The notes under the pieces are model-generated. The model searched no databases, had not been told where the DNA came from, and saw only the letters and a program-made list of their open reading frames with translations. A program made the position numbers and the translations under genes. From Kocuria sp. cx-455 (lineage in GTDB: Bacteria > Actinomycetota > Actinomycetes > Actinomycetales > Micrococcaceae), in NCBI RefSeq assembly GCF_014698015.1, contig NZ_JACXBS010000009.1, positions 1 to 64,000 of the forward strand: DNA of 64,000 bases. The letters run 5' to 3'. Positions 1 through 64,000 of the stretch are shown here, one piece after another (positions within the stretch are counted from its first letter, which is position 1; every line of letters starts with the position of its first letter).

Positions 1-347
1 GGGGGGGGCAGCGAGGCGAGGCGCTGGCGCGCCCGCTCGGAGCGGCCCCTGCCGGGGCCTTGCACGCTGTCGCGTGCTGCGCCGCTGACGCGGCGTGGTG
101 GGTGCATGGTTGCCGGTGTCTAGCTCCCTCACCCCTGGTAGGTGGTCACGGGCAGGCCTGAGACGGCCTGGGCCGAGCCCGCGCGCCCCTCACCGGGCCC
201 AGGCTCCCCCACCAATACACAACCCCGCACAACCGCACACAGCCCCGCCCACCCGGCACCCGATGCCGGCACCTCGAGCACAACGACTCAACGCCGCCAC
301 AGAACAACCACACACAAGACACATGAGAGTGATATCTGTTAGTTGTG
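1..347. other. gene-free left edge
   Basis: No convincing gene is seen. The short open frames here have proline/arginine-rich translations with no leader or good ribosome-binding site, so I treat them as chance frames in GC-rich DNA. The first eight bases are G. Nothing else is recognisable. Confidence 0.5.
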
Positions 348-411
348 TATAGTTGGTTAGGTCACCGGGGCACCCAGCCCCACTACCCGACCGACAGAGG
401 GAGTTTTTCTC
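348..411 (+). promoter_or_regulatory. repeated promoter-leader, copy 1
   Basis: Most divergent copy of the 15-member element. It has -10 TATAGT (348-353), then 13 nt, then hairpin GGGGC (367-371) ACCCA GCCCC (377-381), and a GAGGGAG ribosome-binding site before ATG 412. No -35 box is visible 17 bp upstream. The different loop with an intact stem is useful comparative evidence. Confidence 0.8.
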
Positions 412-660
412 ATGGCCTCAGAATCTTTGCGCTACCGCTATTCGCTGCGCTCCGTGGAATATCACTCGGAAGAGCTCGAGCTCACACCCGAGCAGGCGGC
501 CACGGCCTTCGCTGACCCGCATCACCCCACGGCAGAAGAAATCGCCACCGTGCGCTCCCACCTACAGACCGACCCCAGCCAGTTCTGGCACTACGCCGAC
601 CCCTGCGGATCCGAAGTCATGGACGAGCCCGGCCCCGAATTACTCACACCCCCGAACTAA
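412..660 (+). CDS. small acidic hypothetical protein (82 aa)
   Basis: Not recognised. The start follows a GAGGGAG ribosome-binding site at the end of the repeated leader, which is the main support for a real gene. The product is soluble and acidic, with a T/E-rich middle (TPEQAATAF, TAEEIATV) that looks helical. There is no signal peptide or membrane segment. It is the first gene of the small-gene chain and stands alone, followed by a perfect 17-bp hairpin. Function is unknown; a small regulatory or anti-defence role is possible only by analogy with small genes on plasmids. Confidence 0.7.
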   Translation: MASESLRYRYSLRSVEYHSEELELTPEQAATAFADPHHPTAEEIATVRSHLQTDPSQFWHYADPCGSEVMDEPGPELLTPPN

Positions 661-674
661 CCCCGCCCCCCTGA

Positions 675-710
675 AGTAATACGCCTACTAGACCTAGTAG
701 GCGTATTACT
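675..710 (+). terminator. perfect 17-bp inverted repeat after first gene
   Basis: Two 17-nt arms (675-691 and 694-710) are perfectly complementary around a 2-nt centre. It lies just after the stop codon at 660. It has no long T tract. It is unusually AT-rich for this plasmid, so it could also be a protein-binding palindrome. Confidence 0.6.
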
Positions 711-826
711 CTTGCCTAGTCAGACCCCTCATCCCCCCCCCGCGAGCGCCGGATATGAGGATTCCATCAGGGCTGACCGGGCACGGCCTACGCCCCCCCC
801 CCGGTAGCACTTGTCATGATCCACAC

Positions 827-911
827 TTGCGCTTGTTCCGTTGTGTGTGTATAGTTGATGATGTTAGCGGGGCACACGGCCCCGGAACATAGACCCATTG
901 GAGGGGTTCAC
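827..911 (+). promoter_or_regulatory. repeated promoter-leader, copy 2
   Basis: -35 TTGCGC (827-832), 17-bp spacer, -10 TATAGT (850-855), 13 nt, hairpin GGGGC (869-873) ACACG GCCCC (879-883), GACCC, ribosome-binding site GGAGGGG, ATG at 912. A typical copy. Confidence 0.9.
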
Positions 912-1607
912 ATGTCCACCGTTTACAGCATTGCCTGCACCGATCTGCTCACCCTGATGGCCCGTTTGAAGCTTGCTACGGCCAAGCCCAACGACTACAC
1001 CCCGGTGTTGGAATCGGTGTATTTTTCCGTCGATGACGAGCGGGTTACGGCGGTTTCCACGGATCGGTATCGGTTGTTCATGGATTCGCGGATGATGGAT
1101 TTCGTGGACTCCGATGGTGAGCCCGCTACCGTGTTCACCCTTCCCGGCAGCGCCGCCGATGATTTCAAGCGGCTGGGATTCGCCAAGACCGGCGAACATG
1201 CTCGGATCGAGATCACCGATGAGGGGGTCACCGTGGTGACTCAGGCGGCACGGTTGAGCTACCCGGGGCTGAGTGCCGACTACCCGCGTGTGGGATCGCT
1301 GATGGCGACTTCCCTGAAAAAGGTCGCCGCCGGTGAGTCTGTGGAGGTCACCACCGGATACAACGTCGATTATCTGGCTGACTTCGCCAAGGTGCGCCGG
1401 GCCGGGGGGATCTCCAAGAACACGCCGTTGCGTGTGCATCAGATTCCCACCGGCGGGGATAATTTTCAGTTGATCGCCACGTTCCCGGGAACCGATTTCT
1501 GGGCCTTGCTCATGGGTGTGCGCAACCCTAAGGACACCGACGGCGCCACTACCGCCGCAGACGCGCTGGAACTGGCCGTGCAGACTTCCGAACTGCTCAT
1601 GGCCTGA
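912..1607 (+). CDS. short sliding-clamp-like protein (DnaN family, 231 aa)
   Basis: Resembles the DNA polymerase III beta clamp. It contains AVSTDRYRL (near residue 50), which matches the conserved ATDRYRL signature of DnaN, and a later segment ending in a hydrophobic FWALLMGVR strand. At 231 aa it is far shorter than a normal beta clamp (about 370 aa, three domains), so probably only two clamp-type domains are present. A paralogue with the same layout is at 10859-11548. The start follows the repeated leader. Likely role: a plasmid processivity ring or a decoy of the host clamp; which one is inference. The alternative upstream start at 855 would run through the leader hairpin and is rejected. 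Confidence 0.75.
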   Translation: MSTVYSIACTDLLTLMARLKLATAKPNDYTPVLESVYFSVDDERVTAVSTDRYRLFMDSRMMDFVDSDGEPATVFTLPGSAADDFKRLGFAKTGEHARIEITDEGVTVVTQAARLSYPGLSADYPRVGSLMATSLKKVAAGESVEVTTGYNVDYLADFAKVRRAGGISKNTPLRVHQIPTGGDNFQLIATFPGTDFWALLMGVRNPKDTDGATTAADALELAVQTSELLMA

Positions 1608-1616
1608 CCCACAGAT

Positions 1617-1658
1617 CGACGATGCCCGGCACCCCCACAGGTGTGCCGGGCATCGTCG
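1617..1658 (+). terminator. hairpin terminator after clamp-like gene
   Basis: A perfect 16-bp stem (1617-1632 with 1643-1658) lies 10 bases after the stop codon at 1607. There is no strong T run after it, as is common in actinobacteria. Confidence 0.75.
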
Positions 1659-1718
1659 TAGGCAAGGGCCCCCAGCAGATCACACCCCCCCCAAGAGTGC
1701 AATACATAACTAACCGAG

Positions 1719-1801
1719 TTGCGCACTTTTAGTTCATTGTGTATAGTTATATGTGTCAGCGGGGCAGAAGGCCCCGGATCACAGACCCGAAGGGGATCAC
1801 C
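1719..1801 (+). promoter_or_regulatory. repeated promoter-leader, copy 3
   Basis: -35 TTGCGC (1719-1724), 17 bp, -10 TATAGT (1742-1747), 13 nt, hairpin GGGGC (1761-1765) AGAAG GCCCC (1771-1775), AGACCC, AGGGG ribosome-binding site, ATG at 1802. Confidence 0.9.
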
Positions 1802-2404
1802 ATGGGACAGCGTAGCCAGATGTTTGTACAGGTTCAGCCGAGCAAGCACGCCAGTAGTCAGAGCCCGCGCCGGGAAGGCCGCCATTACCACTGGGTATGG
1901 GGCCCGCACATGATTGTTCGCGCCGCCCAGGTGGTGCGGCTGTTGGAGACTGCAACCGAGACCAAGGCCATCCGTTACTGGAGCGCGGCCGAGGCCACCG
2001 CCGGAATCATCGCCACGTATTCGGTCAATCAGGCCACCGGTGAGGTGCAGGGCTTGAGTCCCTACGATGATGTTTCCGGGGCCCGCCTGGAGGAGTGCGA
2101 CAACAACAACGGGGCGTTGTTGGTTCACGTAGACCCCGCCGGTGAGGCCTACTCGTTCGCGTTTCTGATCGGCTCGGAAAATGATGGGGACCTGGCCACC
2201 GTGACCGGTGTCGAGGGGCTGATGGCCGCGTTTACCGGCTACCCGTGGCATAAGGAGCGCGCCGAGAGTGAGGAGCTGGAAGACGCTTACCAGACCTTGC
2301 TGGAGGCCGAGGACCGCGGGCACCTGATGGATCAGGCCACCGCCGATGACATTGCCGACAACACCGCCCAGGATGACGCAGAACAGATCGCCCAGGCGGT
2401 CTAA
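1802..2404 (+). CDS. hypothetical protein (200 aa)
   Basis: Not recognised. Start chosen at the ATG immediately after the leader ribosome-binding site. The N-terminal 30 residues are basic (KHASSQSPRREGRHYH), the middle is mixed alpha/beta, and the last 60 residues are very acidic and helical (EELEDAYQTLLEAEDRG, QDDAEQIAQAV). There is no signal peptide or membrane span. The charge-split layout would suit a nucleic-acid or protein mimic, but that is only a guess. A strong hairpin follows the stop, so it is probably monocistronic. Confidence 0.75.
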   Translation: MGQRSQMFVQVQPSKHASSQSPRREGRHYHWVWGPHMIVRAAQVVRLLETATETKAIRYWSAAEATAGIIATYSVNQATGEVQGLSPYDDVSGARLEECDNNNGALLVHVDPAGEAYSFAFLIGSENDGDLATVTGVEGLMAAFTGYPWHKERAESEELEDAYQTLLEAEDRGHLMDQATADDIADNTAQDDAEQIAQAV

Positions 2405-2414
2405 CCCGCTCGAC

Positions 2415-2458
2415 GGTGGGCGGGCTGCCCAGGGAGAAACCCCGGCAGCCCGCCCACC
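2415..2458 (+). terminator. 15-bp hairpin terminator
   Basis: Perfect GC-rich stem (2415-2429 with 2444-2458) directly after the stop codon at 2404. It separates two leader-driven genes. Confidence 0.75.
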
Positions 2459-2483
2459 CCACACATTACTAACACGTTCCCGC

Positions 2484-2565
2484 TTGCTGCATATATAGCA
2501 CTTGTGTATAGTTGTGTGTGTTAGCGGGGCAGAAGGCCCCGACAACCAGACCCGAGGAGGGCCCC
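2484..2565 (+). promoter_or_regulatory. repeated promoter-leader, copy 4
   Basis: -35 TTGCTG (2484-2489), 17 bp, -10 TATAGT (2507-2512), 13 nt, hairpin GGGGC (2526-2530) AGAAG GCCCC (2536-2540), AGACCC, GAGGAGGG ribosome-binding site, ATG at 2566. Confidence 0.9.
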
Positions 2566-2889
2566 ATGGCACAGCACAGAGCACCCCACACCCTGACCGC
2601 CGGCACGATCCTGGTGGCCCGCTCCATGGGGGAACAGACTGATGTGAGTTTCTATCAAGTGCTCAAGGCCACCCCGCGCACTGTCACGGTTCGCCCCGTG
2701 GCTGCGGCAAAGGACCACGACCACCAGGCCATGACCTACCGAGCCCGCCCGGTGCCCGAGGCCTTCACAAGCGGGCCCTTCCGCCGCACCGTCGTCAATT
2801 TCGAGGGCACCGAGCGCATAGCGGTCGGCTACCGGCTCAACGCCCGCCGCTGGGATGAACAGCCCGAGCATGGCTCCACCTACGCCTAA
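2566..2889 (+). CDS. small basic hypothetical protein (107 aa)
   Basis: Not recognised. The start is fixed by the GAGGAGGG site of the leader. The sequence suggests a small beta-barrel-like fold: LTAGTILVARS, then SFYQVLKATPRTVTVRPVA, then a basic stretch. The pattern 'V/I-x-x-A-R-S-x-x-x-x-x-x-x-x-x-F-Y-x-V' recurs in small phage and plasmid proteins of actinobacteria, but I cannot name the family. Soluble, no cysteines of note. One of the chain of leader-driven genes. Confidence 0.75.
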   Translation: MAQHRAPHTLTAGTILVARSMGEQTDVSFYQVLKATPRTVTVRPVAAAKDHDHQAMTYRARPVPEAFTSGPFRRTVVNFEGTERIAVGYRLNARRWDEQPEHGSTYA

Positions 2890-2986
2890 ACCCCCCGAGG
2901 CCCGCGCGCATCCGCACGCGGGCCGCGCTCGCGGTCGAGGCCGCCGGGGTGGCCGGTGTGGCCGGAAAACTGTTCACTCCACACAC

Positions 2987-3068
2987 TTGCGCGCTTTCAG
3001 TTGCTTGTGTATAGTTAGTTATGTAACCGGGGCAGCGGCCCCTACATATCGGACCCGAGGAGGGCACC
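2987..3068 (+). promoter_or_regulatory. repeated promoter-leader, copy 5
   Basis: -35 TTGCGC (2987-2992), 17 bp, -10 TATAGT (3010-3015), 13 nt, hairpin GGGGC (3029-3033) AGCG GCCCC (3038-3042). The loop is four rather than five bases. GGACCC and GAGGAGGG follow, ATG at 3069. Confidence 0.9.
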
Positions 3069-3311
3069 ATGATTGGTGAACGGTCAGTCTTCGCTTGCAT
3101 CACCTGCCACGAACTGAAGGCCGAGGCTTTCGATTACCGCTACGGTGTGACCCACCCTATTTACTGGTGTGACACTGGCGAATCAACCATCAACCACCAC
3201 AGCGGAATTTGTGGGTTCTGTGGCCATCAGGATCGGTTGCAGGAATTGTTCCGACTCGTCGGAGAGACGGTCAGCAATCCCCACATTGGCGAGATGGAAA
3301 TCATCAACTAA
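3069..3311 (+). CDS. small putative zinc-ribbon protein (80 aa)
   Basis: The protein has a CITC pair near residue 10, a lone Cys near 35 and CGFC at about 50, followed by His. Two CxxC knuckles of this kind usually hold a structural zinc ion, so a small zinc-ribbon nucleic-acid- or protein-binding role is plausible. No wider family is recognised. Start fixed by the leader ribosome-binding site. It is followed by a clear intrinsic terminator, so it is a single-gene unit. Confidence 0.75.
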   Translation: MIGERSVFACITCHELKAEAFDYRYGVTHPIYWCDTGESTINHHSGICGFCGHQDRLQELFRLVGETVSNPHIGEMEIIN

Positions 3312-3320
3312 AGAACCACG

Positions 3321-3350
3321 ACGGCGGGCCCTACGGGCCCGCCGTTTCTC
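3321..3350 (+). terminator. intrinsic terminator
   Basis: 11-bp perfect stem (3321-3331 with 3335-3345), 3-nt loop, followed by TTTCTC. Good rho-independent form. Confidence 0.85.
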
Positions 3351-3413
3351 ATGCCCACCACCGCTGACCCACCAGACGGGCGACCGCGCTCGCAGCCCAC
3401 CATAAATATCTAC

Positions 3414-3494
3414 TTGTGCAGCTTTAGTTAGTTGTGTATAGTTAGTGATGTTAGCGGGGCAGGAGGCCCCACAAGCAGACCCCCGGAGGGCATC
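3414..3494 (+). promoter_or_regulatory. repeated promoter-leader, copy 6
   Basis: -35 TTGTGC (3414-3419), 17 bp, -10 TATAGT (3437-3442), 13 nt, hairpin GGGGC (3456-3460) AGGAG GCCCC (3466-3470), AGACCC, GGAGGGC, ATG at 3495. Confidence 0.9.
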
Positions 3495-3842
3495 ATGAGC
3501 GCCACTATTGATCAGAAGGTCCAGATGGCCCACGGCTTGCTGGCCGAAGCGGAAGAACTCCGGCAGCGGGCCCTGCGCATCCGCAACGATCGCAGCCGAC
3601 AGGCGGTGCCGCTACCCACCAATGCCGCCGAGCGGTCAGAAGAAATGCGCTCGCGGATCGACTACAGCCGCGCACAGGATCACCAGGTGGCCACCATCGC
3701 CCAGGAACGGGCGTTCTTACTGGCCTGGGCTGATGATCTGCTCGTGCAGGCCTCCCAGGCGCACCCGGAAGAACTGCCGAAGGAGCCGGCCGAACTGACG
3801 GCACATCACCCGCTGGCAACGCACGCGCCCCTGTGCGCCTAA
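3495..3842 (+). CDS. helical hypothetical protein (115 aa)
   Basis: Not recognised. Almost wholly helical: residues 5-35 (QKVQMAHGLLAEAEELRQRA) look like a coiled coil, and a second helix pair covers 60-100. No signal peptide or membrane span. Start fixed by the leader. It is followed after 75 bases by a gene without its own leader (3918-4154), so the two probably form a two-gene operon. A GCGCTCGCGG motif lies between them. Confidence 0.75.
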   Translation: MSATIDQKVQMAHGLLAEAEELRQRALRIRNDRSRQAVPLPTNAAERSEEMRSRIDYSRAQDHQVATIAQERAFLLAWADDLLVQASQAHPEELPKEPAELTAHHPLATHAPLCA

Positions 3843-3917
3843 CACAACCAGCCGGGAGCGCAGCCGGTGCGCTCGCGGCCCCAGAACCTCCATACGACCC
3901 ACCAGAAAGGCACCACC

Positions 3918-4154
3918 GTGAGCGTTACCAAGGAAACCGCCATCATCACCTACACCATGACCGAGACGATAGAGATCGAGGGACAGTCCACCGTGTCCCG
4001 CGCTCATGCCGAGCGCACCCTGGGGAAGCCGCTGGATACTGCCACCAGTGAGGAGCTGCTGGAATACGTGGTGGCCCACGTGGCAGAAGACGACCGGCAC
4101 CTAAGCGTGTTGGCAGTGACCGACCGTGAGGGAACCGCCGCGCTCAACGGCTAA
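3918..4154 (+). CDS. small hypothetical protein (78 aa), second gene of operon
   Basis: Not recognised. GTG start at 3918 after AGAAAGG; no repeated leader precedes it, so it is read from the leader upstream of 3495. Acidic and soluble, with a beta-rich first half (TAIITYTMTETIEIEGQSTVS) and a helical end (SEELLEYVVAHV). A long 15-bp hairpin follows the stop. Function unknown. Confidence 0.65.
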   Translation: MSVTKETAIITYTMTETIEIEGQSTVSRAHAERTLGKPLDTATSEELLEYVVAHVAEDDRHLSVLAVTDREGTAALNG

Positions 4155-4162
4155 CCTGCGGG

Positions 4163-4201
4163 CCCCGCGCTCGCGGTCACTACCTCACCGCGAGCGCGGG
4201 G
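4163..4201 (+). terminator. 15-bp hairpin with GCGCTCGCGG arm
   Basis: Perfect stem (4163-4177 with 4187-4201). The left arm contains the recurrent motif GCGCTCGCGG and the right arm its complement. The best example of this motif working as half of a hairpin. Confidence 0.8.
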
Positions 4202-4234
4202 CTCATCGTGACTCGGACTATCCATAACCACCGC

Positions 4235-4317
4235 TTGCACGATAATTATATTGTGTGTATAGTTGTAGATGTTAGCGGGGCAGACGGCCCCGGAGCGCCG
4301 ACCCATTGGAGGGCATT
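4235..4317 (+). promoter_or_regulatory. repeated promoter-leader, copy 7
   Basis: -35 TTGCAC (4235-4240), 17 bp, -10 TATAGT (4258-4263), 13 nt, hairpin GGGGC (4277-4281) AGACG GCCCC, GACCC, GGAGGGC, ATG at 4318. Confidence 0.9.
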
Positions 4318-4704
4318 ATGAATGAGACCAAGCGCGAGAACACCACCGTGGTGATCGTCCCGGCCGCCCGCGATCAGGCCCTGCATCAGATCGAGCTGAC
4401 CGGAGATTCCCTGCCCGTGCTCCAGCGGGCCGTGGGCGGGCTGGTGACCTGTCTCGGTGACGGGGATCTGGAGGGGGCACCGGCTGATCTGTGGTTGGCC
4501 GACGAGACCCCGGCCAACGCCCAGCGCAATGAGCGCGCCGAGTGGTTGCACCGTTACATGCACATTTACGGCCTGCGCTGCGGGGCGCTGTTCGGTGACG
4601 CCGTGATTACCTCCGTAAGCCCCGACGGCGACACGCTGCCCCTGACGCGGGCGCAGGTGGAAGACCTGATGCTCTTGTCCGAGACCATGCTCGAAGACAT
4701 CTAA
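4318..4704 (+). CDS. DUF3846-like protein (128 aa)
   Basis: Resembles the DUF3846 family found on phages and plasmids of Gram-positive bacteria: an N-terminal strand (TTVVIVPA), LQRAVGG-LVTCL near residue 40, a conserved Asn-rich stretch (ANAQRNERAEWL) and a C-terminal GDAVITSV strand. The function of that family is not established. The start is fixed by the leader. It stands alone between leaders. I am fairly sure of the family likeness but could not run a profile search. Confidence 0.7.
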   Translation: MNETKRENTTVVIVPAARDQALHQIELTGDSLPVLQRAVGGLVTCLGDGDLEGAPADLWLADETPANAQRNERAEWLHRYMHIYGLRCGALFGDAVITSVSPDGDTLPLTRAQVEDLMLLSETMLEDI

Positions 4705-4718
4705 GGCCACGCGGGCCG

Positions 4719-4747
4719 GGGCGGGGGGCACCCTCCCCCGACCCGGC
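4719..4747 (+). terminator. GC-rich hairpin terminator
   Basis: Imperfect hairpin (GGGCCGGG paired with CCCGGCCC, plus an inner G5/C5 stem) 15 bases after the stop at 4704. Followed by a GCGCTCGCAG motif at 4776-4785. Confidence 0.55.
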
Positions 4748-4819
4748 CCAGCATCACGGTGACCACCCGGCCCCGGCGCTCGCAGTGTTGACCCCGGGGA
4801 AATTCATCATGTCCACCTA

Positions 4820-4901
4820 TTGCCCGCATTTAGTTATGTGTGTATAGTTGTGTATGTCAGCGGGGCACAAGGCCCCGGAGCTTGACTCACTGGAGGGCAC
4901 G
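4820..4901 (+). promoter_or_regulatory. repeated promoter-leader, copy 8
   Basis: -35 TTGCCC (4820-4825), 17 bp, -10 TATAGT (4843-4848), 13 nt, hairpin GGGGC (4862-4866) ACAAG GCCCC, GACTC, GGAGGGC, ATG at 4902. Confidence 0.9.
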
Positions 4902-5105
4902 ATGGGACGACTCCCCAAGGACTTGCGACCGATCGCCAAGAAGGCAGAACAAGCCGGGTGGCGGGTTGATATTCGCCCCAACAAGGCACTGTTTTTCCCA
5001 GCAGATAAGGCCTACGGCCCTATCACGGTCCACTTCACGGAGTCAGACTGGCGGGCGCAGCGAAACTTCATCGCCCACCTACGGCGGACCGGATTGAACA
5101 TCTGA
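4902..5105 (+). CDS. HicA-like small protein (67 aa)
   Basis: The pattern KKAEQAGWRVDIR, then a beta pair (KALFFPAD, GPITVHF), then a helix RAQRNFIAHLRRTGL resembles the HicA/YcfA dsRBD-like fold of small mRNA-cleaving toxins, which start with a helix, 'GW', and a strand carrying a catalytic His. Here the usual GSH motif is not clear, so catalytic activity is doubtful. No HicB antitoxin gene follows: the next gene has its own leader and a different sequence. An RNA-binding protein of this fold is as likely as a toxin. Confidence 0.6.
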   Translation: MGRLPKDLRPIAKKAEQAGWRVDIRPNKALFFPADKAYGPITVHFTESDWRAQRNFIAHLRRTGLNI

Positions 5106-5111
5106 GCCCAT

Positions 5112-5142
5112 GATCACCCCGGCCACACCGGCCGGGGTGATC
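5112..5142 (+). terminator. 13-bp hairpin terminator
   Basis: Perfect stem (5112-5124 with 5130-5142), 5-nt loop, followed by TTATGG. Lies 7 bases after the stop codon at 5105. Confidence 0.8.
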
Positions 5143-5154
5143 TTATGGCACCAC

Positions 5155-5237
5155 TTGCACGCATACAGTTATGTATGTATAGTGGTAGGTGTCAGCGGGG
5201 CAGCAGGCCCCAGAGCATCGACCCCCTGGAGGGCACC
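5155..5237 (+). promoter_or_regulatory. repeated promoter-leader, copy 9
   Basis: -35 TTGCAC (5155-5160), 17 bp, -10 TATAGT (5178-5183), 13 nt, hairpin GGGGC (5197-5201) AGCAG GCCCC, GACCC, GGAGGGC, ATG at 5238. The -35 sits only 13 bp after the previous terminator. Confidence 0.9.
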
Positions 5238-5474
5238 ATGACCACACATCATCCTTTAGTTCGCGCCATCGAGAACAGCCCCGGCTGGGAATACCGCACC
5301 GTCGCTGAGCTCTACCCCGATACGCCCCTGCTGGACCCCCGTGACGGGGAATACGTCACCACCGATGACCCTCTCTATGACGACGCGGGCAACCTGCGCG
5401 TTATCGACCTCCATGGCGACCTCAGGATCTGGGAGGAGCCCACCGACCAGATCTTCCTGGCCTACTTAGGCTGA
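5238..5474 (+). CDS. small acidic hypothetical protein (78 aa)
   Basis: Not recognised. Strongly acidic (many D/E, for example DPLYDDAGNLRVIDLHGD), soluble, with a short aromatic end (IFLAYLG). Acidic small proteins on mobile elements are sometimes DNA mimics, but nothing here proves it. Start fixed by the leader; a 10-bp hairpin built on GCGCTCGCGG follows at 5483-5512. Confidence 0.7.
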   Translation: MTTHHPLVRAIENSPGWEYRTVAELYPDTPLLDPRDGEYVTTDDPLYDDAGNLRVIDLHGDLRIWEEPTDQIFLAYLG

Positions 5475-5482
5475 CCCGGCGC

Positions 5483-5512
5483 GCGCTCGCGGTGACCACT
5501 CCCCGCGAGCGC
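5483..5512 (+). terminator. hairpin built on GCGCTCGCGG motif
   Basis: GCGCTCGCGG (5483-5492) pairs perfectly with CCGCGAGCGC (5503-5512), just after the stop at 5474. Confidence 0.75.
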
Positions 5513-5550
5513 CGGCGGTGGCGCGCCGGCCAGTGGTCACAAACCACCAC

Positions 5551-5634
5551 TTGCACAGCTCTTGACCAATGTGTATAGTTGTTTATGTCAGCGGGGCAGA
5601 AGGCCCCGAATCCCAGACTCCACTGGAGGGCATC
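5551..5634 (+). promoter_or_regulatory. repeated promoter-leader, copy 10
   Basis: -35 TTGCAC (5551-5556), 17 bp, -10 TATAGT (5574-5579), 13 nt, hairpin GGGGC (5593-5597) AGAAG GCCCC, AGACTC, GGAGGGC, ATG at 5635. Confidence 0.9.
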
Positions 5635-5850
5635 ATGGCCACCGCCTTAACTCACACCTACCACGACACCGGACGGCTCGTGGAGACCTGCCTGGAGATC
5701 GGGTTAGGCCTGCGAGTGGACCTAGACCCCTGTGATGGCGTCGATCTCTACGGCGAGGATCTGAACCAGACCTGGGCCGCCATCGCCCCCGGCGAGGCCT
5801 TTGTGGTCCGCGCCGTCCTCCCCGACCGCGTGGAGACAGCCCACGCCTAA
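5635..5850 (+). CDS. small acidic hypothetical protein (71 aa)
   Basis: Not recognised. Acidic and soluble, with alternating strands (LRVDLDPCDGVDLYG) and an AFVVRAVL end. Start fixed by the leader. Its terminator, a hairpin using GCGCTCGCGGG at 5863 onward, has been split by the IS at 5879-7579: the other arm (CCCGCAAGCGCC) lies at 7584 onward. Function unknown. Confidence 0.7.
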   Translation: MATALTHTYHDTGRLVETCLEIGLGLRVDLDPCDGVDLYGEDLNQTWAAIAPGEAFVVRAVLPDRVETAHA

Positions 5851-5930
5851 GGCCCCCACCCGGCGCTCGCGGGCACTAGGGCGTGTTGATATATCGAGGC
5901 TCGTGCTTACGTTGGGCTAGGGTGTTGGGG

Positions 5931-6719
5931 GTGCCGACCGTGCTGCTGCTTCATGCTCACCCCGACGATGAGGTGTTCGCGAACTTTGGCTGGGCCGCCG
6001 ACTTGTCCTCGCGGGGATACGACGTCGTCGGCGCGATCGCGACGGGCGGCGAGGCAAGCGAACTGCATGAAGTTGACTCGCTCGAAGACGCGCGGGCACG
6101 TCGTATTGCGAAGTACGAAGCCGTGCTCGAACTCCTGGGGGGTCGTTCGTGGTCGTGGCTCGACGAGTCCGCCGGATGGGTTGATGCTCCGTCCGGTCCA
6201 ACTGTGTCAGGCGCAGCTCCCCAACACCTCCGTGCCGCAGTGGAACACCTAATTTCGAAGACTCAACCGGACATAGTCCTCACCGTTGGCTCGGATGGGC
6301 TCACCGGCCATCCTGATCACGTCGTGGTCGGGACAGCTGTAGCAGCCGCGCGGAACGCCGTGGAAGTCTCCGAGGGAGTATGGGGGTCTCGGCTTCGAGC
6401 GGACGATGTTCGAGCAGCAACAGCACTTGTCGGTTCGCACACGCGCGGTGGGAAGGTCGGCTCCGGGAGAGTTGTCGGGACCAGCGCGCCACTGCTCACC
6501 CGAGATGTTCGATCATCAGCGAATCTGAGGAGAAGGGCGCTCGATTTGTACCGCGACGGGCTCGGGACCGACAGCCTTGAATCGATCGTTCGCAGCGCGC
6601 CCCGTGTTGGCGACTCGGTCCTCCTCCGCGGCATCTTCGATCTGACGGAGTGGAGCAAGGAGCACTACGACACCGAGAACCAGAGCAGTGTCGCTGCAAG
6701 GCATAGTCCTGCGTGGTAG
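5931..6719 (+). CDS. PIG-L/LmbE-like deacetylase, IS passenger
   Basis: A zinc-dependent N-acetylglucosaminyl deacetylase-like protein of the PIG-L/LmbE family, which in actinobacteria includes MshB and Mca of mycothiol metabolism. The N-terminus gives a strand (TVLLL) and the metal-binding AHPDDE motif about 8-15 residues in; a second metal motif GHPDH follows near residue 125. About 262 aa, close to family length. The start is uncertain: GTG codons at 5922, 5931 and 5940 are all possible, and the frame runs back to a GTG inside the left IS end. The C-terminal 18 codons overlap the transposase gene, so the end may not be native. Substrate unknown. Confidence 0.75.
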   Translation: MPTVLLLHAHPDDEVFANFGWAADLSSRGYDVVGAIATGGEASELHEVDSLEDARARRIAKYEAVLELLGGRSWSWLDESAGWVDAPSGPTVSGAAPQHLRAAVEHLISKTQPDIVLTVGSDGLTGHPDHVVVGTAVAAARNAVEVSEGVWGSRLRADDVRAATALVGSHTRGGKVGSGRVVGTSAPLLTRDVRSSANLRRRALDLYRDGLGTDSLESIVRSAPRVGDSVLLRGIFDLTEWSKEHYDTENQSSVAARHSPAW

Positions 6720-7530
6720 TTCCGTGCGGTCTTGTCAGAGCGCATCGCGATGCCGCGCCACTGCTTGAGCCGGTTGAAGCACCGCTCGACGACGTTGCGT
6801 CCCTTGTAGTCATCCGCGTCGAACGCAATTGGACGTCCGGGACGTCTCCGACGGTGAGCGATCTGGTCGTCCCGTTCTGGGATCGTCGTCTTCACGTCCC
6901 GTGCTCGTAGCCACGCTCTGTTCGCCCTCGACGGGTACCCCTTGTCTGCCCGCAGCCGGTGCGGCCGCGAGCGTGGTCGACCTGCGGTAGGAACACGGAT
7001 CTGCTCCATCGTCGTCGGCAGCATGATCGTGTCTGCGACCTGCCCGGCCGTGAGAGCGAAACCGAGCGGCCTGCCCTTGCCGTCACAGACGAGATGCGTC
7101 TTCGTCGTCAACCCGCCGCGCGACCGACCGATCGCATGATCCGACGGTTCAGGGCTGGTCTTGTTGTAGTTCGACGTGCCCCCTTTTTGACGCGAGGCAG
7201 GGTCGCGCCGTGCTGATGTACACGAGCGATCGTGGAATCGATCGACGCCACCCAGTCGACGTCGCCACGGCGTTCCGCTGCGCCCTGCACGTGTTCGAGC
7301 AGCCGCGCCCAAACGCCGGCTTTCGCCCATCGGTCGAAGTTGCGGTAGATCGTGTTCCAGTTCCCGAACCGTTCCGGTAGGTCCCGCCACGGCGCACCCG
7401 TCCGGAACCGCCACACCACCGCTTCGGCCACCACCCGACGATCCACCGGCGGGCGAGCTCTCGCTTTCGCTCGTGGGAACAGCGGCTCGATCACAGCCCA
7501 CGTCTCATCTGAGATCACGTCACGCGACAC
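6665..7530 (-). CDS. IS5/IS427-group transposase, two frames joined by -1 frameshift
   Basis: The first frame (ATG or GTG near 7530) encodes the N-terminal part typical of this group (SDETWAVIEPLFP, RFRTGAPWRDLPERFG, SIDSTIARVHQHGA). The second frame encodes the rest (GRSRGGLTTKTHLVCDGKGR, LRADKGYPS, VVERCFNRLKQWRGIAMR), with DDE-type acidic residues in both parts. The join lies at AAAAAGGGGG around 7180-7190 on the minus strand, a classic slippery run, so a programmed -1 frameshift is expected to make the fused enzyme. Probably intact. It cuts and joins the IS ends at CTAG-type targets. Confidence 0.85.
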
Positions 7531-7583
7531 ACCTCGAGCGTGACGGAAGACTCCGAGTCAGACATTTAGCAACACGCCCTAGT

Positions 7584-7635
7584 CCCGCAAGCGCCGGCCC
7601 CTTATGGCCGTGCCCGCGGCCATAGGGGGCCCACT
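7584..7635 (+). terminator. severed terminator arm plus second hairpin
   Basis: CCCGCAAGCGCC (from 7584) matches the arm left of the IS at 5863 onward. It is followed by a second hairpin around 7596-7631 (GGCCCC-TTATGGCC paired with GGCCATAGGGGGCC, one G-T pair). Confidence 0.6.
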
Positions 7636-7678
7636 AAGGCACATCCGCACACCCCGGCGAGACTTCCCAGGAGCCCCC

Positions 7679-7918
7679 ATGGACACTCAGACCCCCTGCG
7701 CCTTCACGGCCATAGAACGCGCTCGCCTAGCCCGGCCCCCTCTCAGGCGGGTAGCTGCCCGGGCTCGTGCGGCCGCCAATCGCGCTCGCCGTCGAGGAGA
7801 CGACCCCGAAACCCAGCAGCGGCTCAACGCGGCCGCTCAGGCCGCCACCGAGCGCGAACACGCCAATGAGCAGGCCCTGCGCCTACTGGACCCTCAGGAG
7901 GGCCAGCGCTGGCCGTGA
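7679..7918 (+). CDS. small helical basic protein (79 aa)
   Basis: Not recognised. ATG at 7679 follows CCAGGAGCC. No repeated leader is present, but the IS has separated it from whatever lay upstream, so it may originally have been the second gene after 5635-5850. The product is Ala/Arg-rich and helical (VAARARAAANRARRRGDDPE, then LNAAAQAATEREHANEQALRLL), likely a coiled coil that could bind nucleic acid. Confidence 0.6.
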   Translation: MDTQTPCAFTAIERARLARPPLRRVAARARAAANRARRRGDDPETQQRLNAAAQAATEREHANEQALRLLDPQEGQRWP

Positions 7919-8110
7919 GCCGGACTCCCCCTATGTTTATCCGTGTGTAGTGATTATCATGGGCACCGGCGACCGTGCTCGCCCCTCCCCGCCGTGGGCC
8001 TCCCGCGCAGGACCGCGAAATTGTGGGCAAGGATCCTTTGATCTGCACGAGGACACCTTTTCTCTTTCGGTGCTTGGGCGCGGGGCGGCATCAGAAAGAC
8101 GAGGCCCGTC

Positions 8111-8953
8111 GTGGCTACAGACAAGCGCAAGCGTGCTATCCGATCGCTGGCAGACGATCGCGGAATTTCCTACACCGCAGCTATGCGATTACTCGACTCT
8201 TTTACATCCCCGGATGTGCCCCGCTTGTCGGGCGTGGAACGAAACACCGCATGGACGTTCACGGTGGGAACCTCCCTGGATGAGCAGCTGCAACCATGCA
8301 CCATTACGTTGGACCGCAAACAGGCTCACCTCGGTGTTTTCGGCGCTGTCGGCAGCGGCAAGACCGTGTTGGTTGAGAATCTGATCTCGCAGGCCCTGGC
8401 CCACCCTGGAGCCGGTGAGGATCAGATCTATGTCTTCGACCCGTTGGGTGAGTTGTCCCGCGAACGCGGCACCCACCCGGCGAAAAACACGGAAGGGCCC
8501 TACTCCGATCAGGATTTCGAGCCCCTTCTCACCACTGTCCATGAGGAGATGGCCCGCCGTTTTTCCGTGGCACAGACCCAAGGCACAGGACCGGGCTCGG
8601 ATTACCCGTTTCCGGCTCTGTTGGTGGTCTTTGACCATCTCACACCGTTGCCTCACCTCACCGACGAATACCCCACCACCGCGGCCTACCTCCACAGTTT
8701 CGCTAACCTTGGGCGCGCGGTGGGGATTTCGGTGATCCTCACTCACGCCGGCCCAGGCTCCGGGGCAGTGTTCGACAATCTGGGAGCCCGAGTGCTGACC
8801 ACCCGTGGGAGCAACGCACACCAGCGAGCGCTGGTAACTGGTCTGGCCGGTGAGGATGATCCGTTTACAAAGATCACCCATGAGTACGCGGCCACCGTAG
8901 TCCCCGGCCACGGCCGCACCTGTGTGCCAGTAGCGCTACCGGCGGGCCGCTGA
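8111..8953 (+). CDS. FtsK/TraB-like P-loop ATPase (280 aa)
   Basis: Walker A is GAVGSGKT (about residues 77-84) and Walker B LLVVFDHL (about 170), within an FtsK/HerA-type layout (VFGAVGSGKTVLVENLI, YVFDPLG, DNLGARVLTT). An N-terminal segment of about 60 residues could bind DNA. At 280 aa it lacks the membrane spans and long tail of a conjugation coupling protein. GTG start at 8111 after ACGAGG. A second, larger FtsK-type ATPase of the transfer operon is at 57181. Likely role: DNA handling or an accessory to transfer; unproven. Confidence 0.75.
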   Translation: MATDKRKRAIRSLADDRGISYTAAMRLLDSFTSPDVPRLSGVERNTAWTFTVGTSLDEQLQPCTITLDRKQAHLGVFGAVGSGKTVLVENLISQALAHPGAGEDQIYVFDPLGELSRERGTHPAKNTEGPYSDQDFEPLLTTVHEEMARRFSVAQTQGTGPGSDYPFPALLVVFDHLTPLPHLTDEYPTTAAYLHSFANLGRAVGISVILTHAGPGSGAVFDNLGARVLTTRGSNAHQRALVTGLAGEDDPFTKITHEYAATVVPGHGRTCVPVALPAGR

Positions 8954-9151
8954 GACTCACCACCCACAGCGCCGCCTTCACCCACCCCAGGGTGAAGGCG
9001 GCGCTGTGGTGTCCACCGGCAGGGCCGCGCTCGCGAGTGCGCTGGCGCGATAAGGGTGAATTTCGTGCTGGCCAGCAATAACACCGTGTTCAATGCCCGG
9101 TAGTGTGCCAGTGAGTAGCTGAGTGACTGTTTTTCGACCATGAGGAAACCC

Positions 9152-9715
9152 ATGACGCCTAGCCACCCCTCGCACCCCAACACCGGGCCATCACCGGCCG
9201 ATCGGGGATCAGATTCGGCCCAGGAGCACGGCTGGCGGCGTGTGGTCTCCCCCATCGTGAGGGCCGCGAACGACCTAAGCAGGTTCGTGCTCGGAAGTAA
9301 TGCGGCCCAGGAGCATGGGTGGCGGGGTACGGCTTCTGCCATCGTGGCAGCTCTCGCAATTGTGGTAGGGCTCGTGTTCGGGATTGGCGGGGGTTTGCAG
9401 GCGCTGTACACGACCGATATCGGGGCAGCGGATCGCAGCAACGCACTGTGGATTGGCTGGCCCGCCTCCCTCGTGTGGCTTATGACCTTCGCAGGCAGCT
9501 TCCTGATCACGAACCCTGTCCAACGGTTAGCAACTCTTCAGCGGGTCATGTTTTGGATGACCGGCGCCGGCGTGGCCTTCCTGGCCATCCCCTGGGTGCG
9601 CGATGACGCCGCCGCCGACGCGCTCGGCAATCTTGCACTGTTCTGGATCGCGGGAGGCGCGTTGGGGATTCTCTTGGAACCGGCGCGCACTCTAGCCTCC
9701 ACCCCATCCCACTAG
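9152..9715 (+). CDS. membrane protein, four predicted spans (187 aa)
   Basis: Not recognised. ATG at 9152 after GAGGAAACCC. The first 50 residues are cytoplasmic-looking and contain the word AQEHGWR twice (about residues 23 and 52), a small internal duplication. Four hydrophobic segments follow (AIVAALAIVVGLVFGIGG, PASLVWLMTFAGSFL, MFWMTGAGVAFLAIPW, ALFWIAGGALGILLE). No known transporter or enzyme motif. No repeated leader is present upstream. Confidence 0.7.
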   Translation: MTPSHPSHPNTGPSPADRGSDSAQEHGWRRVVSPIVRAANDLSRFVLGSNAAQEHGWRGTASAIVAALAIVVGLVFGIGGGLQALYTTDIGAADRSNALWIGWPASLVWLMTFAGSFLITNPVQRLATLQRVMFWMTGAGVAFLAIPWVRDDAAADALGNLALFWIAGGALGILLEPARTLASTPSH

Positions 9716-9728
9716 CCACACGTTACCA

Positions 9729-9808
9729 TTTACATATTATTGGGTTAGGTGTATAGTTGAGGGTGTTAGCGGGGCAGTGGCCCCTCACGACAGACCCTGG
9801 AGGGCATC
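9729..9808 (+). promoter_or_regulatory. repeated promoter-leader, copy 11
   Basis: -35 TTTACA (9729-9734), 17 bp, -10 TATAGT (9752-9757), 13 nt, hairpin GGGGC (9771-9775) AGTG GCCCC (9780-9784), AGACCC, GGAGGGC, ATG at 9809. Four-base loop with intact stem. Confidence 0.9.
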
Positions 9809-10693
9809 ATGTTGACCATCATCCACACCCCGGCCGAAGGCACCTTGCTCGAGGGCACCGCCAAAGGCGATGGGACTGCCGAGATCCTTAAAGCCCACCG
9901 GTGGCGCTGGTCGGCCACTCTGGGAGCCTGGTACATCCCGCGCACCCGCGATACCGCCCCGCCCCTGACCCGCATCACCGCCGTCGCCGGCGCCTTGCGT
10001 GCGGTCGGGTTCAGCGTGGCCACCGAGGTCGATCACAGCACTCGCCCCACCGCCGAGGTCGAGGCCGATAAGACCGCCCGCGCCGCGCAGCGGGCCCAGC
10101 GCCTGGCCGCCAAGGCCCACCGCTCCGCGACTACCGCGCAGGCTCTGCGGGAGCGCTCGCAGGCCGCGTGGGAGCAGGTGCCCCCGGATGGGCAGCCGAT
10201 CCTGGTGGGTCATCACTCGGAAGCTGGTCACCGTGCCGCGATCAAGCGGGGCAGGGCAGCCACCCGCCGGCACCTGGAGGCGGAAGCCGCTCACGAGCGC
10301 ATCGCCGCCCAGGCCGCTGTGGCGGCCGCCGCTCCCGAGCGCCGGTACGACCGCGCGAGGATGGATCGGCGGATCAGCACCTTGAAAGCCCAGCTGCGCA
10401 CGGTCGAACGTTCCATCAGCACCCAGGGCGCCGCTGGCCTTCAGGACCGCAAAGCCCAGCTGGAGGATCAGATCACCTACTGGGAGCAGCAGATGGCCCA
10501 CCGTCACCCGCGCACCTATTCTCAGGCCGATATCTCTCCCGGTGACCGGGTACTGATCAGAGGCACCTGGTGGACAGTCGCGCGCGCCAACCCGAAAACC
10601 TGCACCCTGTACTTCGACCCCGCGCGCAAGATCATCAGCAGCTACCGCGGCCGCTACGGGGAGATCAGCGACCACCGTCCCGCCACCACCTAG
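9809..10693 (+). CDS. DUF3560-like protein (294 aa)
   Basis: Carries the DUF3560 hallmark QPILVGHHSEAGHRAAIKR near residues 130-148. Before it lies a small domain (residues 1-65, with 'LKAHRWRWSATLGAWYIP', typical of this family's N-terminus) and a helical Arg/Ala-rich linker. After it comes a long coiled coil (residues 180-235), then a small beta-rich C-terminal domain (GDRVLIRGTWWTVARAN). DUF3560 proteins are common on actinobacterial plasmids and phages; function not established. Start fixed by the leader. Confidence 0.8.
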   Translation: MLTIIHTPAEGTLLEGTAKGDGTAEILKAHRWRWSATLGAWYIPRTRDTAPPLTRITAVAGALRAVGFSVATEVDHSTRPTAEVEADKTARAAQRAQRLAAKAHRSATTAQALRERSQAAWEQVPPDGQPILVGHHSEAGHRAAIKRGRAATRRHLEAEAAHERIAAQAAVAAAAPERRYDRARMDRRISTLKAQLRTVERSISTQGAAGLQDRKAQLEDQITYWEQQMAHRHPRTYSQADISPGDRVLIRGTWWTVARANPKTCTLYFDPARKIISSYRGRYGEISDHRPATT

Positions 10694-10772
10694 AATCCAC
10701 CCCCGACCAGCACGTGCCCCCGGCCCGGTTTCGGGCCGGGGGCACTCTTCCCGAAAATACTTTCGCCACACC

Positions 10773-10858
10773 TTGCGCAATTATGGACGTATCTGTATAG
10801 TTGTTTTTGTTAGCGGGGCACACGGCTCCACACACTGACTCCCCCAGGAGGAAACGAC
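10773..10858 (+). promoter_or_regulatory. repeated promoter-leader, copy 12
   Basis: -35 TTGCGC (10773-10778), 17 bp, -10 TATAGT (10796-10801), 13 nt, hairpin GGGGC (10815-10819) ACACG GCTCC. One C-to-T change makes a G-U pair in RNA, so the stem is kept. AGGAGGAAA ribosome-binding site, ATG at 10859. Confidence 0.9.
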
Positions 10859-11548
10859 ATGTCTGCACAGACCCTCACCACTTTCCAGGTCCCGGCCTCC
10901 AAGCTCTACGAGCTCACCGCTCGCGTGAAGCTGGCCGCCGCTAAACCCTCCGACGAGGTTCCGGTGCTGACCCACCTGCGGTTGACCATCGCCGCCGGCA
11001 CCGTCACCGCGGTGGCCACCGACCGCTACCGACTGTTCATGGACTCGATCCCCACCGAGACCGAGGGCGCCGGGGAGGTCCTGATGCCGGCCACCGCCGC
11101 CGATGACTTCAAAAAGCAGGGCTTCGCCAAATCCACCGACACCGCCACCATCAGCTGGGACACCTCCGAGTACTCCACCGTGGTCCTCACGGTAGCCACC
11201 CCCGCGGTGACCTTGACCTACCGGGTCGATCAGATGGATTACCCCAAGGTCGAGAAGATCATGACCAAGGCCATTGACCAGGCCCTCACCGCCGACCCGG
11301 CCCCGGCCATGACGGCCTTCAACCCGGCCTATCTGGCCGAGTTCGCCAAGGTTGCCAAGATCGGCGTGGCCAAGACCACCCCGCTGACCCTGCACCTGAT
11401 CAACGACAGCGCACAGCTGCTGGCCACCTTCGCCGGCACTGCGTTCTTCGGCCTGCTGATGGCCGTGCGCTCACCCCGCGATGAAGAGGAGACCCCCTCA
11501 GCACGCCAGGCCCTGGAAACCGCCAAGGCCACCCTGACCACCCACTAA
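10859..11548 (+). CDS. short sliding-clamp-like protein, second copy (229 aa)
   Basis: Paralogue of 912-1607: both share LTARVKLAAAKP/LMARLKLATAKP, ATDRYRLFMDS, AADDFK-x-x-GFAK and a C-terminal ATFxGTxFxxLLMxVRxPxD block. ATDRYRL is a DnaN signature. Length 229 aa, about two of the three domains of a bacterial beta clamp. Having two different copies suggests either a heteromeric ring or separate roles. Same leader type upstream. Function is inferred only from the likeness to DnaN. Confidence 0.75.
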   Translation: MSAQTLTTFQVPASKLYELTARVKLAAAKPSDEVPVLTHLRLTIAAGTVTAVATDRYRLFMDSIPTETEGAGEVLMPATAADDFKKQGFAKSTDTATISWDTSEYSTVVLTVATPAVTLTYRVDQMDYPKVEKIMTKAIDQALTADPAPAMTAFNPAYLAEFAKVAKIGVAKTTPLTLHLINDSAQLLATFAGTAFFGLLMAVRSPRDEEETPSARQALETAKATLTTH

Positions 11549-11743
11549 CCCCACCGAGGCTCCTGGGGCCCCTCACGGGGCCCCAGGAGCCCTCACTCAC
11601 ACACCCCCGGCCGCGCTCGCGGTGTGTGAGGTGGTGGGCGGCGTGGTCCGCGCGCCGGTGTCCGCCCTCCCCGGTTCGCGGATTGCGCCGCTCATCACCT
11701 CACCCTCCCCGGTTCGCGGTCACCTGGCAGAAGGAACAGACCC

Positions 11744-12061
11744 ATGAGCGAACATCCCGTACCCGTGGCCGTGATCCCCACCGAGGGCACCTACACCCTC
11801 ACCGAGATCACCGCAGGCACCGAACACAGACCGTGGCACGCGGATCTGATCCTCACCGGCACCGGTTCCGGCGTTCAATTCTGGATCCAGCCAACCACCG
11901 AGCCCGTCAACTGGCCGGCCACCCGCCTGGCCCAACAACTCCATGCGATCGGCCGCTGGGACTACCTCAACGGCCCCGTACTGGTCTGCGGCACCACCGG
12001 CAACGACCACAGCCCCGAGCAGGTGCCCCCACTAGCTTTGATGCTGCTGGAGACCCCATAA
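11744..12061 (+). CDS. small hypothetical protein (105 aa)
   Basis: Not recognised. ATG at 11744 follows AGAAGGAACAGACCC. No full leader is present; upstream (11550-11743) lie a hairpin after the clamp gene and GCGCTCGCGG at 11613-11622, so it may be co-transcribed with the clamp gene. Beta-rich first half (TYTLTEITAGTEHR, ADLILTGTGSGVQFWIQP), helical second half. The IS481-bounded element begins 8 bases after its stop codon. Confidence 0.65.
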   Translation: MSEHPVPVAVIPTEGTYTLTEITAGTEHRPWHADLILTGTGSGVQFWIQPTTEPVNWPATRLAQQLHAIGRWDYLNGPVLVCGTTGNDHSPEQVPPLALMLLETP

Positions 12062-12125
12062 CCCCTAGGTGTACTGACCGGACATGTTGATCGAGGATCG
12101 GCCGGTGACGCGAGATACTCGCTGA

Positions 12126-12827
12126 ATGGGCGAGCCGCAGGTTGAAGAGGTCAGCGCAGACTTCGCGCGCCGATGGTGGAAGTCCCTGATGGCGAACGCG
12201 GTGGCGCTTGTGGAGGATGCCCACGCCCTGGCGGACCGGGGCAGTGCTGGCCGGGCTCAGGCGCTCCTGGTGCTCGCGATGGAGGAAGTGGCGAAGGCAC
12301 GTTGGCTGTACGAGGCCGCCGAGTGGGAGTGGAGTGCACCTTTGGGCCTCTACGGAGTGCAACCTCGCGAACCTGGCCTGGTTCGGGTTCCGGACGGACT
12401 ACGCACCACCCGCGCACCACATGCAGAAAAGCTGCAGGTGGCGGAGCAGTTTACGTCAGGTCTGGGTGGCTTCTGGGACCCCGACCGCCGGATCGAGTAC
12501 TACCAGTTGCCGGACTTGGAGACGTTCCATGGGTTGGCGCGGCAGCGGAACCTCGACAAGCAGGCTGGCTTCTACGTCGACCGTGCAGCCGACCAGATCG
12601 CCTCGCCGCTGGACATACCCGCCGGGGGGACCGTGGAGCAGATTCGTCGAGCGGCCAAGGTAGTTCAGATGCATCTGATCCAGGACCACACCCGCCAACA
12701 AGACGCCTCCGTTCCCAGCCGGATCGACTCGGCGGAGGATCTCCACTGGACGATCCTTCCCTACTCGGACCCCGAGTTCTTCACCGAGGAGCCGCCTGGC
12801 GTGGGCGTCGAAGCCGCCGAAGAGTAG
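12126..12827 (+). CDS. AbiV-like abortive infection protein (233 aa)
   Basis: The N-terminal 70 residues match the AbiV pattern: repeated small/hydrophobic positions in ANAVALVEDAHALADRG, then AQALLVLAMEEVAKARWL, whose LAxEExxKA core is the family hallmark. AbiV proteins stop phage growth; in lactococci AbiV acts with a phage protein to block translation. The last 22 codons overlap the 3' end of the convergent transposase gene. The gene sits between the left element end and the transposase, so it travels as cargo. ATG at 12126; no good Shine-Dalgarno sequence is visible, so a leaderless or later start is possible. Confidence 0.7.
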   Translation: MGEPQVEEVSADFARRWWKSLMANAVALVEDAHALADRGSAGRAQALLVLAMEEVAKARWLYEAAEWEWSAPLGLYGVQPREPGLVRVPDGLRTTRAPHAEKLQVAEQFTSGLGGFWDPDRRIEYYQLPDLETFHGLARQRNLDKQAGFYVDRAADQIASPLDIPAGGTVEQIRRAAKVVQMHLIQDHTRQQDASVPSRIDSAEDLHWTILPYSDPEFFTEEPPGVGVEAAEE

Positions 12828-13798
12828 CCAGCCGCTCTGAGTTTGGTGAGTGGCGGATGGTTATCGCACGCGGTGTGCGGCCGCACTTCGTTGTAGTGCC
12901 CCAGCCACGGCTCGAGCGCGTCGCGGCGTTCTTGCTCGCTGGTGTAGCAGCGGGCGTAGGACCACCCGTCGGCCATCGTCCGGTGGAAGCGCTCCACCTT
13001 CCCATTGGTCTGCGGGCGGTACGGGCGGGTCCGTTTCGGCGTGATCGACAGGGCCTCGCAGGTGTCGCGCCACAGGTGCGACCGGTACGCCCCACCGTTG
13101 TCCGACAGCACCCGCTCGATGGTGACGCCATGGCCGGCGAACCACTGCACCGCCCGGCGAAGGACGGCGACGGCGGTGACGGCCGTCTCGTCGTCGTGGA
13201 CCTCGGTGTACACGACGCGGGAGTGGTCGTCAATGACGGTGTGCACGAACGCGTACCCAAGCTTGGGGCCGCCGTACTGATTGCGCGGCTTGCCTGGGGT
13301 GACGGCGCGGTTCTTCCCGCCCTGGCGGCGACCGACGTAGCGCCAGCCGCCGCCGTCGGGGATGTTCCCGAGCTTCTTCACGTCCACGTGAACCAGCGAC
13401 CCGGGGTGGGGGTGCTCGTACCGGCGGACGGGTTCACCGGTGGCCCGGTCGACGTAGGACAGCCGGTTCAGGCGCGCCGTGGTGAGGATGCGATGCACGG
13501 TGGAGGGTGCGATGTCGAGTCGGGAAGCGAGCTGAACGGGTCCTTCCCGCAGTCGCATTCGTAGGCTCACGCACCGCTTTGACACCGTCTTCGCGGTCTT
13601 GTTCGGCGACGATCTTGGGCGTGACGACCGGTCCTGCATGGACTCGCCGGCCCGGTAGCGGTCAACCCATCGCTTCACGGTCGGCCAGGACACCTGGAAG
13701 CGGGCGGCGACCTCGCTGATCGGCCACCCGTCCTCGAGAACGAGACGAGCGACCTTCAGGCGGTGACGTGGTGTCAGAGCCGCGTTGGCGTGGCTGAT
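12761..13798 (-). CDS. IS481-family transposase, apparent ATC start
   Basis: DDE integrase-like transposase of IS481 type: HTH (VSWPTVKRWVDRYRAGE), then the rve catalytic core (LVHVDVKKLG, TVIDDHSRVVY, VLSDNGGAYRS, RPYRPQTNGKVERFHRT). Codons upstream of the first ATG/GTG/TTG (13693) continue the usual family N-terminus in frame (SHANAALTPRHRLK, EVAARFQ) back to 13798. There GGAGGA is followed 5 bases later by ATC, where the start would be. So either a non-standard ATC start is used, the start codon is mutated, or translation begins at GTG 13693 and loses the first part of the HTH. Otherwise the frame is intact. Confidence 0.85.
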   Translation of the reverse strand: MSHANAALTPRHRLKVARLVLEDGWPISEVAARFQVSWPTVKRWVDRYRAGESMQDRSSRPRSSPNKTAKTVSKRCVSLRMRLREGPVQLASRLDIAPSTVHRILTTARLNRLSYVDRATGEPVRRYEHPHPGSLVHVDVKKLGNIPDGGGWRYVGRRQGGKNRAVTPGKPRNQYGGPKLGYAFVHTVIDDHSRVVYTEVHDDETAVTAVAVLRRAVQWFAGHGVTIERVLSDNGGAYRSHLWRDTCEALSITPKRTRPYRPQTNGKVERFHRTMADGWSYARCYTSEQERRDALEPWLGHYNEVRPHTACDNHPPLTKLRAAGYSSAASTPTPGGSSVKNSGSE

Positions 13799-13820
13799 AA
13801 GTCCTCCTCAGAGCGGGAAC

Positions 13821-13843
13821 GCAGGCCACCCGAAGTGGCCTGC
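13821..13843. repeat. 9-bp perfect hairpin upstream of transposase
   Basis: GCAGGCCAC (13821-13829) and GTGGCCTGC (13835-13843) around CCGAA. It lies just before the transposase ribosome-binding site and could shield the IS from outside transcription. The rest of 13844-13951 holds nothing recognisable. Confidence 0.5.
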
Positions 13844-13951
13844 CTTCCGGGCAATACATGACGCGACTGCGAACGTGGAGCGGTCCGCCGCTGAGGGCCA
13901 GCCTGAACGACTCCGCTCAGTCGATGAACGCAGCCGACTGTTCGACGCCGG

Positions 13952-14779
13952 TCAGTGGTCGACCTGGAATCCCGGCTGACCTGCATAGTCCTGCTGGCGT
14001 TGATCGAGGACCATGCGGATCTGGTCGGCGGCTCCCTCGCCGAGGACCAGCCGCAGGGGCCCTTCTGGTGCTGTGACGTGGGCAAGGATCCCCTCGGCGA
14101 TGGCCTCCGGCGACGACCCGCCGCCCGTGGCCCCAGGCTCACTTGGCCATGGCACGACGGCGGTTCCAAAGAGTCGTTCGCGCAGCTCGTCATACGCGGG
14201 AATTGGTGCACTGAACTGCATCCCCGAGGTCGCCCACTGGGTATTCATGGCACCGACCTCAACGAGGGTGACTCGAACACCCATCGAGCTCACCTCGCCC
14301 GCCAAGGATTCGGTAAACCCCTCGAGACCCCACTTCGCGGCGTTGTAGAGCCCGAGCAGGGGCATGGCACCGACTCCGCCGGTCGACGAGATCTGAACGA
14401 TGTGACCGCTGCCCTGGGCGCGCATCAGTGGAAGAGCAGCCTGCGTGAGCCACAAGGGGCCTAGAAGGTCGACGTCGAGGATGGACCTCGCCTCCTCCTC
14501 GCTGACCTCCTCAGTTGCACCGACGAGGCCATAGCCCGCGTTGTTCACCAAGAGGTCGAGACAGCCCGCGGTCTCGTGACCTTTCAGGATGGCCCGCCGG
14601 CACTCATCCCGGTCGGCCGGGTTGAGCCGCACCACGCTCAGAGACGGGTGCTGCACAGGGAGCACGCCCCGCCGGCTCGTTGCAACGACGCGATCACCCA
14701 CAGCCAGCACCCGTCGGGTCAACGCAAGGCCGAGGCCGCTGCTCGCACCGGTGATGAACCAGGTCTTCGGTGTTGTCAT
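13952..14779 (-). CDS. short-chain dehydrogenase/reductase
   Basis: Classical SDR: ITGASSGLG (residues 9-17) binds NAD(P), LVNNAGYG is the structural NNAG motif, and the active site is Ser (QISSTGG) with Y-N-A-A-K near residue 150. 275 aa, normal length. ATG at 14779. It is divergent from the TetR gene at 14833 with a 7-bp inverted repeat between them, so TetR probably represses it. Substrate unknown. It is cargo of the IS481-bounded element. Confidence 0.85.
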   Translation of the reverse strand: MTTPKTWFITGASSGLGLALTRRVLAVGDRVVATSRRGVLPVQHPSLSVVRLNPADRDECRRAILKGHETAGCLDLLVNNAGYGLVGATEEVSEEEARSILDVDLLGPLWLTQAALPLMRAQGSGHIVQISSTGGVGAMPLLGLYNAAKWGLEGFTESLAGEVSSMGVRVTLVEVGAMNTQWATSGMQFSAPIPAYDELRERLFGTAVVPWPSEPGATGGGSSPEAIAEGILAHVTAPEGPLRLVLGEGAADQIRMVLDQRQQDYAGQPGFQVDH

Positions 14780-14798
14780 GGGCCCATTCAAGCACGTT

Positions 14799-14817
14799 AC
14801 GAGACGGTGCGTCTCGT
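14799..14817. promoter_or_regulatory. probable TetR operator
   Basis: Perfect inverted repeat ACGAGAC-GGTGC-GTCTCGT in the 53-bp gap between the divergent SDR and TetR genes. Size and place fit a TetR-family operator. Confidence 0.7.
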
Positions 14818-14832
14818 TTCTATACTGGTGGC

Positions 14833-15360
14833 ATGGCCCGCCCTGCCACCGCCGCTCGCGTTCTTTCCGCCGTCCTGCGCCTCGCAGAGCGCGGCGGCCC
14901 GAACGCACTCACCATGGAAGGCGTCGCGGCCGAAGCCGGCGTCGGCAAGCAAACGCTCTACCGCACATGGCCATCGATCCATGCACTCCTGTTCGACGCA
15001 CTTGCGACGGAATCTGCTGTGTCCGAATCCGCGGGCAGCTACCCCGAGCTCTTCGAGGCGCTGAAGGCGACCAGCGCCGAACTCGCGTCAGAACCGCGAG
15101 CCTCGCTGCTACGGATGCTGGCCGCCGCAGTCCAGAGCGACGAGGTGATCGCACGTCAGTTCCACACCGCCCTTCTTCAGCGCCAGCAGCAGCAGTTCGC
15201 GCGGGTGGTTGCTGCCGACGGACTCGACAATCCCGAGCGAGCCACAGAGCTTCTGCTAGCCCCCCTCCTGTACCGATGGTTCCTCCGACTGCCCCCTCTC
15301 ACCGACGGCGAGCTGGCAGACCACGTCGAATCCGTTCGACGCATTCACCGGCCCGATTGA
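14833..15360 (+). CDS. TetR-family repressor (175 aa)
   Basis: The N-terminal HTH (residues 5-50: AARVLSAVLRLAERGG, LTMEGVAAEAGVGKQTLYR-TW) is typical TetR. The C-terminal ligand domain is TetR_C-like, with many helices. 175 aa. ATG at 14833, just after a -10-like TATACT (14820 region). Divergent from the SDR it most likely controls, together with itself, through the palindrome at 14799-14817. The stop codon abuts the internal IS481 end. Confidence 0.85.
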   Translation: MARPATAARVLSAVLRLAERGGPNALTMEGVAAEAGVGKQTLYRTWPSIHALLFDALATESAVSESAGSYPELFEALKATSAELASEPRASLLRMLAAAVQSDEVIARQFHTALLQRQQQQFARVVAADGLDNPERATELLLAPLLYRWFLRLPPLTDGELADHVESVRRIHRPD

Positions 15361-15381
15361 TCAACGCCCCCGGTCAGTACA
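15354..15381 (-). repeat. internal IS481-type end
   Basis: On the minus strand it reads TGTACTGACCGG then GGGCGTTGATC, matching the two outer ends. It has no CCTAGG beside it. It probably marks the original right end of a smaller element (12070-15381). Confidence 0.8.
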
Positions 15382-15750
15382 CCGCGTGGGCCTGGCCTGG
15401 GGGGGGGTGACGTGCACGAGGGCGTGCTGGGCACAGTCGTCCTCGGCGGCCAGGGTTCCCAGGGCCGCAGCGAGTCCTTCGAGGATGTCCACGGATCGCC
15501 AGACGTCGTGCTTAGGCATCCCGGGGTCGGTGGCGATGGTGAGGTGGACGTGGAGAGAACTTCCGTGAATCCCTGACTAGGGACGATGCAGGGTGGTCGG
15601 GGGCTCTGTCCCTAGCGTTGCAGCCTATTGTCCACGGGACCGCGAGTCACTGGGTTGGCCCCGTGAGTGCGGGAGCCAGGACCGCGCAGTTTGTCGGACC
15701 CCCGCCGTAGGCTTCGACTCAACAGGTTCGCGCAGAGGATGGGGTACACC
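15382..15750. pseudogene. gene remnant and spacer before OLD gene
   Basis: On the minus strand, about 15400-15545 reads as a plausible protein piece (SLHVHLTIATDPG, MPKHDVWRSVDILEGLAAAL) cut off by the internal IS end, so it looks like a truncated gene. A hairpin with 8-bp stem CTAGGGAC/GTCCCTAG follows at about 15575-15613. The family of the remnant is not known. Confidence 0.35.
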
Positions 15751-17655
15751 ATGAAGTTGCAGAAGGTGGCGATCCGTCGGTATCGCAGCATCGAGGAGAT
15801 GGACGCGTTCGAGGTCGAGCCGGACGTGACCTGCCTCGTCGGGAAGAACGAGTCCGGCAAGACAGCGGTGCTCCAGGCGCTCAACAAGAGTCACTCTCAC
15901 GACGGTGCCAGTTTCGATGAAGGGCTCGACTATCCCACGACGCGCACGAGCGAGAGGCGGAAGGCCGAGGGGAAAATGCAGGTCACTACCCTGACCTACC
16001 TCCTCGATGACGGCGATGTCCAGTCGGTGGAGGACTGGATGGGTGAGAGCGCGCTGTCATCCAGGACGATCACGGTGACGACGCTCTACGACGGCAGCAG
16101 CACTTGGGCAGTGGGGCTGGACGAGGAAGCCGTCGTACGTCATCTCGCGCGTGACCTTGACCTTCCCGCTGGTCCACAGAAGGCTGCCAAGGGCTCCAAA
16201 TCGGTGAGCGGACTGGTTGAGGTCTTGGAGGGACTGGAGGACCCGAACACCGAGGCAACCGAGGTGCTGGCTCGGGTGGCCAAGTGGCGGGAGTCGTCTC
16301 CCATGCTGGGTGTGATCGACCTCCTGATTCAGCGACGCCCGAAGTTCGTCTACTTCGGTGAGTACGACTCCATGCCGGGCGAGATCAACGTGAAGGAACT
16401 CATCGCCCACCGTGACGCTGGAGACCTGAGCCGGGGCGAGCGCGCCTTTCTATCGCTGCTCCACTTGGCGAGCGTCGAGCCGGAGGACTTCATCAACCCG
16501 GAGAGCGACGAGCACCTCATCCGCGACGTGGAGAACGCCTCCAACGGGATCACAGAAGAGGTCTTCACCTACTGGTCGCAGAACACGAACCTGCGCGTCC
16601 AGTTGCGGGTAGGTAGTTCGACAACGGGTCCCTACCCAGGGCCGACGATCCAGATTCGGGTGCTCAACCAGAAGCACAACGTGACGGTCCCGTTCGATGA
16701 GCGCTCGCGCGGCTTCGTATGGTTCTTCTCGTTCCTCGCCTACTTCTCCGAGATCGAGCAGGAGTCGAGCCGTCCCCTGATCCTCCTGCTCGATGAGCCA
16801 GGCCTGAGTCTTCACGCAAAGGCGCAGGCAGACCTCCTGCGCTTCCTTGACGAGCGACTGGCTCCCGAGCACCAGGTGCTCTTCACGACGCACTCGCCGT
16901 TCATGGTCGACCCGCAGAGGATGCATCGCGTACGCACGGTGGAGGACCGCGAGGATGGCGGCACGACCGTCTCGGCAGACGTCCTGAAGGCTGACAGTGA
17001 CACGGTGTTCCCACTCATGGCCGCGATGGGAGTCGACCTCACACAGACGCTGTGGGTGGGGCCCAACGTGCTTCTGGTCGAAGGGCCATCCGATGTGGTC
17101 TTCCTGACCCACCTCAGCGAAGCGCTGCGGTCGCAGGGTAGGGAGGGCCTCGATCCCCGCTGGGTAGTGACTCCCGGAGGCGGCATCTCGAAGTTGCCCT
17201 CCTTCCTCTCCCTCTTCGGGGCCAACAAGATGAACGTTGCGGTGCTGACGGACTCCTCGCCCAAGGAGGCCAAGACGATCCAGCGCCTGAAGGAACTGGG
17301 CCGTCTTGGGAACACGGGGATCGTCCAGGTGGGCGAAGTCCTCAACAAGCAGGAGGCTGACCTGGAGGACCTCTTCACTGATGCCGTCTATCTGAAGTTG
17401 GTCAACGAGTCATACCAAGGAGTTTTGAAGGGCCGTAAGGTTGTCGCCTCCGATATCCCCAAGGGAGACCGGCTCACCAGTCGAGTCCAGGAGTACTTTG
17501 CAGCAGAAGGCATCAACGGTGGACAGTTCAACCACTACGCCCCTGCGGGTGCCCTGATGCGCGGGGCGCTTGGCAAGGCGTCCCTGGCCACTTCGACGCT
17601 GGACCGGGCCGAGGAGTTGATGCGGCGACTCAACGCCTTCCTCCCCGTGGTTTGA
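15751..17655 (+). CDS. OLD-family ATPase/TOPRIM nuclease (634 aa)
   Basis: N-terminal ABC-type ATPase: FRSIE-like start (RRYRSIEEMDAFEV), Walker A GKNESGKT (residues 31-38), signature-like DERSRGFVWFFSFL and Walker B LILLLDEPGLSLH (about 340-355), then TTHSPFM. The C-terminal TOPRIM domain has LLVEGPSDVVFL (about 440) and VLTDSS (about 497), where the usual DxD is only partly kept. OLD nucleases act in phage defence, alone or with a UvrD-like partner (Gabija). No helicase gene follows, so this would be a stand-alone OLD. Start at ATG 15751 is the most conserved; ATG 15739 is possible. Right-hand cargo of the IS481 element. Confidence 0.8.
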   Translation: MKLQKVAIRRYRSIEEMDAFEVEPDVTCLVGKNESGKTAVLQALNKSHSHDGASFDEGLDYPTTRTSERRKAEGKMQVTTLTYLLDDGDVQSVEDWMGESALSSRTITVTTLYDGSSTWAVGLDEEAVVRHLARDLDLPAGPQKAAKGSKSVSGLVEVLEGLEDPNTEATEVLARVAKWRESSPMLGVIDLLIQRRPKFVYFGEYDSMPGEINVKELIAHRDAGDLSRGERAFLSLLHLASVEPEDFINPESDEHLIRDVENASNGITEEVFTYWSQNTNLRVQLRVGSSTTGPYPGPTIQIRVLNQKHNVTVPFDERSRGFVWFFSFLAYFSEIEQESSRPLILLLDEPGLSLHAKAQADLLRFLDERLAPEHQVLFTTHSPFMVDPQRMHRVRTVEDREDGGTTVSADVLKADSDTVFPLMAAMGVDLTQTLWVGPNVLLVEGPSDVVFLTHLSEALRSQGREGLDPRWVVTPGGGISKLPSFLSLFGANKMNVAVLTDSSPKEAKTIQRLKELGRLGNTGIVQVGEVLNKQEADLEDLFTDAVYLKLVNESYQGVLKGRKVVASDIPKGDRLTSRVQEYFAAEGINGGQFNHYAPAGALMRGALGKASLATSTLDRAEELMRRLNAFLPVV

Positions 17656-17963
17656 CCCCTCGCGCGGAGTCGCGCCACAGGAACGGTCAGCGAGAAGCCG
17701 TCACGCTGCCACCGAAGCCGTAGGTCCTGAGCTCGCGTGCAGGCTTCTTCGCGGGTGGGAGACCGAACACTCGTCGTGCCTCGTCCATCTCTCGCTCCCG
17801 CTTCGCGCGTGGACCCGCCACCTGTTCGGCATGCCCGCCGGGGCGGCCTGCGGCGAGGCGACTTTCCCTAATGGCGTCGCAACCTTCATCGACGCCTACC
17901 GCGCCGCTCTGGACTTCGGGCCAGCCTAGGTCAGACGAAGTATCCCCGTGCGTCCGACGCCGT
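17656..17963 (+). pseudogene. probable 3' gene fragment, right edge of IS481 element
   Basis: No complete gene. The plus frame ending with TAG at 17929 reads MPAGAACGEATFPNGVATF then IDAYRAALDFGPA from 17831, which looks like the tail of a protein rather than random sequence. It has no start or family I can name. The remainder shows nothing. Confidence 0.25.
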
Positions 17964-18092
17964 CAATCAACGTCCCCGGTCAGTACACCTAGGAGCCATG
18001 GCACAATGGCCGGTGACCCCTTGCTGTGTCATAGCCTCCCCGGCTTACCCCACATGGCAAGGGGTCTTTACATACCCACCACACACAACCGC

Positions 18093-18175
18093 TTGACCCT
18101 ATTTTAGAGTGTGTGTATAGTTGGCTTTGTTAGCGGGGCAGCGGCCCCGGGATACGGACTTTTTGGAGGCTAGCC
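18093..18175 (+). promoter_or_regulatory. repeated promoter-leader, copy 13
   Basis: -35 TTGACC (18093-18098), 17 bp, -10 TATAGT (18116-18121), 13 nt, hairpin GGGGC (18135-18139) AGCG GCCCC, GGAGG, ATG at 18176. Closest -35 to the TTGACA consensus. It lies just after a CCCCTTGC...GCAAGGGG hairpin. Confidence 0.9.
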
Positions 18176-18469
18176 ATGGAACAGACCACCTACACCACCG
18201 ACCAGACGGCCGCGTTAGACAAGGTGCTGACCACCAATCGCCGCCACGCCTCACGGAACGGGGAGTGGATGAGCGTCAACCACGTCGATCGCCCCGGGGA
18301 AGCATGGCCGGCCGTGGTGGGGCTGTGCTACTGGATCAGCACCTCCGATAAGGCCGTCGCCCACTTTCCCGGGTTGAGCAGCGACCAGCTCGCCCAGGCC
18401 CTGGCCCGTCACCACTACTTCACCACCAACCTGGGCGGGGTGGACGTGATGGCCCCGCGCACCATCTAA
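18176..18469 (+). CDS. small hypothetical protein (97 aa)
   Basis: Not recognised. Start fixed by the leader. Mixed alpha/beta with several aromatic residues (WMSVNHV, WPAVVGLCYWIS) and a helix (SSDQLAQALARHHYF). No signal peptide. Probably co-transcribed with 18541-18765, which lacks its own leader. First leader gene after the IS481 element, so before that insertion it followed 11744-12061. Confidence 0.7.
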   Translation: MEQTTYTTDQTAALDKVLTTNRRHASRNGEWMSVNHVDRPGEAWPAVVGLCYWISTSDKAVAHFPGLSSDQLAQALARHHYFTTNLGGVDVMAPRTI

Positions 18470-18540
18470 CAGGCCCCCTGCGTGGTCGCCTCGGGAGGGA
18501 GGTGACCACGCGGGCCCCTCCCGACACCCCAGGAGCACCC

Positions 18541-18765
18541 ATGGAACCCCCCGATCACCCCGTGCGCGTCGATATCGACAGCGCCGGCGGATTCGTCTCA
18601 CCCCAAGCCCTACGCGCGGCCCGACAAGGCGCCACCGTGGAAGTCATCAGCGGTTTCGTCTGCGGCTTTCCCGACCTGCTGGCCCCAACCCACGAACCCG
18701 TACCCGACGGTCGCTACACCCTCACCCTGCACCGCGGGCACGTCGCCATCCGGCCCCTGACCTGA
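18541..18765 (+). CDS. small hypothetical protein (74 aa)
   Basis: Not recognised. ATG at 18541 after CCCAGGAGCACCC. Beta-rich (VRVDIDSAGGFVS, ATVEVISGFVCGF, RYTLTLHRGHVAIRPL), soluble. Second gene of the operon begun by leader copy 13. Downstream the reverse form of the motif, CCGCGAGCGC, is at 18862-18871. Confidence 0.65.
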   Translation: MEPPDHPVRVDIDSAGGFVSPQALRAARQGATVEVISGFVCGFPDLLAPTHEPVPDGRYTLTLHRGHVAIRPLT

Positions 18766-18952
18766 CCAACCCACCCCCACACACTGGGTTGCACCCGCTC
18801 AACAACGGACCTGCCGGTGAGGAGATCCGCCAGCGTCGCCCCACCGCTTCGATCGAGACCACCGCGAGCGCGCCCACCCCGCCGGCCACTATCCCTCCCG
18901 TGCTGGGGATGTGCTCGAGGAGAAAAATATCCGCACAAACACATTGAACCTA

Positions 18953-19036
18953 TTGACCACTTTTTAGTTTGTTTGTATTGTTGTTTTTGTTAGCGGGGCA
19001 TTTGGCCCCACCACACCAGACTCACTGGAGGGCATC
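18953..19036 (+). promoter_or_regulatory. repeated promoter-leader, copy 14
   Basis: -35 TTGACC (18953-18958), 17 bp, -10 TATTGT (18976-18981), 13 nt, hairpin GGGGC (18995-18999) ATTTG GCCCC, AGACTC, GGAGGGC, ATG at 19037. The loop has changed while the stem is intact. Confidence 0.9.
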
Positions 19037-19363
19037 ATGAAGCATCACCCCTACCTTTCCGCTCAGCCACCCGTGTTCCTGGACTCACCGGCACACCCCG
19101 ACCCCACCGCGGAATCAGAATGGGTCCCGCTGACCGAAGCCATGCGGATCACCGGCGGAACCCTGATGATGGGATCACGATTACTCATCCATGGCCGCCC
19201 AGCCGTGTTCACACTCGATCCCTACATCGGCAGCTGCTCAGCTAAATACACCGACACCCCCGATTCCTACGCCCTGAACATCGCCGCCGCCTCCGACACG
19301 GTTCTGGTGCACACTCAGGCCATTCAGGCCACCCAGGATCACGTGGCCGCAAGCCAGGCATAA
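19037..19363 (+). CDS. hypothetical protein (108 aa)
   Basis: Not recognised. Start fixed by the leader. Proline-rich first 30 residues, then a compact alpha/beta region (WVPLTEAMRITGG, MMGSRLLIHGRPAVFTLDP). No signal peptide or membrane span. Likely the first gene of an operon running to 21728, since the following six genes have no repeated leader and several overlap by ATGA. Confidence 0.7.
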   Translation: MKHHPYLSAQPPVFLDSPAHPDPTAESEWVPLTEAMRITGGTLMMGSRLLIHGRPAVFTLDPYIGSCSAKYTDTPDSYALNIAAASDTVLVHTQAIQATQDHVAASQA

Positions 19364-19421
19364 GCACCGGAACAGAACCCACCCCCCCATCAGCTACCCC
19401 CTCTTGATAAGGACCAGCACC

Positions 19422-19904
19422 ATGCGTATTACCCGAGGAATCACCGCCGTCGCCGCGCTCGCCGCCCTGTCATTGACCGGCTGCGCCGCAGGGGATGCCG
19501 CGACTCAAGAAAGCAGCGCCCCGCAGGGCGCGGCCACGCCGACCAAAATCAAACACCCCGACGATCAAGACTCCTGCACCGTCACGATCGAACACGACGT
19601 GACCGAAGGTGACGCCCCGGATCTGGCCACCATTCAGTGCGGGACCACAGCGCGCGAAGTCGCCGGCAACTTTGCCGACAAGACCAGCAATTGGTACGCC
19701 CCCGAAAGTGGAGTGTCCAACATCGTCGTCGTAGGCACCAACGTCCGCGCGTGGGTCTACACCGGAGACGCCGATCAGACGTGCGCCATCATCTACGACG
19801 AGGGCGATCAGCCGGTCAAGTGCCGACCCACGGAGCAGGGAGAATCCTCACCGGAGCCAGTCAATCCCACCGAACCCGAGCGCATGAAAGCACCCACAGC
19901 CTGA
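19422..19904 (+). CDS. secreted lipoprotein (160 aa)
   Basis: Clear lipoprotein signal: basic start (MRITRG), hydrophobic run (AVAALAALSL), lipobox LTGC, then Ser/Ala-rich linker. Mature part has two to three cysteines (SCTVTIEHDV, IQCGTTAREV, QTCAIIYDEG) that could form disulfides. Surface-located. ATG at 19422 after AAGGACCAGCACC. Possibly a surface factor in mating or exclusion; this is a guess. No known domain recognised. Confidence 0.75.
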   Translation: MRITRGITAVAALAALSLTGCAAGDAATQESSAPQGAATPTKIKHPDDQDSCTVTIEHDVTEGDAPDLATIQCGTTAREVAGNFADKTSNWYAPESGVSNIVVVGTNVRAWVYTGDADQTCAIIYDEGDQPVKCRPTEQGESSPEPVNPTEPERMKAPTA

Positions 19905-19950
19905 CAGCTACCCCAACGAACCCCCGACCAGTAGACCAGGAGAAACACCG

Positions 19951-20130
19951 ATGCGCACCGCCCTCCGCACCCTCACCGCCGCGGTAACCAGCCTGTTCTG
20001 GTGCCTCGCCGCGTGGCTCATGTCCATCACCGGCATGACCATGCACACGGCCCGGCTGCCCTGGGCGTGGACCGCCCGCCGCGGTCACTTCTCATGGGCC
20101 CGCGCCTACGGCTTCATCCCCGGGCTATGA
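19951..20130 (+). CDS. small membrane protein (59 aa)
   Basis: Short gene starting ATGCGCACC after CAGGAGAAACACCG. One or two membrane spans (LTAAVTSLFWCLAAWLMSITG), then an Arg/Trp-rich tail. Its stop overlaps the next start as ATGA, strong evidence of translation coupling. Function unknown. Confidence 0.65.
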   Translation: MRTALRTLTAAVTSLFWCLAAWLMSITGMTMHTARLPWAWTARRGHFSWARAYGFIPGL

Positions 20131-20639
20131 GCCCCTGGGGTAAAGCGGGAGAACGGATCACCGCTGAGGAAGCCAAGAACCGAGCCCGCGCCCGCCAAGC
20201 ACCAGCCCGCCGCGCCTGCGCCGTCGCGAAGGAATCAAACGCCGCCCGATTCTCCGCCGCGCATAAGGCGTGGAAAGCGGGCCTAACCCGACCCGACATG
20301 ATCACCCAAGGACTCAACCTCCGGGACCTCTACGGCCCCGAGGTGGACCGGGCGTGCGGGGTGGAAGAACCCACCGTGGACCTCTGGGAAACCGGCCGCG
20401 TCTACCCCACCTGGGAGCAACTGAGCGCGCTCGCCGCACTGTGTGAGCTCCCGGTGTGGTGGTTCACCGAAGAACCCCTGATCAGCGCCGGGGACCTGTT
20501 CATCTGCGGCCGCAGGCGCGTCATAGACACCACCCCACCGATCACGAGGTTCGATCCGATGGCATTAGCCGCCGCCGGCATCAACCCCTACCCCGACACC
20601 CCGGGCACGGATGACAACGGCCAGACCCGGCTGCTCTAA
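20127..20639 (+). CDS. XRE-like helix-turn-helix protein (170 aa)
   Basis: The start overlaps the previous stop (ATGA). Residues 65-110 (LRDLYGPEVDRACGVEEPTV, LWETGRVYPTWEQLSALAAL) resemble an XRE-type HTH, followed by LPVWWFTEEP as in many phage-type regulators where the protein checks residues after the HTH. N-terminal 50 residues are basic and helical. Likely a regulator of this operon. No operator is identified. Confidence 0.65.
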   Translation: MSPWGKAGERITAEEAKNRARARQAPARRACAVAKESNAARFSAAHKAWKAGLTRPDMITQGLNLRDLYGPEVDRACGVEEPTVDLWETGRVYPTWEQLSALAALCELPVWWFTEEPLISAGDLFICGRRRVIDTTPPITRFDPMALAAAGINPYPDTPGTDDNGQTRLL

Positions 20640-20691
20640 CCCGAGTACGCCACTCGGACAATGGCCGTGTATGGAGATGAAAGGATCAAGG

Positions 20692-21564
20692 ATGCGTAAA
20701 CCTGAACTCGAGGCTCACCACTCATCCCCCACCGCGCACCACATCACGGTTGACGGATTCCGAACTTCCCGCGCCTGGGATAGTCCCTATGCGCCGCCCG
20801 TGGAGGTACTTATCCGAGAGTCCCTCTCGTCAGAGACCACCGAGGAGCTGGCCCGGAACCCGATTACCGGCAGCACAACACAGCCCGCGGAAAGCCGAGT
20901 GTCGATAGGCGACACCGCGCCCCTCCGTCTAGAAATCTTGTACATCATGCTCTTTGCGGTGGTTGGCGCATTCGCCAGTTATGCAGTCCTCACCCGAATC
21001 AGTGCTTCCCCCGAAAATTTGCTCCTGCTCGCGGCACCCGGCGCGGCATGTGGGTCGCTCCTAGGCTTCTGGTTCTCACTGTGGCGGTCACGAGTTGCTA
21101 CCGACCGCGCCCGTCAGTATCTGGAATTTCGGAGCCAGCACGCCCAGGACGTGATCGAGACTGCCGATCCGGTGGCAGCTCGCGTGCTGGAGGTGATCGA
21201 CATGGCCCGCCAGGACGCCCAGGCCATTGATCGGGCTGGGGCGGGCGACCTCGCGGAGAAGATGCCTCCCGTCAGCCGTCTGGCCGGCCAGGTGATCTCG
21301 GCACGCTTGGCTGCTCTACGCCCGGTTTCGACTGTGGTGATCGCCCATGCTCGTGATCTGCTGACGGGCACGAATCCAGCCGACGACTCCCGCGCGGTGG
21401 CAGACATGCGGACGCAACTCGAAGCCGCCGAGACCGAAGCCCACCCCCTCAATGAGCGCGTAGAGGTCCTGTTGAGTGAACTGACCGCCGCGGGTGCCCG
21501 GATTTCGGAGCTGGCCCGCAGCGCCCGCGCTCGCGCTCAGGTCACTGGTGAGGAGCAAGCATGA
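20692..21564 (+). CDS. membrane protein with cytoplasmic coiled coil (290 aa)
   Basis: Not recognised. ATG at 20692 after AAGGATCAAGG. Residues 1-85 are hydrophilic, two membrane spans follow (IMLFAVVGAFASYAVL; LLLLAAPGAACGSLLGFWF), then about 175 residues of mostly helical, partly coiled-coil sequence to the end. This layout suits a membrane anchor for a DNA or protein complex. Its stop overlaps the next gene's ATG (ATGA). Confidence 0.7.
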   Translation: MRKPELEAHHSSPTAHHITVDGFRTSRAWDSPYAPPVEVLIRESLSSETTEELARNPITGSTTQPAESRVSIGDTAPLRLEILYIMLFAVVGAFASYAVLTRISASPENLLLLAAPGAACGSLLGFWFSLWRSRVATDRARQYLEFRSQHAQDVIETADPVAARVLEVIDMARQDAQAIDRAGAGDLAEKMPPVSRLAGQVISARLAALRPVSTVVIAHARDLLTGTNPADDSRAVADMRTQLEAAETEAHPLNERVEVLLSELTAAGARISELARSARARAQVTGEEQA

Positions 21565-21728
21565 GCGCTCGCTGCGCCCAAGAGTTATACCCGATGTGGG
21601 ACGGGGACACATGCCCCTGTGAAACATTCGGTATCGACCCCGAAAATCCACCCACCCGCGGGATTTTCACCACTACCTGGCCCGAGCACCCCAACCAACA
21701 ACCCCCGGGGGCTGCACCTCGTAACTGA
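21561..21728 (+). CDS. small hypothetical protein (55 aa)
   Basis: Overlaps the stop of 20692-21564 by ATGA. Contains Cys residues as CAQ and CPCETF near residues 5 and 18-20, and a proline-rich end. Might bind metal. Not recognised; too short to judge further. Confidence 0.5.
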   Translation: MSARCAQELYPMWDGDTCPCETFGIDPENPPTRGIFTTTWPEHPNQQPPGAAPRN

Positions 21729-21782
21729 GCACCTAACGCACTCCCCCGTTCGCCAACCGCCACCCCTTACACATACACCCCA

Positions 21783-21870
21783 TTGTGCGTAATCCATACA
21801 ATGTGTATTGTTGTTTTTGTTAGCAGGGCATCAGGCCCAAGATTCAGACCTCCATGAAGGGGAAACACCC
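21783..21870 (+). promoter_or_regulatory. repeated promoter-leader, copy 15
   Basis: -35 TTGTGC (21783-21788), 17 bp, -10 TATTGT (21806-21811), 13 nt, hairpin with the outer pair lost on both sides (AGGGC, 21825-21829, and GCCCA). GAAGGGGAAA ribosome-binding site, GTG at 21871. Confidence 0.85.
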
Positions 21871-23487
21871 GTGAGCATCACGATGACTGATCTTTTCTGC
21901 GGCGCCGGCGGCTCCTCCACCGGAGCAATCCAGGTACCCGGTGTGAGCATCCGCGTGGCCTCCAACCACTGGCAGCTGGCCGTGGACACCCACAACACCA
22001 ACCACCAGGACGCGGACCACGTGTGCGCGGACCTCACCCAAATCGACCCCCACTACTTCCCCACCACCGACATCCTCTGGGCGTCCCCGGAATGCACAAA
22101 CCATTCCATCGCCCGCGGCCGCAAACGAGCCCATGACGGCCTAGGACCCGACCTCTTCGGTGAAGGCCTCCCCGACGAAGCCGCCCAGCGCTCACGGGCC
22201 ACGATGTGGGACGTGCCCAGGTTTGCGGAGGTGCACCAGTACCAGTCGGTGATCGTGGAGAACGTGGTGGACGCCGCGAACTGGGTGCCGTTCCGGGCGT
22301 GGCTGATGGCGATGGATTCGCTGGGCTATGAGCACCAGATCGTGTACTTGAACTCGATGCACGCCTGGAACTTGGGCGCACCGGCCCCGCAGTCCCGTGA
22401 CCGGCTCTACGTGGTGTTCTGGCGCAAGGGCAACCGGAAGCCGGATCTGGAGCACATGCAGCGCCCACCGGCGTGGTGCCCGATGCACGGCCAGGTGCGG
22501 TCGATGCAGGCGTTCAAGAACCCAGCGAAGCGATGGGGCCGGTACCGAGCGCAGTACGTGTACCGCTGCCCGCGTGTGGAGTGCCGTAACCAGGTGCTCG
22601 AGCCCGCGTGGGTGCCTGCAGCGTCAATCATTGACTGGACGGATATCGGGACCCGGATCGGAGATCGTGCCCGCCCGCTGGCGGTCAAGACGATGAAGCG
22701 GATCCAGGCCGGGATCGACCGGTACTGGGGCCAGGCTCTGGCAGTGCCTGTGGAGGGCCGGGACGGGAAGGACGCGGCACCGTTGTCCGGGGCGTTCCGG
22801 ACGCAGACCACGCGCAACGAGACGGGTGTGGCGTTCCCTGCGCTAATGACACCCGCCGGTGGCACCTGGAACGAGGACGCCCGCCCGACCACCGAGCCGT
22901 GGCGTACGCGCACGACCCGGGAGACCGAGGGTGTGACCCTCGCGCCCATAATGCACCTGGAAGCTGCCGGCAACACCTACGACGCCGCGGACCCCAAGCA
23001 CCGGGCACACGGCCAAGACGGCGGGTACTACCGGGTATGGGGTGGCAACGAACCGTTCAAGACCATGCACACCACAGCCTCCAAGGCCGCAGTGTTCGCC
23101 CCGTTCATCGCGGAGCTGCGCGGCGGCGGGTCTGATGCCCGCTCCGTGGGTAATCCGCTGGCCACCGTCACCGCCTCCGGCAACCATCACGCGCTGATCA
23201 TGCGCAACAACAACGGGGGAGCGGAAATGTCCACCCCGACCTCAGAGCCAGTACGCACCGTGACAACCAGTGGCCACCAATCGCTACTCACCCAGGGCCA
23301 GACCGTGGCGATCGAGGACTGCCGTTTCCGGATGCTGAACCCGATCGAGATCCAGCAAGCAATGGCCTTCCCCGCCGACTACACACTGCTCGGCAACAAA
23401 CGGGAAAAGGTCCGCATGGCCGGTAACGCAGTCACCCCACCAGCAGCCCGCGATCTCATCGGAGCAGTTATTCAAACACTGGCCTAA
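21871..23487 (+). CDS. cytosine-5 DNA methyltransferase (538 aa)
   Basis: C5-methyltransferase: motif I TDLFCGAGGSS (residues 6-16), motif IV ASPECTNHS near residue 74 with the catalytic Cys (PEC in place of the usual PPC), motif VI SVIVENVVD near 130, motif VIII region QSRDRLYVVF, and motif X AGNAVTPPAARDLI at the end. The middle (residues 310-470) holds repeated TT-R-x-T-containing blocks, usual for actinophage-type enzymes. No restriction endonuclease gene is near, so it is an orphan methyltransferase, perhaps guarding the plasmid from host restriction. GTG start set by leader copy 15. Confidence 0.85.
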   Translation: MSITMTDLFCGAGGSSTGAIQVPGVSIRVASNHWQLAVDTHNTNHQDADHVCADLTQIDPHYFPTTDILWASPECTNHSIARGRKRAHDGLGPDLFGEGLPDEAAQRSRATMWDVPRFAEVHQYQSVIVENVVDAANWVPFRAWLMAMDSLGYEHQIVYLNSMHAWNLGAPAPQSRDRLYVVFWRKGNRKPDLEHMQRPPAWCPMHGQVRSMQAFKNPAKRWGRYRAQYVYRCPRVECRNQVLEPAWVPAASIIDWTDIGTRIGDRARPLAVKTMKRIQAGIDRYWGQALAVPVEGRDGKDAAPLSGAFRTQTTRNETGVAFPALMTPAGGTWNEDARPTTEPWRTRTTRETEGVTLAPIMHLEAAGNTYDAADPKHRAHGQDGGYYRVWGGNEPFKTMHTTASKAAVFAPFIAELRGGGSDARSVGNPLATVTASGNHHALIMRNNNGGAEMSTPTSEPVRTVTTSGHQSLLTQGQTVAIEDCRFRMLNPIEIQQAMAFPADYTLLGNKREKVRMAGNAVTPPAARDLIGAVIQTLA

Positions 23488-23569
23488 GAACCACCGCACA
23501 TGCGACACGGACCCCTATAGCCCAGCTTGCCCGTCCCCGATCCAGCACCCAAAAGAAGGAAGTGACCCC

Positions 23570-23794
23570 ATGCCTGTCATCGTTTATTCAAAACCCTCCT
23601 GCGTTCAGTGCAACGCCACCTATCGCGCCATGAACAAGAAAGGAGTCCCCTACACCGTGGTAGATGTGACCCAGGACCAGACGGCCTACCAGCACATCGT
23701 TGATCTCGGCTACCAGCAAGTGCCCGTCGTGGAAACCGAGCACGAGCACTGGTCTGGTTACCGCCCCGACAAGATCACGACCCTGGCCTCCTAG
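23570..23794 (+). CDS. nrdH: NrdH-like glutaredoxin (74 aa)
   Basis: Thioredoxin-fold redoxin: strand VIVYSKPSC, active site CVQC (C11, C14), QVPVVE cis-proline loop, then GYRPDKI, the usual NrdH end. NrdH donates electrons to class Ib ribonucleotide reductase, but no nrd genes are present here; plasmid and phage copies often occur alone. ATG at 23570 after AGAAGGAAGTGACCCC. Confidence 0.85.
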   Translation: MPVIVYSKPSCVQCNATYRAMNKKGVPYTVVDVTQDQTAYQHIVDLGYQQVPVVETEHEHWSGYRPDKITTLAS

Positions 23795-23909
23795 ACCAGC
23801 CAGCCGGCCCTGCAGATCGGCCGCGCTCACGGGGAGCCTGTGCCGCTTATGCGTGTCAGACCTCACACCCACAATAAAAGTCCCTACCAGCACAGGACCG
23901 GGAGGCGCT

Positions 23910-25529
23910 ATGAGTCAGGACAAGAAAGACGAAACCGTAGACCATCGCGCCTTCAAATTCCGCCTGGACCCCACCGACGCGCAATTGTCACTGCTGGCAC
24001 AATCGGCTGGCGCAGCCCGCGTCGGGTACAACATGCTGCTAGGCCACAACGTGGCCGCCTACCAGGCCCGGCAAGAACTCCACGCCTCACTGCTCGACTC
24101 CGGGCACAACGAACACGACGCCAAAAGCGCCGTGACGGATCGTAAAACCCACGACCCATCACTCCAAACCCTGAGTTACCAAAGCTTTTCCACCCACTAC
24201 CTCACACCCGAAATCACCCGCCACCGCATAGCCTCCGACGCCATCAAAGCCGGCGCCGACCCCAGCAAAGTCTGGAACGATCCGCGCTACGAAACCCCCT
24301 GGATGCACACCATCCCCCGCCGCGTATTCATCTCCGGGCTCCAGCACGCAAACACCGCCTACACCAACTGGTTCGCCTCCATGCGAGGAGACCGCGCCGG
24401 CGCTCGCGTGGGGAGGCCCCGGTTCAAGAAGAAGGGTCGTTGTCGGGATTCGTTCACTATTCCCGCGCCGGAGGCGATGGGGGCAAAAGGTGCCCCGTAC
24501 AAGCGCGGTGAACCGCGAAGCGGTGTGATTGAGGATTACCGTCATGTGCGCCTGGCTTTTTTGGGGGTGTTGCGCACTCACAACTCGACTAAACGGTTGG
24601 TGCGCGCGTGCCAGCGGGGTGGGAAGATCAAAAGCTTCACCGTCTCTCGTAACGCTGACCGCTGGTACGTTTCTTTTCTCGTAGCTTCACCGGCTCGAGC
24701 CGCGGTTACGACAAAGCGGCAGCGCGCCAATGGTGCGGTCGGTGTTGATGTGGGTGTGCATTCCCTGGCGGCGCTGTCCAACGGCGAAGTGTTTTCTAAC
24801 CCCCGGCATGGCCAGCTGGCGCAGAAAAAGCTCAAACGCGCTCAGCGCAAGCTTGCCCGGACGCAGAAGGGCTCCAAGGGCAGAGCCCGCGCCGCCCAAC
24901 GTGTGGGACGGCTCCAACACCTGGTGACGCTGCAACGGGAGACCACCGCGCACCACCTCACTAAGTATTTGGCTACCCATTACTGCGCGGTGGCCATCGA
25001 AGATTTGAACGTGTCAGGGATGACTCGTTCAGCTAAAGGGACCATGGAGCACCCGGGCAAGAACGTGAAGGCCAAATCTGGCCTGAATCGTTCGATCTTG
25101 GATGCCTCCTTTGGTCGGATACACCAGCAGTTGCGCTACAAAATGGGATGGTCAGGAGCAGATCTCCAGATCATCGGCCGGTTCGTGCCTTCGTCCAAGA
25201 TGTGCTCCGAATGCGGGACAGTGAAATCCAAACTGCCCTTATCTGAGCGTGTTTATGAGTGCGAGCACTGCGGCTTGAAGATTGACCGTGATGTGAATGC
25301 GGCGATCAACATTTTGCACGCCGGTGCTGGAAGTATCACCCCAAGCAACTCACCTCTGACAAGGGGGAGTCTAAATGGGCGTGGAGATCAAACCTGCCTT
25401 TCACCTTCGGGCGAGAGGATCACGAGGGGCGATTCACGAAGCGTCAAGGCCGACCCAATTTGGTGCCGGTCACCGCAAACGAGTAATCGTTGCTCATCTC
25501 TTACCGTCCGCGGAACAGCTCTAAAGTGA
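23910..25529 (+). CDS. tnpB: TnpB, RNA-guided nuclease of IS200/IS605-IS607 type (539 aa)
   Basis: Typical TnpB: N-terminal HTH/WED part (FKFRLDPTDAQ), RuvC-like residues D (GVDVGVHSLAALSNG, about 279), E (AIEDLNVSGM, about 364) and D (IDRDVNAAINIL, about 459), and zinc knuckle CSEC...CEHC (about 434-455). The enzyme cuts DNA guided by a right-end RNA. ATG at 23910 after GGGAGGCG. No TnpA is near and no clear left end was found, so it is a TnpB-only element. The C-terminal tail past residue 470 is long and basic; its DNA probably doubles as the guide-RNA scaffold. The stop lies 44 bp before the CRISPR array. Confidence 0.9.
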   Translation: MSQDKKDETVDHRAFKFRLDPTDAQLSLLAQSAGAARVGYNMLLGHNVAAYQARQELHASLLDSGHNEHDAKSAVTDRKTHDPSLQTLSYQSFSTHYLTPEITRHRIASDAIKAGADPSKVWNDPRYETPWMHTIPRRVFISGLQHANTAYTNWFASMRGDRAGARVGRPRFKKKGRCRDSFTIPAPEAMGAKGAPYKRGEPRSGVIEDYRHVRLAFLGVLRTHNSTKRLVRACQRGGKIKSFTVSRNADRWYVSFLVASPARAAVTTKRQRANGAVGVDVGVHSLAALSNGEVFSNPRHGQLAQKKLKRAQRKLARTQKGSKGRARAAQRVGRLQHLVTLQRETTAHHLTKYLATHYCAVAIEDLNVSGMTRSAKGTMEHPGKNVKAKSGLNRSILDASFGRIHQQLRYKMGWSGADLQIIGRFVPSSKMCSECGTVKSKLPLSERVYECEHCGLKIDRDVNAAINILHAGAGSITPSNSPLTRGSLNGRGDQTCLSPSGERITRGDSRSVKADPIWCRSPQTSNRCSSLTVRGTALK

Positions 25530-25573
25530 ATCAGGATAGGACTTGGTTCTGTTATCAGCACTAGTCACATAGT
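25530..25573 (+). promoter_or_regulatory. possible CRISPR leader / TnpB element right edge
   Basis: AT-richer than its surroundings. It lies on the side of the array where a type I-E leader is expected, given the repeat orientation and the degenerate repeat at the other end. It is also where a TnpB guide would be encoded. Too short to be a full usual leader. Confidence 0.4.
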
Positions 25574-26029
25574 GAGCGGCCCTCGCGCACAGGGATGAGT
25601 CCTAACCGAGGATGAGCTAGAAGCGATCCCGCTCGAGCGGCCCTCGCGCACAGGGATGAGTCCAGGTTGCCGATGACAACGATTGCAAAATCTTTGAGCG
25701 GCCCTCGCGCACAGGGATGAGTCCACCATCAAGGCGAATAGACACCGATCCCGGACGAGCGGCCCTCGCGCACAGGGATGAGTCTGTCGAAAGCACGATC
25801 CCGCGCAATCCGTAATGGAGCGGCCCTCGCGCACAGGGATGAGCCCACCATCAAGGCGAATAGACACCGATCCCGGACGAGCGGCCCTCGCGCACAGGGA
25901 TGAGTCCGTCGAAAGCACGATCCCGCGCAATCCGTAATGGAGCGGCCCTCGCGCACAGGGATGAGCCCTGGTTTTAAACTTCGGGGCTGCCCCCGAGAGG
26001 GAGCGGTCCCCGCGCACAGGGATGAGCCC
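25574..26029 (+). CRISPR. CRISPR array, 8 repeats, 7 spacers, type I-E-like, no cas genes
   Basis: 29-bp repeats start at 25574, 25635, 25696, 25757, 25818, 25879, 25940 and 26001, exactly 61 bp apart, giving 32-bp spacers. The repeat begins GAGCGGCCCTCGCGCACAGG and ends GATGAGTCC or GATGAGCCC, which fits type I-E of actinobacteria. The last repeat is altered (GGTCCCC), marking the trailer end. Spacer 3 equals spacer 5 and spacer 4 equals spacer 6, a tandem duplication of a two-spacer unit. No cas gene is seen in the window, so any use depends on host Cas proteins. Confidence 0.92.
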
Positions 26030-26231
26030 TGAGACCCCGGGGCTAGTTAGGTGTGTGGGTCTTATTGAGGTGTTTCCAGGAAGAGGTGCGGTCTTCCGTG
26101 GTGGTATTTCATACGGGCGACGTTGCCGATATGGAGGGAGATCCGGGGGGGGATCCGATCACACCAAGTGCGTGCGCGGCGTAGGAAAAGATTTGCTGGA
26201 GGTAGGTCGGGTCTTCGGGGTTTGTGGGGGC
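26030..26231 (-). pseudogene. in-frame continuation after a TAG stop
   Basis: On the minus strand the frame of the 49-aa gene (26232-26381) continues past its TAG for 40 more codons to TGA at 26109. The continuation (APTNPEDPTYLQQIFSYAAH and onward) looks protein-like. Either the gene was longer and acquired a stop, or the likeness is chance. The rest, 26030-26108, shows nothing. Confidence 0.35.
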
Positions 26232-26381
26232 CTACAGGCTTGCGAGATCTTCGTCTGTGCTGTGGCGCTGTACGAGAGCGATGACTTCTTCTCCTCCCCC
26301 GTTCACGGGCCCGTCTACGACGGGTTCATCTTCTTCCGTCTCGAGGTACAGGCGCATTCGCGTGTTCGTGAAGTCGATCAT
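26232..26381 (-). CDS. small acidic protein (49 aa)
   Basis: The start ATG overlaps the upstream gene's stop (ATGA), which supports translation. Acidic (LYLETEEDEPVVDG, STDEDLASL), no known motif. Second gene of a two-gene minus-strand operon next to the CRISPR array. Small acidic proteins next to CRISPR and HTH genes invite an anti-CRISPR idea, but nothing in the sequence shows it. Confidence 0.55.
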   Translation of the reverse strand: MIDFTNTRMRLYLETEEDEPVVDGPVNGGGEEVIALVQRHSTDEDLASL

Positions 26382-26689
26382 GCTGCCGCTTCGTTCTCCT
26401 CGGCCGGGCTGGCGCTGGCCTTCAGCTCGGTAAACGTGATGGGGGTGATCCCTGCGACGCCGGCGGCTGTAGAGACCAGGTGCACGGCATGGGTGATGGC
26501 AGCTTCTCCGGCAGTAAAAAAGCCATTGGGCGTGACGTCCACCGACAGGTGCACGCGCAAGCTGTGTTCGGTGTGGGATGTGATCGGTGCGGTACCTGCC
26601 AGCTCTTCGATCACCTGATCAACAACTTCTTCGGAGATCGTTTCCGCGGTGGTGGCTTCGAGCTCGATAAACCAAGTGGCGCTGGTCAT
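26378..26689 (-). CDS. hypothetical alpha/beta protein (103 aa)
   Basis: Not recognised. ATG at 26689 after CCAAGGAGAACAAGGCC. The pattern of strands and helices (ATWFIELEA, EEVVDQVIEEL, SLRVHLSVDV, AAITHAVHLVS, ITPITFTELK) suggests a two-layer ferredoxin-like fold. No catalytic motif. Divergent from the HTH gene at 26951; the 261-bp gap would hold both promoters. Confidence 0.7.
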   Translation of the reverse strand: MTSATWFIELEATTAETISEEVVDQVIEELAGTAPITSHTEHSLRVHLSVDVTPNGFFTAGEAAITHAVHLVSTAAGVAGITPITFTELKASASPAEENEAAA

Positions 26690-26950
26690 GGCCTTGTTCT
26701 CCTTGGGGGTCTGGGATTGTCAGGCTAAGCCTGGTGATCACTGCTCATACTACAGCCGCTTACCGGCTGTTAGTCAACCTCTAAGGGCATCCGCTTTTAG
26801 GATGTATGCTTACAGCTAGAAAACCGTATTTTCAAGGCTTCAGAGCTTGTACAGATAGCTTCACTTACCGACCGACTCACCTTCACCAGAATCACGATTG
26901 GCGAGGGCCGCTAAGGCGACTAAGCACCCAGCAGACCACAGGAGGATTCC
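26690..26950. promoter_or_regulatory. divergent promoter region
   Basis: AT-richer spacer between divergent genes, with CAGCCGCTTACCGGCTG (about 26753-26769), a small inverted repeat, and -10-like TATGCT near 26804. Promoters are expected both ways. No repeated leader copy occurs here. Confidence 0.45.
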
Positions 26951-27364
26951 ATGACCACCACCCCCGACATGACCTATGCCCAGGTAGCGGCCATCACTGC
27001 CCGCCTAGGGTTCCGCCCCGTGGACGTAGCAGAAGAAGTCGGCATAGACCAACGCCGCTTCCGACGTATCCGCACAGGAAAACTTCCTGTGCCGACCTGG
27101 CTAGCCGATCAGGTCACTCGGTGGGCTGATGAAGTCGATACCGACGCCCAGATGCTGGCCACTCGACTGAAAGAGCAGTACCACGCCACTGGCCAACCGG
27201 TGACATTAGTTCGTTATCCCTCCAAGGGCTTCCTAGCCCGCACACAGCAAGGAATCAAAGCACGATCCGTGGAGAGCTGGGACGCATTCCTGGCCCTCAC
27301 GATGTTCACTCTCGAAGCTGACTCCGTGCCCTACACCCTCACCACCCGAGGTGCTAGCCAATGA
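26951..27364 (+). CDS. HTH regulator, member 1 of a local family (137 aa)
   Basis: N-terminal HTH (AAITARLGFRPVDVAEEVGI, RRFRRIRTGKLPVPTWL) and a second half with ARSVESWDAFLALTMFTLEADSVPYTL. The same two-part layout and closing motif is seen in 27361-27699 and, on the other strand, 28003-28392. It recalls DUF1870/Aca2-type regulators, where an HTH is followed by a short dimer domain, but that naming is tentative. ATG at 26951 after CACAGGAGGATTCC. Its stop overlaps the next start (ATGA). Confidence 0.7.
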   Translation: MTTTPDMTYAQVAAITARLGFRPVDVAEEVGIDQRRFRRIRTGKLPVPTWLADQVTRWADEVDTDAQMLATRLKEQYHATGQPVTLVRYPSKGFLARTQQGIKARSVESWDAFLALTMFTLEADSVPYTLTTRGASQ

Positions 27365-27699
27365 GCACCTACGACCCGGCCTACCTGGCCATCATCAAGT
27401 CCCAAATGGGCCTATCCATGCGAGAACTCGCACACCTAGCCGGAGTCAACGAACGCAGAGTGCGCGCATGGCTTTCCGGTGAATCCAACCCCTCCACCGC
27501 GGCCATAGAAAAAATCACCGCCGCCCACCAACAGTTCCACACCCAAGTAGGCCACCGTCTTGCCCAACTACTACGGACACGAACCCGGCCAATACGCCTA
27601 GAACCAACCACAGCCGATGATGTGCCAGTCCTAGCCGCAATAGCCATCATTCTGACCTACCGCGAAATCCCACACGTCATAGGCAGTACACCCCCATAA
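27361..27699 (+). CDS. HTH regulator, member 2 (112 aa)
   Basis: XRE-type HTH, residues 12-45 (QMGLSMRELAHLAGVNERRV, AWLSGESNPSTAAIEKI), then a C-terminal helix ending VLAAIAIILTYREIPHVIG, parallel to VESWDAFLALTMFTLEADSVPYTL in member 1. Overlaps member 1 by ATGA, so translationally coupled. Probably binds the local divergent promoters. A hairpin-like stretch and GCGCTCGCGG (27813-27822) follow. Confidence 0.75.
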   Translation: MSTYDPAYLAIIKSQMGLSMRELAHLAGVNERRVRAWLSGESNPSTAAIEKITAAHQQFHTQVGHRLAQLLRTRTRPIRLEPTTADDVPVLAAIAIILTYREIPHVIGSTPP

Positions 27700-27837
27700 A
27701 AATCCCCACCCCCCGACTCACAGGAAACAAGGCCCCTATCCACACCCTCCAGAACGCCCACCGACAAGAAAACCCCCCCACAACACTGTGAGGGCCTTCT
27801 CATACCCCCACCGCGCTCGCGGGGCGGCTGCGGGGGA

Positions 27838-27993
27838 CTATATCGCGGTCGGCGTTAGGAGGAATCGTTGGCACACACACAGAGCGCTGTAGTGAGCTGC
27901 TGCCGCGGTGCTCGCGTTGATTGCCTCCATCTCCTCGATGGTAGTGAGCAATTCGACTTGGAGAGCTTTCAGATGGTCCGTGAGCGCATCCAT
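27838..27993 (-). CDS. small helical protein (51 aa)
   Basis: ATG at 27993 follows AGGAGTAGATCAAGACC, 9 bases after the stop of the 129-aa gene, so it is the third gene of a minus-strand operon. The first 30 residues form an amphipathic helix (MDALTDHLKALQVELLTTIE), then Ala-rich, then a CVC pair. Not recognised. Confidence 0.5.
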   Translation of the reverse strand: MDALTDHLKALQVELLTTIEEMEAINASTAAAAHYSALCVCQRFLLTPTAI

Positions 27994-28002
27994 GGTCTTG
28001 AT

Positions 28003-28392
28003 CTACTCCTGCACAGTGTGGATCTCGTAGCCAATATTCGATGCCTCAAGCCCTTTGAGGATTAGCCCGAGATGGTAGTCCCATGCCTGAATGGATGAGG
28101 CCTGAGCGCCGCGCTCTCTGGGCAGAAGCGCGTGTCGGGCGTAGCGCTGAAGATGGCACACGTATTCAGGGTTAGCCGCGTGGTTTTCCTGGGCCTCAGC
28201 TACCGCATTATTCACAGCAGTTGTGACCTCATCCCACCAAACAGCTGTAATCTCAGCTACCCGGTCAGGAACGGGACGGTGGCCGGCAAGGACCTCTTCG
28301 GCTTGGTCCTGCAGATCGTCAAAGATCCCGTTAAGATCTCGGGGACTGAACCCGAGCAGCCCTGTTTTTAACCTCAGTTCGGAAAAGTTCAT
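28003..28392 (-). CDS. HTH-like regulator, member 3 (129 aa)
   Basis: Aligns in layout with 26951-27364: both have L-x-G-F-x-P-x-D at the start, a central VPxxVAEIT/VPTWLADQVT segment and the end motif SxxxWDxxLxLxxxxLEAxxxxYxI. The N-terminal HTH is weaker here (TGLLGFSPRDLNGIFDDLQD). ATG at 28392 overlaps the stop of the preceding gene (28389). Possibly a regulator or partner of the other two. Function is inferred from this likeness only. Confidence 0.65.
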   Translation of the reverse strand: MNFSELRLKTGLLGFSPRDLNGIFDDLQDQAEEVLAGHRPVPDRVAEITAVWWDEVTTAVNNAVAEAQENHAANPEYVCHLQRYARHALLPRERGAQASSIQAWDYHLGLILKGLEASNIGYEIHTVQE

Positions 28393-29042
28393 ACCTGCTC
28401 TACTTCCTTCTCGAGGTGGTCATCGGTTGCCCACTTACCAAGGTGGTTCTCTTTGGCCCAGCGCTCCAGGGTGGATTGGGACCACGCCGGGGATGCGGGA
28501 CTGATGAGCATGGCATCAGGGGCCACCGGGTGGGTTTTCACCGCTGCCTGGAATTGGCCATGGGTCAAGCTCAAGATCAGTGCTGCATCTTCAGGGCCGA
28601 AGAGATGGTGACCCTTGGGCTTACGACGCTTCAGGGTGGAGTTGACCTCCTTCACCCACCGATCCAGAGTCTCCGCAGTCCATAGTGGCTTCTTCGGAGT
28701 CGTTGAACTGCGGATTATCCAAGCATCAGCAGGGATCTCCAACCGCTTCCGGTAGCTATTGAATGTTTGCATAGGAAACCCTGTGTAGGCACCTGCCGCA
28801 CTGGCTGCGTAAAGCTTGACCGGCGTGCCTGTTTCGACTTCACGGTAGCCATTGTCTTTGAAGGCCATCAACGTCTTCCGCGTCCAGGCCGGCTGGTCCG
28901 ACTTGCGCTTATCAGCCGAAACCAACAGCGCATCAGGGGCCTGCCGGTTCTCTGAGACGAAAAAGTTCAAAGTAGCTCGAGGCTTCTCCAAAACCTCGGC
29001 CGCAGCCGTTCCGGAGTAGTACTCAATTGGGGTAGTAGGCAT
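28389..29042 (-). CDS. three tandem excisionase/AlpA-like DNA-binding repeats (217 aa)
   Basis: Made of three related units of 60-70 residues: about 8-65 (YYSGTAAAEVLEKPRATLNF, PDALLV, PAWTRKTLMAF), 75-135 (LYAASAAGAYTGFPMQTFNS, PADAWII, PLWTAETLDRWVKE) and 145-205 (LFGPEDAALILSLTHGQFQA, PDAMLI, PAWSQSTLERWAKE). Each has a winged-helix-like pattern ending in W-x-x-x-T-L-x-x-W. This suggests a protein that reads three adjacent DNA sites. ATG at 29042 after AAAGGAGATTCAG. First gene of the minus-strand operon. Confidence 0.65.
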   Translation of the reverse strand: MPTTPIEYYSGTAAAEVLEKPRATLNFFVSENRQAPDALLVSADKRKSDQPAWTRKTLMAFKDNGYREVETGTPVKLYAASAAGAYTGFPMQTFNSYRKRLEIPADAWIIRSSTTPKKPLWTAETLDRWVKEVNSTLKRRKPKGHHLFGPEDAALILSLTHGQFQAAVKTHPVAPDAMLISPASPAWSQSTLERWAKENHLGKWATDDHLEKEVEQV

Positions 29043-29269
29043 CTGAATCTCCTTTAAGAATTATGATCGTCTTTGACTATACATAGACACCTATACAAAC
29101 GCAACAGACATGATCTTCAAGTACGTTATGGCTGGTAGAACCTGCCCCTTACTTCCATCACGCACTTAGACACCTCACACCAGAACTCCCACTAGCAACT
29201 GTGCGGGCAGGTTACTGTCACTTTGCCATCACGTACCCGCCCGTCCCCTGGCGGCTAAAGGAGCTGACC
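29043..29269. promoter_or_regulatory. divergent promoter region with GACACCTATA
   Basis: Reading to the minus-strand operon: TTGCGT, about 17 bp, TATAGT (near 29078-29107), similar in boxes to the repeated promoters but without the hairpin. GACACCTATA (29086-29095) inside this promoter recurs reversed at 30434-30443 before umuD, so one regulator may see both. Confidence 0.55.
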
Positions 29270-30241
29270 ATGACAGAGCCCCCTTCCGGCATCCGCTCCC
29301 TACTCGCCCAAGCGAGCGCACTTGGCGTCTGGATAAAAGAATTTGTAGGAATCCACCCGGTGCCAGCCTGGGTCATGGCGTTTTTCGTCTGGGCTCCCAG
29401 TTATGGGGTGGCCACAGTCTCGGCCGTGACATTGATACTGCACCCGCTGCCCGAGGGGCAGCTCCCATGGAGCACGGATCTCCAGCCGGCAGTGGGCTCC
29501 GCCGTTTTGTCGATCCTGCTTTTGTACATCATGTGCGTATTTCTGCACTGGCGTGGTTTCCAGATCTCGAATACGGGGATCACACCCCGCAAAGATCGGC
29601 GCGAGTGGTTCTGGATCCCGGCGGCTTTTCTGATGGCTTGCGGCGCCAACCTCATCAAGGCGGTGATGACTGGTCGCGCCCAGGAATGGTTCCCCACCCA
29701 TACCCACCTGTACCGATCGGAAGCCACCTCTGAAAACGCCCTACCAAGCCTCCTGATTTCTATGCTCACTACCGGCCCCGCCGAAGAAATCATCTTGGTG
29801 CCGGGGTTGGTCCTGCTGCTGATCTCAGGGCGTTGCCCCCGATGGCTAGCCATCACCATCGCCGTCACCGCCCGCACCACATTCCACCTGTACTACGGCC
29901 TGCCCGTAGCTCCAGGATTTGTGGTGTGGGCCCTCCTACTCGTGCTCATATGGCAAATCACCGGAACAGCCCTCGGTGCGGTGCTCGCGCACATCTTCAA
30001 CAACTTCATCGCCGCCCTCGGGCGCACCGCAGCGTTCAACTCGTACGCCTGGGATGTTGTCTACACCTGGTTGAGCGTGGCTGGGATCATCCTCTTGATC
30101 GCGCTGATCCCGCAAGCTGTCCGCACCCTGAAGTGCCTCAGAAGCACCTCGGCCGCCACCCACCCCCTGACCCATGCCGTTGAATGCCCACCCATCGGCG
30201 CCAGTTTCGTCACCCCCATCGCGGGGAAGCACACGCTATGA
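29270..30241 (+). CDS. CPBP/CAAX-type membrane protease (323 aa)
   Basis: About eight membrane spans. Motifs of the CPBP/Abi family: AEEIILVPG (EE pair near residue 172), a second conserved block with His (ARTTFHLYYG), and a final HIFNNF. The Arg usually found after the EE pair is not obvious. The family includes bacteriocin self-immunity and prenyl-protein proteases; role here unknown. ATG at 29270 after AAAGGAGCTGACC. Confidence 0.75.
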   Translation: MTEPPSGIRSLLAQASALGVWIKEFVGIHPVPAWVMAFFVWAPSYGVATVSAVTLILHPLPEGQLPWSTDLQPAVGSAVLSILLLYIMCVFLHWRGFQISNTGITPRKDRREWFWIPAAFLMACGANLIKAVMTGRAQEWFPTHTHLYRSEATSENALPSLLISMLTTGPAEEIILVPGLVLLLISGRCPRWLAITIAVTARTTFHLYYGLPVAPGFVVWALLLVLIWQITGTALGAVLAHIFNNFIAALGRTAAFNSYAWDVVYTWLSVAGIILLIALIPQAVRTLKCLRSTSAATHPLTHAVECPPIGASFVTPIAGKHTL

Positions 30242-30348
30242 TCACAGCCCCCACTGACACCGACCCCGGGGTGGTCACCATCAGCCACCCCGGGCGCACC
30301 GCCCGCAACGGAGCCGGCGTCAAATTCTGGACCCGCATCCCCACTTAG
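30238..30348 (+). CDS. possible very small protein (36 aa)
   Basis: Overlaps the stop of the membrane protease by ATGA and runs 36 codons to TAG. Contains TDTDPGVVTISHPG and a Lys/Trp end. The coupling is its only support; it may be chance. Confidence 0.3.
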   Translation: MITAPTDTDPGVVTISHPGRTARNGAGVKFWTRIPT

Positions 30349-30407
30349 AACCCCGGTGCGCGCGGAGGTTAGGCCCCGCGAGTCTCGACTACTTCTGCGG
30401 TCAAATA

Positions 30408-30457
30408 TAGAACTGGCATTCTACAAATGCTGTTATAGGTGTCGAATTTATGTTCTA
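30408..30457 (+). promoter_or_regulatory. SOS-type operator region of umuDC
   Basis: Two palindromes resemble the actinobacterial LexA box (TCGAAC-N4-GTTCGA): TAGAACTGGCATTCTA (30408-30423) and TCGAATTTATGTTCTA (30442-30457), each with about three mismatches. The second lies 11 bp before the umuD start. Confidence 0.6.
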
Positions 30458-30468
30458 GTCTGGGGATC

Positions 30469-30912
30469 ATGAACGTCCCCCTCCCGTTGCAGATTGCGCG
30501 CCCCACGATGGTGCAAGCTGTGCTTGTCCGCGTGCCCGCTGGGTTCCCCTCCCCCGCTCAGGATTCCTTTGATGATGGGCGCATTGATCTCAACGACGTA
30601 CTGATCAGGGACGTGAGCTCGACGTTCATCCTCCGAGTGACCGGGGACTCTATGGAGGGAGTGGGGATTTACGACGGGGATGAGGTTCTGGTGGATCGGT
30701 CCCTGACACCGGGTGATGGTGACGTGGTGATCGCGGTGATCGATGGGGACTTCACCATCAAGACCTTGCGCGTTCATCACCAGCGGGTGGTGCTACATCC
30801 CGAGAATCCTGCCTACCCCGACGTGGAGGTGGGCGGATTGTCCGAGCTGGTGGTGTGGGGCGTGGTCGTGCACTCCATCCGGCATTTGCGCCCCCGGGGA
30901 CGATCAGCGTGA
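30469..30912 (+). CDS. umuD: UmuD-type S24 peptidase (147 aa)
   Basis: LexA/UmuD fold: probable self-cleavage region [11 protein letters not shown] (A24-G25), nucleophile Ser in GDSMEG (S61) and Lys in FTIKTL (K98). RecA-stimulated self-cleavage would free UmuD' to join UmuC as a translesion polymerase. 147 aa, normal length. ATG at 30469. It overlaps umuC by GTGA. Upstream SOS-like boxes support DNA-damage control. Confidence 0.9.
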
Positions 30913-32168
30913 TCGCCCTGGTGGACGTGAACAACTGCTACGTCTCCTGCGAACGACTTTTTGACCCGTCCCTAGTTGGACAACCCACCGTGGTGCTGAG
31001 TAACAACGACGGGTGCGTGGTCGCTCGCTCCGCCGAAGCGAAAGCGTTAGGGATCCAGATGGGCGACCCATGGTTCAAGCTCGCCGCAGATGCACAGCGA
31101 TGGGGGCTGCAGCGCAGATCCTCGAACTACCCGCTCTACGCAGACCTCTCAGATCGCACAATGAGGCTGCTTGCCCAGTACGGGCAAGGCCAAGAGATCT
31201 ACTCGATCGACGAATGCTTCCTAGTCCCCCCACCCGGACAGGCTCAGGAACTGCTGCACTGGGGCAGAGCCCTCAAACGAGTGGTGGCCCGCAATGTGGG
31301 TCTACCGGTCAGCGTGGGTATCGCCCCCACCAAGACCCTGGCAAAGCTGGCCACCGAGGCCGCGAAGAAAATCCCGGACACCGGCGGCGTTGTGCACTGG
31401 GACCACACCCCACCCGGTTTCTGGGACCGACTCATGGAATCCCTGCCAGTGACCGAGGTGTGGGGTGTCGCCGAGCGGACTGCCCGACGCCTGCAAGCCC
31501 AGGGGATCACCTCCATCGCCGGGCTGCGCGCAGCCGACCCGGTGCGAATCCGTGACCGGTTCTCCGTGGTGCTCATGCGCACCGTGCTGGAGCTCAACGC
31601 GGTGCCGGCAATCCCCCTGGAAGAGGAAACCGCCACGAAACAACAGATCATGGTCTCCCGGTCCTTCCCCGAACCAATCCACGACCCCTCCCTGATCGGG
31701 GACGCGGTAGCTGAATTCGCCCAACGCGCCGCGCGCCGGCTGCGTAAAGAAAACCAGGAAACCGCCCGGTTGACCGTGTTTGCCTCCACCTCCCCCCACC
31801 GGCCCGGGCCTGACCACCACGCGGCGACCCACCTACGGTTACCTATCCCGACCTGCGAACCAGGACCATTGGCGGCCGCGGCACGCGCTGGCCTCGCGCC
31901 ACACTTGGAGACGGGTATGGCTTACATGCGAGCCGGAGTGATGTGCATGGAGCTCACTGAGGTAGGGGCTGCCCCCATGATCCCTGACACGATCACACCC
32001 CAGCGGCCGATCGGGAGCCTTCTCGATGCCGTCAACGCCCGCTTTGGTTCCGGCACCATGGCCCTCGGACGATACGGAACACAGGAACCCGCCCCGTGGG
32101 GGAACCATCAGCAAAACCGCTCCCCCGGGTACACCACAGACTGGTCGGCTCTACGCACCGTGAGCTGA
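30909..32168 (+). CDS. umuC: UmuC-type Y-family DNA polymerase (419 aa)
   Basis: Y-family polymerase: [18 protein letters not shown] with metal-binding Asp, [22 protein letters not shown] with D-E catalytic pair, then [12 protein letters not shown] and helix-hairpin-helix region [18 protein letters not shown]-terminal part has the UmuC little-finger and tail. GTG at 30909 overlaps the umuD stop, so the two are coupled. It copies past DNA lesions, with raised mutation. Full length. Confidence 0.9.
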
Positions 32169-32176
32169 ACGCGCTT

Positions 32177-32917
32177 ATGCACGTCCACACCGTGACCTAC
32201 CATCCACAGATGAGCGATTCACCCACGTGGAAAACCCTGGCAGGCACCTTTTTGCACCGCGCCGTGCTGCATCCGGGCGGCAAATGGCGCTACGTAAACA
32301 CCCCAGAAACACGAGATGAGTACCTCGACCACTCCCGGCGCCTGGCGCACCAGCTGCACTATGCCCTCCAGGACGAAGATTTCCCCCTTGCTACGGCCCT
32401 GGCAGACAGCGGTGGGCCCTCATGGGCCAAAAGCGTGGACCAGTACCGAGAGCTCTCCCCCCGTGACAAGGGGTGCGCGATCAGTCCCCTGCTTGAATCC
32501 GCCGAGACCATCACCGAGTGCATCCTCGAGGAGGCAGAAAAGAACCACTGGATGCAAGTGCGAACCGAAGTCGATGCGCCGATGGCTTACCTCAACGGGG
32601 AGACCAACACCCGGATAGATCTCCTGGTCAAAAGAGAGCGGCTCTCACCTGTAGTGGTGGAGCTCAAGACCAGCCGCTACAAGGAACCCAGTCCAGATGC
32701 TCAAAAAATGACAGAGGAAAATGTCGCATCGTATGCGCGGATGGTGGCAAAGATGTGCCAACGGAACGTTAACTACCAGTGGGTGTGGGCTCGTAGATCT
32801 GATGGGACGTGTACGTGGGGAGAACAACACACCATTACCCCGCCTACCGCGAGGACTAAGGCATTTCATACCCGCACCGGTCAGGTTCGTAGGAAATCCT
32901 CCGGAGGTGTGCAATAG
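32177..32917 (+). CDS. PD-(D/E)XK nuclease-like protein (246 aa)
   Basis: Central block has the PD-(D/E)XK pattern: E in VRTEVDAPMAYLNG, RIDLLVKRER with Asp, VVVELKTSRY with E-x-K, and downstream 'EENVASYARMVA', as in RecB/Cas4-type nucleases (Q/Y helix). A first domain of about 130 residues is helical (LDHSRRLAHQLHYALQ). It follows umuC by 8 bases, so it is in the same SOS-type operon, which suggests a part in repair or in cutting damaged DNA. ATG at 32177; other starts possible. No Cas4-type cysteine cluster was noticed. Confidence 0.65.
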   Translation: MHVHTVTYHPQMSDSPTWKTLAGTFLHRAVLHPGGKWRYVNTPETRDEYLDHSRRLAHQLHYALQDEDFPLATALADSGGPSWAKSVDQYRELSPRDKGCAISPLLESAETITECILEEAEKNHWMQVRTEVDAPMAYLNGETNTRIDLLVKRERLSPVVVELKTSRYKEPSPDAQKMTEENVASYARMVAKMCQRNVNYQWVWARRSDGTCTWGEQHTITPPTARTKAFHTRTGQVRRKSSGGVQ

Positions 32918-33129
32918 TGGTGTCCATGAGTTCAGAGGTACCGCGTCGGCAGACACGTACTGGGGATCCCCTAGTGCCCATGACCTTCCGGATGCCCGCT
33001 GAACTACACCAAGATCTAGCAGATGCTGCCAAACGAGAAGGACTTTCTCGCACGGCCTGGATGATCAGTGTGATCGCTCAGCGTCTGAACCGCCCCGAGT
33101 ACAACAAACTTCCGTTCACCAACGACTGA
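32917..33129 (+). CDS. small ribbon-helix-helix protein (70 aa)
   Basis: The sequence VPMTFRMPAELHQDLADAAK then REGLSRTAWMISVIAQRL is the RHH/Arc pattern: one strand, two helices. Such dimers bind DNA as repressors or antitoxins. GTG at 32917 after GGAGGT, sharing one base with the preceding stop; starts at 32920 or ATG 32926 are possible. Last gene of the umuDC operon and perhaps its regulator. No toxin gene lies next to it. Confidence 0.75.
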   Translation: MVSMSSEVPRRQTRTGDPLVPMTFRMPAELHQDLADAAKREGLSRTAWMISVIAQRLNRPEYNKLPFTND

Positions 33130-33261
33130 AGGCGGCCCCTGGCAGGACCGCCTTCTAAGTCTCGAACACCGTTCCCAGCTACCAACTGCGCGGTGTTCCA
33201 TTAGCAACCTAGGAACCCCATGAGATACCGGATAAGACACCAGCACCCACAGAGGAGCTGC

Positions 33262-33342
33262 TGTGTCTAGAGTACCAGCACCCTTAGTGGTTCCACTAGA
33301 GCCATTGGCACCAGTGGGAACGGTGGGGACAAGGGGGCCAAA
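33262..33342 (-). repeat. 9-bp repeat array A (over gene start)
   Basis: About nine contiguous 9-bp units in one register, consensus GGCACCAnT on the plus strand (AnTGGTGCC on minus), for example GGTTCCACT, AGAGCCATT, GGCACCAGT, GGGAACGGT. It spans the GTG start at 33263 and encodes VPAPLVVPLEPLAPVG. Likely ParB-binding sites that may also control this gene. Confidence 0.7.
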
Positions 33343-34573
33343 GCATCCCCGCTCCCCCTCCCAACGGCGACCTGTCTGTCTTGGCACGGGACGATTCCCT
33401 GTTACCGAGACCCACACCCCCCGTGCCCGCACGGGCAAGTCCTGGACCCCAGAGCCCGAAGGTGGCACCCAAGCGCGGGTACCCTGCTGGTGGTCGCGTG
33501 AGCAGTGGATCCAAGCCGTATTTCAGGACCTAACTACCGAGACCGGCGCCGGCGCGCTCTCCCGACACCGCACCTGTGCTGCACGGGTGCAGGCAGTCAG
33601 CACCGCCGATGCGAACACTGCCGACACCACCACCGGGCGAAACGTACGCACCTCCCACGCCACGGTGGCCAAGAAGCTGGGGTGCAGCGTAGATACCGTG
33701 CGTAGGGCCAGGCGAGTCCTGCGCGATCTCGGGTGGGCGGTGGAGATCACCCGGGGCCGGTACATGACCCAGGCCGAGCGGATCCTGGCCAGCCTGCACA
33801 AGGACACCTATCAGAACCGGTTTGCTTCCAACCGATCCCTGACGATCCCGGCCCGAGCAGTAGCTGTGCACCCCTACCCCGAAGGGGTTAAGAAACCTTC
33901 TCCCAAGACTTCTCGTGTTGTACCTAGCGCGCGCTCACGCGGCACCGGTACGAGCAAACCCCAGCCAAAGAAAAACCACCCCGCCCGCCCCAGCGTGTCA
34001 GTGGGCATTCAGAAGCTCACGGCACGACTGGTACGGCGTCTGCCGTGGCTCGACCGCAGGGATCAGCACCTGATGGGCCTGTGCCGGTCTTTGGCGCAGT
34101 GTGGGGTCACCGAGGAATGGACCATCCAGGATTTGATGAATGCGATGGAAACCGATCACCGTACCCGCGGGCTGCTTACTCTGCCTCCCAACAGTCAGCG
34201 CAATCCCCGGGCGTTGTTCCTGACCCAAGTGCGTCGAGCTATCACAGGACTGGAGCCACCCGCCCGGGCCCGCCGCCGAGCCGTAGAAGCCCGGCGGGCA
34301 GCCCGGGCCCAGGAGCTGTGCGACCGTGCCCGGGCTGCCGAAACCAAGACTCCGATGCCCTCATGGTTCAGGGACGCCCTGGCAGAAGCCATCAACCCCG
34401 ACTCCCCCGGCACCCTTAGCATCACTGCCCCCACGGGCACCCCTCGCACCACTGCCCCTACCGGCACCCGTGGCACTGTCGGCCCCAATATCCACAATGA
34501 CCCCACTATGCCTATTGGTCACATTGTTCTCACTGCTGCTAATAGCACTAATGTGCCCAATGGTGCGGCTTAA
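33263..34573 (+). CDS. HTH protein with centromere-like repeats in both ends (436 aa)
   Basis: Middle part: an HTH (SHATVAKKLGCSVDTVRRAR, about residues 130-165) after a WSREQWIQAVFQDL segment, then a linker rich in basic residues, then a helical domain (residues 250-330). It recalls helix-turn-helix replication proteins on actinobacterial plasmids, but RepA at 40690 is the clearer initiator. Both ends are low-complexity triplets (VVPLEPLAPVG; TAPTGTPRTTAPTGTRGTVG) because 9-bp DNA repeats A and B are read in frame as three codons each. GTG at 33263 after GAGGAGCTGCT. May join replication control with partition. Confidence 0.7.
   Translation: MSRVPAPLVVPLEPLAPVGTVGTRGPKHPRSPSQRRPVCLGTGRFPVTETHTPRARTGKSWTPEPEGGTQARVPCWWSREQWIQAVFQDLTTETGAGALSRHRTCAARVQAVSTADANTADTTTGRNVRTSHATVAKKLGCSVDTVRRARRVLRDLGWAVEITRGRYMTQAERILASLHKDTYQNRFASNRSLTIPARAVAVHPYPEGVKKPSPKTSRVVPSARSRGTGTSKPQPKKNHPARPSVSVGIQKLTARLVRRLPWLDRRDQHLMGLCRSLAQCGVTEEWTIQDLMNAMETDHRTRGLLTLPPNSQRNPRALFLTQVRRAITGLEPPARARRRAVEARRAARAQELCDRARAAETKTPMPSWFRDALAEAINPDSPGTLSITAPTGTPRTTAPTGTRGTVGPNIHNDPTMPIGHIVLTAANSTNVPNGAA
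34409..34570 (-). repeat. 9-bp repeat array B (18 units inside coding end)
   Basis: Eighteen contiguous 9-bp units in perfect register from GGCACCCTT (34409) through CGCACCACT, GGCACCCGT, GGCCCCAAT and GTGCCCAAT to 34570. Most end in (A/C)(C/A)T or AAT; consensus GGCACCAnT. In frame with the gene, so each unit encodes three residues. Same orientation as array A. Confidence 0.8.
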
Positions 34574-35600
34574 GTTCGCGGTTTCCACGCGGGTGCCGGC
34601 GGCTGCCCTGCCGACAACCACAGACGCCGAACGGGCCCCGCAACCACTCATCGGGGCTACCTTGGAGCTTCCCGGGGGACGGTTCTGTGGACCCCGCTTC
34701 AACCTCTGTCAGGACAAGGACGAGTAGCTTCCAACGGCGGTGACCAGCCGCAAGTGAAAACCCTGTTTTCTTGATATTTAGTCTCTGGGGGAGGGGCGCG
34801 GTCCCCCCCTCCAGGGTAGGTAGAGCGGGCGGTACCGCGACTGTCGATCCACTCCTGCACCTGCATCCTCGATAGAGGAATACGCGCCGGGGGGGGGGCG
34901 GGACTCACTATCCCGGAGAGACCCACCCCTGAGCCCAGTTGACTCAACCCGCCACCGACACCCACCGTTCCAGTTGAACCCGAGGCGGGTAGGGGAGGGA
35001 AGCGCTGGAAGAGATGGCGTTCTGTGCATTCGCCCCCAGACCGGAGGAGGCATGTACCCCTGAAGGGTTACACCTTGGGGTGGGCATTACCCGTCCCAAG
35101 GAAATGGTTCTGCCGTCTACTCGGTATCGAGCTCCCTGATCGATCTTGTAAGACGCCCGGGCTGGTGAGATCCAGGGCCATCCCTGGAGGTGGTTGAGCC
35201 AAGGAGCGGGGGTCTAAGAACAGGGGCTGAAAAGACGCTGCAGGGGTAACTCACCCTCGCTGCCGTCGTTGGTCTGAAGTGCTCAGGATGGTCTCCAGCG
35301 TCGGGGGAGAGGGTGCGCTGCAGGGGCTAGCTGCCAGCACACCACCCCACCGTGAAGTAATCTTCTATTCAAGAAAATACGGTTTCCACGGAGGACCATC
35401 GCACGATCACGATCGCCGGGGCCACGGCCCCATGCTGGGTCGCGTGCTATGTTCGGCGCCGCAGTCACGACGAGCATTCACGGCAGGAGGCCGCCTCGTG
35501 GCGTCCTGCGATCGGTGGCTGGCAATGCTCATGAGCGTAGGGCTTCAGGCAGGGTTGTCGCTGCGGCCGCAGCCAACTCGGGGAGAGCTGAGTGATCAGG
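34574..35600. other. large gene-free region
   Basis: About 1 kb without a credible gene: the open frames here lack ribosome-binding sites and give Arg/Pro-rich products. Base composition stays GC-rich. Several G-runs and local inverted stretches are present, for example around 34785-34815 and 35060-35110. It could hold an origin, an oriT or a structured RNA; I see no known family. Confidence 0.5.
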
Positions 35601-35603
35601 GGT

Positions 35604-35711
35604 AGAGGTGCCGTCGGGGGTAGCGGGTCCAGTGGTGCGGTCGGTGCCGGTGGGAGTAATGATGCTGCTGTGTCCGCTGGGGTCGTAGGGAACGGTAGGC
35701 CCGTTATTTGA
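35604..35711 (+). repeat. 9-bp repeat array C
   Basis: About twelve contiguous 9-bp units in register: AGAGGTGCC, GTCGGGGGT, AGCGGGTCC, AGTGGTGCG, GTCGGTGCC, and onward to GGTAGGCCC. Consensus (A/G)NTGGTGCC, plus orientation. Not in a gene. Confidence 0.75.
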
Positions 35712-35726
35712 AGATTTTAGTGGGAT

Positions 35727-35767
35727 CGCTTCCCTGCGTACCGCTCCGCTAGGTACGCAGGGAAGCG
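35727..35767. repeat. perfect 16-bp hairpin
   Basis: Arms 35727-35742 (CGCTTCCCTGCGTACC) and 35752-35767 are perfectly complementary, with a 9-nt loop. It lies between array C and the gene at 35924. It may be a terminator, a single-strand origin, or part of an oriT. Confidence 0.7.
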
Positions 35768-35871
35768 TATCACACGATAAAAAATCTGGCCCTGCGCCTG
35801 GGCGTCACCTGCGGCACCACAGGGCACATTGGCACTGACGAGCACTCAGGCCATTCTATGAGTTTCAAATC

Positions 35872-35911
35872 CGAAACCATTGGTGTAGAGTGGTTACGAA
35901 TTCGAAACCAT
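35872..35911 (+). promoter_or_regulatory. direct repeats CGAAACCAT upstream of 35924
   Basis: CGAAACCAT occurs at 35872-35880 and 35903-35911, 31 bp apart (three helical turns), on either side of a -10-like TAGAGT. Likely operator for the following gene pair. Confidence 0.5.
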
Positions 35912-35923
35912 CTGGAGGGTGTT

Positions 35924-37723
35924 ATGACTGGTGTGACTCACCGCCCCCGCCCGTACTCGTACTCCCGACTGCCCACCGCGTGGGTGGACTTCAAAACTGG
36001 CCGTGGAGTGCTCGACAACGGGGCAGCGCTCATCGCCCGCACCTCGGGCCGGCGCAAGTACCCGACCCTGGGTGATGTGTTGGATTCGGTCTCCGCTGGG
36101 CTGGGTACGGCTGTCCCTAAAATCAAGATAATGTTCACCGGCAAGGTGCCGCCTACGGAGCCGGGTCATCGACACTGGCTGTTGGAAGCTAAGACTCCCG
36201 GATGGGAGACTCCACCAGGGCGCGGCCACTGGTTGGGCACGCCTCCCACGGGTCGGTTCGTTAATGAGCTCACCGATCAGTACGTGGAGATCCATCTGGC
36301 TTCCGAGTGGTTCGGGAACACGGATTTATCCCCGGCCGAGGCTCGGGATGCGTGGATGCTGCTGGATGCGATGCTCACCGATGCGTTTCAACCCGCACTG
36401 TCGGGCAACGATCGTTCGGTGATGATGCACACTCCCGGTTCTACGGGCACCAATCTGTGGGCGGCGTCGCTGCCGGCGGGAATGGAGCCGTTCCCGGTGG
36501 ACGATGATATTGCCGAGGAGATCCATGCCACCAGCGGCCAACACCATTTGGAGCACTTAGTAGCGGGACCCTCGATGGTCACCCATGAGGACGTAATCCC
36601 GATGATGGATCCCCGTGGTCAGTCACAGATCGACTCCTTCGCTTACGTGGACGGGCGTTTTATGTACGCAGCCCAGTGTCGCGAGCTGGGCACCGGTCCC
36701 GGCCGCCGCCTGACGAAGTTTGAGACCTACGAGCTTCTTGACACCAACCCTTATGCCCGAGCGCGGATCTGCCTGCGGTTCACCGTGCCCGAAAACTGGG
36801 ATCGGATCGGGATTTTTGGGGTCCAGCACCCCAACCCGAATGATGGCTGGTACTACCCCAACCGTCCCGGGGCCACCGGGGTTACCTGGGCGGACGCCTC
36901 TGAAGTGTTCGTAGCCAAGCAGTATGGGTGGAAGATCGAACCGCTGGAGTCGGTGGTTTTCAACGAAAAGGCCCAGGCAGCGCGCAAGCGCTTTGAGCCC
37001 GGCTCCGGTCATGCCAGCCGCAAGACGGTCAAGGCCCGCCCGCTGGATCTGTGGTCGCAGAAACTGATGATGACTCGTGAGTTCATCACCGATGATCCCC
37101 GCACCTCGGACAAGCTGCGTCAGGCAGTAGGTGGTGCGCTGCGCGCGATCTTGATCCAGTCCATCGGCTCGTTCGCTTCCCGCGGCCGCGGTTCCACCGG
37201 CGTGACCAACGATCCCCGCAACCTGCCACCGGAGTACGCCGCGTCCGTGGTGCGCTACGGGGACACCTACACGTATAAGATCCCCCAGAAGTTCAACAAC
37301 CGTCAGCGGGACTTCTACCACCCCGAATATGCCGCCCAGGTATGGGGCCGTGCTCGAGCCCGGGTCCTCCACGCCCGTGTGAACGGGCAGGCCACCGGCG
37401 CATTGACCATCCCTGGTGAGCACATCATCGGTATCCACGGTGACGCGATCTACACCTCCCAGCTGCCCACTTGGGCTTTGCCGACCGTGGATGGGGGCGC
37501 CGATGACGGCAAGGCCGGACGCTTGCGCCTGCAGGGCTACCTTCCCGGCCCTCACCCGGTGCCCGTCTCCCGCGCCGATCGCGACGGGCTGCGCGACAAG
37601 GCATTAACCCACGCAACAGCGACCCCGGACCAGATTGTGGACCAGGCCGCGTTCATTTTCGAGTGGGACGCACCCAAAGACACGCCCACTAGTTACCAGG
37701 CACAGGATGGTGACCAGCAATGA
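35924..37723 (+). CDS. possible diverged family-B DNA-polymerase-like protein (599 aa)
   Basis: No clear family at a glance. A run of features fits the palm of family-B polymerases: SFAYVDGRFMYAAQ (motif A-like, D-x-x-x-x-Y, about residue 245), a block WADASEVFVAKQYGWKIEPL like the W-x-x-x-E-x-x-x-A-x-x-x-G segment, a helix AVGGALRAILIQSIGSF (motif B place, about 415), and HIIGIHGDAIYTS (motif C place, about 515, with one Asp instead of D-T-D). No exonuclease domain is seen. ATG at 35924 after GGAGGGTGTT. It overlaps the next gene by ATGA. The naming is inference. Confidence 0.5.
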   Translation: MTGVTHRPRPYSYSRLPTAWVDFKTGRGVLDNGAALIARTSGRRKYPTLGDVLDSVSAGLGTAVPKIKIMFTGKVPPTEPGHRHWLLEAKTPGWETPPGRGHWLGTPPTGRFVNELTDQYVEIHLASEWFGNTDLSPAEARDAWMLLDAMLTDAFQPALSGNDRSVMMHTPGSTGTNLWAASLPAGMEPFPVDDDIAEEIHATSGQHHLEHLVAGPSMVTHEDVIPMMDPRGQSQIDSFAYVDGRFMYAAQCRELGTGPGRRLTKFETYELLDTNPYARARICLRFTVPENWDRIGIFGVQHPNPNDGWYYPNRPGATGVTWADASEVFVAKQYGWKIEPLESVVFNEKAQAARKRFEPGSGHASRKTVKARPLDLWSQKLMMTREFITDDPRTSDKLRQAVGGALRAILIQSIGSFASRGRGSTGVTNDPRNLPPEYAASVVRYGDTYTYKIPQKFNNRQRDFYHPEYAAQVWGRARARVLHARVNGQATGALTIPGEHIIGIHGDAIYTSQLPTWALPTVDGGADDGKAGRLRLQGYLPGPHPVPVSRADRDGLRDKALTHATATPDQIVDQAAFIFEWDAPKDTPTSYQAQDGDQQ

Positions 37724-38499
37724 GCCCTGAGCACTACTCACGTAATCCCGATGACCTTTCAATCGCGGATCTGACTCAAGCGATCAAGTCCAGCTACGGG
37801 ATGACTTGGCAGCAGATGGGCGAGCAGCTGGGCCGCTCCGAGAAAATGATGCGCAAACTCGCATCCGGTCAATCCTCCGGTGAGCAGTACCGGCGGTCGC
37901 TGTCCGAGCTCTACACCTCCGGACAAGTTCGCACCCTGACCCCGCGCGCCCGAACCAAAGCCGGCACCTTGCGTCCGGTGCGCACCAAGGCCGGCAGTGA
38001 ATCTAAGTCCGTGGTGCCAGCCGACACACGAGGCAAGGTGGCTAAGGGCCGCAAGCGCTACCGATATACCACTGACACCCGGAACACCTCCGCTGGACGG
38101 TTCTACTCCTGGAGCGCCCCCGGCAACCCCAAGGCCCCCGGGCACAAGAAGGCCGAGGATCATGTCAAGTCCACTTTCACCAAGATTGGACGCTCCCAGG
38201 CCCGCTCCGATAAGCGCGTGAAGGTCTCCGTGAAGATGCTCGACTCCCACGGCAAGGAGCACATCTTCTCGGTGGGATCCAAGAGTGGTTTCCACGCCTC
38301 CGATGCCCTCTCCGACATTCGCACCGACCACGGCGGCAGTGTGGAGGGCTGGGTGCGCAGCAACCTCGATCACGTCTATTCCGAGGCCGGGCCCATGCAG
38401 ATGGTCGGCGGCGAGATTCACGAGTTCGACGCCACCCGCACCAAAGCTGAACGCCAAGCCCAAGACAAAGCCGGCACCCGCCGCCGCTGGAGGCGATAA
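37720..38499 (+). CDS. basic HTH protein partnered with 35924 gene (259 aa)
   Basis: The first 70 residues hold an HTH (MTWQQMGEQLGRSEKMMRKL then ASGQSSGEQYRRSLSELY), then a very basic linker (RTLTPRARTKAGTLRPVRTK), then an alpha/beta C-terminal half. The order HTH, basic linker, C-terminal domain recalls actinobacterial telomere terminal proteins (Tpg), though it is longer and no direct match is claimed. The start overlaps the previous stop by ATGA, so the two proteins are probably made together and work together. Confidence 0.6.
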   Translation: MSPEHYSRNPDDLSIADLTQAIKSSYGMTWQQMGEQLGRSEKMMRKLASGQSSGEQYRRSLSELYTSGQVRTLTPRARTKAGTLRPVRTKAGSESKSVVPADTRGKVAKGRKRYRYTTDTRNTSAGRFYSWSAPGNPKAPGHKKAEDHVKSTFTKIGRSQARSDKRVKVSVKMLDSHGKEHIFSVGSKSGFHASDALSDIRTDHGGSVEGWVRSNLDHVYSEAGPMQMVGGEIHEFDATRTKAERQAQDKAGTRRRWRR

Positions 38500-38502
38500 C
38501 CG

Positions 38503-38802
38503 ATGACCCTGCACGAGATGCTCGATGAAGCACTGGCCACCACCAAAACCGATGAAGAGCTCGCCCTAGCCGTAGTACGCACACCGATCCTGGCCACCGC
38601 CCTGCGCCTGGCAACCATGACCGAGGAACAGGTGAACGAGCAGCTGGACTATGGGCAGAACACGCTGCGCGTCATGCAGCGCAAGTCCGAGCACTTCCCG
38701 GCCCCCCTGAATTTGGGCAAGAGATGGGTACGTGCGGAGATTCTGGACTACCAAAAGCACCACCCCCGCCGCGGTGTCCAACGACCCCACAGTTCCCCCT
38801 GA
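38503..38802 (+). CDS. AlpA/excisionase-like small DNA-binding protein (99 aa)
   Basis: The C-terminal part HFPAPLNLGKRWVRAEILDY matches the AlpA/Xis winged-helix pattern (FPxPxxLGxRxxR-x-x-x-E). The N-terminal 45 residues are helical and acidic. ATG at 38503, 3 bases after the previous stop. Repeat array D begins right after it, so it may help control parAB or the preceding pair. Confidence 0.7.
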   Translation: MTLHEMLDEALATTKTDEELALAVVRTPILATALRLATMTEEQVNEQLDYGQNTLRVMQRKSEHFPAPLNLGKRWVRAEILDYQKHHPRRGVQRPHSSP

Positions 38803-38806
38803 CCTT

Positions 38807-38905
38807 AATAGGCCCACCGTGCCCGTTGTGCCTTTTGTGCCCAATGTACCTACTGGGGCTTTTAGTGTTACTGGTGCCAGTGATACCATTGGGCTCATTA
38901 GCACC
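38807..38905 (+). repeat. 9-bp repeat array D upstream of parA
   Basis: About eleven contiguous 9-bp units: AATAGGCCC, ACCGTGCCC, GTTGTGCCT, TTTGTGCCC, AATGTACCT, ACTGGGGCT, TTTAGTGTT, ACTGGTGCC, AGTGATACC, ATTGGGCTC, ATTAGCACC. It fills the gap between the AlpA-like gene and parA, the usual place for a type Ib partition site and parAB operator. Confidence 0.8.
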
Positions 38906-38940
38906 ATCTACCACGGAACTATGAAGCGTGAGGTTTATCC

Positions 38941-39756
38941 ATGACTCAGATCCTGAGTATTTGTAACCACAAGGGTGGGGTGGGAAAGTCCACGACGACC
39001 TATCACCTGGCCAGGGCTGCGGTGCGCCGCGGTCTGTCGGTGTTGGTGATCGACGCTGACCCGCAGGGCAACGTTTCCACCACACTGGCCAAAGAGGCAC
39101 TGGCCGCCGACCAGGCCGGTTTGGCGGACGTGCTCTACGGTCTACTGGACAGCCAGCGCCACCCCGAGGATGCACCCACCCTTGAAGACGTGGCCTGGGA
39201 TGGCATCTGGGACGGTCTAACCCTGATCCCCACCGTGGGGGAGGCGCTTTCCTTCGTGGCCAACCAGCTGGTGGTCGAAGGTGCTGGTCGCGAGAGCAAA
39301 CTGCGCGAAGCTCTGGAGGCGATGGATCGCACCTATGACCTGGTGCTGATCGACTGTCCCCCGAGCCTGGATCAGCTCACCCTCAATGCTTTGACGGCCT
39401 CCGACGGGGTTGTGATCATCACTCACGCCCGACTGTGGTCCGTGGACGGAATGGATCGACTGCTGAAGACGATTGAGAAGGTCCGCAAGGCATACAACCC
39501 GGCGCTGCAGATCCGAGGCGTGCTGGTCAATGCCTACGAGAAGAACCAGATAGGAACCCGCCACTGGGCCCGGCAGCTCGAGGATGAAATGACTCGCCGC
39601 GATCTGAATTTGTTGTCCGCACAGGTGCCTAAGCGCGTGGTCATCGCAGACACCGTGGAATCGAGCCAAGGACTGGACGAATCCGGAGCCGACACCACAG
39701 ACCTGGTGCTGATCTACGACCGTGTACTGACCGACCTGACAGGAGTTTCAAAGTGA
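38941..39756 (+). CDS. parA: ParA partition ATPase (271 aa)
   Basis: Deviant Walker A KGGVGKST (residues 11-18), LVIDADPQGNVSTT (Walker A' Asp), and DLVLIDCPPSLDQLT (Walker B). It lacks an N-terminal HTH, so it is of type Ib. It moves plasmid copies apart with ParB bound to the centromere. ATG at 38941. It overlaps parB by GTGA. Probably regulated through array D. Confidence 0.92.
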   Translation: MTQILSICNHKGGVGKSTTTYHLARAAVRRGLSVLVIDADPQGNVSTTLAKEALAADQAGLADVLYGLLDSQRHPEDAPTLEDVAWDGIWDGLTLIPTVGEALSFVANQLVVEGAGRESKLREALEAMDRTYDLVLIDCPPSLDQLTLNALTASDGVVIITHARLWSVDGMDRLLKTIEKVRKAYNPALQIRGVLVNAYEKNQIGTRHWARQLEDEMTRRDLNLLSAQVPKRVVIADTVESSQGLDESGADTTDLVLIYDRVLTDLTGVSK

Positions 39757-40136
39757 GCAACCAGCGCAACTACCGGCCCAGCCAGCTGAACTCCAGCTCG
39801 GTTATCACCCCACCGGGTGCAGATGCTCCAGAAACAAGCGTGGAAGCCACTCAGGAGCCTTCAACTACCCCCCAAGCACCCCAGAAGCAAAGCAGGACTG
39901 AAAAGTCCGCACAATGGCCTACAACAGCTAAGAAGGCCAAACCCAAGCGGGAGCGTCGGGTCTACTACATGGACCCAGACGAACATGCACGCGCTGAGGC
40001 CGCCTATGCCTTTACAGCCGGTCACACGCGTTTACGATCCTGGACGGCGTTTGTTGAGGCTGCGATCCAGGAGAAGACACGATCCCTAGAAGCTAAGTAC
40101 AACGATGCTCGACCCTTCACCGAGCTCGAGGACTGA
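39753..40136 (+). CDS. parB: ParB-like RHH centromere-binding protein (127 aa)
   Basis: Small type Ib ParB: flexible N-terminal half (about 65 residues, P/T/Q/S-rich, likely stirs ParA ATPase) and a C-terminal ribbon-helix-helix (RRVYYMDPDEHARAEAAYAF, then RSWTAFVEAAIQEKTRS). GTG at 39753 overlaps the parA stop. It likely binds the 9-bp repeats; type Ib ParB of the Leifsonia plasmid pCXC100 binds 9-bp repeats, as I recall. Confidence 0.8.
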   Translation: MSNQRNYRPSQLNSSSVITPPGADAPETSVEATQEPSTTPQAPQKQSRTEKSAQWPTTAKKAKPKRERRVYYMDPDEHARAEAAYAFTAGHTRLRSWTAFVEAAIQEKTRSLEAKYNDARPFTELED

Positions 40137-40344
40137 TTATTTCCATGTGCCTGGAAGCTGACCGGCTTGAGGTGTTTATCCACAGGGAGGTTATCCACAG
40201 CCGCCGATCCACGCGCGTTACGAAAGTGAACAAACAAGGAAAAGCTATAGGTTAAGTCTTCAGGGTTAACTACAGGGGGAAAAGTTATCCACAGGCCTGG
40301 ATCCCTGCTATTGCAAGGTTCCAGGCCTGTTTGCATTTGCACTT

Positions 40345-40491
40345 GGCAGGGCGAATTAACCGGCATCCAGGGCGAATTAACCACTTGGCAGGGCGAATTA
40401 ACCACTTGGCAGGGCGAATTAACCACTTGGCAGGGCGAATTAACCACTTGGCAGGGCGAATTAACCGGCATCCAGGGCGAATTAACCACCC
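40345..40491 (+). repeat. seven 21-bp iterons
   Basis: Units start at 40345, 40366, 40387, 40408, 40429, 40450 and 40471, with core CAGGGCGAATTAACC. Units 1 and 6 end in GGCA, units 2 and 7 begin TCC, and units 3-5 are the plain form. So a variant pair brackets the plain units. Expected RepA binding sites. Confidence 0.92.
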
Positions 40492-40620
40492 TCCTCGCAG
40501 ACTTCTCCACAGCCCGGCGCTCTTCTAGAAACGTCCAGAAGTTGGAAGTTGGAAATACGCAACCAAATGATGCGATTTGGGCGTGATCTGTACTACGGTG
40601 AGTCCACAGTGAGAAACAAA

Positions 40621-40652
40621 ATCCCCCGTTCGGCGGTAACCGAACGGGGGAT
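40621..40652 (+). terminator. 13-bp hairpin in repA leader
   Basis: ATCCCCCGTTCGG (40621-40633) and its complement (40640-40652) with a 6-nt loop, 38 bp before the repA ATG. Probably attenuates or blocks read-through into repA, controlling copy number. Confidence 0.7.
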
Positions 40653-40689
40653 CAACTGGCTACTTCATCTACCACGAAAGAGCAGCACT

Positions 40690-41598
40690 ATGCTCACCTT
40701 ACCCACCGAGACTGACCAACACCAGGCGCCAGCCCCCAACACCGCCGCGGCCCATGTTCGTAATCACCACGGCTTCCTACCCTGGGAATTGGTGCACTTC
40801 TCGTTGCCTTACCGCCCGGTGGACGCCGCCGAATGGACCCGCACCAACGGCGATGCCTCTGTGACTATCACCCCGGGGGCAATGCGGATGCCAGACGGCA
40901 GCATTCAGACCCACATCCCCTCCGGGAAGTTCGCCCGCGCGGCACTGCTGTTTTTGTGCACTGAGGCCAAGCTTTCCAGCAGCCGGCGGATTGAAATTGC
41001 CACCAGCTACCGCGGCTATCTCAAACAATTAGGCGTCTCGTGGCAGCGCGCTAATGCTGTAGCAGCCGTTCATCAACTGCGTGCGCTGTGTGCATCCACG
41101 ATCACCGTCTCCTCTCTGGAGCAGGAGAACAGCAAGATTCGAGTCCGCGCCTACCGGGCAACCTTCAGTTCCGAGGAGTCGCTGTTTTTCGCCACCGAGG
41201 ACCCCCAAGTTCTGGACGAGGACAAGCGTTCCGAGATCGTACTTAGCGAGGATCTGTTCGAGTCGATCAAGGGCTCTACCCCCATCAACATGAAGGCTTG
41301 GCGTTATTTGCTGGAGGCTAGCAAGTCCCCGCTGGTCCTGGACCTCTATACCTGGCTGGCCGCGCGACTGTTCACCCTGAAGGGCGTGCAGCGAATCCCG
41401 TGGAAAAATTTGGCAGAACAGTTCGGGTCCACAGGCTCCGAGGAGCACTTCCGTCGGTCCTTCAAAGATGCTCTAAATGCCGTTTGGGCCGTGTACCCCG
41501 AAGCGAACGTGAGTATCGTGGGCTCAGGGCAGCGCCAAGGCTTCCGGGGTGTCATGTTGCAACCGTCCCCCAATGCCCTAGACGCATTTCTTCCGTGA
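40690..41598 (+). CDS. repA: plasmid replication initiator RepA (302 aa)
   Basis: RepA_C-type initiator. C-terminal part has RIPWKNLAEQFGSTGSEEHF then RRSFKDALNAVWAVYPEANV, the usual closing domain. The centre has SRRIEIATSYRGYLKQLGV, also typical. It binds the upstream iterons and recruits DnaA/DnaB. ATG at 40690; the frame runs upstream to 40549, but this would cross the hairpin and lacks a ribosome-binding site. Confidence 0.85.
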   Translation: MLTLPTETDQHQAPAPNTAAAHVRNHHGFLPWELVHFSLPYRPVDAAEWTRTNGDASVTITPGAMRMPDGSIQTHIPSGKFARAALLFLCTEAKLSSSRRIEIATSYRGYLKQLGVSWQRANAVAAVHQLRALCASTITVSSLEQENSKIRVRAYRATFSSEESLFFATEDPQVLDEDKRSEIVLSEDLFESIKGSTPINMKAWRYLLEASKSPLVLDLYTWLAARLFTLKGVQRIPWKNLAEQFGSTGSEEHFRRSFKDALNAVWAVYPEANVSIVGSGQRQGFRGVMLQPSPNALDAFLP

Positions 41599-41727
41599 GT
41601 TGAAACTATGATGGCTCTAATAGCTGTCGTGGGGGAGGGGTGCAACGATGCGCCCAGCCGAAAGCAACACGGAGACATACCCGCAGCTGATCCCATGCAA
41701 AGTGTCTCCCCATGCCAGGAGAAGTGC

Positions 41728-42450
41728 GTGAGCCTGAGACCGGAGGCCCTGAAGCGGTGGGCGGAGAATGCTCAACCCCACCCCTGCTCGCTGACGTGGA
41801 AGAGGATCGCGGAGCAGGCCCAGTTCTCTTTGGTGACGGTAATGCGGCAGAAGTCCAAGGGTGCAATGGACCCCCAACTAGTCCTCGAGATTTCTCGACA
41901 CTGGGGACACGACCCCTTGGCAGAACTCGGACAGTTCCCCGGGTACGAAGTATTGACCCAGCCTCCAGTACAGCCGACCACTATGGAGGCACTGACTCAG
42001 ATTCCTCCCGAACTGATCCTGGGTGAAACTCACGCCCGGCTGGTTGAAGAACCGCCGGCAGTGCAGCAGATACCAGACTGGGGCCAGTTCCCCTACGCCT
42101 TCTCTTCCTGGATCAGCGCCATGGGCCCACGAGACTACAACGCCGCCATCAGATCGGTACTCGGTGTTAGCGACTCAGCCGTGGCGAAGAAGATCACCAC
42201 CCCGCAGTTCAAGGTCAACGAAACGGTAGATGTGTGTCTGGGTCTGGATCTCAATGTGCGACTAGCACTGCTGATCTTGGGGCATGTCACCGAAAACGAG
42301 GCAGGGTTCGAACCAGATTTACGTGCAAAAGCATTGAAATATAGTAGTGGCGAGGAATTGATTGCACAGATCCACCATGTGGAGCGATTTATGCGCCGCC
42401 GCCTGCAGATCTCCGAGAGCGTGACGGAAGCGTTTGAAACGCTGACCTGA
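41728..42450 (+). CDS. HTH regulator-like protein (240 aa)
   Basis: GTG at 41728 after AGGAGAAGTGC is preferred over the longer frame from 41608. Two HTH-like stretches: residues 20-60 (LTWKRIAEQAQFSLVTVMRQ) and about 135-160 (NAAIRSVLGVSDSAVAKKIT). The second half is helical. Two DNA-reading modules suggest a repressor. The next gene, a membrane protein, starts 46 bases on; such regulator/7-TM pairs are known in actinobacteria. Confidence 0.65.
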   Translation: MSLRPEALKRWAENAQPHPCSLTWKRIAEQAQFSLVTVMRQKSKGAMDPQLVLEISRHWGHDPLAELGQFPGYEVLTQPPVQPTTMEALTQIPPELILGETHARLVEEPPAVQQIPDWGQFPYAFSSWISAMGPRDYNAAIRSVLGVSDSAVAKKITTPQFKVNETVDVCLGLDLNVRLALLILGHVTENEAGFEPDLRAKALKYSSGEELIAQIHHVERFMRRRLQISESVTEAFETLT

Positions 42451-42495
42451 GCGACCGGTGCAATGTGATTGGTACAGATTGGGAGCATCAGCAGC

Positions 42496-43224
42496 GTGGA
42501 ACTTGTCGAAGTCGCTGTCATCGTGGTGATGGTTCTGGTGATCATCAGCCTGGGGGTGCGACTCACCCCACTGTCATCTAAGCCCTCACGGCTGATCGTC
42601 GCCCTTCACCTGTTATTGCTGGTGCCCATGGTGCTCGCCATCTCCCCTGTTTATCTGCTCGTGGACGGGTGGTTGGGTGGGCTCAGCCTCGCCAACCTGC
42701 TTAGTCACCTGCTGTTCGTCATCCTTGGGTGGATGGCTGCACGCCTGATTTCTCGCCCGTTGAACTCCTCCAGACAGAGCTCTGCACTGCTGGGTGCGTG
42801 GGTTCTGGCTGTGGGACTGATCGGCACCACCGTGACCTACCTGGTGATGCCGGTGACCACCTCATCGCGGGGATTAGACACCTACCACACCCACCCGCTC
42901 TTCCCGGTCTACTGGACCTTTACCTACGTGACTTTTCTGGTGCCCTCACTGTGGCTGGTCCCCCGGCTGCGGCACGCGCTGACGATCACAGGCTTTCGCT
43001 CCCTGCGGGTGCCGTTCGCGGGGATGCTGACCAGTTTCGTCATGGTCTGGCCCGTTGTGGCGATGTACTACGTCGGGTCCTGGTGGCCTGAGGCCATTCC
43101 CCTCCGTGAGCTGTGTGTGGCTGTGGCCGGCTGCGCCATGATGTTCGGATTCCTGACCCTGCCCCTATCCGGGAAGAAGGCCCAGGTACACCGCACTGGT
43201 AGCCACGCCCCCAGCCACTCCTAG
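42496..43224 (+). CDS. seven-span membrane protein (242 aa)
   Basis: Seven hydrophobic segments (first VAVIVVMVLVIISLGV; last CVAVAGCAMMFGFLTL). General form like the MAB_1171c-type putative transporters that sit beside HTH genes, though shorter. GTG at 42496 after GGGAGCATCAGCAGC; TTG 42469 is the alternative. Its 3' end overlaps the convergent PAP2-like gene by 60 bp. Function unknown. Confidence 0.65.
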   Translation: MELVEVAVIVVMVLVIISLGVRLTPLSSKPSRLIVALHLLLLVPMVLAISPVYLLVDGWLGGLSLANLLSHLLFVILGWMAARLISRPLNSSRQSSALLGAWVLAVGLIGTTVTYLVMPVTTSSRGLDTYHTHPLFPVYWTFTYVTFLVPSLWLVPRLRHALTITGFRSLRVPFAGMLTSFVMVWPVVAMYYVGSWWPEAIPLRELCVAVAGCAMMFGFLTLPLSGKKAQVHRTGSHAPSHS

Positions 43225-43752
43225 CAGCACCTCGCTCACTGTGTGTTTGCGCATCGCGACCCTGGACCAGCACACCCATGCGGTGATCACTGCCCCGGTG
43301 AGAATCCACCCCCATCCCACCATGGCAGGTACGGCCACAGCGACGAAGGCAGACGTTAAGGCGTGGACGCTGATCTTGATCCGCAAATTGATCAGTGCAA
43401 CCAGCACCAGAACTCCCAAGCACACCCACACGCTGACCACGACCGCGGACCCCACCGGCAGCAGAACCAGCACGAGCCCGCCGAGCGTCACCGAGACCAA
43501 GCACAGGGCATAGAACCGATGGCGCTGTTCCCGGCGGACGATGAACCGATCAGTGACCGTGCCCCGGCGGGCCATAACGATCGACAGCACCTGTGGGATC
43601 CCCACGATGAACACCAGCGACACCGCGACTGCCAGCCACGGGCGCCGATCGGTAGTGAAGGCGACCACCGCTAGCAGAACTCCCAGCAACACGAACGGAC
43701 TGAACACTTCTGTACCGATGCGAGCCCACACGGTATAGTCCTTTTTGTTCAC
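43165..43752 (-). CDS. PAP2-like membrane phosphatase (195 aa)
   Basis: Six membrane spans. The third PAP2 motif is visible as SRVAMRKHTVSE (SR-x5-H-x3-D with Glu for Asp); the first motifs are weak (KISVHALTSAF takes the place of PSGH). So it is a member with changed active site, perhaps altered activity on lipid phosphates. ATG at 43752. Convergent with the 7-span protein, divergent from the sortase gene. Confidence 0.7.
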   Translation of the reverse strand: MNKKDYTVWARIGTEVFSPFVLLGVLLAVVAFTTDRRPWLAVAVSLVFIVGIPQVLSIVMARRGTVTDRFIVRREQRHRFYALCLVSVTLGGLVLVLLPVGSAVVVSVWVCLGVLVLVALINLRIKISVHALTSAFVAVAVPAMVGWGWILTGAVITAWVCWSRVAMRKHTVSEVLLGVAGGVATSAVYLGLLPG

Positions 43753-43838
43753 GAAGTTGATACTCCTAATAATTGTAGTAGCGTGTGTGATAACGAGGAC
43801 ATGGGAGTGTCTTCGGCGTCAACGGCAGGGAGGCTGTT

Positions 43839-44564
43839 GTGCCAATCGCGGATCATCACGAAAAGCACTTAACGAAACGATCGACACTACTACTTAGCGG
43901 ATCAGCCGCATGTGTCGTCGTAGCCCTCACATGCGTGTGGGGTGCAACTCAAGAACACAACGCCGCGCAATTAACGCAGCCCGGCCCAGATACCGTTGCT
44001 GTCAGCGATGATGGGCGCAAGATCGCCCCTGCTCCGGCGGAAACTTTCCGCAATCACCAATGCAATGACGCACCTAGTGGTAAAAAGGCCGAGAGCATGG
44101 ACCCCAGCTCTCTAGTGATCCCCTCAGAGCGCATCAGTACAACCATCACCCCAAACGCTGATCTGTCCCTGCCGGAAGCCCCGAAGGGGATTCTCTACAG
44201 CAAATCGCAGCCGTTGGGCGCGGCTCACGGCAACACCGTGACCGCCGGACATGTGGATTATGGACCCGGCGGGCTTTCTGACCGGGGGGGAGAACTCTCA
44301 CCCTGGGGAAGCCTGCACGCCGTCTCACCCTGTGATGATGTTTATGCCACCGATGCACAAGGGCGCGCCCACCATTACCGCGTCACTGATAAGTTCACAG
44401 TTCCCCAAAAAGAGCTTGATGTGTCAGGTATTTTCTCCACCACCGGAGCTGCCCACCTTGTGATGGTCACCTGTTCAGGGGAGTCCGTGGATGAGGCTGG
44501 CGGGCCAATGCAGTTCCACTACGACCACAACCTAGTGGTCATGGCCCAAGAGGTGACCGCATGA
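43839..44564 (+). CDS. class E/F-type sortase (241 aa)
   Basis: Signal-anchor (STLLLSGSAACVVVALTCVW) and a sortase domain: catalytic His in TAGHVDYG (about 139), catalytic Cys in HLVMVTCSG (about 211). The usual Arg would lie near the end; it is not obvious (HYDHNLVVMA). Sortases link proteins to the cell wall. The surface protein at 45892 is the natural substrate candidate. GTG at 43839 after GGGAGGCTGTT. Overlaps the next gene by ATGA. Confidence 0.75.
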   Translation: MPIADHHEKHLTKRSTLLLSGSAACVVVALTCVWGATQEHNAAQLTQPGPDTVAVSDDGRKIAPAPAETFRNHQCNDAPSGKKAESMDPSSLVIPSERISTTITPNADLSLPEAPKGILYSKSQPLGAAHGNTVTAGHVDYGPGGLSDRGGELSPWGSLHAVSPCDDVYATDAQGRAHHYRVTDKFTVPQKELDVSGIFSTTGAAHLVMVTCSGESVDEAGGPMQFHYDHNLVVMAQEVTA

Positions 44565-45895
44565 TCCTCCAGCGTCGCCCCAAAACACCGGAACACTACG
44601 TCATCACGATCGGCTCTCCGTGGCTGATTAACGGTGAGCCCACCGACGCCACCACAGCATCCGATGCTTTGGCCGAAATCTACGACCGGGCCACCTGGTT
44701 CCCGGCGTGGGTTGATGTAATCACCACGGACGGAGCCACCTACTACTTGCAGATGGATGCCAAGGGAGCCACCGATACCCGCAGTGGCCCTGCCGAGGAG
44801 GACACCGCGGCGGTGCCCCTCACCGAAGAGATCCTGGACCTCTCGACCGACACCGAGGAACGCGAGGCCGCCCCTGCTGCCCACACTGAATCCGAGCTCG
44901 AGGATGATGGAAAACCTGCCCTACCCCGCCGTCGCCGCATGACCACCCCGGTCAAGATCGGCGCTGCCGGTCTAGGGCTCATGGCCCTGCTGGGAATGGG
45001 CGGTGTAGCCGCCTACTCAGCCGCATCCAACGATGAAGCTCCTACTCAGTCATCTGATACCCCAATGCAGGAGCCGGCTATCACCCTCCCGGAAGGTGCC
45101 ACCCCGTTGGCCATCTCCTCACGGACTGTTGTGGCTCTTGACGGAGATCAGTTGCTATGGCTGGATCCCCAGAATGCCGAATCGGTAGCCGAGGCGACCA
45201 CCGTGAAGAACCCGAACAAGACACGCGCTATGAGCACTGACGCCCTAGACGTGGTAGCCGATGGCACCGATCAATACGTGACCTACGACGGGGAAACTCA
45301 GCCCGAGATTCACCCGGGATCCGCAAACCTACGCGGTGAGACACCGGTGGTAACAGAAGGTAAGAAGGTTCGAGTTCTAGAAGAACCCCAAGATGATCTG
45401 ACCGTCCCGAAGAAGGCGGCCGTATTCAACGGTGTGTCTGGGGGAGCCGCGTTCGCGCGAGCTCCTAAGGATGTGATCTATCCCGACCACACGGTGAGCC
45501 TGCAAGGCCCTAACCCGAAGGCCACGATCTCCAAGTGGGTTCAGGCAGACACCGATCGTGTGGTGGTTGTGTGGAAATCCGCGGATAAAGCAATCCTCGC
45601 CTCTCATGATCCCAAGACCGGGAAAATCACCGACGAGTCTGAAGTGAACGACAAAGAAGAAGTGGACGTCGTTGCCGGTGTAGTCCGTGTGGGAGACAAC
45701 CAATACCTCAATGGGGACGCCCTCACCACTATCTGCACAGGTGGGGAGTTCATACCTGGTGGCCTAATTTGCCCCACGGGAGCAGATCACTGGAAAACAC
45801 CCAGCGGAGCGATCGCCACCGATAAGCCGGCTGTCATCGGCGCCGAGGAATACGTCACGACCAACAACGAGATCAAGAACCTGGAGATGAAATGA
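44561..45895 (+). CDS. membrane protein of transfer region (444 aa)
   Basis: Not recognised by family. N-terminal 125 residues are cytoplasmic (YVITIGSPWLINGEPTDATT looks like a small folded domain), then a basic PALPRRRRM stretch and one membrane span (IGAAGLGLMALLGMGGVAAY), then an extracellular beta-rich domain of about 280 residues with repeated ALDGDQLLWLD-like segments suggesting a propeller. Overlaps its neighbours on both sides by ATGA, so it is in the operon of sortase, surface protein and Tcp genes. Confidence 0.7.
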   Translation: MILQRRPKTPEHYVITIGSPWLINGEPTDATTASDALAEIYDRATWFPAWVDVITTDGATYYLQMDAKGATDTRSGPAEEDTAAVPLTEEILDLSTDTEEREAAPAAHTESELEDDGKPALPRRRRMTTPVKIGAAGLGLMALLGMGGVAAYSAASNDEAPTQSSDTPMQEPAITLPEGATPLAISSRTVVALDGDQLLWLDPQNAESVAEATTVKNPNKTRAMSTDALDVVADGTDQYVTYDGETQPEIHPGSANLRGETPVVTEGKKVRVLEEPQDDLTVPKKAAVFNGVSGGAAFARAPKDVIYPDHTVSLQGPNPKATISKWVQADTDRVVVVWKSADKAILASHDPKTGKITDESEVNDKEEVDVVAGVVRVGDNQYLNGDALTTICTGGEFIPGGLICPTGADHWKTPSGAIATDKPAVIGAEEYVTTNNEIKNLEMK

Positions 45896-46797
45896 CCCCC
45901 AAGCACCGCGGCCAGTTATATCCCAACGCCCGTCGAATCGCCCTGGGCACCGGTCTGGCCTCCGTGGCCATACTCACCCCCGCTGTCGCCTACGCTGCCC
46001 CGGCCTCCGCCATCGCTGCAGACACCCCCGCTGCCGCCGCCGTCGGCGATCCCATCAACGAACCGGAGGTGGAGGTTCCCGCTGAGCCTGCCGAGCCGGA
46101 GGTGGAGGTTCCCGCTGAGCCTGCCGAGCCGGTTGAGCCTGCCGAGCCGGAGGTGGAGGTTCCCGCTGAGCCTGCCGAGCCGGTTGAGCCTGCCGAGCCG
46201 GAGGTGGAGGTTCCCGCTGAGCCTGCCGAGCCGGTTGAGCCTGCCGAGCCGGAGGTGGAGGTTCCCGCTGAGCCCGCCCAGCCGAGTGCTCCTGCCGAGC
46301 CTGTAGTCCAACAGCCCGTGGTCCCGGTTTCTCCCGTTGCCCAGCCCGCCGCCCCTGAGGCCCCGGTCGCACCCCAGCCGCAGCCCCCGGCTGCAGCTGC
46401 CCCTCAAACCCCCGTGGAGTCCGATGTGGTGGCCTCCGCAGCAGCGCCCGATCTCCCCGCGCCCACTGCGCGTTCGGTCGCACAGGATGCCCGACAGATA
46501 CCTGCACAGGCCTCCCTGCCTGCGCGGAATGCGCCTGTCGGGAACATCAACGCTGCACAGCCTGCCGCTGATCACGGCCAAGGCCTGAGCCTGGACTCCA
46601 CGGGCCCTACCAACAACCGCATGATCAACGCCGGAGAGGCCGGGACCTTCCCGGGGTCTTCGGACAACACCGCCTCGTGGCTTGGCCTAGGCGGCCTGTC
46701 TCTCCTGGCAGCGACAGTCCTGGGTGTGAAGGGTCTGCGATCCTCCCGCCGCCTCACCCACCGCCCGGCGACAGACTCACTGAGCACCACTCGATAA
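45892..46797 (+). CDS. repeat-rich surface protein (301 aa)
   Basis: Signal peptide (ALGTGLASVAILTPAVAYA, then AAPASA), then residues 55-130 of repeats built on EVEVPAEPAEP and VEPAEP, Pro/Ala-rich linker, and a C-terminal membrane span (WLGLGGLSLLAATVLGVKGL) with basic tail (RSSRR). This is the layout of a sortase-anchored wall protein, but no LPxTG or LAxTG stands before the span; AGTFPGSSDN lies there. The repeats are near-identical at DNA level (46060-46290), so length may vary between strains. Probably a mating-surface adhesin. Confidence 0.75.
   Translation: MTPKHRGQLYPNARRIALGTGLASVAILTPAVAYAAPASAIAADTPAAAAVGDPINEPEVEVPAEPAEPEVEVPAEPAEPVEPAEPEVEVPAEPAEPVEPAEPEVEVPAEPAEPVEPAEPEVEVPAEPAQPSAPAEPVVQQPVVPVSPVAQPAAPEAPVAPQPQPPAAAAPQTPVESDVVASAAAPDLPAPTARSVAQDARQIPAQASLPARNAPVGNINAAQPAADHGQGLSLDSTGPTNNRMINAGEAGTFPGSSDNTASWLGLGGLSLLAATVLGVKGLRSSRRLTHRPATDSLSTTR
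46062..46280 (+). repeat. tandem coding repeats in surface protein
   Basis: A 33- or 51-bp unit (GAGGTTCCCGCTGAGCCTGC and neighbours) repeats about five times with almost no change, a sign of recent expansion. Confidence 0.85.
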
Positions 46798-46810
46798 GGA
46801 GACGCACATC

Positions 46811-48673
46811 ATGGCCAACCGCGAGGAAAACATCGAGTCCTGGATCCAGGGAGAGAAAGACCGCGCGAAACGGCGGGAGAGAATCATTCCCTCATCCGCC
46901 GCGCGGATTTCACACGAACCGGTGGGTAACTCCCTGGAGGCGATGGAGCGGGTGGCTTACTACCTCGGAGAACACCCCGAGGTGCCAGAGATGACGGGGG
47001 CGGGGATCAACAGTGGCGTTCTGCGGCTGACTTTTGACGGCCTGCCCGATCTACCCGCCCCCTTTATCTATCAGGCCGGAGACGGGGACCACTCAGTATG
47101 GGCTTTGCCAGTGGCTGACGCCGTGCAGCTTCCCGCCAAAGGGACTCCTGGCCAGCAGATTAAACCGGTCACCGCCATCGGTAATGACACCGAGGGCGGA
47201 AAGATGTTCATCAACACCCGAGAGCTAGTAATGGGTGTGCGCGGACGCGAAGAGTTCGTGCACGGTGTGATGACCGGCCAGGTTATGGAGCAGGCCACCG
47301 AGCCCTGGAGCCGGCACAATCACATTTGGCTCGTGGGCTTTCAAGAGCTGGCACCGATGCTGATTGGCTACTTGTCCCAGTTCAACCCCAATTTCCATGA
47401 TGTAGAGACCCTGGACCAAATTGCCCCCGAGGACTTGAGGGGCGCCCCGGCCATGCTGTTCGTGTTGGGCTCCGATAGCACCACCTTGGATCAGTTCGTG
47501 GCGCTGGGCGCCGATAACGCTGGAATGCTCATGGACGGGGAAGTGGGCCCCGGGGCGCCCTTCATGACCGAAGAGCCCTCAGCGTTGGACAGCAAAACCG
47601 GAGCAAGCGGGGCGGTGCTTTACAACTGTGGGCCCGAGGGAATGGTCTTTTTCCCACACGTCGTGCAGCCCGGAGACCGCTACTACGAGGGCATGGTGCA
47701 GCACCATGCGGTCATGGAAGAACAGGCCAGCGCGGCCGTGGAGTCCCTAACTATGGACGATTTCCTGACCCCCACATCCCCGGGAGAGGGTCCCGAGCCG
47801 GACCAGCAACCACTCACCTCCATGCCTGCCGAGGCAGGCCCCAAGTCCCCTCCGACCGAGGATGAACAGCCCGATGACGCTCCAGTGATGGGGGGTCTAC
47901 GCATTACCGATGAAGAGCTCGAAGCGTTCCTGTCTGAACACTCCCAAGACTCCGAGCGAGTCCGCGAAACGACGCCGGCCGACGTCCCCGTGACCACCGA
48001 TCCAAGCCGAGCCCCGCATGAACAGGATTCACCTGAACTCAGCCCCGCGGAACCCGAGGATGAAACCACCGATATAAGTGAAGAAAAATTAGGATATGAA
48101 AATCAGGTTCCAGACGTTATAAATCTTCCTGTTGTCGAAAAAACTGCAGGCTTGGTGCGACTCCTGGGCGAGCCTGAACTGACTCTCGGATCATCACGCA
48201 TCACTGGAAATGCTGCGGAATTGTGCGCTTTTATGGTACTTCACGGGGGATCGGCATCACAGGCAGAGATCACCGCTGCGCTGTGGCCTGGTGAAAAACT
48301 GAGCGAAAATTCGGCCCGCCTAAAGCTCTCTAGACTTGTGAAGAAAATCAACGACGTGAATAATGATGTTGTGACTACCGGAGAGCAATGGATGATCAGT
48401 GGCGTGACCACCGATCTGCAGGAGGTGCGAGAGGTGCTAAAAACCGAGAGCAGCGAGGAGGGACTGGTGACCCAGACCTGCGATCGCATCTCGCCACCCC
48501 TAGAGGGGTGCCATTCATGGGCTGCTGACTACCGCGAAAATATCTCCGCTGAACTGCAGCAGCTGGTCGGTGCTGCAGTCCGAGATCGTGGTCAGGACTC
48601 CCCGGCGGTGAATAGGGCCGGAGCTGAGGCAATGAGCCGCGTGCAGCAGAGGGGCACCAATGAGATTTCGTAA
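46811..48673 (+). CDS. conjugation-associated protein with C-terminal winged helix (620 aa)
   Basis: Residues 1-320 are a folded alpha/beta region met in actinobacterial transfer regions (AYYLGEHPEVPEMTGAGINS; HNHIWLVGFQELAPMLIGYL); 330-440 is an acidic disordered linker; 440-510 resembles the winged helix of SARP/BTAD regulators (RLLGEPELTLGSSRITGNAA, LWPGEKLSENSARLKLSRLV). The fusion of a transfer protein with a DNA-binding-like end is odd. The linker to winged-helix stretch (48060-48400) is notably AT-richer than its neighbours. ATG at 46811 after AAGGAGACGCACATC. Overlaps tcpC by 14 bp. Confidence 0.65.
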   Translation: MANREENIESWIQGEKDRAKRRERIIPSSAARISHEPVGNSLEAMERVAYYLGEHPEVPEMTGAGINSGVLRLTFDGLPDLPAPFIYQAGDGDHSVWALPVADAVQLPAKGTPGQQIKPVTAIGNDTEGGKMFINTRELVMGVRGREEFVHGVMTGQVMEQATEPWSRHNHIWLVGFQELAPMLIGYLSQFNPNFHDVETLDQIAPEDLRGAPAMLFVLGSDSTTLDQFVALGADNAGMLMDGEVGPGAPFMTEEPSALDSKTGASGAVLYNCGPEGMVFFPHVVQPGDRYYEGMVQHHAVMEEQASAAVESLTMDDFLTPTSPGEGPEPDQQPLTSMPAEAGPKSPPTEDEQPDDAPVMGGLRITDEELEAFLSEHSQDSERVRETTPADVPVTTDPSRAPHEQDSPELSPAEPEDETTDISEEKLGYENQVPDVINLPVVEKTAGLVRLLGEPELTLGSSRITGNAAELCAFMVLHGGSASQAEITAALWPGEKLSENSARLKLSRLVKKINDVNNDVVTTGEQWMISGVTTDLQEVREVLKTESSEEGLVTQTCDRISPPLEGCHSWAADYRENISAELQQLVGAAVRDRGQDSPAVNRAGAEAMSRVQQRGTNEIS

Positions 48674-49646
48674 CGACACTGAGGGCGAGCGACTAACACG
48701 GAAGAAAAAACCTTCCCGGCTGCGTGAGAAGTCCGCCAAACCCGATGCCGGTTCGACCGCCACCGCGGTGCAGGCCAAGAGCCTGCCGATGGGGCGTGTC
48801 TTGTTCTTCATCGTGGTCGGGTTTCTGGTCCTGGGGGCGCTGTGCGGGATCCTCTCGCTGCTGAGGCCCACGCATGTTCAAGCTGCGCCTGAGACCACAG
48901 GGCCATCTGTAGTGGAACAGCAGGAGCAGGCGTTCGCAGCGAACTTCGTGGGCGCGTGGCTGAATGCAACCACAAAGAACACCAAGGACCTTGATCGCTA
49001 CTACGAAGGCGCTGGCCGTTCTATCACGGCCACAGCCCCGGTGGAATATCGAGATCTGGCGGTGGCCTCAACTCAGCCCAACGACCAGGGCAGCACCACG
49101 GTTATCGTCTCGGCCACGGTGAAACAAGCCCCGGAGACGGACGGTGAGGAATCTAAAGATTCCGACGACTCTGCCACTACCTGGGTGCCGCAGTATTACC
49201 AGGTGGCTGTAGCCGAGCGAAACGGAGCGATGAGTGCGCTGTCGTTGCCCGCTCCAGTTCAGCAGCCCGGTATCGAGGGAGCGCCCGCACTGGCGTACGG
49301 CGACAGGGTGAACGTCGAGAAGGTCAACGACACCGTGGAACAGTTTTTGAACGCCTACGCGGCTGGGCAGGGTGATGTGAGCCGGTATGTGAGTCCGGAC
49401 AGCAACATCACATCGATCACCCATAGCCCGTTTAAGAAGGTCACGGTCTCTAGCATCACCGCCGAGACCGCCCCACCCTCTGACCCGCCAAATGATGGGA
49501 CTAAGACTCCCGTGATGGTCACCGCGGAAATGGAGACCAGCGCGGGTAAGCGGTCAGCACAGTACGTGCTGACTCTTGAAGGCCGAGACGGGCGGTGGGA
49601 GATCGACTCGATCGACCCGGCCCCGCAGATCAAGCCCCAGGGCTGA
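48660..49646 (+). CDS. tcpC: TcpC-like conjugation protein (328 aa)
   Basis: Basic cytoplasmic start, one membrane span (MGRVLFFIVVGFLVLGALCGIL), then two NTF2-like (VirB8-type) domains outside (residues 85-195 and 215-325), the form of TcpC/Orf13 of Tn916-like systems. It is a scaffold of the mating channel. Start overlaps the previous gene. Confidence 0.75.
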   Translation: MRFRNDTEGERLTRKKKPSRLREKSAKPDAGSTATAVQAKSLPMGRVLFFIVVGFLVLGALCGILSLLRPTHVQAAPETTGPSVVEQQEQAFAANFVGAWLNATTKNTKDLDRYYEGAGRSITATAPVEYRDLAVASTQPNDQGSTTVIVSATVKQAPETDGEESKDSDDSATTWVPQYYQVAVAERNGAMSALSLPAPVQQPGIEGAPALAYGDRVNVEKVNDTVEQFLNAYAAGQGDVSRYVSPDSNITSITHSPFKKVTVSSITAETAPPSDPPNDGTKTPVMVTAEMETSAGKRSAQYVLTLEGRDGRWEIDSIDPAPQIKPQG

Positions 49647-49695
49647 CGGCCGCATCCCCCCGAGCAGCACCCCCGCTGCCAACAACAAGGAGAAC

Positions 49696-50046
49696 ATGAT
49701 GTTGACCACCGCTATTGCCACCGTTCCCATGGACGTTTTCGACACCGTTGATGGACTCGTTAATCGCACCCAAGCCACGATCGGAGGTGTCATCGGCTTG
49801 GCCGGGGTCATTATCGGTTTGCTCATTGCCGTGAAGGCGCGCACGGTGACCGGTGTGATCGTGGGCATCGCCGTGGGTGGGTTAATCGCAGCCCTGGGCG
49901 GTTTGATCCTGTGGGCCTCGGGCGTCTTCGACGACACCCTGACCACACCCACGCCCGCCGCCGCCGGCACTTCTGAAGTGCTGAACGAGCAAACCATCAA
50001 CCACCAGGTGATCGACCCGTGGGGCGTCACGGTCTACCAGTCGTGA
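49696..50046 (+). CDS. small two-span membrane protein, possible VirB2-like (116 aa)
   Basis: Two hydrophobic spans (ATIGGVIGLAGVIIGLLIAV; GVIVGIAVGGLIAALGGLIL) after a 25-residue start, like small pilin-type or TcpD proteins in Gram-positive transfer operons. ATG at 49696 after AAGGAGAAC. In operon with tcpC and the following genes. Confidence 0.65.
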   Translation: MMLTTAIATVPMDVFDTVDGLVNRTQATIGGVIGLAGVIIGLLIAVKARTVTGVIVGIAVGGLIAALGGLILWASGVFDDTLTTPTPAAAGTSEVLNEQTINHQVIDPWGVTVYQS

Positions 50047-50054
50047 GGTGAACG

Positions 50055-50639
50055 ATGAGCGAGGAAATACGCCCTGGTCAGGTTGGCAAGTTCTACACCA
50101 GTTCCCGAAAGATCCAAGAGCTTGTGGGCAAACTCCCCGACGGCAGTTACATCTGGGGCGGCCCCTACACGGTTCCGCAGGCAGTCTCTGGACTGCTCGC
50201 CTTCATGCTGCTGTTCTTCACCCGACGGCTGGGGCTGTGGGGATGGAACTGGCTTAGCGACGCGATCGTGGTCGTCGCGTTCAGTCTGGGCATCGTGTAC
50301 TTGGTGGGGTTCATTCCTGCACCCAAGCGCTCGATCCTGGGTCTACTCACGGGGTTCGTCAAGGTGCTGTTTGCCCCCGTGACCGGGGTGTGGCGAGGTC
50401 GGCCGGCCGGTGAACAGACGCGGCGGGTTAGGAAGATCCAACGCACCAGGAATCTCGAGATCAAAGCCCAGGCCCGTGCCGCGCGAAAGAGTGCGAAGGC
50501 CACCCCAGCAGCGAAGACCATTTCTGCAACTTGGGCACTGCAACAGAAGGCGGCGCCCAGCGCGGCACCCACGAGCTCGCCGGCTCAAATTAGCTGCGGG
50601 CTGGACCGCCTACTGGCCGAACAGCACGTCAAAAGCTGA
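50055..50639 (+). CDS. TcpE/PrgI-like membrane protein (194 aa)
   Basis: Two central spans (VPQAVSGLLAFMLLFF; AIVVVAFSLGIVYLVGFI), a preceding soluble part with YIWGGPYTVPQ, and a basic C-terminal tail (RRVRKIQRTRN). This matches the place and shape of TcpE/PrgI/VirB3-type proteins directly before the VirB4 ATPase. ATG at 50055 after GAGGTGAACG. Confidence 0.7.
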   Translation: MSEEIRPGQVGKFYTSSRKIQELVGKLPDGSYIWGGPYTVPQAVSGLLAFMLLFFTRRLGLWGWNWLSDAIVVVAFSLGIVYLVGFIPAPKRSILGLLTGFVKVLFAPVTGVWRGRPAGEQTRRVRKIQRTRNLEIKAQARAARKSAKATPAAKTISATWALQQKAAPSAAPTSSPAQISCGLDRLLAEQHVKS

Positions 50640-50654
50640 GGCAAGGAGAACATC

Positions 50655-53195
50655 ATGTCAGGTACCCGTCGCCAGCCCATCCGCTGGGTGCGTGAAAACA
50701 TCTTCGTCAATGACCGCGGAATCCCGCACGCCATTTGGCAGCTTGAAGGCCAGCCTTATGGGCTGGGGACCGTCGATCAGAAGAACGTGGTCCGTGCCCG
50801 TCATCAGGAACTGTTTCAGAACCTGACTGGTGACAGCGTTTTGCTCGGCCTGGTGGCGACGGTCTCTGCGGATGACGTAGCCGAGAAGATGCTCGCGGGT
50901 GTTAGAGAGCCCTCTGACCAGTGGATCTATGAGACCGAGATGACCCGGCAGCAGCAGGCTAATGAGCCCTCTGGATCTCGCCTGTATTTCCTGATCGTTC
51001 CCCTCTCACACTTCAACGTTGCAGAGATGGCCCATCGGATCCTGCAGAGCGCTGAGGACTACGGGCGCCATTTGGCCGGGTTCAATCCTGTAGCCCCGAC
51101 CGAGCGTGAGTTCGAGACGTGGACGAACCGGGCCGCGGCCACCGAGAAGAAGATCCCGGCGGCGTTTCGTCCGCGGCGGGTGGGGATCAACGCGCTGCGG
51201 TGGATCGCTCACCACATGACCACCCGCGGTGGCAGCACCGCACCTGCAGAGCAGCGCCCGGGCGCTCTGGGCTGTCAAGACTGGTTGAACCTGCAGAGCT
51301 GCCTGCCGGAACCGTTAGTGGATGAGGGGGATCTGGAGTCGTTAGACACCGACACTCTTATGAGCAACGCCGCCGCCCACATCAAAGCGCTCAAACGCCG
51401 CTATGTGCGTGTGGATAACGACGAAGACGCACCTAGCTACCAGCAGTTCGGAGTCATCGGATTCACACCCCAGGCCGGTTTCGTGTTCCCCGGTTCGGAG
51501 TTCATCAACATTGCCGCCGAGCTGCCCCTGGACATTGACTTCTGCATCCGTATTACTTCAACGCCGGCAGCGAAAGTGCGGCAGAAGAATCGCCGCGCCG
51601 AGCGGATTCTGAAAGAGCAATACCAGCAGCAAGGCGGCACCGCCGGTGACATTACCGGCGGCTACACGGAGCTGGACAAGTCTGCCGGGGCGCTGCGGGA
51701 ATACACCACGGAACTGACTCGCACCGAACGTGAGGTGGAAGTGGCGGCCACGATGATTTTCTCCACCGCCGGGGCCGCCAGCGAAGATGCCGTGGAACAG
51801 ATGCGTATGCTGCGGGATCTCTACGGCGCCGATGAGTGGGAGATCATGATGCCCTTGGGTGGGCAGGAAAACCTATTCTGGGACTGCTGGCCCGGAGCCG
51901 TGGAATCTTCCACCTCCCGCGAGATGAAACAGATCACCACCGGCACCGCGTTCTCCATGGGCGTTCCGGTTACCTCCGATGCCCTGGGCGGCACACATGG
52001 GTTCCGAATCGCTGCCAACATCACCACCGGCCGGTACTCCCCGATCTACGTGGACCTGGGTGGGCTGGCCGAGAAGGATATCTCCGGCTCGTTCGCCGCG
52101 GTCGGTGAGCTGGGATCGGGTAAATCCGTACTGTTGAAAACCATCGCCTCCCATTCCATTGACCGCGGGGCGCAACTAGTGGCCGTGGACCACTCCGATA
52201 ACCGTGAGTACGCAGCTTTAGCTGAGTCTTTGACCACCGCCAACATCATCGACTTCATGGACCCGCATTCGTCTTTGGACCCACTGAAGATCTACAGGGA
52301 CGAACCCCGTAAAGCGGTGGCTGAGACTCTGAACCTCATGGTCCTGCTGCTGGGGGTGTCCAACACCGATGACGAGGGCATCCTGCTTAACGATGTGCTG
52401 AAGACCAACAGCACCGATGACCAACTCGCATTCTCGAGCTTGGACGAGGTTCGCAAATACCTGGTTTCAGACAAGATCGCGGCGGACGACAAAGAGGTGG
52501 CAATCAGGATTGCGCGACTGATGGCGGTGTTCGCGGATCTGAGCTTTGGTCGGGTGTTTTTCGACCCTGACCTACCCCCGATGGATTTTGAAGCCCAGGC
52601 CACCGTCTTCTGCACCCGCGGCATGGACCTTCCCACTGAGGAAGAGCTAGCCAGCGAAGAGGCCCGACGGGAGATGACGATCCCTAAGCGTGTGGGACGG
52701 GCCTCCTACGCCTATCTGGCCTCCATCGGGTCGAACATCATGTACGCGGATGACTCCAGGGAGACTTTGTTTCTGGTAGACGAGGCCCACCATATGACCG
52801 GCTCTCCAGAGGGGTCGGCCACGATCAAGACCGCTATCAAGACCGGCCGTAAGCATAAGGGCGCGGTGGGGCTAGGTACGCACACCTCCGACGAGCTCGG
52901 CCCCAAGGAGCTGCGTGGTTTGATCCCTCAGCGTTTCGTGTTCCGCACCCGCGACCCTGAGCTGGCACGCCCGAACTTGCGGTGGCTGGACCCGGCTTAC
53001 GACAATCCTGAGTTCCTGGAGACGGTGACTAAGGATCTCGCCCCCATGAACGCCTCCGGGGAGGTTGAAGACCATCGTCGCGGTGAGTGCCTGTACCGCG
53101 ACCAGCTCAACCGTGTGGGTAAAGCCAAGATCTTGATCCCCCGCGCGGAGAACCGCGCCCACACCGTTCTGACCTCGCCGCCGGTGGCGGCGTAA
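50655..53195 (+). CDS. VirB4/TcpF-type ATPase (846 aa)
   Basis: Transfer ATPase: Walker A GELGSGKS (about residue 484), Walker B TLFLVDEAHHM (about 704), and GLGTHTSDELG / TRDPELARPNLRWL near the end, usual for VirB4. N-terminal 400 residues form the membrane-docking domain. It powers substrate passage and pilus or channel assembly. ATG at 50655 after AAGGAGAACATC. Confidence 0.9.
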   Translation: MSGTRRQPIRWVRENIFVNDRGIPHAIWQLEGQPYGLGTVDQKNVVRARHQELFQNLTGDSVLLGLVATVSADDVAEKMLAGVREPSDQWIYETEMTRQQQANEPSGSRLYFLIVPLSHFNVAEMAHRILQSAEDYGRHLAGFNPVAPTEREFETWTNRAAATEKKIPAAFRPRRVGINALRWIAHHMTTRGGSTAPAEQRPGALGCQDWLNLQSCLPEPLVDEGDLESLDTDTLMSNAAAHIKALKRRYVRVDNDEDAPSYQQFGVIGFTPQAGFVFPGSEFINIAAELPLDIDFCIRITSTPAAKVRQKNRRAERILKEQYQQQGGTAGDITGGYTELDKSAGALREYTTELTRTEREVEVAATMIFSTAGAASEDAVEQMRMLRDLYGADEWEIMMPLGGQENLFWDCWPGAVESSTSREMKQITTGTAFSMGVPVTSDALGGTHGFRIAANITTGRYSPIYVDLGGLAEKDISGSFAAVGELGSGKSVLLKTIASHSIDRGAQLVAVDHSDNREYAALAESLTTANIIDFMDPHSSLDPLKIYRDEPRKAVAETLNLMVLLLGVSNTDDEGILLNDVLKTNSTDDQLAFSSLDEVRKYLVSDKIAADDKEVAIRIARLMAVFADLSFGRVFFDPDLPPMDFEAQATVFCTRGMDLPTEEELASEEARREMTIPKRVGRASYAYLASIGSNIMYADDSRETLFLVDEAHHMTGSPEGSATIKTAIKTGRKHKGAVGLGTHTSDELGPKELRGLIPQRFVFRTRDPELARPNLRWLDPAYDNPEFLETVTKDLAPMNASGEVEDHRRGECLYRDQLNRVGKAKILIPRAENRAHTVLTSPPVAA

Positions 53196-53212
53196 CTGAA
53201 GGGATCCCCCTG

Positions 53213-55198
53213 ATGCGAACATTCTCCACGGTGGCCTCTCGCCCGGCTGAGGAAGCCATGCTGCAGGCATGGTTCTGGCTGAAAACTCACCGGAAGACCC
53301 GCCTGGCCCTGATTGGTGTGGCCGTGTGCACCCTGAGCTATTTCGTGAACATGACCAACGCTATGGCCTTCGACATGGAATCCGGGTCCTACCAGACCTA
53401 CTTCCTGCCGATCGGTGATGTGAAAGACACAGCCGGGGTACCCATCGCTTCCTACTACGAGCTCCCCCTGGACTACGGCCGGCTGAGCTACCCGCGGCGA
53501 CTGATCCGCGGCGTGCTGCTGGGCTTGGCCTGGAACTTCTACACCTTCATCGTGTTCGGGATCATCGCGTTTTTGAACTTCATCCTCAGCTTTGTCTGGC
53601 TGGACTGGCTGCTATCCCCGTTCACCCTGCTCGCCAATACCATTGACGCCGTGCTGGGCCAGATGGGCCTGATCGGCTTGGGGCTAACCGTGACCGCCCT
53701 GGTGGTTGCCCTCACCGCCTACAAGGTGGGTTTCGGCGCCGCTCTGGCCGAGCTGGTCATCGCCGCCTTCGTGGCCGCACTGGTGGGCACCACGCTGGGT
53801 AACCCCAGCTCCTACTTCGGCGGGGAAGACTCCGTAGTCAAAGAGTCCAGCCAGTTTGGCTCCCAGCTGGGCAACGCCACCGTGAACAGCCTCAACGGGG
53901 GAGACGTCTCAGACACCACCGGAGACGCGAGCAGCAACCCGGTGTCTACGCAGCTGGTGGACATGACCGTGCGCAGCCCCGCCCAGATGATCTCCTTCGG
54001 CAAGCAGCTGGACGAGAAGTGTTCCAAGGAATGGGACGAGACATATAAGGACGGAGCCGATGCGGAGAAAGTCCGCAAGAAAATCAACGGCTGCGATAAA
54101 GAGGCCAAAAAAGCCAACGAGACCGACTCCTACCAGGCCATGGGTTTCTACCTGCTGAACTGGACCGGGGTGGTCGGGTTGTTCTTCCTGATCATCGTCT
54201 TCGGGTTCTTCATCATCAAGGATGTAGCTCTGGCACTGCTGGGCTGCGTGAACGTCGTGATCAAGGGCTACCTAGCCGTGTTCCCCGGCCCGGGCCGCTA
54301 CGCCTTCTTCAACGCGCTGGCCCAGCTGGCAGTCAACGTGATCATGGTCGCCGTCTACGTGTGGGCACTCAGCGCCTACCTTTGGATCATCGGCAAGATC
54401 ACCGAATCCATCGGAGCGGTGCCACTGATGCTCGGCTCGGGATTCCTGGGCATCCTGATCATCATCATGAGCATCACCTTCATCATGATGAAGGCCCGCG
54501 GCAAGAAGGCCGGCGAAGCCCTAGCCCGGTACCTCTCCAAGATGGGTCTCACCAGCAAACCCGGTGCACGCGCCGGTCAACCCTCCCGCCTCAAAAACAC
54601 CACCAAAAAGGTTGCGCAGAATGCCCCGCGCGCGTTCCGAGCGGCCAAGGGAGCCAGTGCTCTGCTCGGAGCGAGCGCGGCAACTGGTGGTGTGGCCGCA
54701 GGTGTTTTGGCCGCCAAATCTGTAGCCGGAAAGGTGAACGATCGGCGTAAGGCAGCGAAGGTAAACACTGAAAACGTCTCAGCTCCGCCCAAGCCTGGGC
54801 GCAGCAGTTCCCGCCCCGGAGCGATCGGAGGCGTAGAGCCCCGACCCGCTTTGGATCCGGTGGATGCCAATCACCGCGGCGATCTGGTGGAGCGCCCTGC
54901 TCCGAACCCGCCGGCCCCGGCAGGAGCGCCGGGTGGTACCCCGGCTGCACCTACCGAGCAACAGCCCACTGGGGGCCCGGATTCTTACGGGCGGTTCAAC
55001 AACGTGGTGCGGCACACCGATGGATCCTCCACGGTTCTGGCAGGCGAGATCCATGACGGCCCGCTGCCCAAGCACGTCAAGGCTTCGCAGGCATGGGGCG
55101 GGTCAACCCCGAATATCGCCAGCAATAATGTGCCCCCGCGTAAGCGCGCGCTCTACCGCCAGCTGCCCTCCACCTTCGGGACCGGTGGTGGACGATGA
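53213..55198 (+). CDS. VirB6/TcpH-like multispan protein (661 aa)
   Basis: About seven to eight membrane spans between residues 25 and 430 (for example LLGLAWNFYTFIVFGIIAFL; FFLIIVFGFFIIKDVALALL), with an outside loop at 200-310, then a long basic Pro/Ala-rich cytoplasmic tail (430-661). This is the shape of the inner-channel protein of Gram-positive type IV secretion. Its stop overlaps the next start. Confidence 0.8.
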   Translation: MRTFSTVASRPAEEAMLQAWFWLKTHRKTRLALIGVAVCTLSYFVNMTNAMAFDMESGSYQTYFLPIGDVKDTAGVPIASYYELPLDYGRLSYPRRLIRGVLLGLAWNFYTFIVFGIIAFLNFILSFVWLDWLLSPFTLLANTIDAVLGQMGLIGLGLTVTALVVALTAYKVGFGAALAELVIAAFVAALVGTTLGNPSSYFGGEDSVVKESSQFGSQLGNATVNSLNGGDVSDTTGDASSNPVSTQLVDMTVRSPAQMISFGKQLDEKCSKEWDETYKDGADAEKVRKKINGCDKEAKKANETDSYQAMGFYLLNWTGVVGLFFLIIVFGFFIIKDVALALLGCVNVVIKGYLAVFPGPGRYAFFNALAQLAVNVIMVAVYVWALSAYLWIIGKITESIGAVPLMLGSGFLGILIIIMSITFIMMKARGKKAGEALARYLSKMGLTSKPGARAGQPSRLKNTTKKVAQNAPRAFRAAKGASALLGASAATGGVAAGVLAAKSVAGKVNDRRKAAKVNTENVSAPPKPGRSSSRPGAIGGVEPRPALDPVDANHRGDLVERPAPNPPAPAGAPGGTPAAPTEQQPTGGPDSYGRFNNVVRHTDGSSTVLAGEIHDGPLPKHVKASQAWGGSTPNIASNNVPPRKRALYRQLPSTFGTGGGR

Positions 55199-55809
55199 AG
55201 CGCTCTCGCACGGTCACCATCGCGGTTCTCGTAGTGATGCTGCTGCTGGCGGCGTTCATTGTGACCACCTCTGTGCTGCGATCACGTGAGGCCCAACAGC
55301 AACCGGTGGCGCAGGAGTCCCAGCAGAATCTGCCCGCCGGCGGGGACACCACCACGGCCGCGTCAGCCACCCCCTCGGTAAATTCCACGGTTCAGGCAAG
55401 CGTGGAGAAAACCCATCAAAAGCTGGATCCGGACACCAGCAAGGCCCCCGAGGTGGTCACCGCGTGGATGACCGCGTTCACCACCCGCTCCTCAGCCGAT
55501 GACACGCTTTGGGAAGACACGGTGACACCGTGGAGTGCTGATGAACTGCTCGGTGAGCTGGAGGAATCGGGTAGCCAGCACATCGCCGCCCACGCGCCAA
55601 CCTCGTTCGTGGAGTTAAAAGTGGGGGATCCCCTCACCGAATGGGGCCGGGATACCCCCATCCGGTGGTCCCGCCAGGTCTCCGTGATCTTCACTGATGC
55701 CAAGGGGCAGAAGTACCTGGCCCCGTACCGCGTCCAGGCGCAGCGTGGTGACGAGGGGTGGATCATCACGTCAGCCAGTTACAACGGCACGACGATCACG
55801 GTGAAGTAA
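55195..55809 (+). CDS. VirB8-like anchored protein (204 aa)
   Basis: One span near the start (VTIAVLVVMLLLAAFIVTTS), a linker, then an NTF2-like domain (residues 85-204: PEVVTAWMTAFTTR, TPIRWSRQVSVIFTDAKGQK, WIITSASY). A second VirB8/TcpC-type piece of the channel. It overlaps both neighbours (ATGA at the start, TAATG at the end). Confidence 0.7.
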   Translation: MKRSRTVTIAVLVVMLLLAAFIVTTSVLRSREAQQQPVAQESQQNLPAGGDTTTAASATPSVNSTVQASVEKTHQKLDPDTSKAPEVVTAWMTAFTTRSSADDTLWEDTVTPWSADELLGELEESGSQHIAAHAPTSFVELKVGDPLTEWGRDTPIRWSRQVSVIFTDAKGQKYLAPYRVQAQRGDEGWIITSASYNGTTITVK

Positions 55810-57116
55810 TGGGCACTGCTACGGACGAGGAGGACACCGGACAGAAGAAGTCCGGGCTGACCGGCTGGATAGTCGCCGCAGCCCTGACCCTGGTGTCGTT
55901 GCTGGTAGTCATCATCATGGTGGTTGTGATGGCCCTGGCCAGTCTGATGAGTGCCTACGACGAGGATCAGCGACAGCAGAACGCGGCCACGGGGTGCAAC
56001 CCTGCCGGAACGAGCTCCGATGGTGTGACTACCGCGAATCTGACCGCCCCCCAGGACGTTCAGAAAGAGCAGATCAAGTTCGCCAAGGAAATCGACAAGA
56101 CTGCCCAGGAGCTCGGGCTGCCCGGCAAGGCCAGCGAGATCGCCATCATCACCGCCTACGGTGAATCCACGCTGCAGAACCTGGACTACGGCGATCAGGT
56201 CCATGGGGTGACCAACCCTGACGGCTCAGCGGCCACCTCCTACGGGCTTTTCCAGCAGCAGACCTCCCAAGGGTGGGGCACTAAAGAAGAAGTCACGAAC
56301 CCGGCCCACGCCACCAAATCTTTCCTGCTGGGGCCCGAGCACGACGGCAGCAGGGGGTTGCTCACGGTCCCAGGATGGCAGACCCGTGAGATCACCCAGG
56401 TGATCCACGAGGTGCAGGGAAACGCCGACGCTGGGCACTACGCCAGCTCCTACGCACCCGCCCGCGCCATTATGAAAGAGGCAGGGATCGACACCTCCCG
56501 CAGCGAAGACACGGAGAAGATGCAGAAAGCCGGGGTCACCGGCAAGGGCGGCAAGGACAAAGCCAAGGGCGGCGATGAAGTCAAGGTGGGCACCGTCAAC
56601 GACGATTGCACCACCACGGTCACGAGCTGGGACGGCGATCTCGGGGATGGCGAGTGGACTAACCCCTGCCCCGGTTGTGTGAAGACCAGCCCCTACGGCA
56701 AACGTTCGATCAACGGCGTGGATGCCAGCAACGGCGGGCTGCACTACGGCGTGGACCTGGCTACCCCGGGCGCTGGATCCGGCAATGGCACGAAGATTAT
56801 TACCCCTGTCGATATGAAGGTCTCAGAGATCTACGACACGGACGGCTGCGTGTTCGCCGTCGCAACAAGTGGACCCAAATTCGGGTTCGGCTTCTGTCAC
56901 CTGAACCAAATCGACGTGAAGCCAGGCCAAGACCTCAAACGCGGAGATGTCATCGGTGTCGAGGGCAACAAAGCCGGAAGCGTCGGCGGTCAGGTGATGA
57001 CCCACCTGCACCTGGAGCTCTTTGAACCAGGAGCCAACTTGTCTAAGTGGTATGAGCACAACGACAATATGGACCCCGAACCAGTGTTGAAGAAAAAGGG
57101 TGCTTGGAAAGCCTAA
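55809..57116 (+). CDS. peptidoglycan hydrolase of transfer system (435 aa)
   Basis: N-terminal span (GWIVAAALTLVSLLVVIIMV), then a lysozyme-like/transglycosylase part (IAIITAYGESTLQNL with catalytic Glu, SYGLFQQQTSQGWG), then an M23 peptidase domain (LHYGVDLATPG, HLHLEL; metal ligands H-x-x-x-D and HxH). TcpG/VirB1-like: opens the wall for the channel. The final His-x-His is complete, so likely active. ATG at 55809 overlaps the previous stop. Confidence 0.88.
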   Translation: MGTATDEEDTGQKKSGLTGWIVAAALTLVSLLVVIIMVVVMALASLMSAYDEDQRQQNAATGCNPAGTSSDGVTTANLTAPQDVQKEQIKFAKEIDKTAQELGLPGKASEIAIITAYGESTLQNLDYGDQVHGVTNPDGSAATSYGLFQQQTSQGWGTKEEVTNPAHATKSFLLGPEHDGSRGLLTVPGWQTREITQVIHEVQGNADAGHYASSYAPARAIMKEAGIDTSRSEDTEKMQKAGVTGKGGKDKAKGGDEVKVGTVNDDCTTTVTSWDGDLGDGEWTNPCPGCVKTSPYGKRSINGVDASNGGLHYGVDLATPGAGSGNGTKIITPVDMKVSEIYDTDGCVFAVATSGPKFGFGFCHLNQIDVKPGQDLKRGDVIGVEGNKAGSVGGQVMTHLHLELFEPGANLSKWYEHNDNMDPEPVLKKKGAWKA

Positions 57117-57180
57117 AATAAGAGGTAATGGTACTTTTGTTGTGTAGAAAATTGGCTATATGCTTGATGAGGAGACGATG

Positions 57181-59379
57181 ATGGCTGCGAAGAACAGCGC
57201 TGAGTTATTCGCGCCGAGAAAGCCGAAACTGGGGCGGGTGGTGTTCTGGGGTTTCTTGGTTTCGATCGCGGTGGGCGCGGTGGCCTCGATTATCGGGGCG
57301 CCGCTGGTCCTGGTGGCAATGATCGTGGTGCTGTGCTTGGTCCTGGTGGCCGTGGTCATGGTGCTGTCGTGGAGGCGGTGGCAGAAGACCCAGAAGATGC
57401 CTGCGCTGCTGTGCGCGGCGCTGTCCGATGTGTTGCGTATGACGGTGCACGAAGACATGGTGCGCCTGTCCAAGTTCGAGCGTGGCAAGGTGCTCCAGGT
57501 TGGACCCCCGCAGCGGATCGTGTTGCAGGACCCGATGAAACGAGAGCTGCCGCGCCAGGAACTCGAGCAAGCCGCCGGCAGTGCGCTGGGTGGCCGGTAT
57601 CGAGTGGACGCGAAGCGCTCCAAACCGGCGAAGACGCTCGTGCTCAGCGGATACACCCCGGAGCCGGAGCCGGAGCTGACGCCCAGGCAGGAGATCGAGC
57701 AACGGATACTTAAGGGCGCTCGTGAGGTGCTGGGAGATAGTGCTCAGGTGACGGTGGAGTGGGATGAGACTCCTTCTGAGCCGGACTATCTGGTGTCCGC
57801 GGAGATCACCGGGTTCAACGGCGTTGATATTGCCCTTCCTGGTAAACGCAATCAGGCAATCAGCCGGTTGCGCTCGAGACTGCCCAAAGGCAACTTCGTG
57901 CCCGAGGCAGACCCCCAGGAGGACCTCATCGCCTTCAGTCGCGCGAAGCCACTGCCCAAGCTGGTGCTGCCCCCCGCCCACCACGCGCCCCTGCTGCGTA
58001 CGCACACCGACTACCGCGACCTAAAAATCCCCCTGGGCTTGGCCGCCGGTGGCACGGCTGCGGTCTGGCAGCTGCGCAAGCTCCCGCACATGCTGGCCAT
58101 CGGCGGCACCGGTGGCGGTAAAACGATCTGCGAGCACGGGGTGATCCAAATACTCACCCAGGCCGGGTGCCGGGTGTGGCTGATCGACGGCAAGGGCGTG
58201 GAGTTCATCGGGTATCGGGAATGGCCCAATGTGGAGTTCCTGGCCCAAGACGTACCCTCCCAGGTCCGCCTGATCAACCTGGCCCACGAGACCATGGAGA
58301 AGCGCTACAAGCTGATCCGTGATGGTAAGGCCGGCCCCGAAGACATGGACCCGATCGTGATCATGATTGACGAGCTCACGTCCTTCAAGACCATGGCCGA
58401 ACAGCTCTACCGCAAGTCCAAATCTGGCGGTCCGGCGAAGTCGGAACTGATGGACTGGATCGGCAACCTGCTGCGTCTGGCCCGTACCTGCAAGATCCAC
58501 ATCTTCATCGGGATGCAGCGCCCCGACACCACGATCATCGACGGTGAAGCCCGAGACAATATGGGCGGGCGGATCTCCCTGGGTCCGCTGAGTTCCAAAG
58601 AGGGTTCACTGATGATGTGGGACAACGCCGCGATCGGTGTTCAGATCCCTCGCATTGCTGGCCGTGCGGTGGGTCTGGTGGACGGGATTCCGACCCAGAT
58701 CCAGGCCACCTACAACGCCAACCCCGACCCGCGAGCTGACGACTACCACCCAGGCATGGTCGCCGCTGCCCGCCCGGCCCAGGTGGTCTACTCGCGCAAG
58801 ACGATCGGGGAGCCGGCCACAGATATTGATGACAAGACCGGGGAGGAGACCCCTCCGACCTGGCAAGATTATCTGGCAGCTCCGATCCTTGACGCCAACG
58901 GGGATGAGATCGAGTTGAACCCGGTAATGACCGAGGAATCCAAGGCCATGCGGGCCATGCCCGTCACCGAAGAACCGCAGCCGGTGGAGCTTCAGGAAGC
59001 TACTGGACTGGAGGACATAGACCAGTTCTTTGACCCGATCAATACCTTGCGTTTCGGCCGCCGCGCAGCCCGTGCGCTACGTGCCCTCTACGGGCGGCCT
59101 GAGACCGTTCACGAAGAAGATGACTCCCTGCAGCTGCCCCCGTCTCCGCTGCAAAGTGGCCACACTGAAGTCACTGAGGTTCACGCTCTACGTCCGGGGG
59201 ACCGGGTGTTCCTGGACGATCTCGGTCAAGAGATCATGCTCTCCTCCGTGGACCCCAGCGAGGAAAGTGCCGATCTCTACGACCTGGAGGGCTACACCGA
59301 TGACGGGGCCCCGGTCAGCGTGCAGATGGAGGCTACAGCCAACGTCGAAATGAGTATGGCCGACGAGCTGGCCAGCTAA
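57181..59379 (+). CDS. tcpA: FtsK/TcpA-type coupling ATPase (732 aa)
   Basis: Two membrane spans (residues 15-60), a linker domain, and an FtsK-type motor: Walker A GGTGGGKT (about 306), Walker B VIMIDEL (about 392), then IFIGMQRPDTTIIDGEARDN. It links DNA to the channel. C-terminal 130 residues are acidic. ATG at 57181 or 57178 after GAGGAG. A 64-bp gap with AT-rich bases before it may hold its own promoter. Confidence 0.9.
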   Translation: MAAKNSAELFAPRKPKLGRVVFWGFLVSIAVGAVASIIGAPLVLVAMIVVLCLVLVAVVMVLSWRRWQKTQKMPALLCAALSDVLRMTVHEDMVRLSKFERGKVLQVGPPQRIVLQDPMKRELPRQELEQAAGSALGGRYRVDAKRSKPAKTLVLSGYTPEPEPELTPRQEIEQRILKGAREVLGDSAQVTVEWDETPSEPDYLVSAEITGFNGVDIALPGKRNQAISRLRSRLPKGNFVPEADPQEDLIAFSRAKPLPKLVLPPAHHAPLLRTHTDYRDLKIPLGLAAGGTAAVWQLRKLPHMLAIGGTGGGKTICEHGVIQILTQAGCRVWLIDGKGVEFIGYREWPNVEFLAQDVPSQVRLINLAHETMEKRYKLIRDGKAGPEDMDPIVIMIDELTSFKTMAEQLYRKSKSGGPAKSELMDWIGNLLRLARTCKIHIFIGMQRPDTTIIDGEARDNMGGRISLGPLSSKEGSLMMWDNAAIGVQIPRIAGRAVGLVDGIPTQIQATYNANPDPRADDYHPGMVAAARPAQVVYSRKTIGEPATDIDDKTGEETPPTWQDYLAAPILDANGDEIELNPVMTEESKAMRAMPVTEEPQPVELQEATGLEDIDQFFDPINTLRFGRRAARALRALYGRPETVHEEDDSLQLPPSPLQSGHTEVTEVHALRPGDRVFLDDLGQEIMLSSVDPSEESADLYDLEGYTDDGAPVSVQMEATANVEMSMADELAS

Positions 59380-59398
59380 CCCCAAGAAAGGACCCCTT

Positions 59399-59716
59399 AT
59401 GGGTAACGAGCTTGAAGAAGAAAACCCGCTGACTCTGATCAGTGCAGGCATCGTGTTCTTTGGCGCCGCGGGCCCCATCATCCTGGGGTGGATCGCCACC
59501 AAGAGCACCGCGACGATGGCCTGGTTGGTTGAGCACAACATCCTCGCCACCCCAGCGGAGTCCATCCTTCACCTGGGCGATGAAGGCGGCCTGGATCTGG
59601 CCCGCATCATCTTGCTAGTCATCCTGGTTATCGCGGTGCTCGCGGGCCTGGTCGCCGTGCTGCGGGCGATGAACAATGCCCGCCGCCGGCGTACGGTGCG
59701 AGCCCTGGACCTGTGA
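59399..59716 (+). CDS. small two-span membrane protein (105 aa)
   Basis: Spans ISAGIVFFGAAGPIILGWIA and IILLVILVIAVLAGLVAVLR, with a basic end (ARRRRTVR). ATG at 59399 after AAGAAAGGACCCCTT. Start of the last small-gene group of the transfer operon; GTGA overlap with the next gene. Function unknown. Confidence 0.7.
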   Translation: MGNELEEENPLTLISAGIVFFGAAGPIILGWIATKSTATMAWLVEHNILATPAESILHLGDEGGLDLARIILLVILVIAVLAGLVAVLRAMNNARRRRTVRALDL

Positions 59717-60348
59717 GCACCGAACACCTCGGCCCTGTCACCATGGCCGCTAAAGTTGCTGCGATAGGGGAAAAAACTCCCCAGCAGCAGGTCAGCGGCA
59801 ACGAAGGGATCAGGGTGCGGTTCTACTACGTGCAGGAGGACGAGCCGGTGATTTGGGCGCAGTCGTGTACCGAGCGGGTGTTCTTCTATTCGCCCACCAC
59901 CCAGCTATGGCACCTGAACGCCCGCACTATCCCGACTGATCCCCACCCGGTGACCACCCCCGCCGAGCTCATGAAGTGGATCAAAGTGGTGCCCCGGTTC
60001 AATGAACGGTTCACCGCCCAACGCCAGCGCGCCGATGAACTCCGAGCGCAGATCGCCAACCTGGGTGAGGTCATCACCTCCGCGGAAGCGGGACTGACCG
60101 TCGTGGATATGAAAAGCCACCGGCCCATCACGGCCCCCGGGATGCAACAGCTACTGGAATCACGAGGATCCACCTGGACCACCGTGGCTCGTTACGATGC
60201 CAGCTCGGACCGTTCCGGGCCCTACAAGGCCGTGCAGAACTATCTGCTCAGCGACCGATTCCCCTTCTCCCTCGACGCATACCAAGAGTTCGATCCCCCC
60301 TCCGGGCACATCATCGTCAGGATCCGCCGCGAAGACAGCGACCGGTAA
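59713..60348 (+). CDS. hypothetical protein, paralogue 1 (211 aa)
   Basis: GTG at 59713 overlaps the previous stop. Related to 60384-61025: both have (I/H)xANLGEVxTxAExGLT, RPITxPGxxxLLExRG and SxxYxAV at the same places. N-terminal half beta-rich, middle a helical hairpin. No known domain. Likely an accessory transfer protein. Confidence 0.7.
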   Translation: MSTEHLGPVTMAAKVAAIGEKTPQQQVSGNEGIRVRFYYVQEDEPVIWAQSCTERVFFYSPTTQLWHLNARTIPTDPHPVTTPAELMKWIKVVPRFNERFTAQRQRADELRAQIANLGEVITSAEAGLTVVDMKSHRPITAPGMQQLLESRGSTWTTVARYDASSDRSGPYKAVQNYLLSDRFPFSLDAYQEFDPPSGHIIVRIRREDSDR

Positions 60349-60383
60349 ACCTGCCCCCAGAGGAGGACCAGAAAGGCCCTTCC

Positions 60384-61025
60384 ATGCGCTTCTTCCAGTA
60401 CCGAGCCACCGCCAGCGAATCCCGCTCCCTGGTGGCACTGGACACCGACCGGCACCGCTTCTACCGGTATGTGGCCACCACCGGGCTCTGGCACCACGAC
60501 ACCGGGCTGGGGCAAGCGGTTGACCGCCTGGACCCGTTGGCAGACCGTGCAGCCATCGCCCCAGCCATCCGACACAGCCCGCGCTTGGATGAGCGCCATG
60601 AGGACCAGAAGGCCCGAGCGAACGCATACCGGCACCAGATCACCAACCTGGGGGAAGTGTTCACCGGCGCCGAGCTGGGACTAACCATGACAGAGCTGGA
60701 CCGTAACCGGCCGATCACCACCCCTGGACTGCCGGCCCTGCTAGAAGCCCGCGGTCAGCACTGGACCGTCCTGAGCCGGTACAGCCGGCAAAGTGCATGG
60801 TCAGCGTCCTACACCGCCGTGGACACCGCCCAGCGCTCCACCCGATTCACCCGCTCCATAGAAGCCCGCCGCATCACGGACCTGCTCGCCGGGCACACCC
60901 TGGTCACCCTGCGACTGACCCCCGAACCCCAAGAAAACACCCCCAGCGCCACCCCCGCGGCCACCGACTACGTTCAGGCGGCCGCCTCAGCACGAGAACT
61001 AGGCACCACACCAGTCTGGAGCTGA
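60384..61025 (+). CDS. hypothetical protein, paralogue 2 (213 aa)
   Basis: Paralogue of 59713-60348 (ITNLGEVFTGAELGLT, RPITTPGLPALLEARGQHWT). ATG at 60384 after AAAGGCCCTTCC. The C-terminal tail is Pro/Thr/Ala-rich. Its last 52 bp overlap the convergent HTH gene. Tandem duplication within the transfer operon. Confidence 0.7.
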   Translation: MRFFQYRATASESRSLVALDTDRHRFYRYVATTGLWHHDTGLGQAVDRLDPLADRAAIAPAIRHSPRLDERHEDQKARANAYRHQITNLGEVFTGAELGLTMTELDRNRPITTPGLPALLEARGQHWTVLSRYSRQSAWSASYTAVDTAQRSTRFTRSIEARRITDLLAGHTLVTLRLTPEPQENTPSATPAATDYVQAAASARELGTTPVWS

Positions 61026-61717
61026 GTGCGGGGGAGATCCGTCTGTCCCACCCTCCGGGGCACGATCGTCCACGAGAGTTTCTGTTTGACCTTCGAACTC
61101 GCCAGACGCTGATCGGTGAACGCCCGCAGCGCCTGCCGAGCATCGTCGGCAAATACATGGACGGAGACATGCTGGACCGTGGATCGACCAGTCACCATCA
61201 GCACCCACAATGTGGTGTCCTCGCGGTACTGCGCCACCCGCACACGCGCCTCCAGCGCCCCACCCGAGACGCACCCCATCCGCTCCACCACCTCGGACAA
61301 AGAACCAGCCAGAGCATCGCGGACTAACCGGGCCGCAATGCGTTCTTCATCCACCCCAAGTTCGTCAGCGAGATCAGGTAACTTCGGACTGCCGGCCTCC
61401 CACGCCTCATGGATCTCATCAACATCATCCGAGCTCCACAAAGGCAGCCCACGGGTCTCATGGTGAGCCTCGACGTTGGGCAACCAATCCCACTGCGGAT
61501 CACCCGTCAGTGCCTCGCGTACAGCCTGCACAGCGCGCCCACCGGTCGGAGTTTTCCCACCATCCTCGGGCAGCGGTAGAAAGTACGCGGCACGAGCCCG
61601 TAACGCGGCCTGAGAACGACCCAGCTTCTCAGCCAGCTGCGCTTCGGTAAGACCGTCACGGATACCAGAAATGAACCGTTCATAGTCTTCGAGATCCCAG
61701 GATGCGTTGTGCGTCAT
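60974..61717 (-). CDS. two-HTH regulator (247 aa)
   Basis: Two HTH-like stretches: residues 20-45 (LTEAQLAEKLGRSQAALRAR) and about 110-135 (KLPDLADELGVDEERIAARL). Between them lies a segment with WDWLPNVEAHHETRGLPLWS. C-terminal 100 residues alpha/beta. ATG at 61717 after GGGAGTCACA; the longer frame to 61855 is rejected. Likely regulator of the transfer operon or of itself. Confidence 0.7.
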   Translation of the reverse strand: MTHNASWDLEDYERFISGIRDGLTEAQLAEKLGRSQAALRARAAYFLPLPEDGGKTPTGGRAVQAVREALTGDPQWDWLPNVEAHHETRGLPLWSSDDVDEIHEAWEAGSPKLPDLADELGVDEERIAARLVRDALAGSLSEVVERMGCVSGGALEARVRVAQYREDTTLWVLMVTGRSTVQHVSVHVFADDARQALRAFTDQRLASSKVKQKLSWTIVPRRVGQTDLPRTQLQTGVVPSSRAEAAA

Positions 61718-62325
61718 TGTGACTCCCGTTCGGTGGCGAGTTCGCGTTCTTCGAAGTGATACGCCACCGTGCGCAGTAAGTACCGGTAGGGAAAACATGT
61801 CGGGGTCATGATGGGTTCCTGGTGGCAGTAGTGGGGCTAAGTGCCCTGTTAACAAATATAACGATACATATATACTAAATAGTCGTCAAAGTATTTGTGT
61901 TGTTCGCCTAATATGGCTGTCGTTCCTATGGGTGAGGGTGTGCCCTTTAGGCACACTGTGCCTTATAAAGAGGGTATTTGCCCTAGTCGATCCAGAATTT
62001 GGTGCCGGCGGTGCTGGTGGGTCCGGTGGTGCCGATGTGCCGGCCGGGACCGGTAACGTTAATTGCGGGAACTGATTAACTCACCGGGACGCCCCCACCC
62101 CTCAGTTTGACAGCCGCTGAGGGTCCTACTGGCCGCAGGCGGGGGAGCCTCGACCCCGGGGTTATCGGGTGTCCGCAGGGGACTGTCTTGCCCGGGACTT
62201 CACGTGCTGGTGCCGAAGGTGGGCCCTCCGATCACCGCCGGAAGGGCAACGGTGTTTCCACTTGTAAACCCCACGGTGGGGGGAGATGATGAGCGCATAA
62301 TGGTATTTGCATAGAGCGGGAGAGC
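61718..62325. other. gene-free region with promoter and repeats
   Basis: Holds an AT-rich promoter-like stretch (61850-61910; on the minus strand TTGACG and TATATATG) for the HTH gene, the 9-bp repeat array E (61936-62060), and leader sequence for the secreted nuclease. No gene seen. Confidence 0.55.
61936..62060 (+). repeat. 9-bp repeat array E
   Basis: Two blocks: GGGTGTGCC, CTTTAGGCA, CACTGTGCC (61936-61962), then from 61998 TTTGGTGCC, GGCGGTGCT, GGTGGGTCC, GGTGGTGCC, GATGTGCCG, GCCGGGACC, GGTAACGTT. Same consensus as arrays A-D, shifted by one base between the blocks. Confidence 0.65.
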
Positions 62326-63471
62326 ATGAGTTCGCCACAACACGACCCCCCAGTAGCACCCGGACGCTCATCGTTGGCGCGAGGGACTTTCACGGTGGGG
62401 AAGTGGATCGTGGCCATCCCGGTGCACTTCACCCTGGTGATAGGGCTACTGAGCGCGTGTGGTGGTGAACCGGCCACCCCGCCGGTGGCCGCCCCTACGG
62501 CATCCTCCACCCCCAGCTCGAGTGCGACTATCCCGCCAACCCCGTCCCTAAACCCGACACCCACACCCAGCCCCACGACAGCGAAGGCTTCACCAACCCC
62601 CAGCCCCACGACAGCAACGGCCGCACCAACTCCCAGCCCCACACCTTCTAAGACCCCGACGCCCACCCCGGAGCTATCCTCACCGGCCGGTGAGGCGCTG
62701 GCAGCGCTAACGGTAGGTAAGGCTGGATCGGGCGAAGACTATGACCGCGATACCCAGTTCGGCGGCTGGGCCGACCCGGATGACAACGGGTGCGATGCTC
62801 GTAACGACATTTTGGCTCGTGATCTGACTAACCCCGTCTCGATTGACGGGTGCACCATCACATCTGGAACCCTGTCCGATCCTTACACCGGAACCACCAT
62901 CAATTTCGAACGTGGGCCGGCGACCTCATCGGATGTCCAAATCGATCATGTGGTGGCCTTGGGTAACGCATGGATTGCCGGGGCGGACCGATTAACGCAG
63001 GATAATCGGGTGGCCTTGGCCAACGACCCACTGAACCTGCTGGCAGTGGACGGGCCCACTAATGGGTCAAAATCCGCCCAGGACGCCGCCGAATGGCTGC
63101 CACCTAACACTTCATTCCGTTGTGAATACGTCGCCCTGCAAATCGCAGTCAAGACCAGGTATGACCTGTTTGTCACGGCCCCTGAAAAACAGGCCATGAC
63201 CGAAGTGCTGGCGGGTTGCCCAGACCAGGAGCTGCCAGAAGCCGGGCCCATCCCTCAGCTACCGGCCACCACCCCGGAGCCGCCAGCGCCTGAACCCGTG
63301 GAACCGCAACCACCAGCCCCTGCTGAACCCGCCCTGCCCGGTGGGGACGTTTACTACGAGAACTGCGCGGCAGCCCGAGCTGCCGGGGCGGCCCCGATCT
63401 ACATAGGACAACCCGGGTACCGCGCGGGCCTGGACCGAGGCGGAGAAGAAGGTGTGGCCTGTGAGGACTAA
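62326..63471 (+). CDS. secreted DUF1524/HNH nuclease lipoprotein with Excalibur domain (381 aa)
   Basis: Lipoprotein signal (IPVHFTLVIGLLSAC, lipobox LSAC), a Pro/Thr/Ser linker of SPTPSPTT-type repeats (residues 55-118), DUF1524 nuclease (DVQIDHVVALGNAW with catalytic D-H, NDPLNLLAVDGPTNGSKSAQ) and a C-terminal Excalibur calcium-binding domain (YYENCAAARAAGAAPIY, DRGGEEGVACED). It likely cuts extracellular DNA. ATG at 62326 after GGGAGAGC. Overlaps the next gene. Confidence 0.88.
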   Translation: MSSPQHDPPVAPGRSSLARGTFTVGKWIVAIPVHFTLVIGLLSACGGEPATPPVAAPTASSTPSSSATIPPTPSLNPTPTPSPTTAKASPTPSPTTATAAPTPSPTPSKTPTPTPELSSPAGEALAALTVGKAGSGEDYDRDTQFGGWADPDDNGCDARNDILARDLTNPVSIDGCTITSGTLSDPYTGTTINFERGPATSSDVQIDHVVALGNAWIAGADRLTQDNRVALANDPLNLLAVDGPTNGSKSAQDAAEWLPPNTSFRCEYVALQIAVKTRYDLFVTAPEKQAMTEVLAGCPDQELPEAGPIPQLPATTPEPPAPEPVEPQPPAPAEPALPGGDVYYENCAAARAAGAAPIYIGQPGYRAGLDRGGEEGVACED

Positions 63472-63718
63472 CCACGATCAGCACCCGGCCGCTGCAGCGA
63501 CTGCCCGGCGAGCCCGCGGGCCGAAGAATCCGACGGCGACCTGGGTGCTGTGGATGCTCTTAGGCCCACTCGGGGTGCACCGCTACTACTTGGGCGACTG
63601 GAAGATGGGTCTGTGCATGACCTTGACACTGGGCGGACTGGCGTTCTGGTCACTGATCGACGGGCTATTCCTGAACCGGAGACTACGCAGACTCAACGCC
63701 GCCCGCTGCGCCGTTTGA
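63461..63718 (+). CDS. TM2-domain membrane protein (85 aa)
   Basis: TM2 pattern: WVLWMLLGPLGVHRYYLGDW, then a second span LTLGGLAFWSLIDGLFL with the usual D. GTG at 63461 lies inside the end of the previous gene; GTG 63452 possible. Function of TM2 proteins is largely unknown. Confidence 0.75.
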   Translation: MRTNHDQHPAAAATARRARGPKNPTATWVLWMLLGPLGVHRYYLGDWKMGLCMTLTLGGLAFWSLIDGLFLNRRLRRLNAARCAV

Positions 63719-63790
63719 TCACAGAACGCTTCAATCTTCCGCACGCTGGGTGTCTCAACCAGGTAAGGCCGCAGAAGTGGGCGAGATTGA

Positions 63791-64000
63791 CTACGCGCTC
63801 CAGGTATCTCCTGGACTGCGCGGCTCTCCGACGGTGAAGGCTTCCCGGACCGCAGCGGCCTGTGTCTGCTCATCCTGCTGTTCGGCGTCAGCGATGACCA
63901 TGGCGAATGCTTTAGTGTTCTTCACCAGATCAGTGATCGTCTCCGGGGAGTCCACACACCATCGGTAGGCGGTGGCGTAGTCCACCACTCGTCCATCGGC
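63791..64000 (-). CDS. partial hypothetical protein, start beyond window
   Basis: Open from the right edge to a stop at 63791. Visible part (VVDYATAYRWCVDSPETITD, LVKNTKAFAMVIADAEQQDE) is helical and acidic. The frame is still open at 64000, so the start may lie outside; GTG 63988 is possible. Not recognised. Confidence 0.5.
   Translation of the reverse strand, partial: ADGRVVDYATAYRWCVDSPETITDLVKNTKAFAMVIADAEQQDEQTQAAAVREAFTVGEPRSPGDTWSA

Follow-up and report, generated by a model that had tools for sequence, protein, structure and literature searches.

A single promoter-hairpin leader precedes many unrelated small genes on a linear plasmid of Kocuria sp. cx-455, and sequence comparison provides good support for the view that this unit is shared across replicons of two genera, Kocuria and Micrococcus, and that its hairpin is real. 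We propose that the leader is the regulatory unit of an establishment-type regulon, of the type described for p576, on linear Micrococcaceae plasmids, with a repressible promoter for each gene and a 5' hairpin that would act on the mRNA; we consider this proposal an even call. The means by which a linear plasmid defends itself once it reaches a new cell are little known. If the proposal is true, the leader singles out dozens of small, uncharacterised genes as candidates for a role in establishment or anti-defence, offers a DNA/RNA signature for finding further such genes and, with up to about 20 near-identical copies per plasmid, represents a model for the effect of a 5' hairpin on actinobacterial mRNA.

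Leaders point inward from both ends of a linear Kocuria plasmid

The window, by which we mean the entire stretch of 64,000 nt that was analyzed, belongs to a contig that is a linear plasmid of 68,903 bp (68.9 kb) with inverted-repeat ends. Its leaders are oriented inward from both ends, 15 on the plus strand and copy 16 on the minus strand. The following features frame the leaders:

1-170, no strand: left terminal inverted repeat (telomere), with 94.7% identity across its 170 bp to the opposite contig end in reverse complement
21871-23487, plus: leader-driven C5-cytosine DNA methyltransferase gene (PF00145, E 5.6e-28)
30439-32168, plus: S24-peptidase (UmuD/LexA-like) and UmuC-like (impB/mucB/samB) genes, without a leader (PF00717, PF00817)
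48660-59379, plus: conjugation-type genes (TcpC-like; VirB4/TcpF-like ATPase, an assignment with scores below NCBIfam cut-offs; M23 peptidase; FtsK/SpoIIIE)

Micrococcaceae linear plasmids with leaders are probably conjugative, and we assume end-first transfer of the Kocuria plasmid. The leader copies are:

325-411, plus: copy 1, -10 at 348-353, hairpin 367-381, no clear -35; upstream of gene 412-660
827-911, plus: copy 2, hairpin from 869; upstream of DnaN-like gene 912-1607
1719-1801, plus: copy 3, hairpin from 1761; upstream of gene 1802-2404
2484-2565, plus: copy 4, hairpin from 2526; upstream of gene 2566-2889
2987-3068, plus: copy 5, hairpin from 3029, 4-nt loop; upstream of gene 3069-3311
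3414-3494, plus: copy 6, hairpin from 3456; upstream of gene 3495-3842
4235-4317, plus: copy 7, hairpin from 4277; upstream of DUF3846 gene 4318-4704
4820-4901, plus: copy 8, hairpin from 4862; upstream of gene 4902-5105
5155-5237, plus: copy 9, hairpin from 5197; upstream of gene 5238-5474
5551-5634, plus: copy 10, hairpin from 5593; upstream of gene 5635-5850
9729-9808, plus: copy 11, hairpin from 9771, 4-nt loop; upstream of DUF3560 gene 9809-10693
10773-10858, plus: copy 12, hairpin from 10815, one G-U pair; upstream of DnaN-like gene 10859-11548
18093-18175, plus: copy 13, hairpin from 18135, 4-nt loop; upstream of gene 18176-18469
18953-19036, plus: copy 14, hairpin from 18995; upstream of gene 19037-19363
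21783-21870, plus: copy 15, 4-bp hairpin at 21825; upstream of the methyltransferase gene
61810-61889, minus: copy 16, found by weight matrix, inward from the right end

All 15 plus-strand copies described in an earlier note on this DNA were found at the positions listed above. The GGGGC/GCCCC stem, which that note assigned to every copy, is exact in 13 of the 15; copy 12 carries GGGGC/GCTCC, and copy 15 is limited to GGGC/GCCC. Of the 15, 14 have a -35-like hexamer at 17-bp spacing (13 start with TTG and one is TTTACA, while copy 1 lacks it), and loops are 4 nt in copies 5, 11 and 13 and 5 nt in the others.

Copy 16 was absent from the earlier list. A weight matrix built from the 15 copies, which are high-scoring by construction, found one untrained site (minus strand, 61847) with a score of 45.6, compared to 9.9 for the next distinct site and 23.6 for the top site among 20 windows simulated at order 1, of which one strand each was scored. 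Copy 16 is followed by a 31-aa ORF (ATG at 61809) that by reading resembles the start of gene 412, and then by a 247-aa ORF (60974-61717), HTH-like by reading, for which we found no Pfam or NCBIfam match and no relative on other plasmids at E 1e-3. Since a decayed 17th copy beyond the window (contig position 64,355-64,420) is fused directly to the interior of a gene 412 paralogue, leaders do undergo recombination.

A search of the host genome with the core pattern at ≤2 mismatches returned 55 matches. The 16 that were free of mismatches all lie on the plasmid contig, and the 39 that had 2 all lie outside it; the pattern reversed as a control gave 24. For the promoter pattern TTG-N18-TGTATAGTT, the host genome contains 10 exact matches, all on the plasmid contig, and 9 further matches with one mismatch, 6 on the plasmid contig and 3 elsewhere. 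Because a generic sigma-70 scan (TTGACA/TATAAT) of positions 300-6000 found just 2 sites versus 1.2 expected, the promoter call rests on shared sequence and not on the textbook consensus.

The same unit recurs on plasmids of Kocuria and Micrococcus

Plasmids of other Kocuria and of Micrococcus, most of them linear according to their records, also carry the leader unit; the scan found 1 to 22 leaders per plasmid (pJD12 had one only). Of 64 scan matches on six linear records, 57 are directed inward and 63 are no more than 25 kb from an end. The K. salsicia plasmid retains the leader at all three genes for which orthologues were found, and around the DnaN-like gene DNA similarity begins at the -35 box (left 827), the flank further upstream having diverged. 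For orthologue matches on K. rhizophila, pLMV7 and CP043850, the same scan called no leader. Taken together, the shared anatomy on related plasmids and its retention with some orthologous genes lend good support to the suggestion, made in the earlier note, of one control unit for many unrelated small genes.

We asked whether leaders might instead be leftovers of gene duplication or of recombination at repeats, devoid of shared regulation. The decayed copy joined to the gene 412 paralogue speaks for this, but retention of the unit around the DnaN-like gene beside a diverging flank argues against it, as do stems whose sequence changes while their pairing is kept, and we regard this explanation as very improbable.

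Stem sequences change while pairing is kept

As a test of the hairpin, 90 sites were picked by promoter and start signals, with no hairpin required. In 73 of the 90, a stem of 5 bp or more began 11-15 nt past the -10 box, compared to 0, 1, 0, 0, 0 and 0 at six control offsets and a mean of 2.4 (maximum 7) in 200 shuffles. Among 36 Micrococcus copies, stem covariation gave 22 two-sided cells versus 8.4 after shuffling and a score of 0.232 versus 0.090 for shuffled and ≤0.077 for slid controls, while one of the five measures used, which counts the pairs that changed on both sides, stood at 2, the shuffled mean. These compensatory changes in Micrococcus plasmids support the RNA hairpin put forward in the earlier note. 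Differing stems occur even within pLMV7 alone (e.g. GGGGTTC, GGGGGC, GGGCTC and GGGTGG). In 82 scan matches, loops range overall from 3 to 5 nt (4 nt in 15, 5 nt in 65); the first loop nucleotide is A or G in 79 of the 82, and the last is G in 77.

The inverted repeat could alternatively be a double-stranded DNA operator just past the start site, not an RNA element. The Kocuria arms are nearly invariant, as a protein site would be, and their spacing from the promoter is fixed; however, the coexisting 4- and 5-nt loops would rotate the half-sites, differing stems stand together on pLMV7, and copy 12 accommodates a G-U pair. We consider an operator of this kind improbable.

No Rfam 15 family reached its gathering threshold in the 64,000 bases, in agreement with the earlier note, which had known of no named motif that fits; a search of positions 300-6000 returned 2 chance-level matches (E 0.54 and 0.9), one overlapping leader 6. 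Two known classes of hairpin were considered and rejected. None of the 4 terminator-like sites (GC stem, then T run) in 300-6000 coincides with a leader hairpin. ANTAR RNA targets consist of two hairpins with hexanucleotide loops, which the 3-5 nt loops of the scan matches do not resemble. They would also call for an ANTAR protein encoded on the plasmid, and the one ANTAR match of the host genome lies on contig C2.

A DNA dyad and a candidate repressor in Micrococcus

In Micrococcus, the -10 box of the leader promoters is spanned by a DNA dyad. Of the 71 occurrences of this motif in the Micrococcus sets, 65 are at scanned leaders; simulations on four sets gave means of 0-0.1. It was found in 0 of 23 Kocuria leaders. 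HTH150, an Xre-type HTH protein, is encoded on all 7 Micrococcus replicons examined and was not found on the 3 Kocuria replicons searched. By reading, the operon that encodes it has both dyad and hairpin in two replicons, pLMV7 and CP043850, while in four other plasmids it has related elements (G068 left out). HTH150 is the best candidate repressor in Micrococcus; since the dyad is missing from Kocuria, this proposed repressor does not cover the window, and for Kocuria the analysis brought out neither an operator nor a regulator.

HTH150 bears a weak sequence likeness to Aca2, which reportedly binds RNA stem-loops. A joint profile of HTH150 and its shorter relatives had Aca2 as its best solved-structure match (E 1.6e-5), while pLMA7 HTH150 alone gave no Aca2 among 8 solved-structure matches (best E 0.09) and scored 20.9 bits against PF08965 (Aca2/YdiL-like), below the cut-off of 23.8. 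The pLMV7 and CP043850 proteins had no PF08965 match at E 0.05; two shorter relatives scored 24.4 (pCW.Ay 5191-5562) and 19.9 (the C9 relative). Aca2 is an HTH autorepressor with an inverted repeat that overlaps promoter elements (PMC8434428), an arrangement that HTH150 and its dyad would share. The two systems differ in that no anti-CRISPR gene was recognized with the leaders (without a dedicated search), the similarity of HTH150 lies chiefly in the HTH and is weak for HTH150 alone, and its site would span a whole regulon.

We also weighed an unregulated cassette, in which a strong host-type promoter and an mRNA-stabilizing 5' hairpin were copied before many genes and are always on. In two other Micrococcaceae genomes, the extended -10 TGTATAGT stands 17 bp from TTGCGC (G143) or TTGCGG (G119), just upstream of sequences that we take to be rRNA leaders. 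The closeness of the hairpin to the likely 5' end and the lack of an operator dyad in Kocuria likewise favor such a cassette, and an mRNA-stabilizing 5' end is possible. In stabilizing hairpins of the ompA type, the stem stands a few nt from the mRNA 5' end, which for the leaders is predicted from the -10 box. In contrast, the near-exclusive association of the dyad with Micrococcus promoters, together with loop ends that look more constrained than stability alone requires, speaks against it. On balance, we find a constitutive cassette rather unlikely.

Relation to establishment systems and a proposed mechanism

Of the systems compared, the establishment gene regulatory sequences EGeRS2 (p576, pLS20 clade II, Bacillus) are described (PMC8708921) as a strong sigma-A-type promoter with a shared operator, repeated before establishment genes and governed by an autoregulated repressor; the 5' region of p576 ardC has short inverted repeats thought to extend mRNA half-life. 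As in the window, with its 16 copies, one regulatory unit recurs before several operons of small, variable genes, mostly of unknown function, and the anti-restriction gene of p576 has the methyltransferase as its counterpart on the Kocuria plasmid. In contrast to the leaders, which number 1 to 22 per plasmid by scan, p576 has four units, and a ribbon-helix-helix protein recognizes their TTATCCC dual motif where Micrococcus has the -10 dyad and a candidate HTH protein. The EGeRS2 operator TTATCCCnnTTATCCC had 5 matches with 3 mismatches in the window (2.4 expected), none at a leader. Moreover, the leader hairpin belongs to the unit and covaries, and leader plasmids are linear and actinobacterial.

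The SAS/ESAS elements of cluster K mycobacteriophages similarly combine a promoter with an inverted repeat before several non-structural genes, and their consensus varies between phage subclusters (PMC3203893, PMC11373665). Whereas the phage authors saw little evidence that the ESAS arms pair as RNA, leader arms keep pairing. The 13-bp SAS GGGATAGGAGCCC had 2 matches with 2 mismatches in the window (20122 and 53606; 2.7 expected), none at leaders.

What we infer for the leaders, namely a transcription start, repression, a burst on entry, a role for the hairpin and all regulation in Kocuria, would operate as follows. Every small telomere-proximal gene has an extended -10 promoter of its own. 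Transcription is predicted from the -10 box to start ~6-8 nt past it, and the mRNA would therefore read approximately GUYAGC-hairpin-(GACC or GCACCCC)-SD-AUG. In the donor cell, a plasmid-encoded repressor would keep the promoters down, in Micrococcus perhaps HTH150 through the -10 dyad. A new host would lack the repressor, and thus all leader genes would fire together until it accumulated. The 5' hairpin may work post-transcriptionally, either shielding the mRNA 5' end or serving as a site for binding. In a more elaborate, and in our judgment unlikely, version, the operator has two layers: an Aca2-like HTH protein would bind the -10 DNA dyad and also the 5' RNA hairpin, which is conserved in its closing C-G pair and its R-N(N)-M-G loop. 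Some twenty establishment genes would thereby be blocked in both transcription and translation, to be jointly released on end-first entry of the linear plasmid.

Gene content and position of the leaders

The earlier note had compared the leaders with leading-region single-strand promoters. Frpo/ssi promoters drive rows of establishment genes close to the end that enters (PMC11541004), and the telomere-proximal location and establishment-like gene content of the leaders would suit promoters of this type active on the entering strand. However, the promoter boxes lie inside single-stranded DNA stems in Frpo/ssi, by that account, and outside them in the leaders: both the -35 and -10 fell within stems in 1 of 16 predicted folds of the coding strand and 0 of 16 of the template strand, and the comparison is not supported. 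A 5' end entering first from either telomere would, in addition, deliver the coding and not the template strand of inward genes. We view single-stranded promoters as exceedingly improbable.

Expression on entry under the p576-type proposal is plausible on the basis of gene content, position and analogy. Only 5 of the 15 leader-proximal genes have a Pfam match, and the methyltransferase was the sole PADLOC match among the 9 of the 15 searched. Published leading-region islands hold orphan methyltransferases and often end at umuCD (PMC11541004). The gene content of the plasmid, where a leader precedes the methyltransferase gene and UmuD/UmuC-like genes lie farther from the end, fits an establishment role.

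Leader copies on a linear plasmid

All fifteen plus-strand leaders (shared units of -35, extended -10 promoter, 5' hairpin, Shine-Dalgarno (SD) sequence and start codon) claimed in the earlier note were confirmed in the window. The stem assigned to them held for most copies, with 2 of the 15 being imperfect: copy 10815 (copies are named by hairpin start) has one G-U pair and copy 21825 has four pairs. The one copy said to lack a clear -35 is 367. A sixteenth leader was found, as was a decayed seventeenth on the remainder of contig C9:

61,889-61,810, reading leftward: sixteenth leader
64,420-64,355: decayed seventeenth leader, joined to the interior of a paralogue of gene 412

With 0 mismatches allowed, 16/16 genome matches to the core pattern were on C9 alone. 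Likewise, a host promoter family was rejected, as exact promoter-pattern matches in the host genome were limited to the plasmid. Other features among or near the leaders were as follows:

5880-7570 and 12840-13810: transposase-like insertions (by reading), interrupting the leader array
14257-14347, minus strand: ARAGORN tRNA-Gly call within an open reading frame, probably false
15667-17655: OLD/GajA-like ATPase gene between leader groups, itself without a leader (PADLOC on 15751-17655: top match Old, E 2.1e-23)
300-28000: second repeat, GCGCTCGCGGT and its complement, with 15 matches (≤1 mismatch) vs 3.0 expected; by reading, chiefly intergenic and at times in facing pairs

Contig C9 is 68,903 bp long, its first 64,000 bases being the window. 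Bases 1-170 of C9 are 94.7% identical to the reverse complement of the opposite end, and because the two ends match we take C9 to be an entire linear plasmid bounded by terminal inverted repeats. It encodes RepA and ParA, together with conjugation-type genes (TcpC-like, VirB4/TcpF-like ATPase, FtsK and M23 peptidase). Outside the window, at ~66,379-66,487, part of the telomere repeat recurs internally (109 bp, 84% identity). Inverted ends are also present on Kocuria rhizophila CP124834 (87% over ~600 bp), and the left end of the K. salsicia contig is telomere-like (90% over 91 bp vs the left end of the window); a right end matching that left end was not found on this contig. The Micrococcus plasmids pLMV7 and pLMA7 are linear, with terminal proteins (PMC3869321, PMC5823993), while CP043850 is entered as circular in its record.

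The 5' hairpin

We picked sites in 11 sequence sets without regard to the hairpin, using a promoter (TTG-N18-TGTANNNT) and a start codon with an SD and 50 open codons, and scored as a stem any perfect pairing of ≥5 bp starting 11-15 nt past the -10 box. A stem was present in 73 of the 90 picks. The same test at control offsets of 0-4, 20-24, 25-29, 30-34, 40-44 and 50-54 gave 0, 1, 0, 0, 0 and 0, respectively, and 200 base shuffles gave a mean of 2.4 and a maximum of 7. Without exact duplicates, the stem counts were 53/64 for Micrococcus and 18/23 for Kocuria. One of the 17 misses (29104, minus strand) looks like a promoter but has no leader, and several others have, by reading, stems that are nearly perfect.

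Covariation was measured in 36 Micrococcus copies, hand-picked for diversity from 64 found by a scan that required a perfect stem; 96.2% of cells pair, a figure inflated by this selection of copies. Two-sided changes were present in 22 cells, compared to a shuffled mean of 8.4 (0/500 shuffles as high), and the covariation score was 0.232 vs 0.090 for shuffled and ≤0.077 for slid alignments. The number of pairs with a two-sided change in these copies was 2, which is not above shuffled. Plasmid pLMV7 alone holds the differing stems GGGGTTC/GAACCCC, GGGGATC/GATCCCC, GGGCTC/GAGCCC and GGGTGG/CCACCC together. Since the Kocuria stem is near-invariant, the case for an RNA structure there rests on variation in loop length, the one G-U pair, the changed pair of the decayed copy, and homology.

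Across 82 distinct scan hits, which include a few probable non-leaders such as C9 26754 (minus strand), A or G opens the loop in 79, G is its last nucleotide in 77, and a C-G pair closes it in 74. Folding of 81 distinct leaders (67 with the hairpin) gave the hairpin a mean pair probability of 0.94. As to a possible sequestration of the SD by the C-rich stretch that follows the hairpin, the SD, where found, was unpaired with a mean of 0.53, and a reading of 45 structures revealed no consistent partner for it. A known RNA family was rejected (0 at threshold), as was an ANTAR target, since the leader loops do not fit and a plasmid ANTAR gene is absent here. The comparison to single-stranded DNA promoters drawn in the earlier note failed, in that predicted folds do not put both promoter boxes in stems.

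Relatives and spread

Model R1, made from the 16 window copies, gave strong matches to the K. salsicia contig (7) and to CP124834, the linear plasmid of K. rhizophila (4), with weaker ones besides. Genome G068, of another genus, and six Micrococcus plasmids matching its DNA displayed the same leader anatomy in different letters. Order-wide (396 genomes, E 1e-4), R1 matched its own genome only. Within the genus (E 0.05) it matched 5 of 27 genomes: there were 17 matches in its own, 7 in K. salsicia and a single weak one in each of three others. Within the family (E 0.01) it matched 20 of 295, again with 17 matches in its own and 7 in K. salsicia, besides 5 in the Micrococcus-like G068 and 1-2 weak ones in each of another 17. 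A second model, R2, matched 6/295 family genomes and 2/394 class genomes (the second being G896). Lone pattern matches occurred in Tsukamurella and in a Bacteroidales MAG. Phage origin was rejected, as one leader query had 0 matches in phage records and viral contigs, scanned twice by pattern, also gave 0. No paper describing the unit was among the matches listed in a literature search covering few subscription journals, and the main texts of the pLMV7 and pLMA7 papers (PMC3869321, PMC5823993) make no mention of it.

Four further loci were observed:

G044:C1:2429695-2429768 (L100): resembles a leader and may be what remains of a leader-type plasmid in the chromosome; the genome (genus g14) is one contig of 2.7 Mb
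G143:C9:83159-83227 (L098): model match; promoter TTGCGC-17-TGTATAGT, similar to those of the plasmids
G119:C4:391-473 (L101): model match; promoter TTGCGG-17-TGTATAGT, similar to those of the plasmids
L065 1242-1258: gene lacking any promoter that could be recognised, yet preceded by a leader hairpin and GACC stretch

L098 and L101 resemble rRNA-operon promoters.

The -10 dyad and a candidate regulator

In the Micrococcus alignment, RNAalifold further predicted pairing between bases that flank the -10 box. Because the left half is untranscribed, we read this pairing as a DNA dyad. The Micrococcus sets hold 71 occurrences of its motif, of which 65 fall at scanned leaders, and the Kocuria sets hold 0; the means were 0-0.1 when four sets were simulated. 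Among promoter-picked hits, CA stood at the dyad position in 62/67 for Micrococcus and 0/23 for Kocuria, although several of the plasmids are near relatives and the copies are not independent.

HTH150, a ~150-aa HTH protein and the candidate regulator that would act at this dyad, is encoded on 7/7 Micrococcus replicons, whereas a search of the three Kocuria replicons did not find it; viral contigs held 0 relatives. By reading, its operon in pLMV7 and CP043850 has its own dyad and 5' hairpin, and three related elements lie upstream of it in pLMA7, pCW.Ay, pJD12 and pSGAir0127. Among the three Kocuria replicons, a shorter HTH relative is present on C9 only (65037-65381). It belongs to a two-gene operon (C9 64704-65381, L064 4704-5381; Aca2_YdiL 19.9 bits). 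Ahead of this operon stands the inverted repeat TGTACCA-N6-TGGTACA, and relatives in pLMV7 and pCW.Ay have GTAC repeats of a similar type upstream.

A profile built jointly from the two HTH groups had Aca2 (7ezy, E 1.6e-5) as its top solved-structure match, with other HTH proteins close behind. Aca2 reportedly binds RNA stem-loops as well as DNA. According to PMC8434428, Aca2 is an autorepressor that binds inverted repeats over promoter boxes. A dual operator, in which an Aca2-like HTH protein would bind both the -10 dyad DNA and the 5' RNA hairpin, is thinkable but improbable. It is made less likely in that HTH150 alone misses Aca2 and 2 of 3 HTH150 copies miss the Aca2 Pfam family: Aca2 was absent from the solved-structure matches of the pLMA7 protein, whose Pfam Aca2/YdiL score was under the cut-off, and the pLMV7 and CP043850 proteins had no match to that family.

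Plasmid position, leader genes and a proposed role in establishment

In the six records with both ends, 57/64 scan hits point inward and 63/64 lie <25 kb from an end. PMC8708921 describes, for the pLS20 family, a promoter-operator unit that recurs ahead of several operons, whose small genes vary, and, for p576, a repressor that stays behind at transfer. The leader pattern matches these establishment regulons in kind and would, by analogy, serve establishment; since the operator sequence differs, the leader set is not a member of them. The nearest alternative is an always-on expression cassette with a stabilising hairpin, and the weak point of the establishment reading for the window is that no operator or regulator was found in Kocuria, the window included.

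Pfam matched 5 of the 15 leader-proximal plus-strand genes (two DnaN-like clamps, DUF3846, DUF3560 and a C5 methyltransferase), and PADLOC, for 9 of the 15, returned the methyltransferase as the sole match. The K. salsicia orthologues of three leader genes all keep the leader (3/3). At the orthologue hits on K. rhizophila, pLMV7 and CP043850, the scan called 0 leaders; R1 gave weak matches at about the expected places for the K. rhizophila orthologues. Leaders were called at the DUF3846 genes of pLMA7, pLMV7 and pCW.Ay but not in CP043850. Acidic DNA mimicry was rejected, as the leader proteins are mixed (pI <5 in 7/16 on the C9 plasmid). UmuD/UmuC-like genes lie at 30.4-32.2 kb, a placement resembling the inner edge of many published leading-region islands (PMC11541004).
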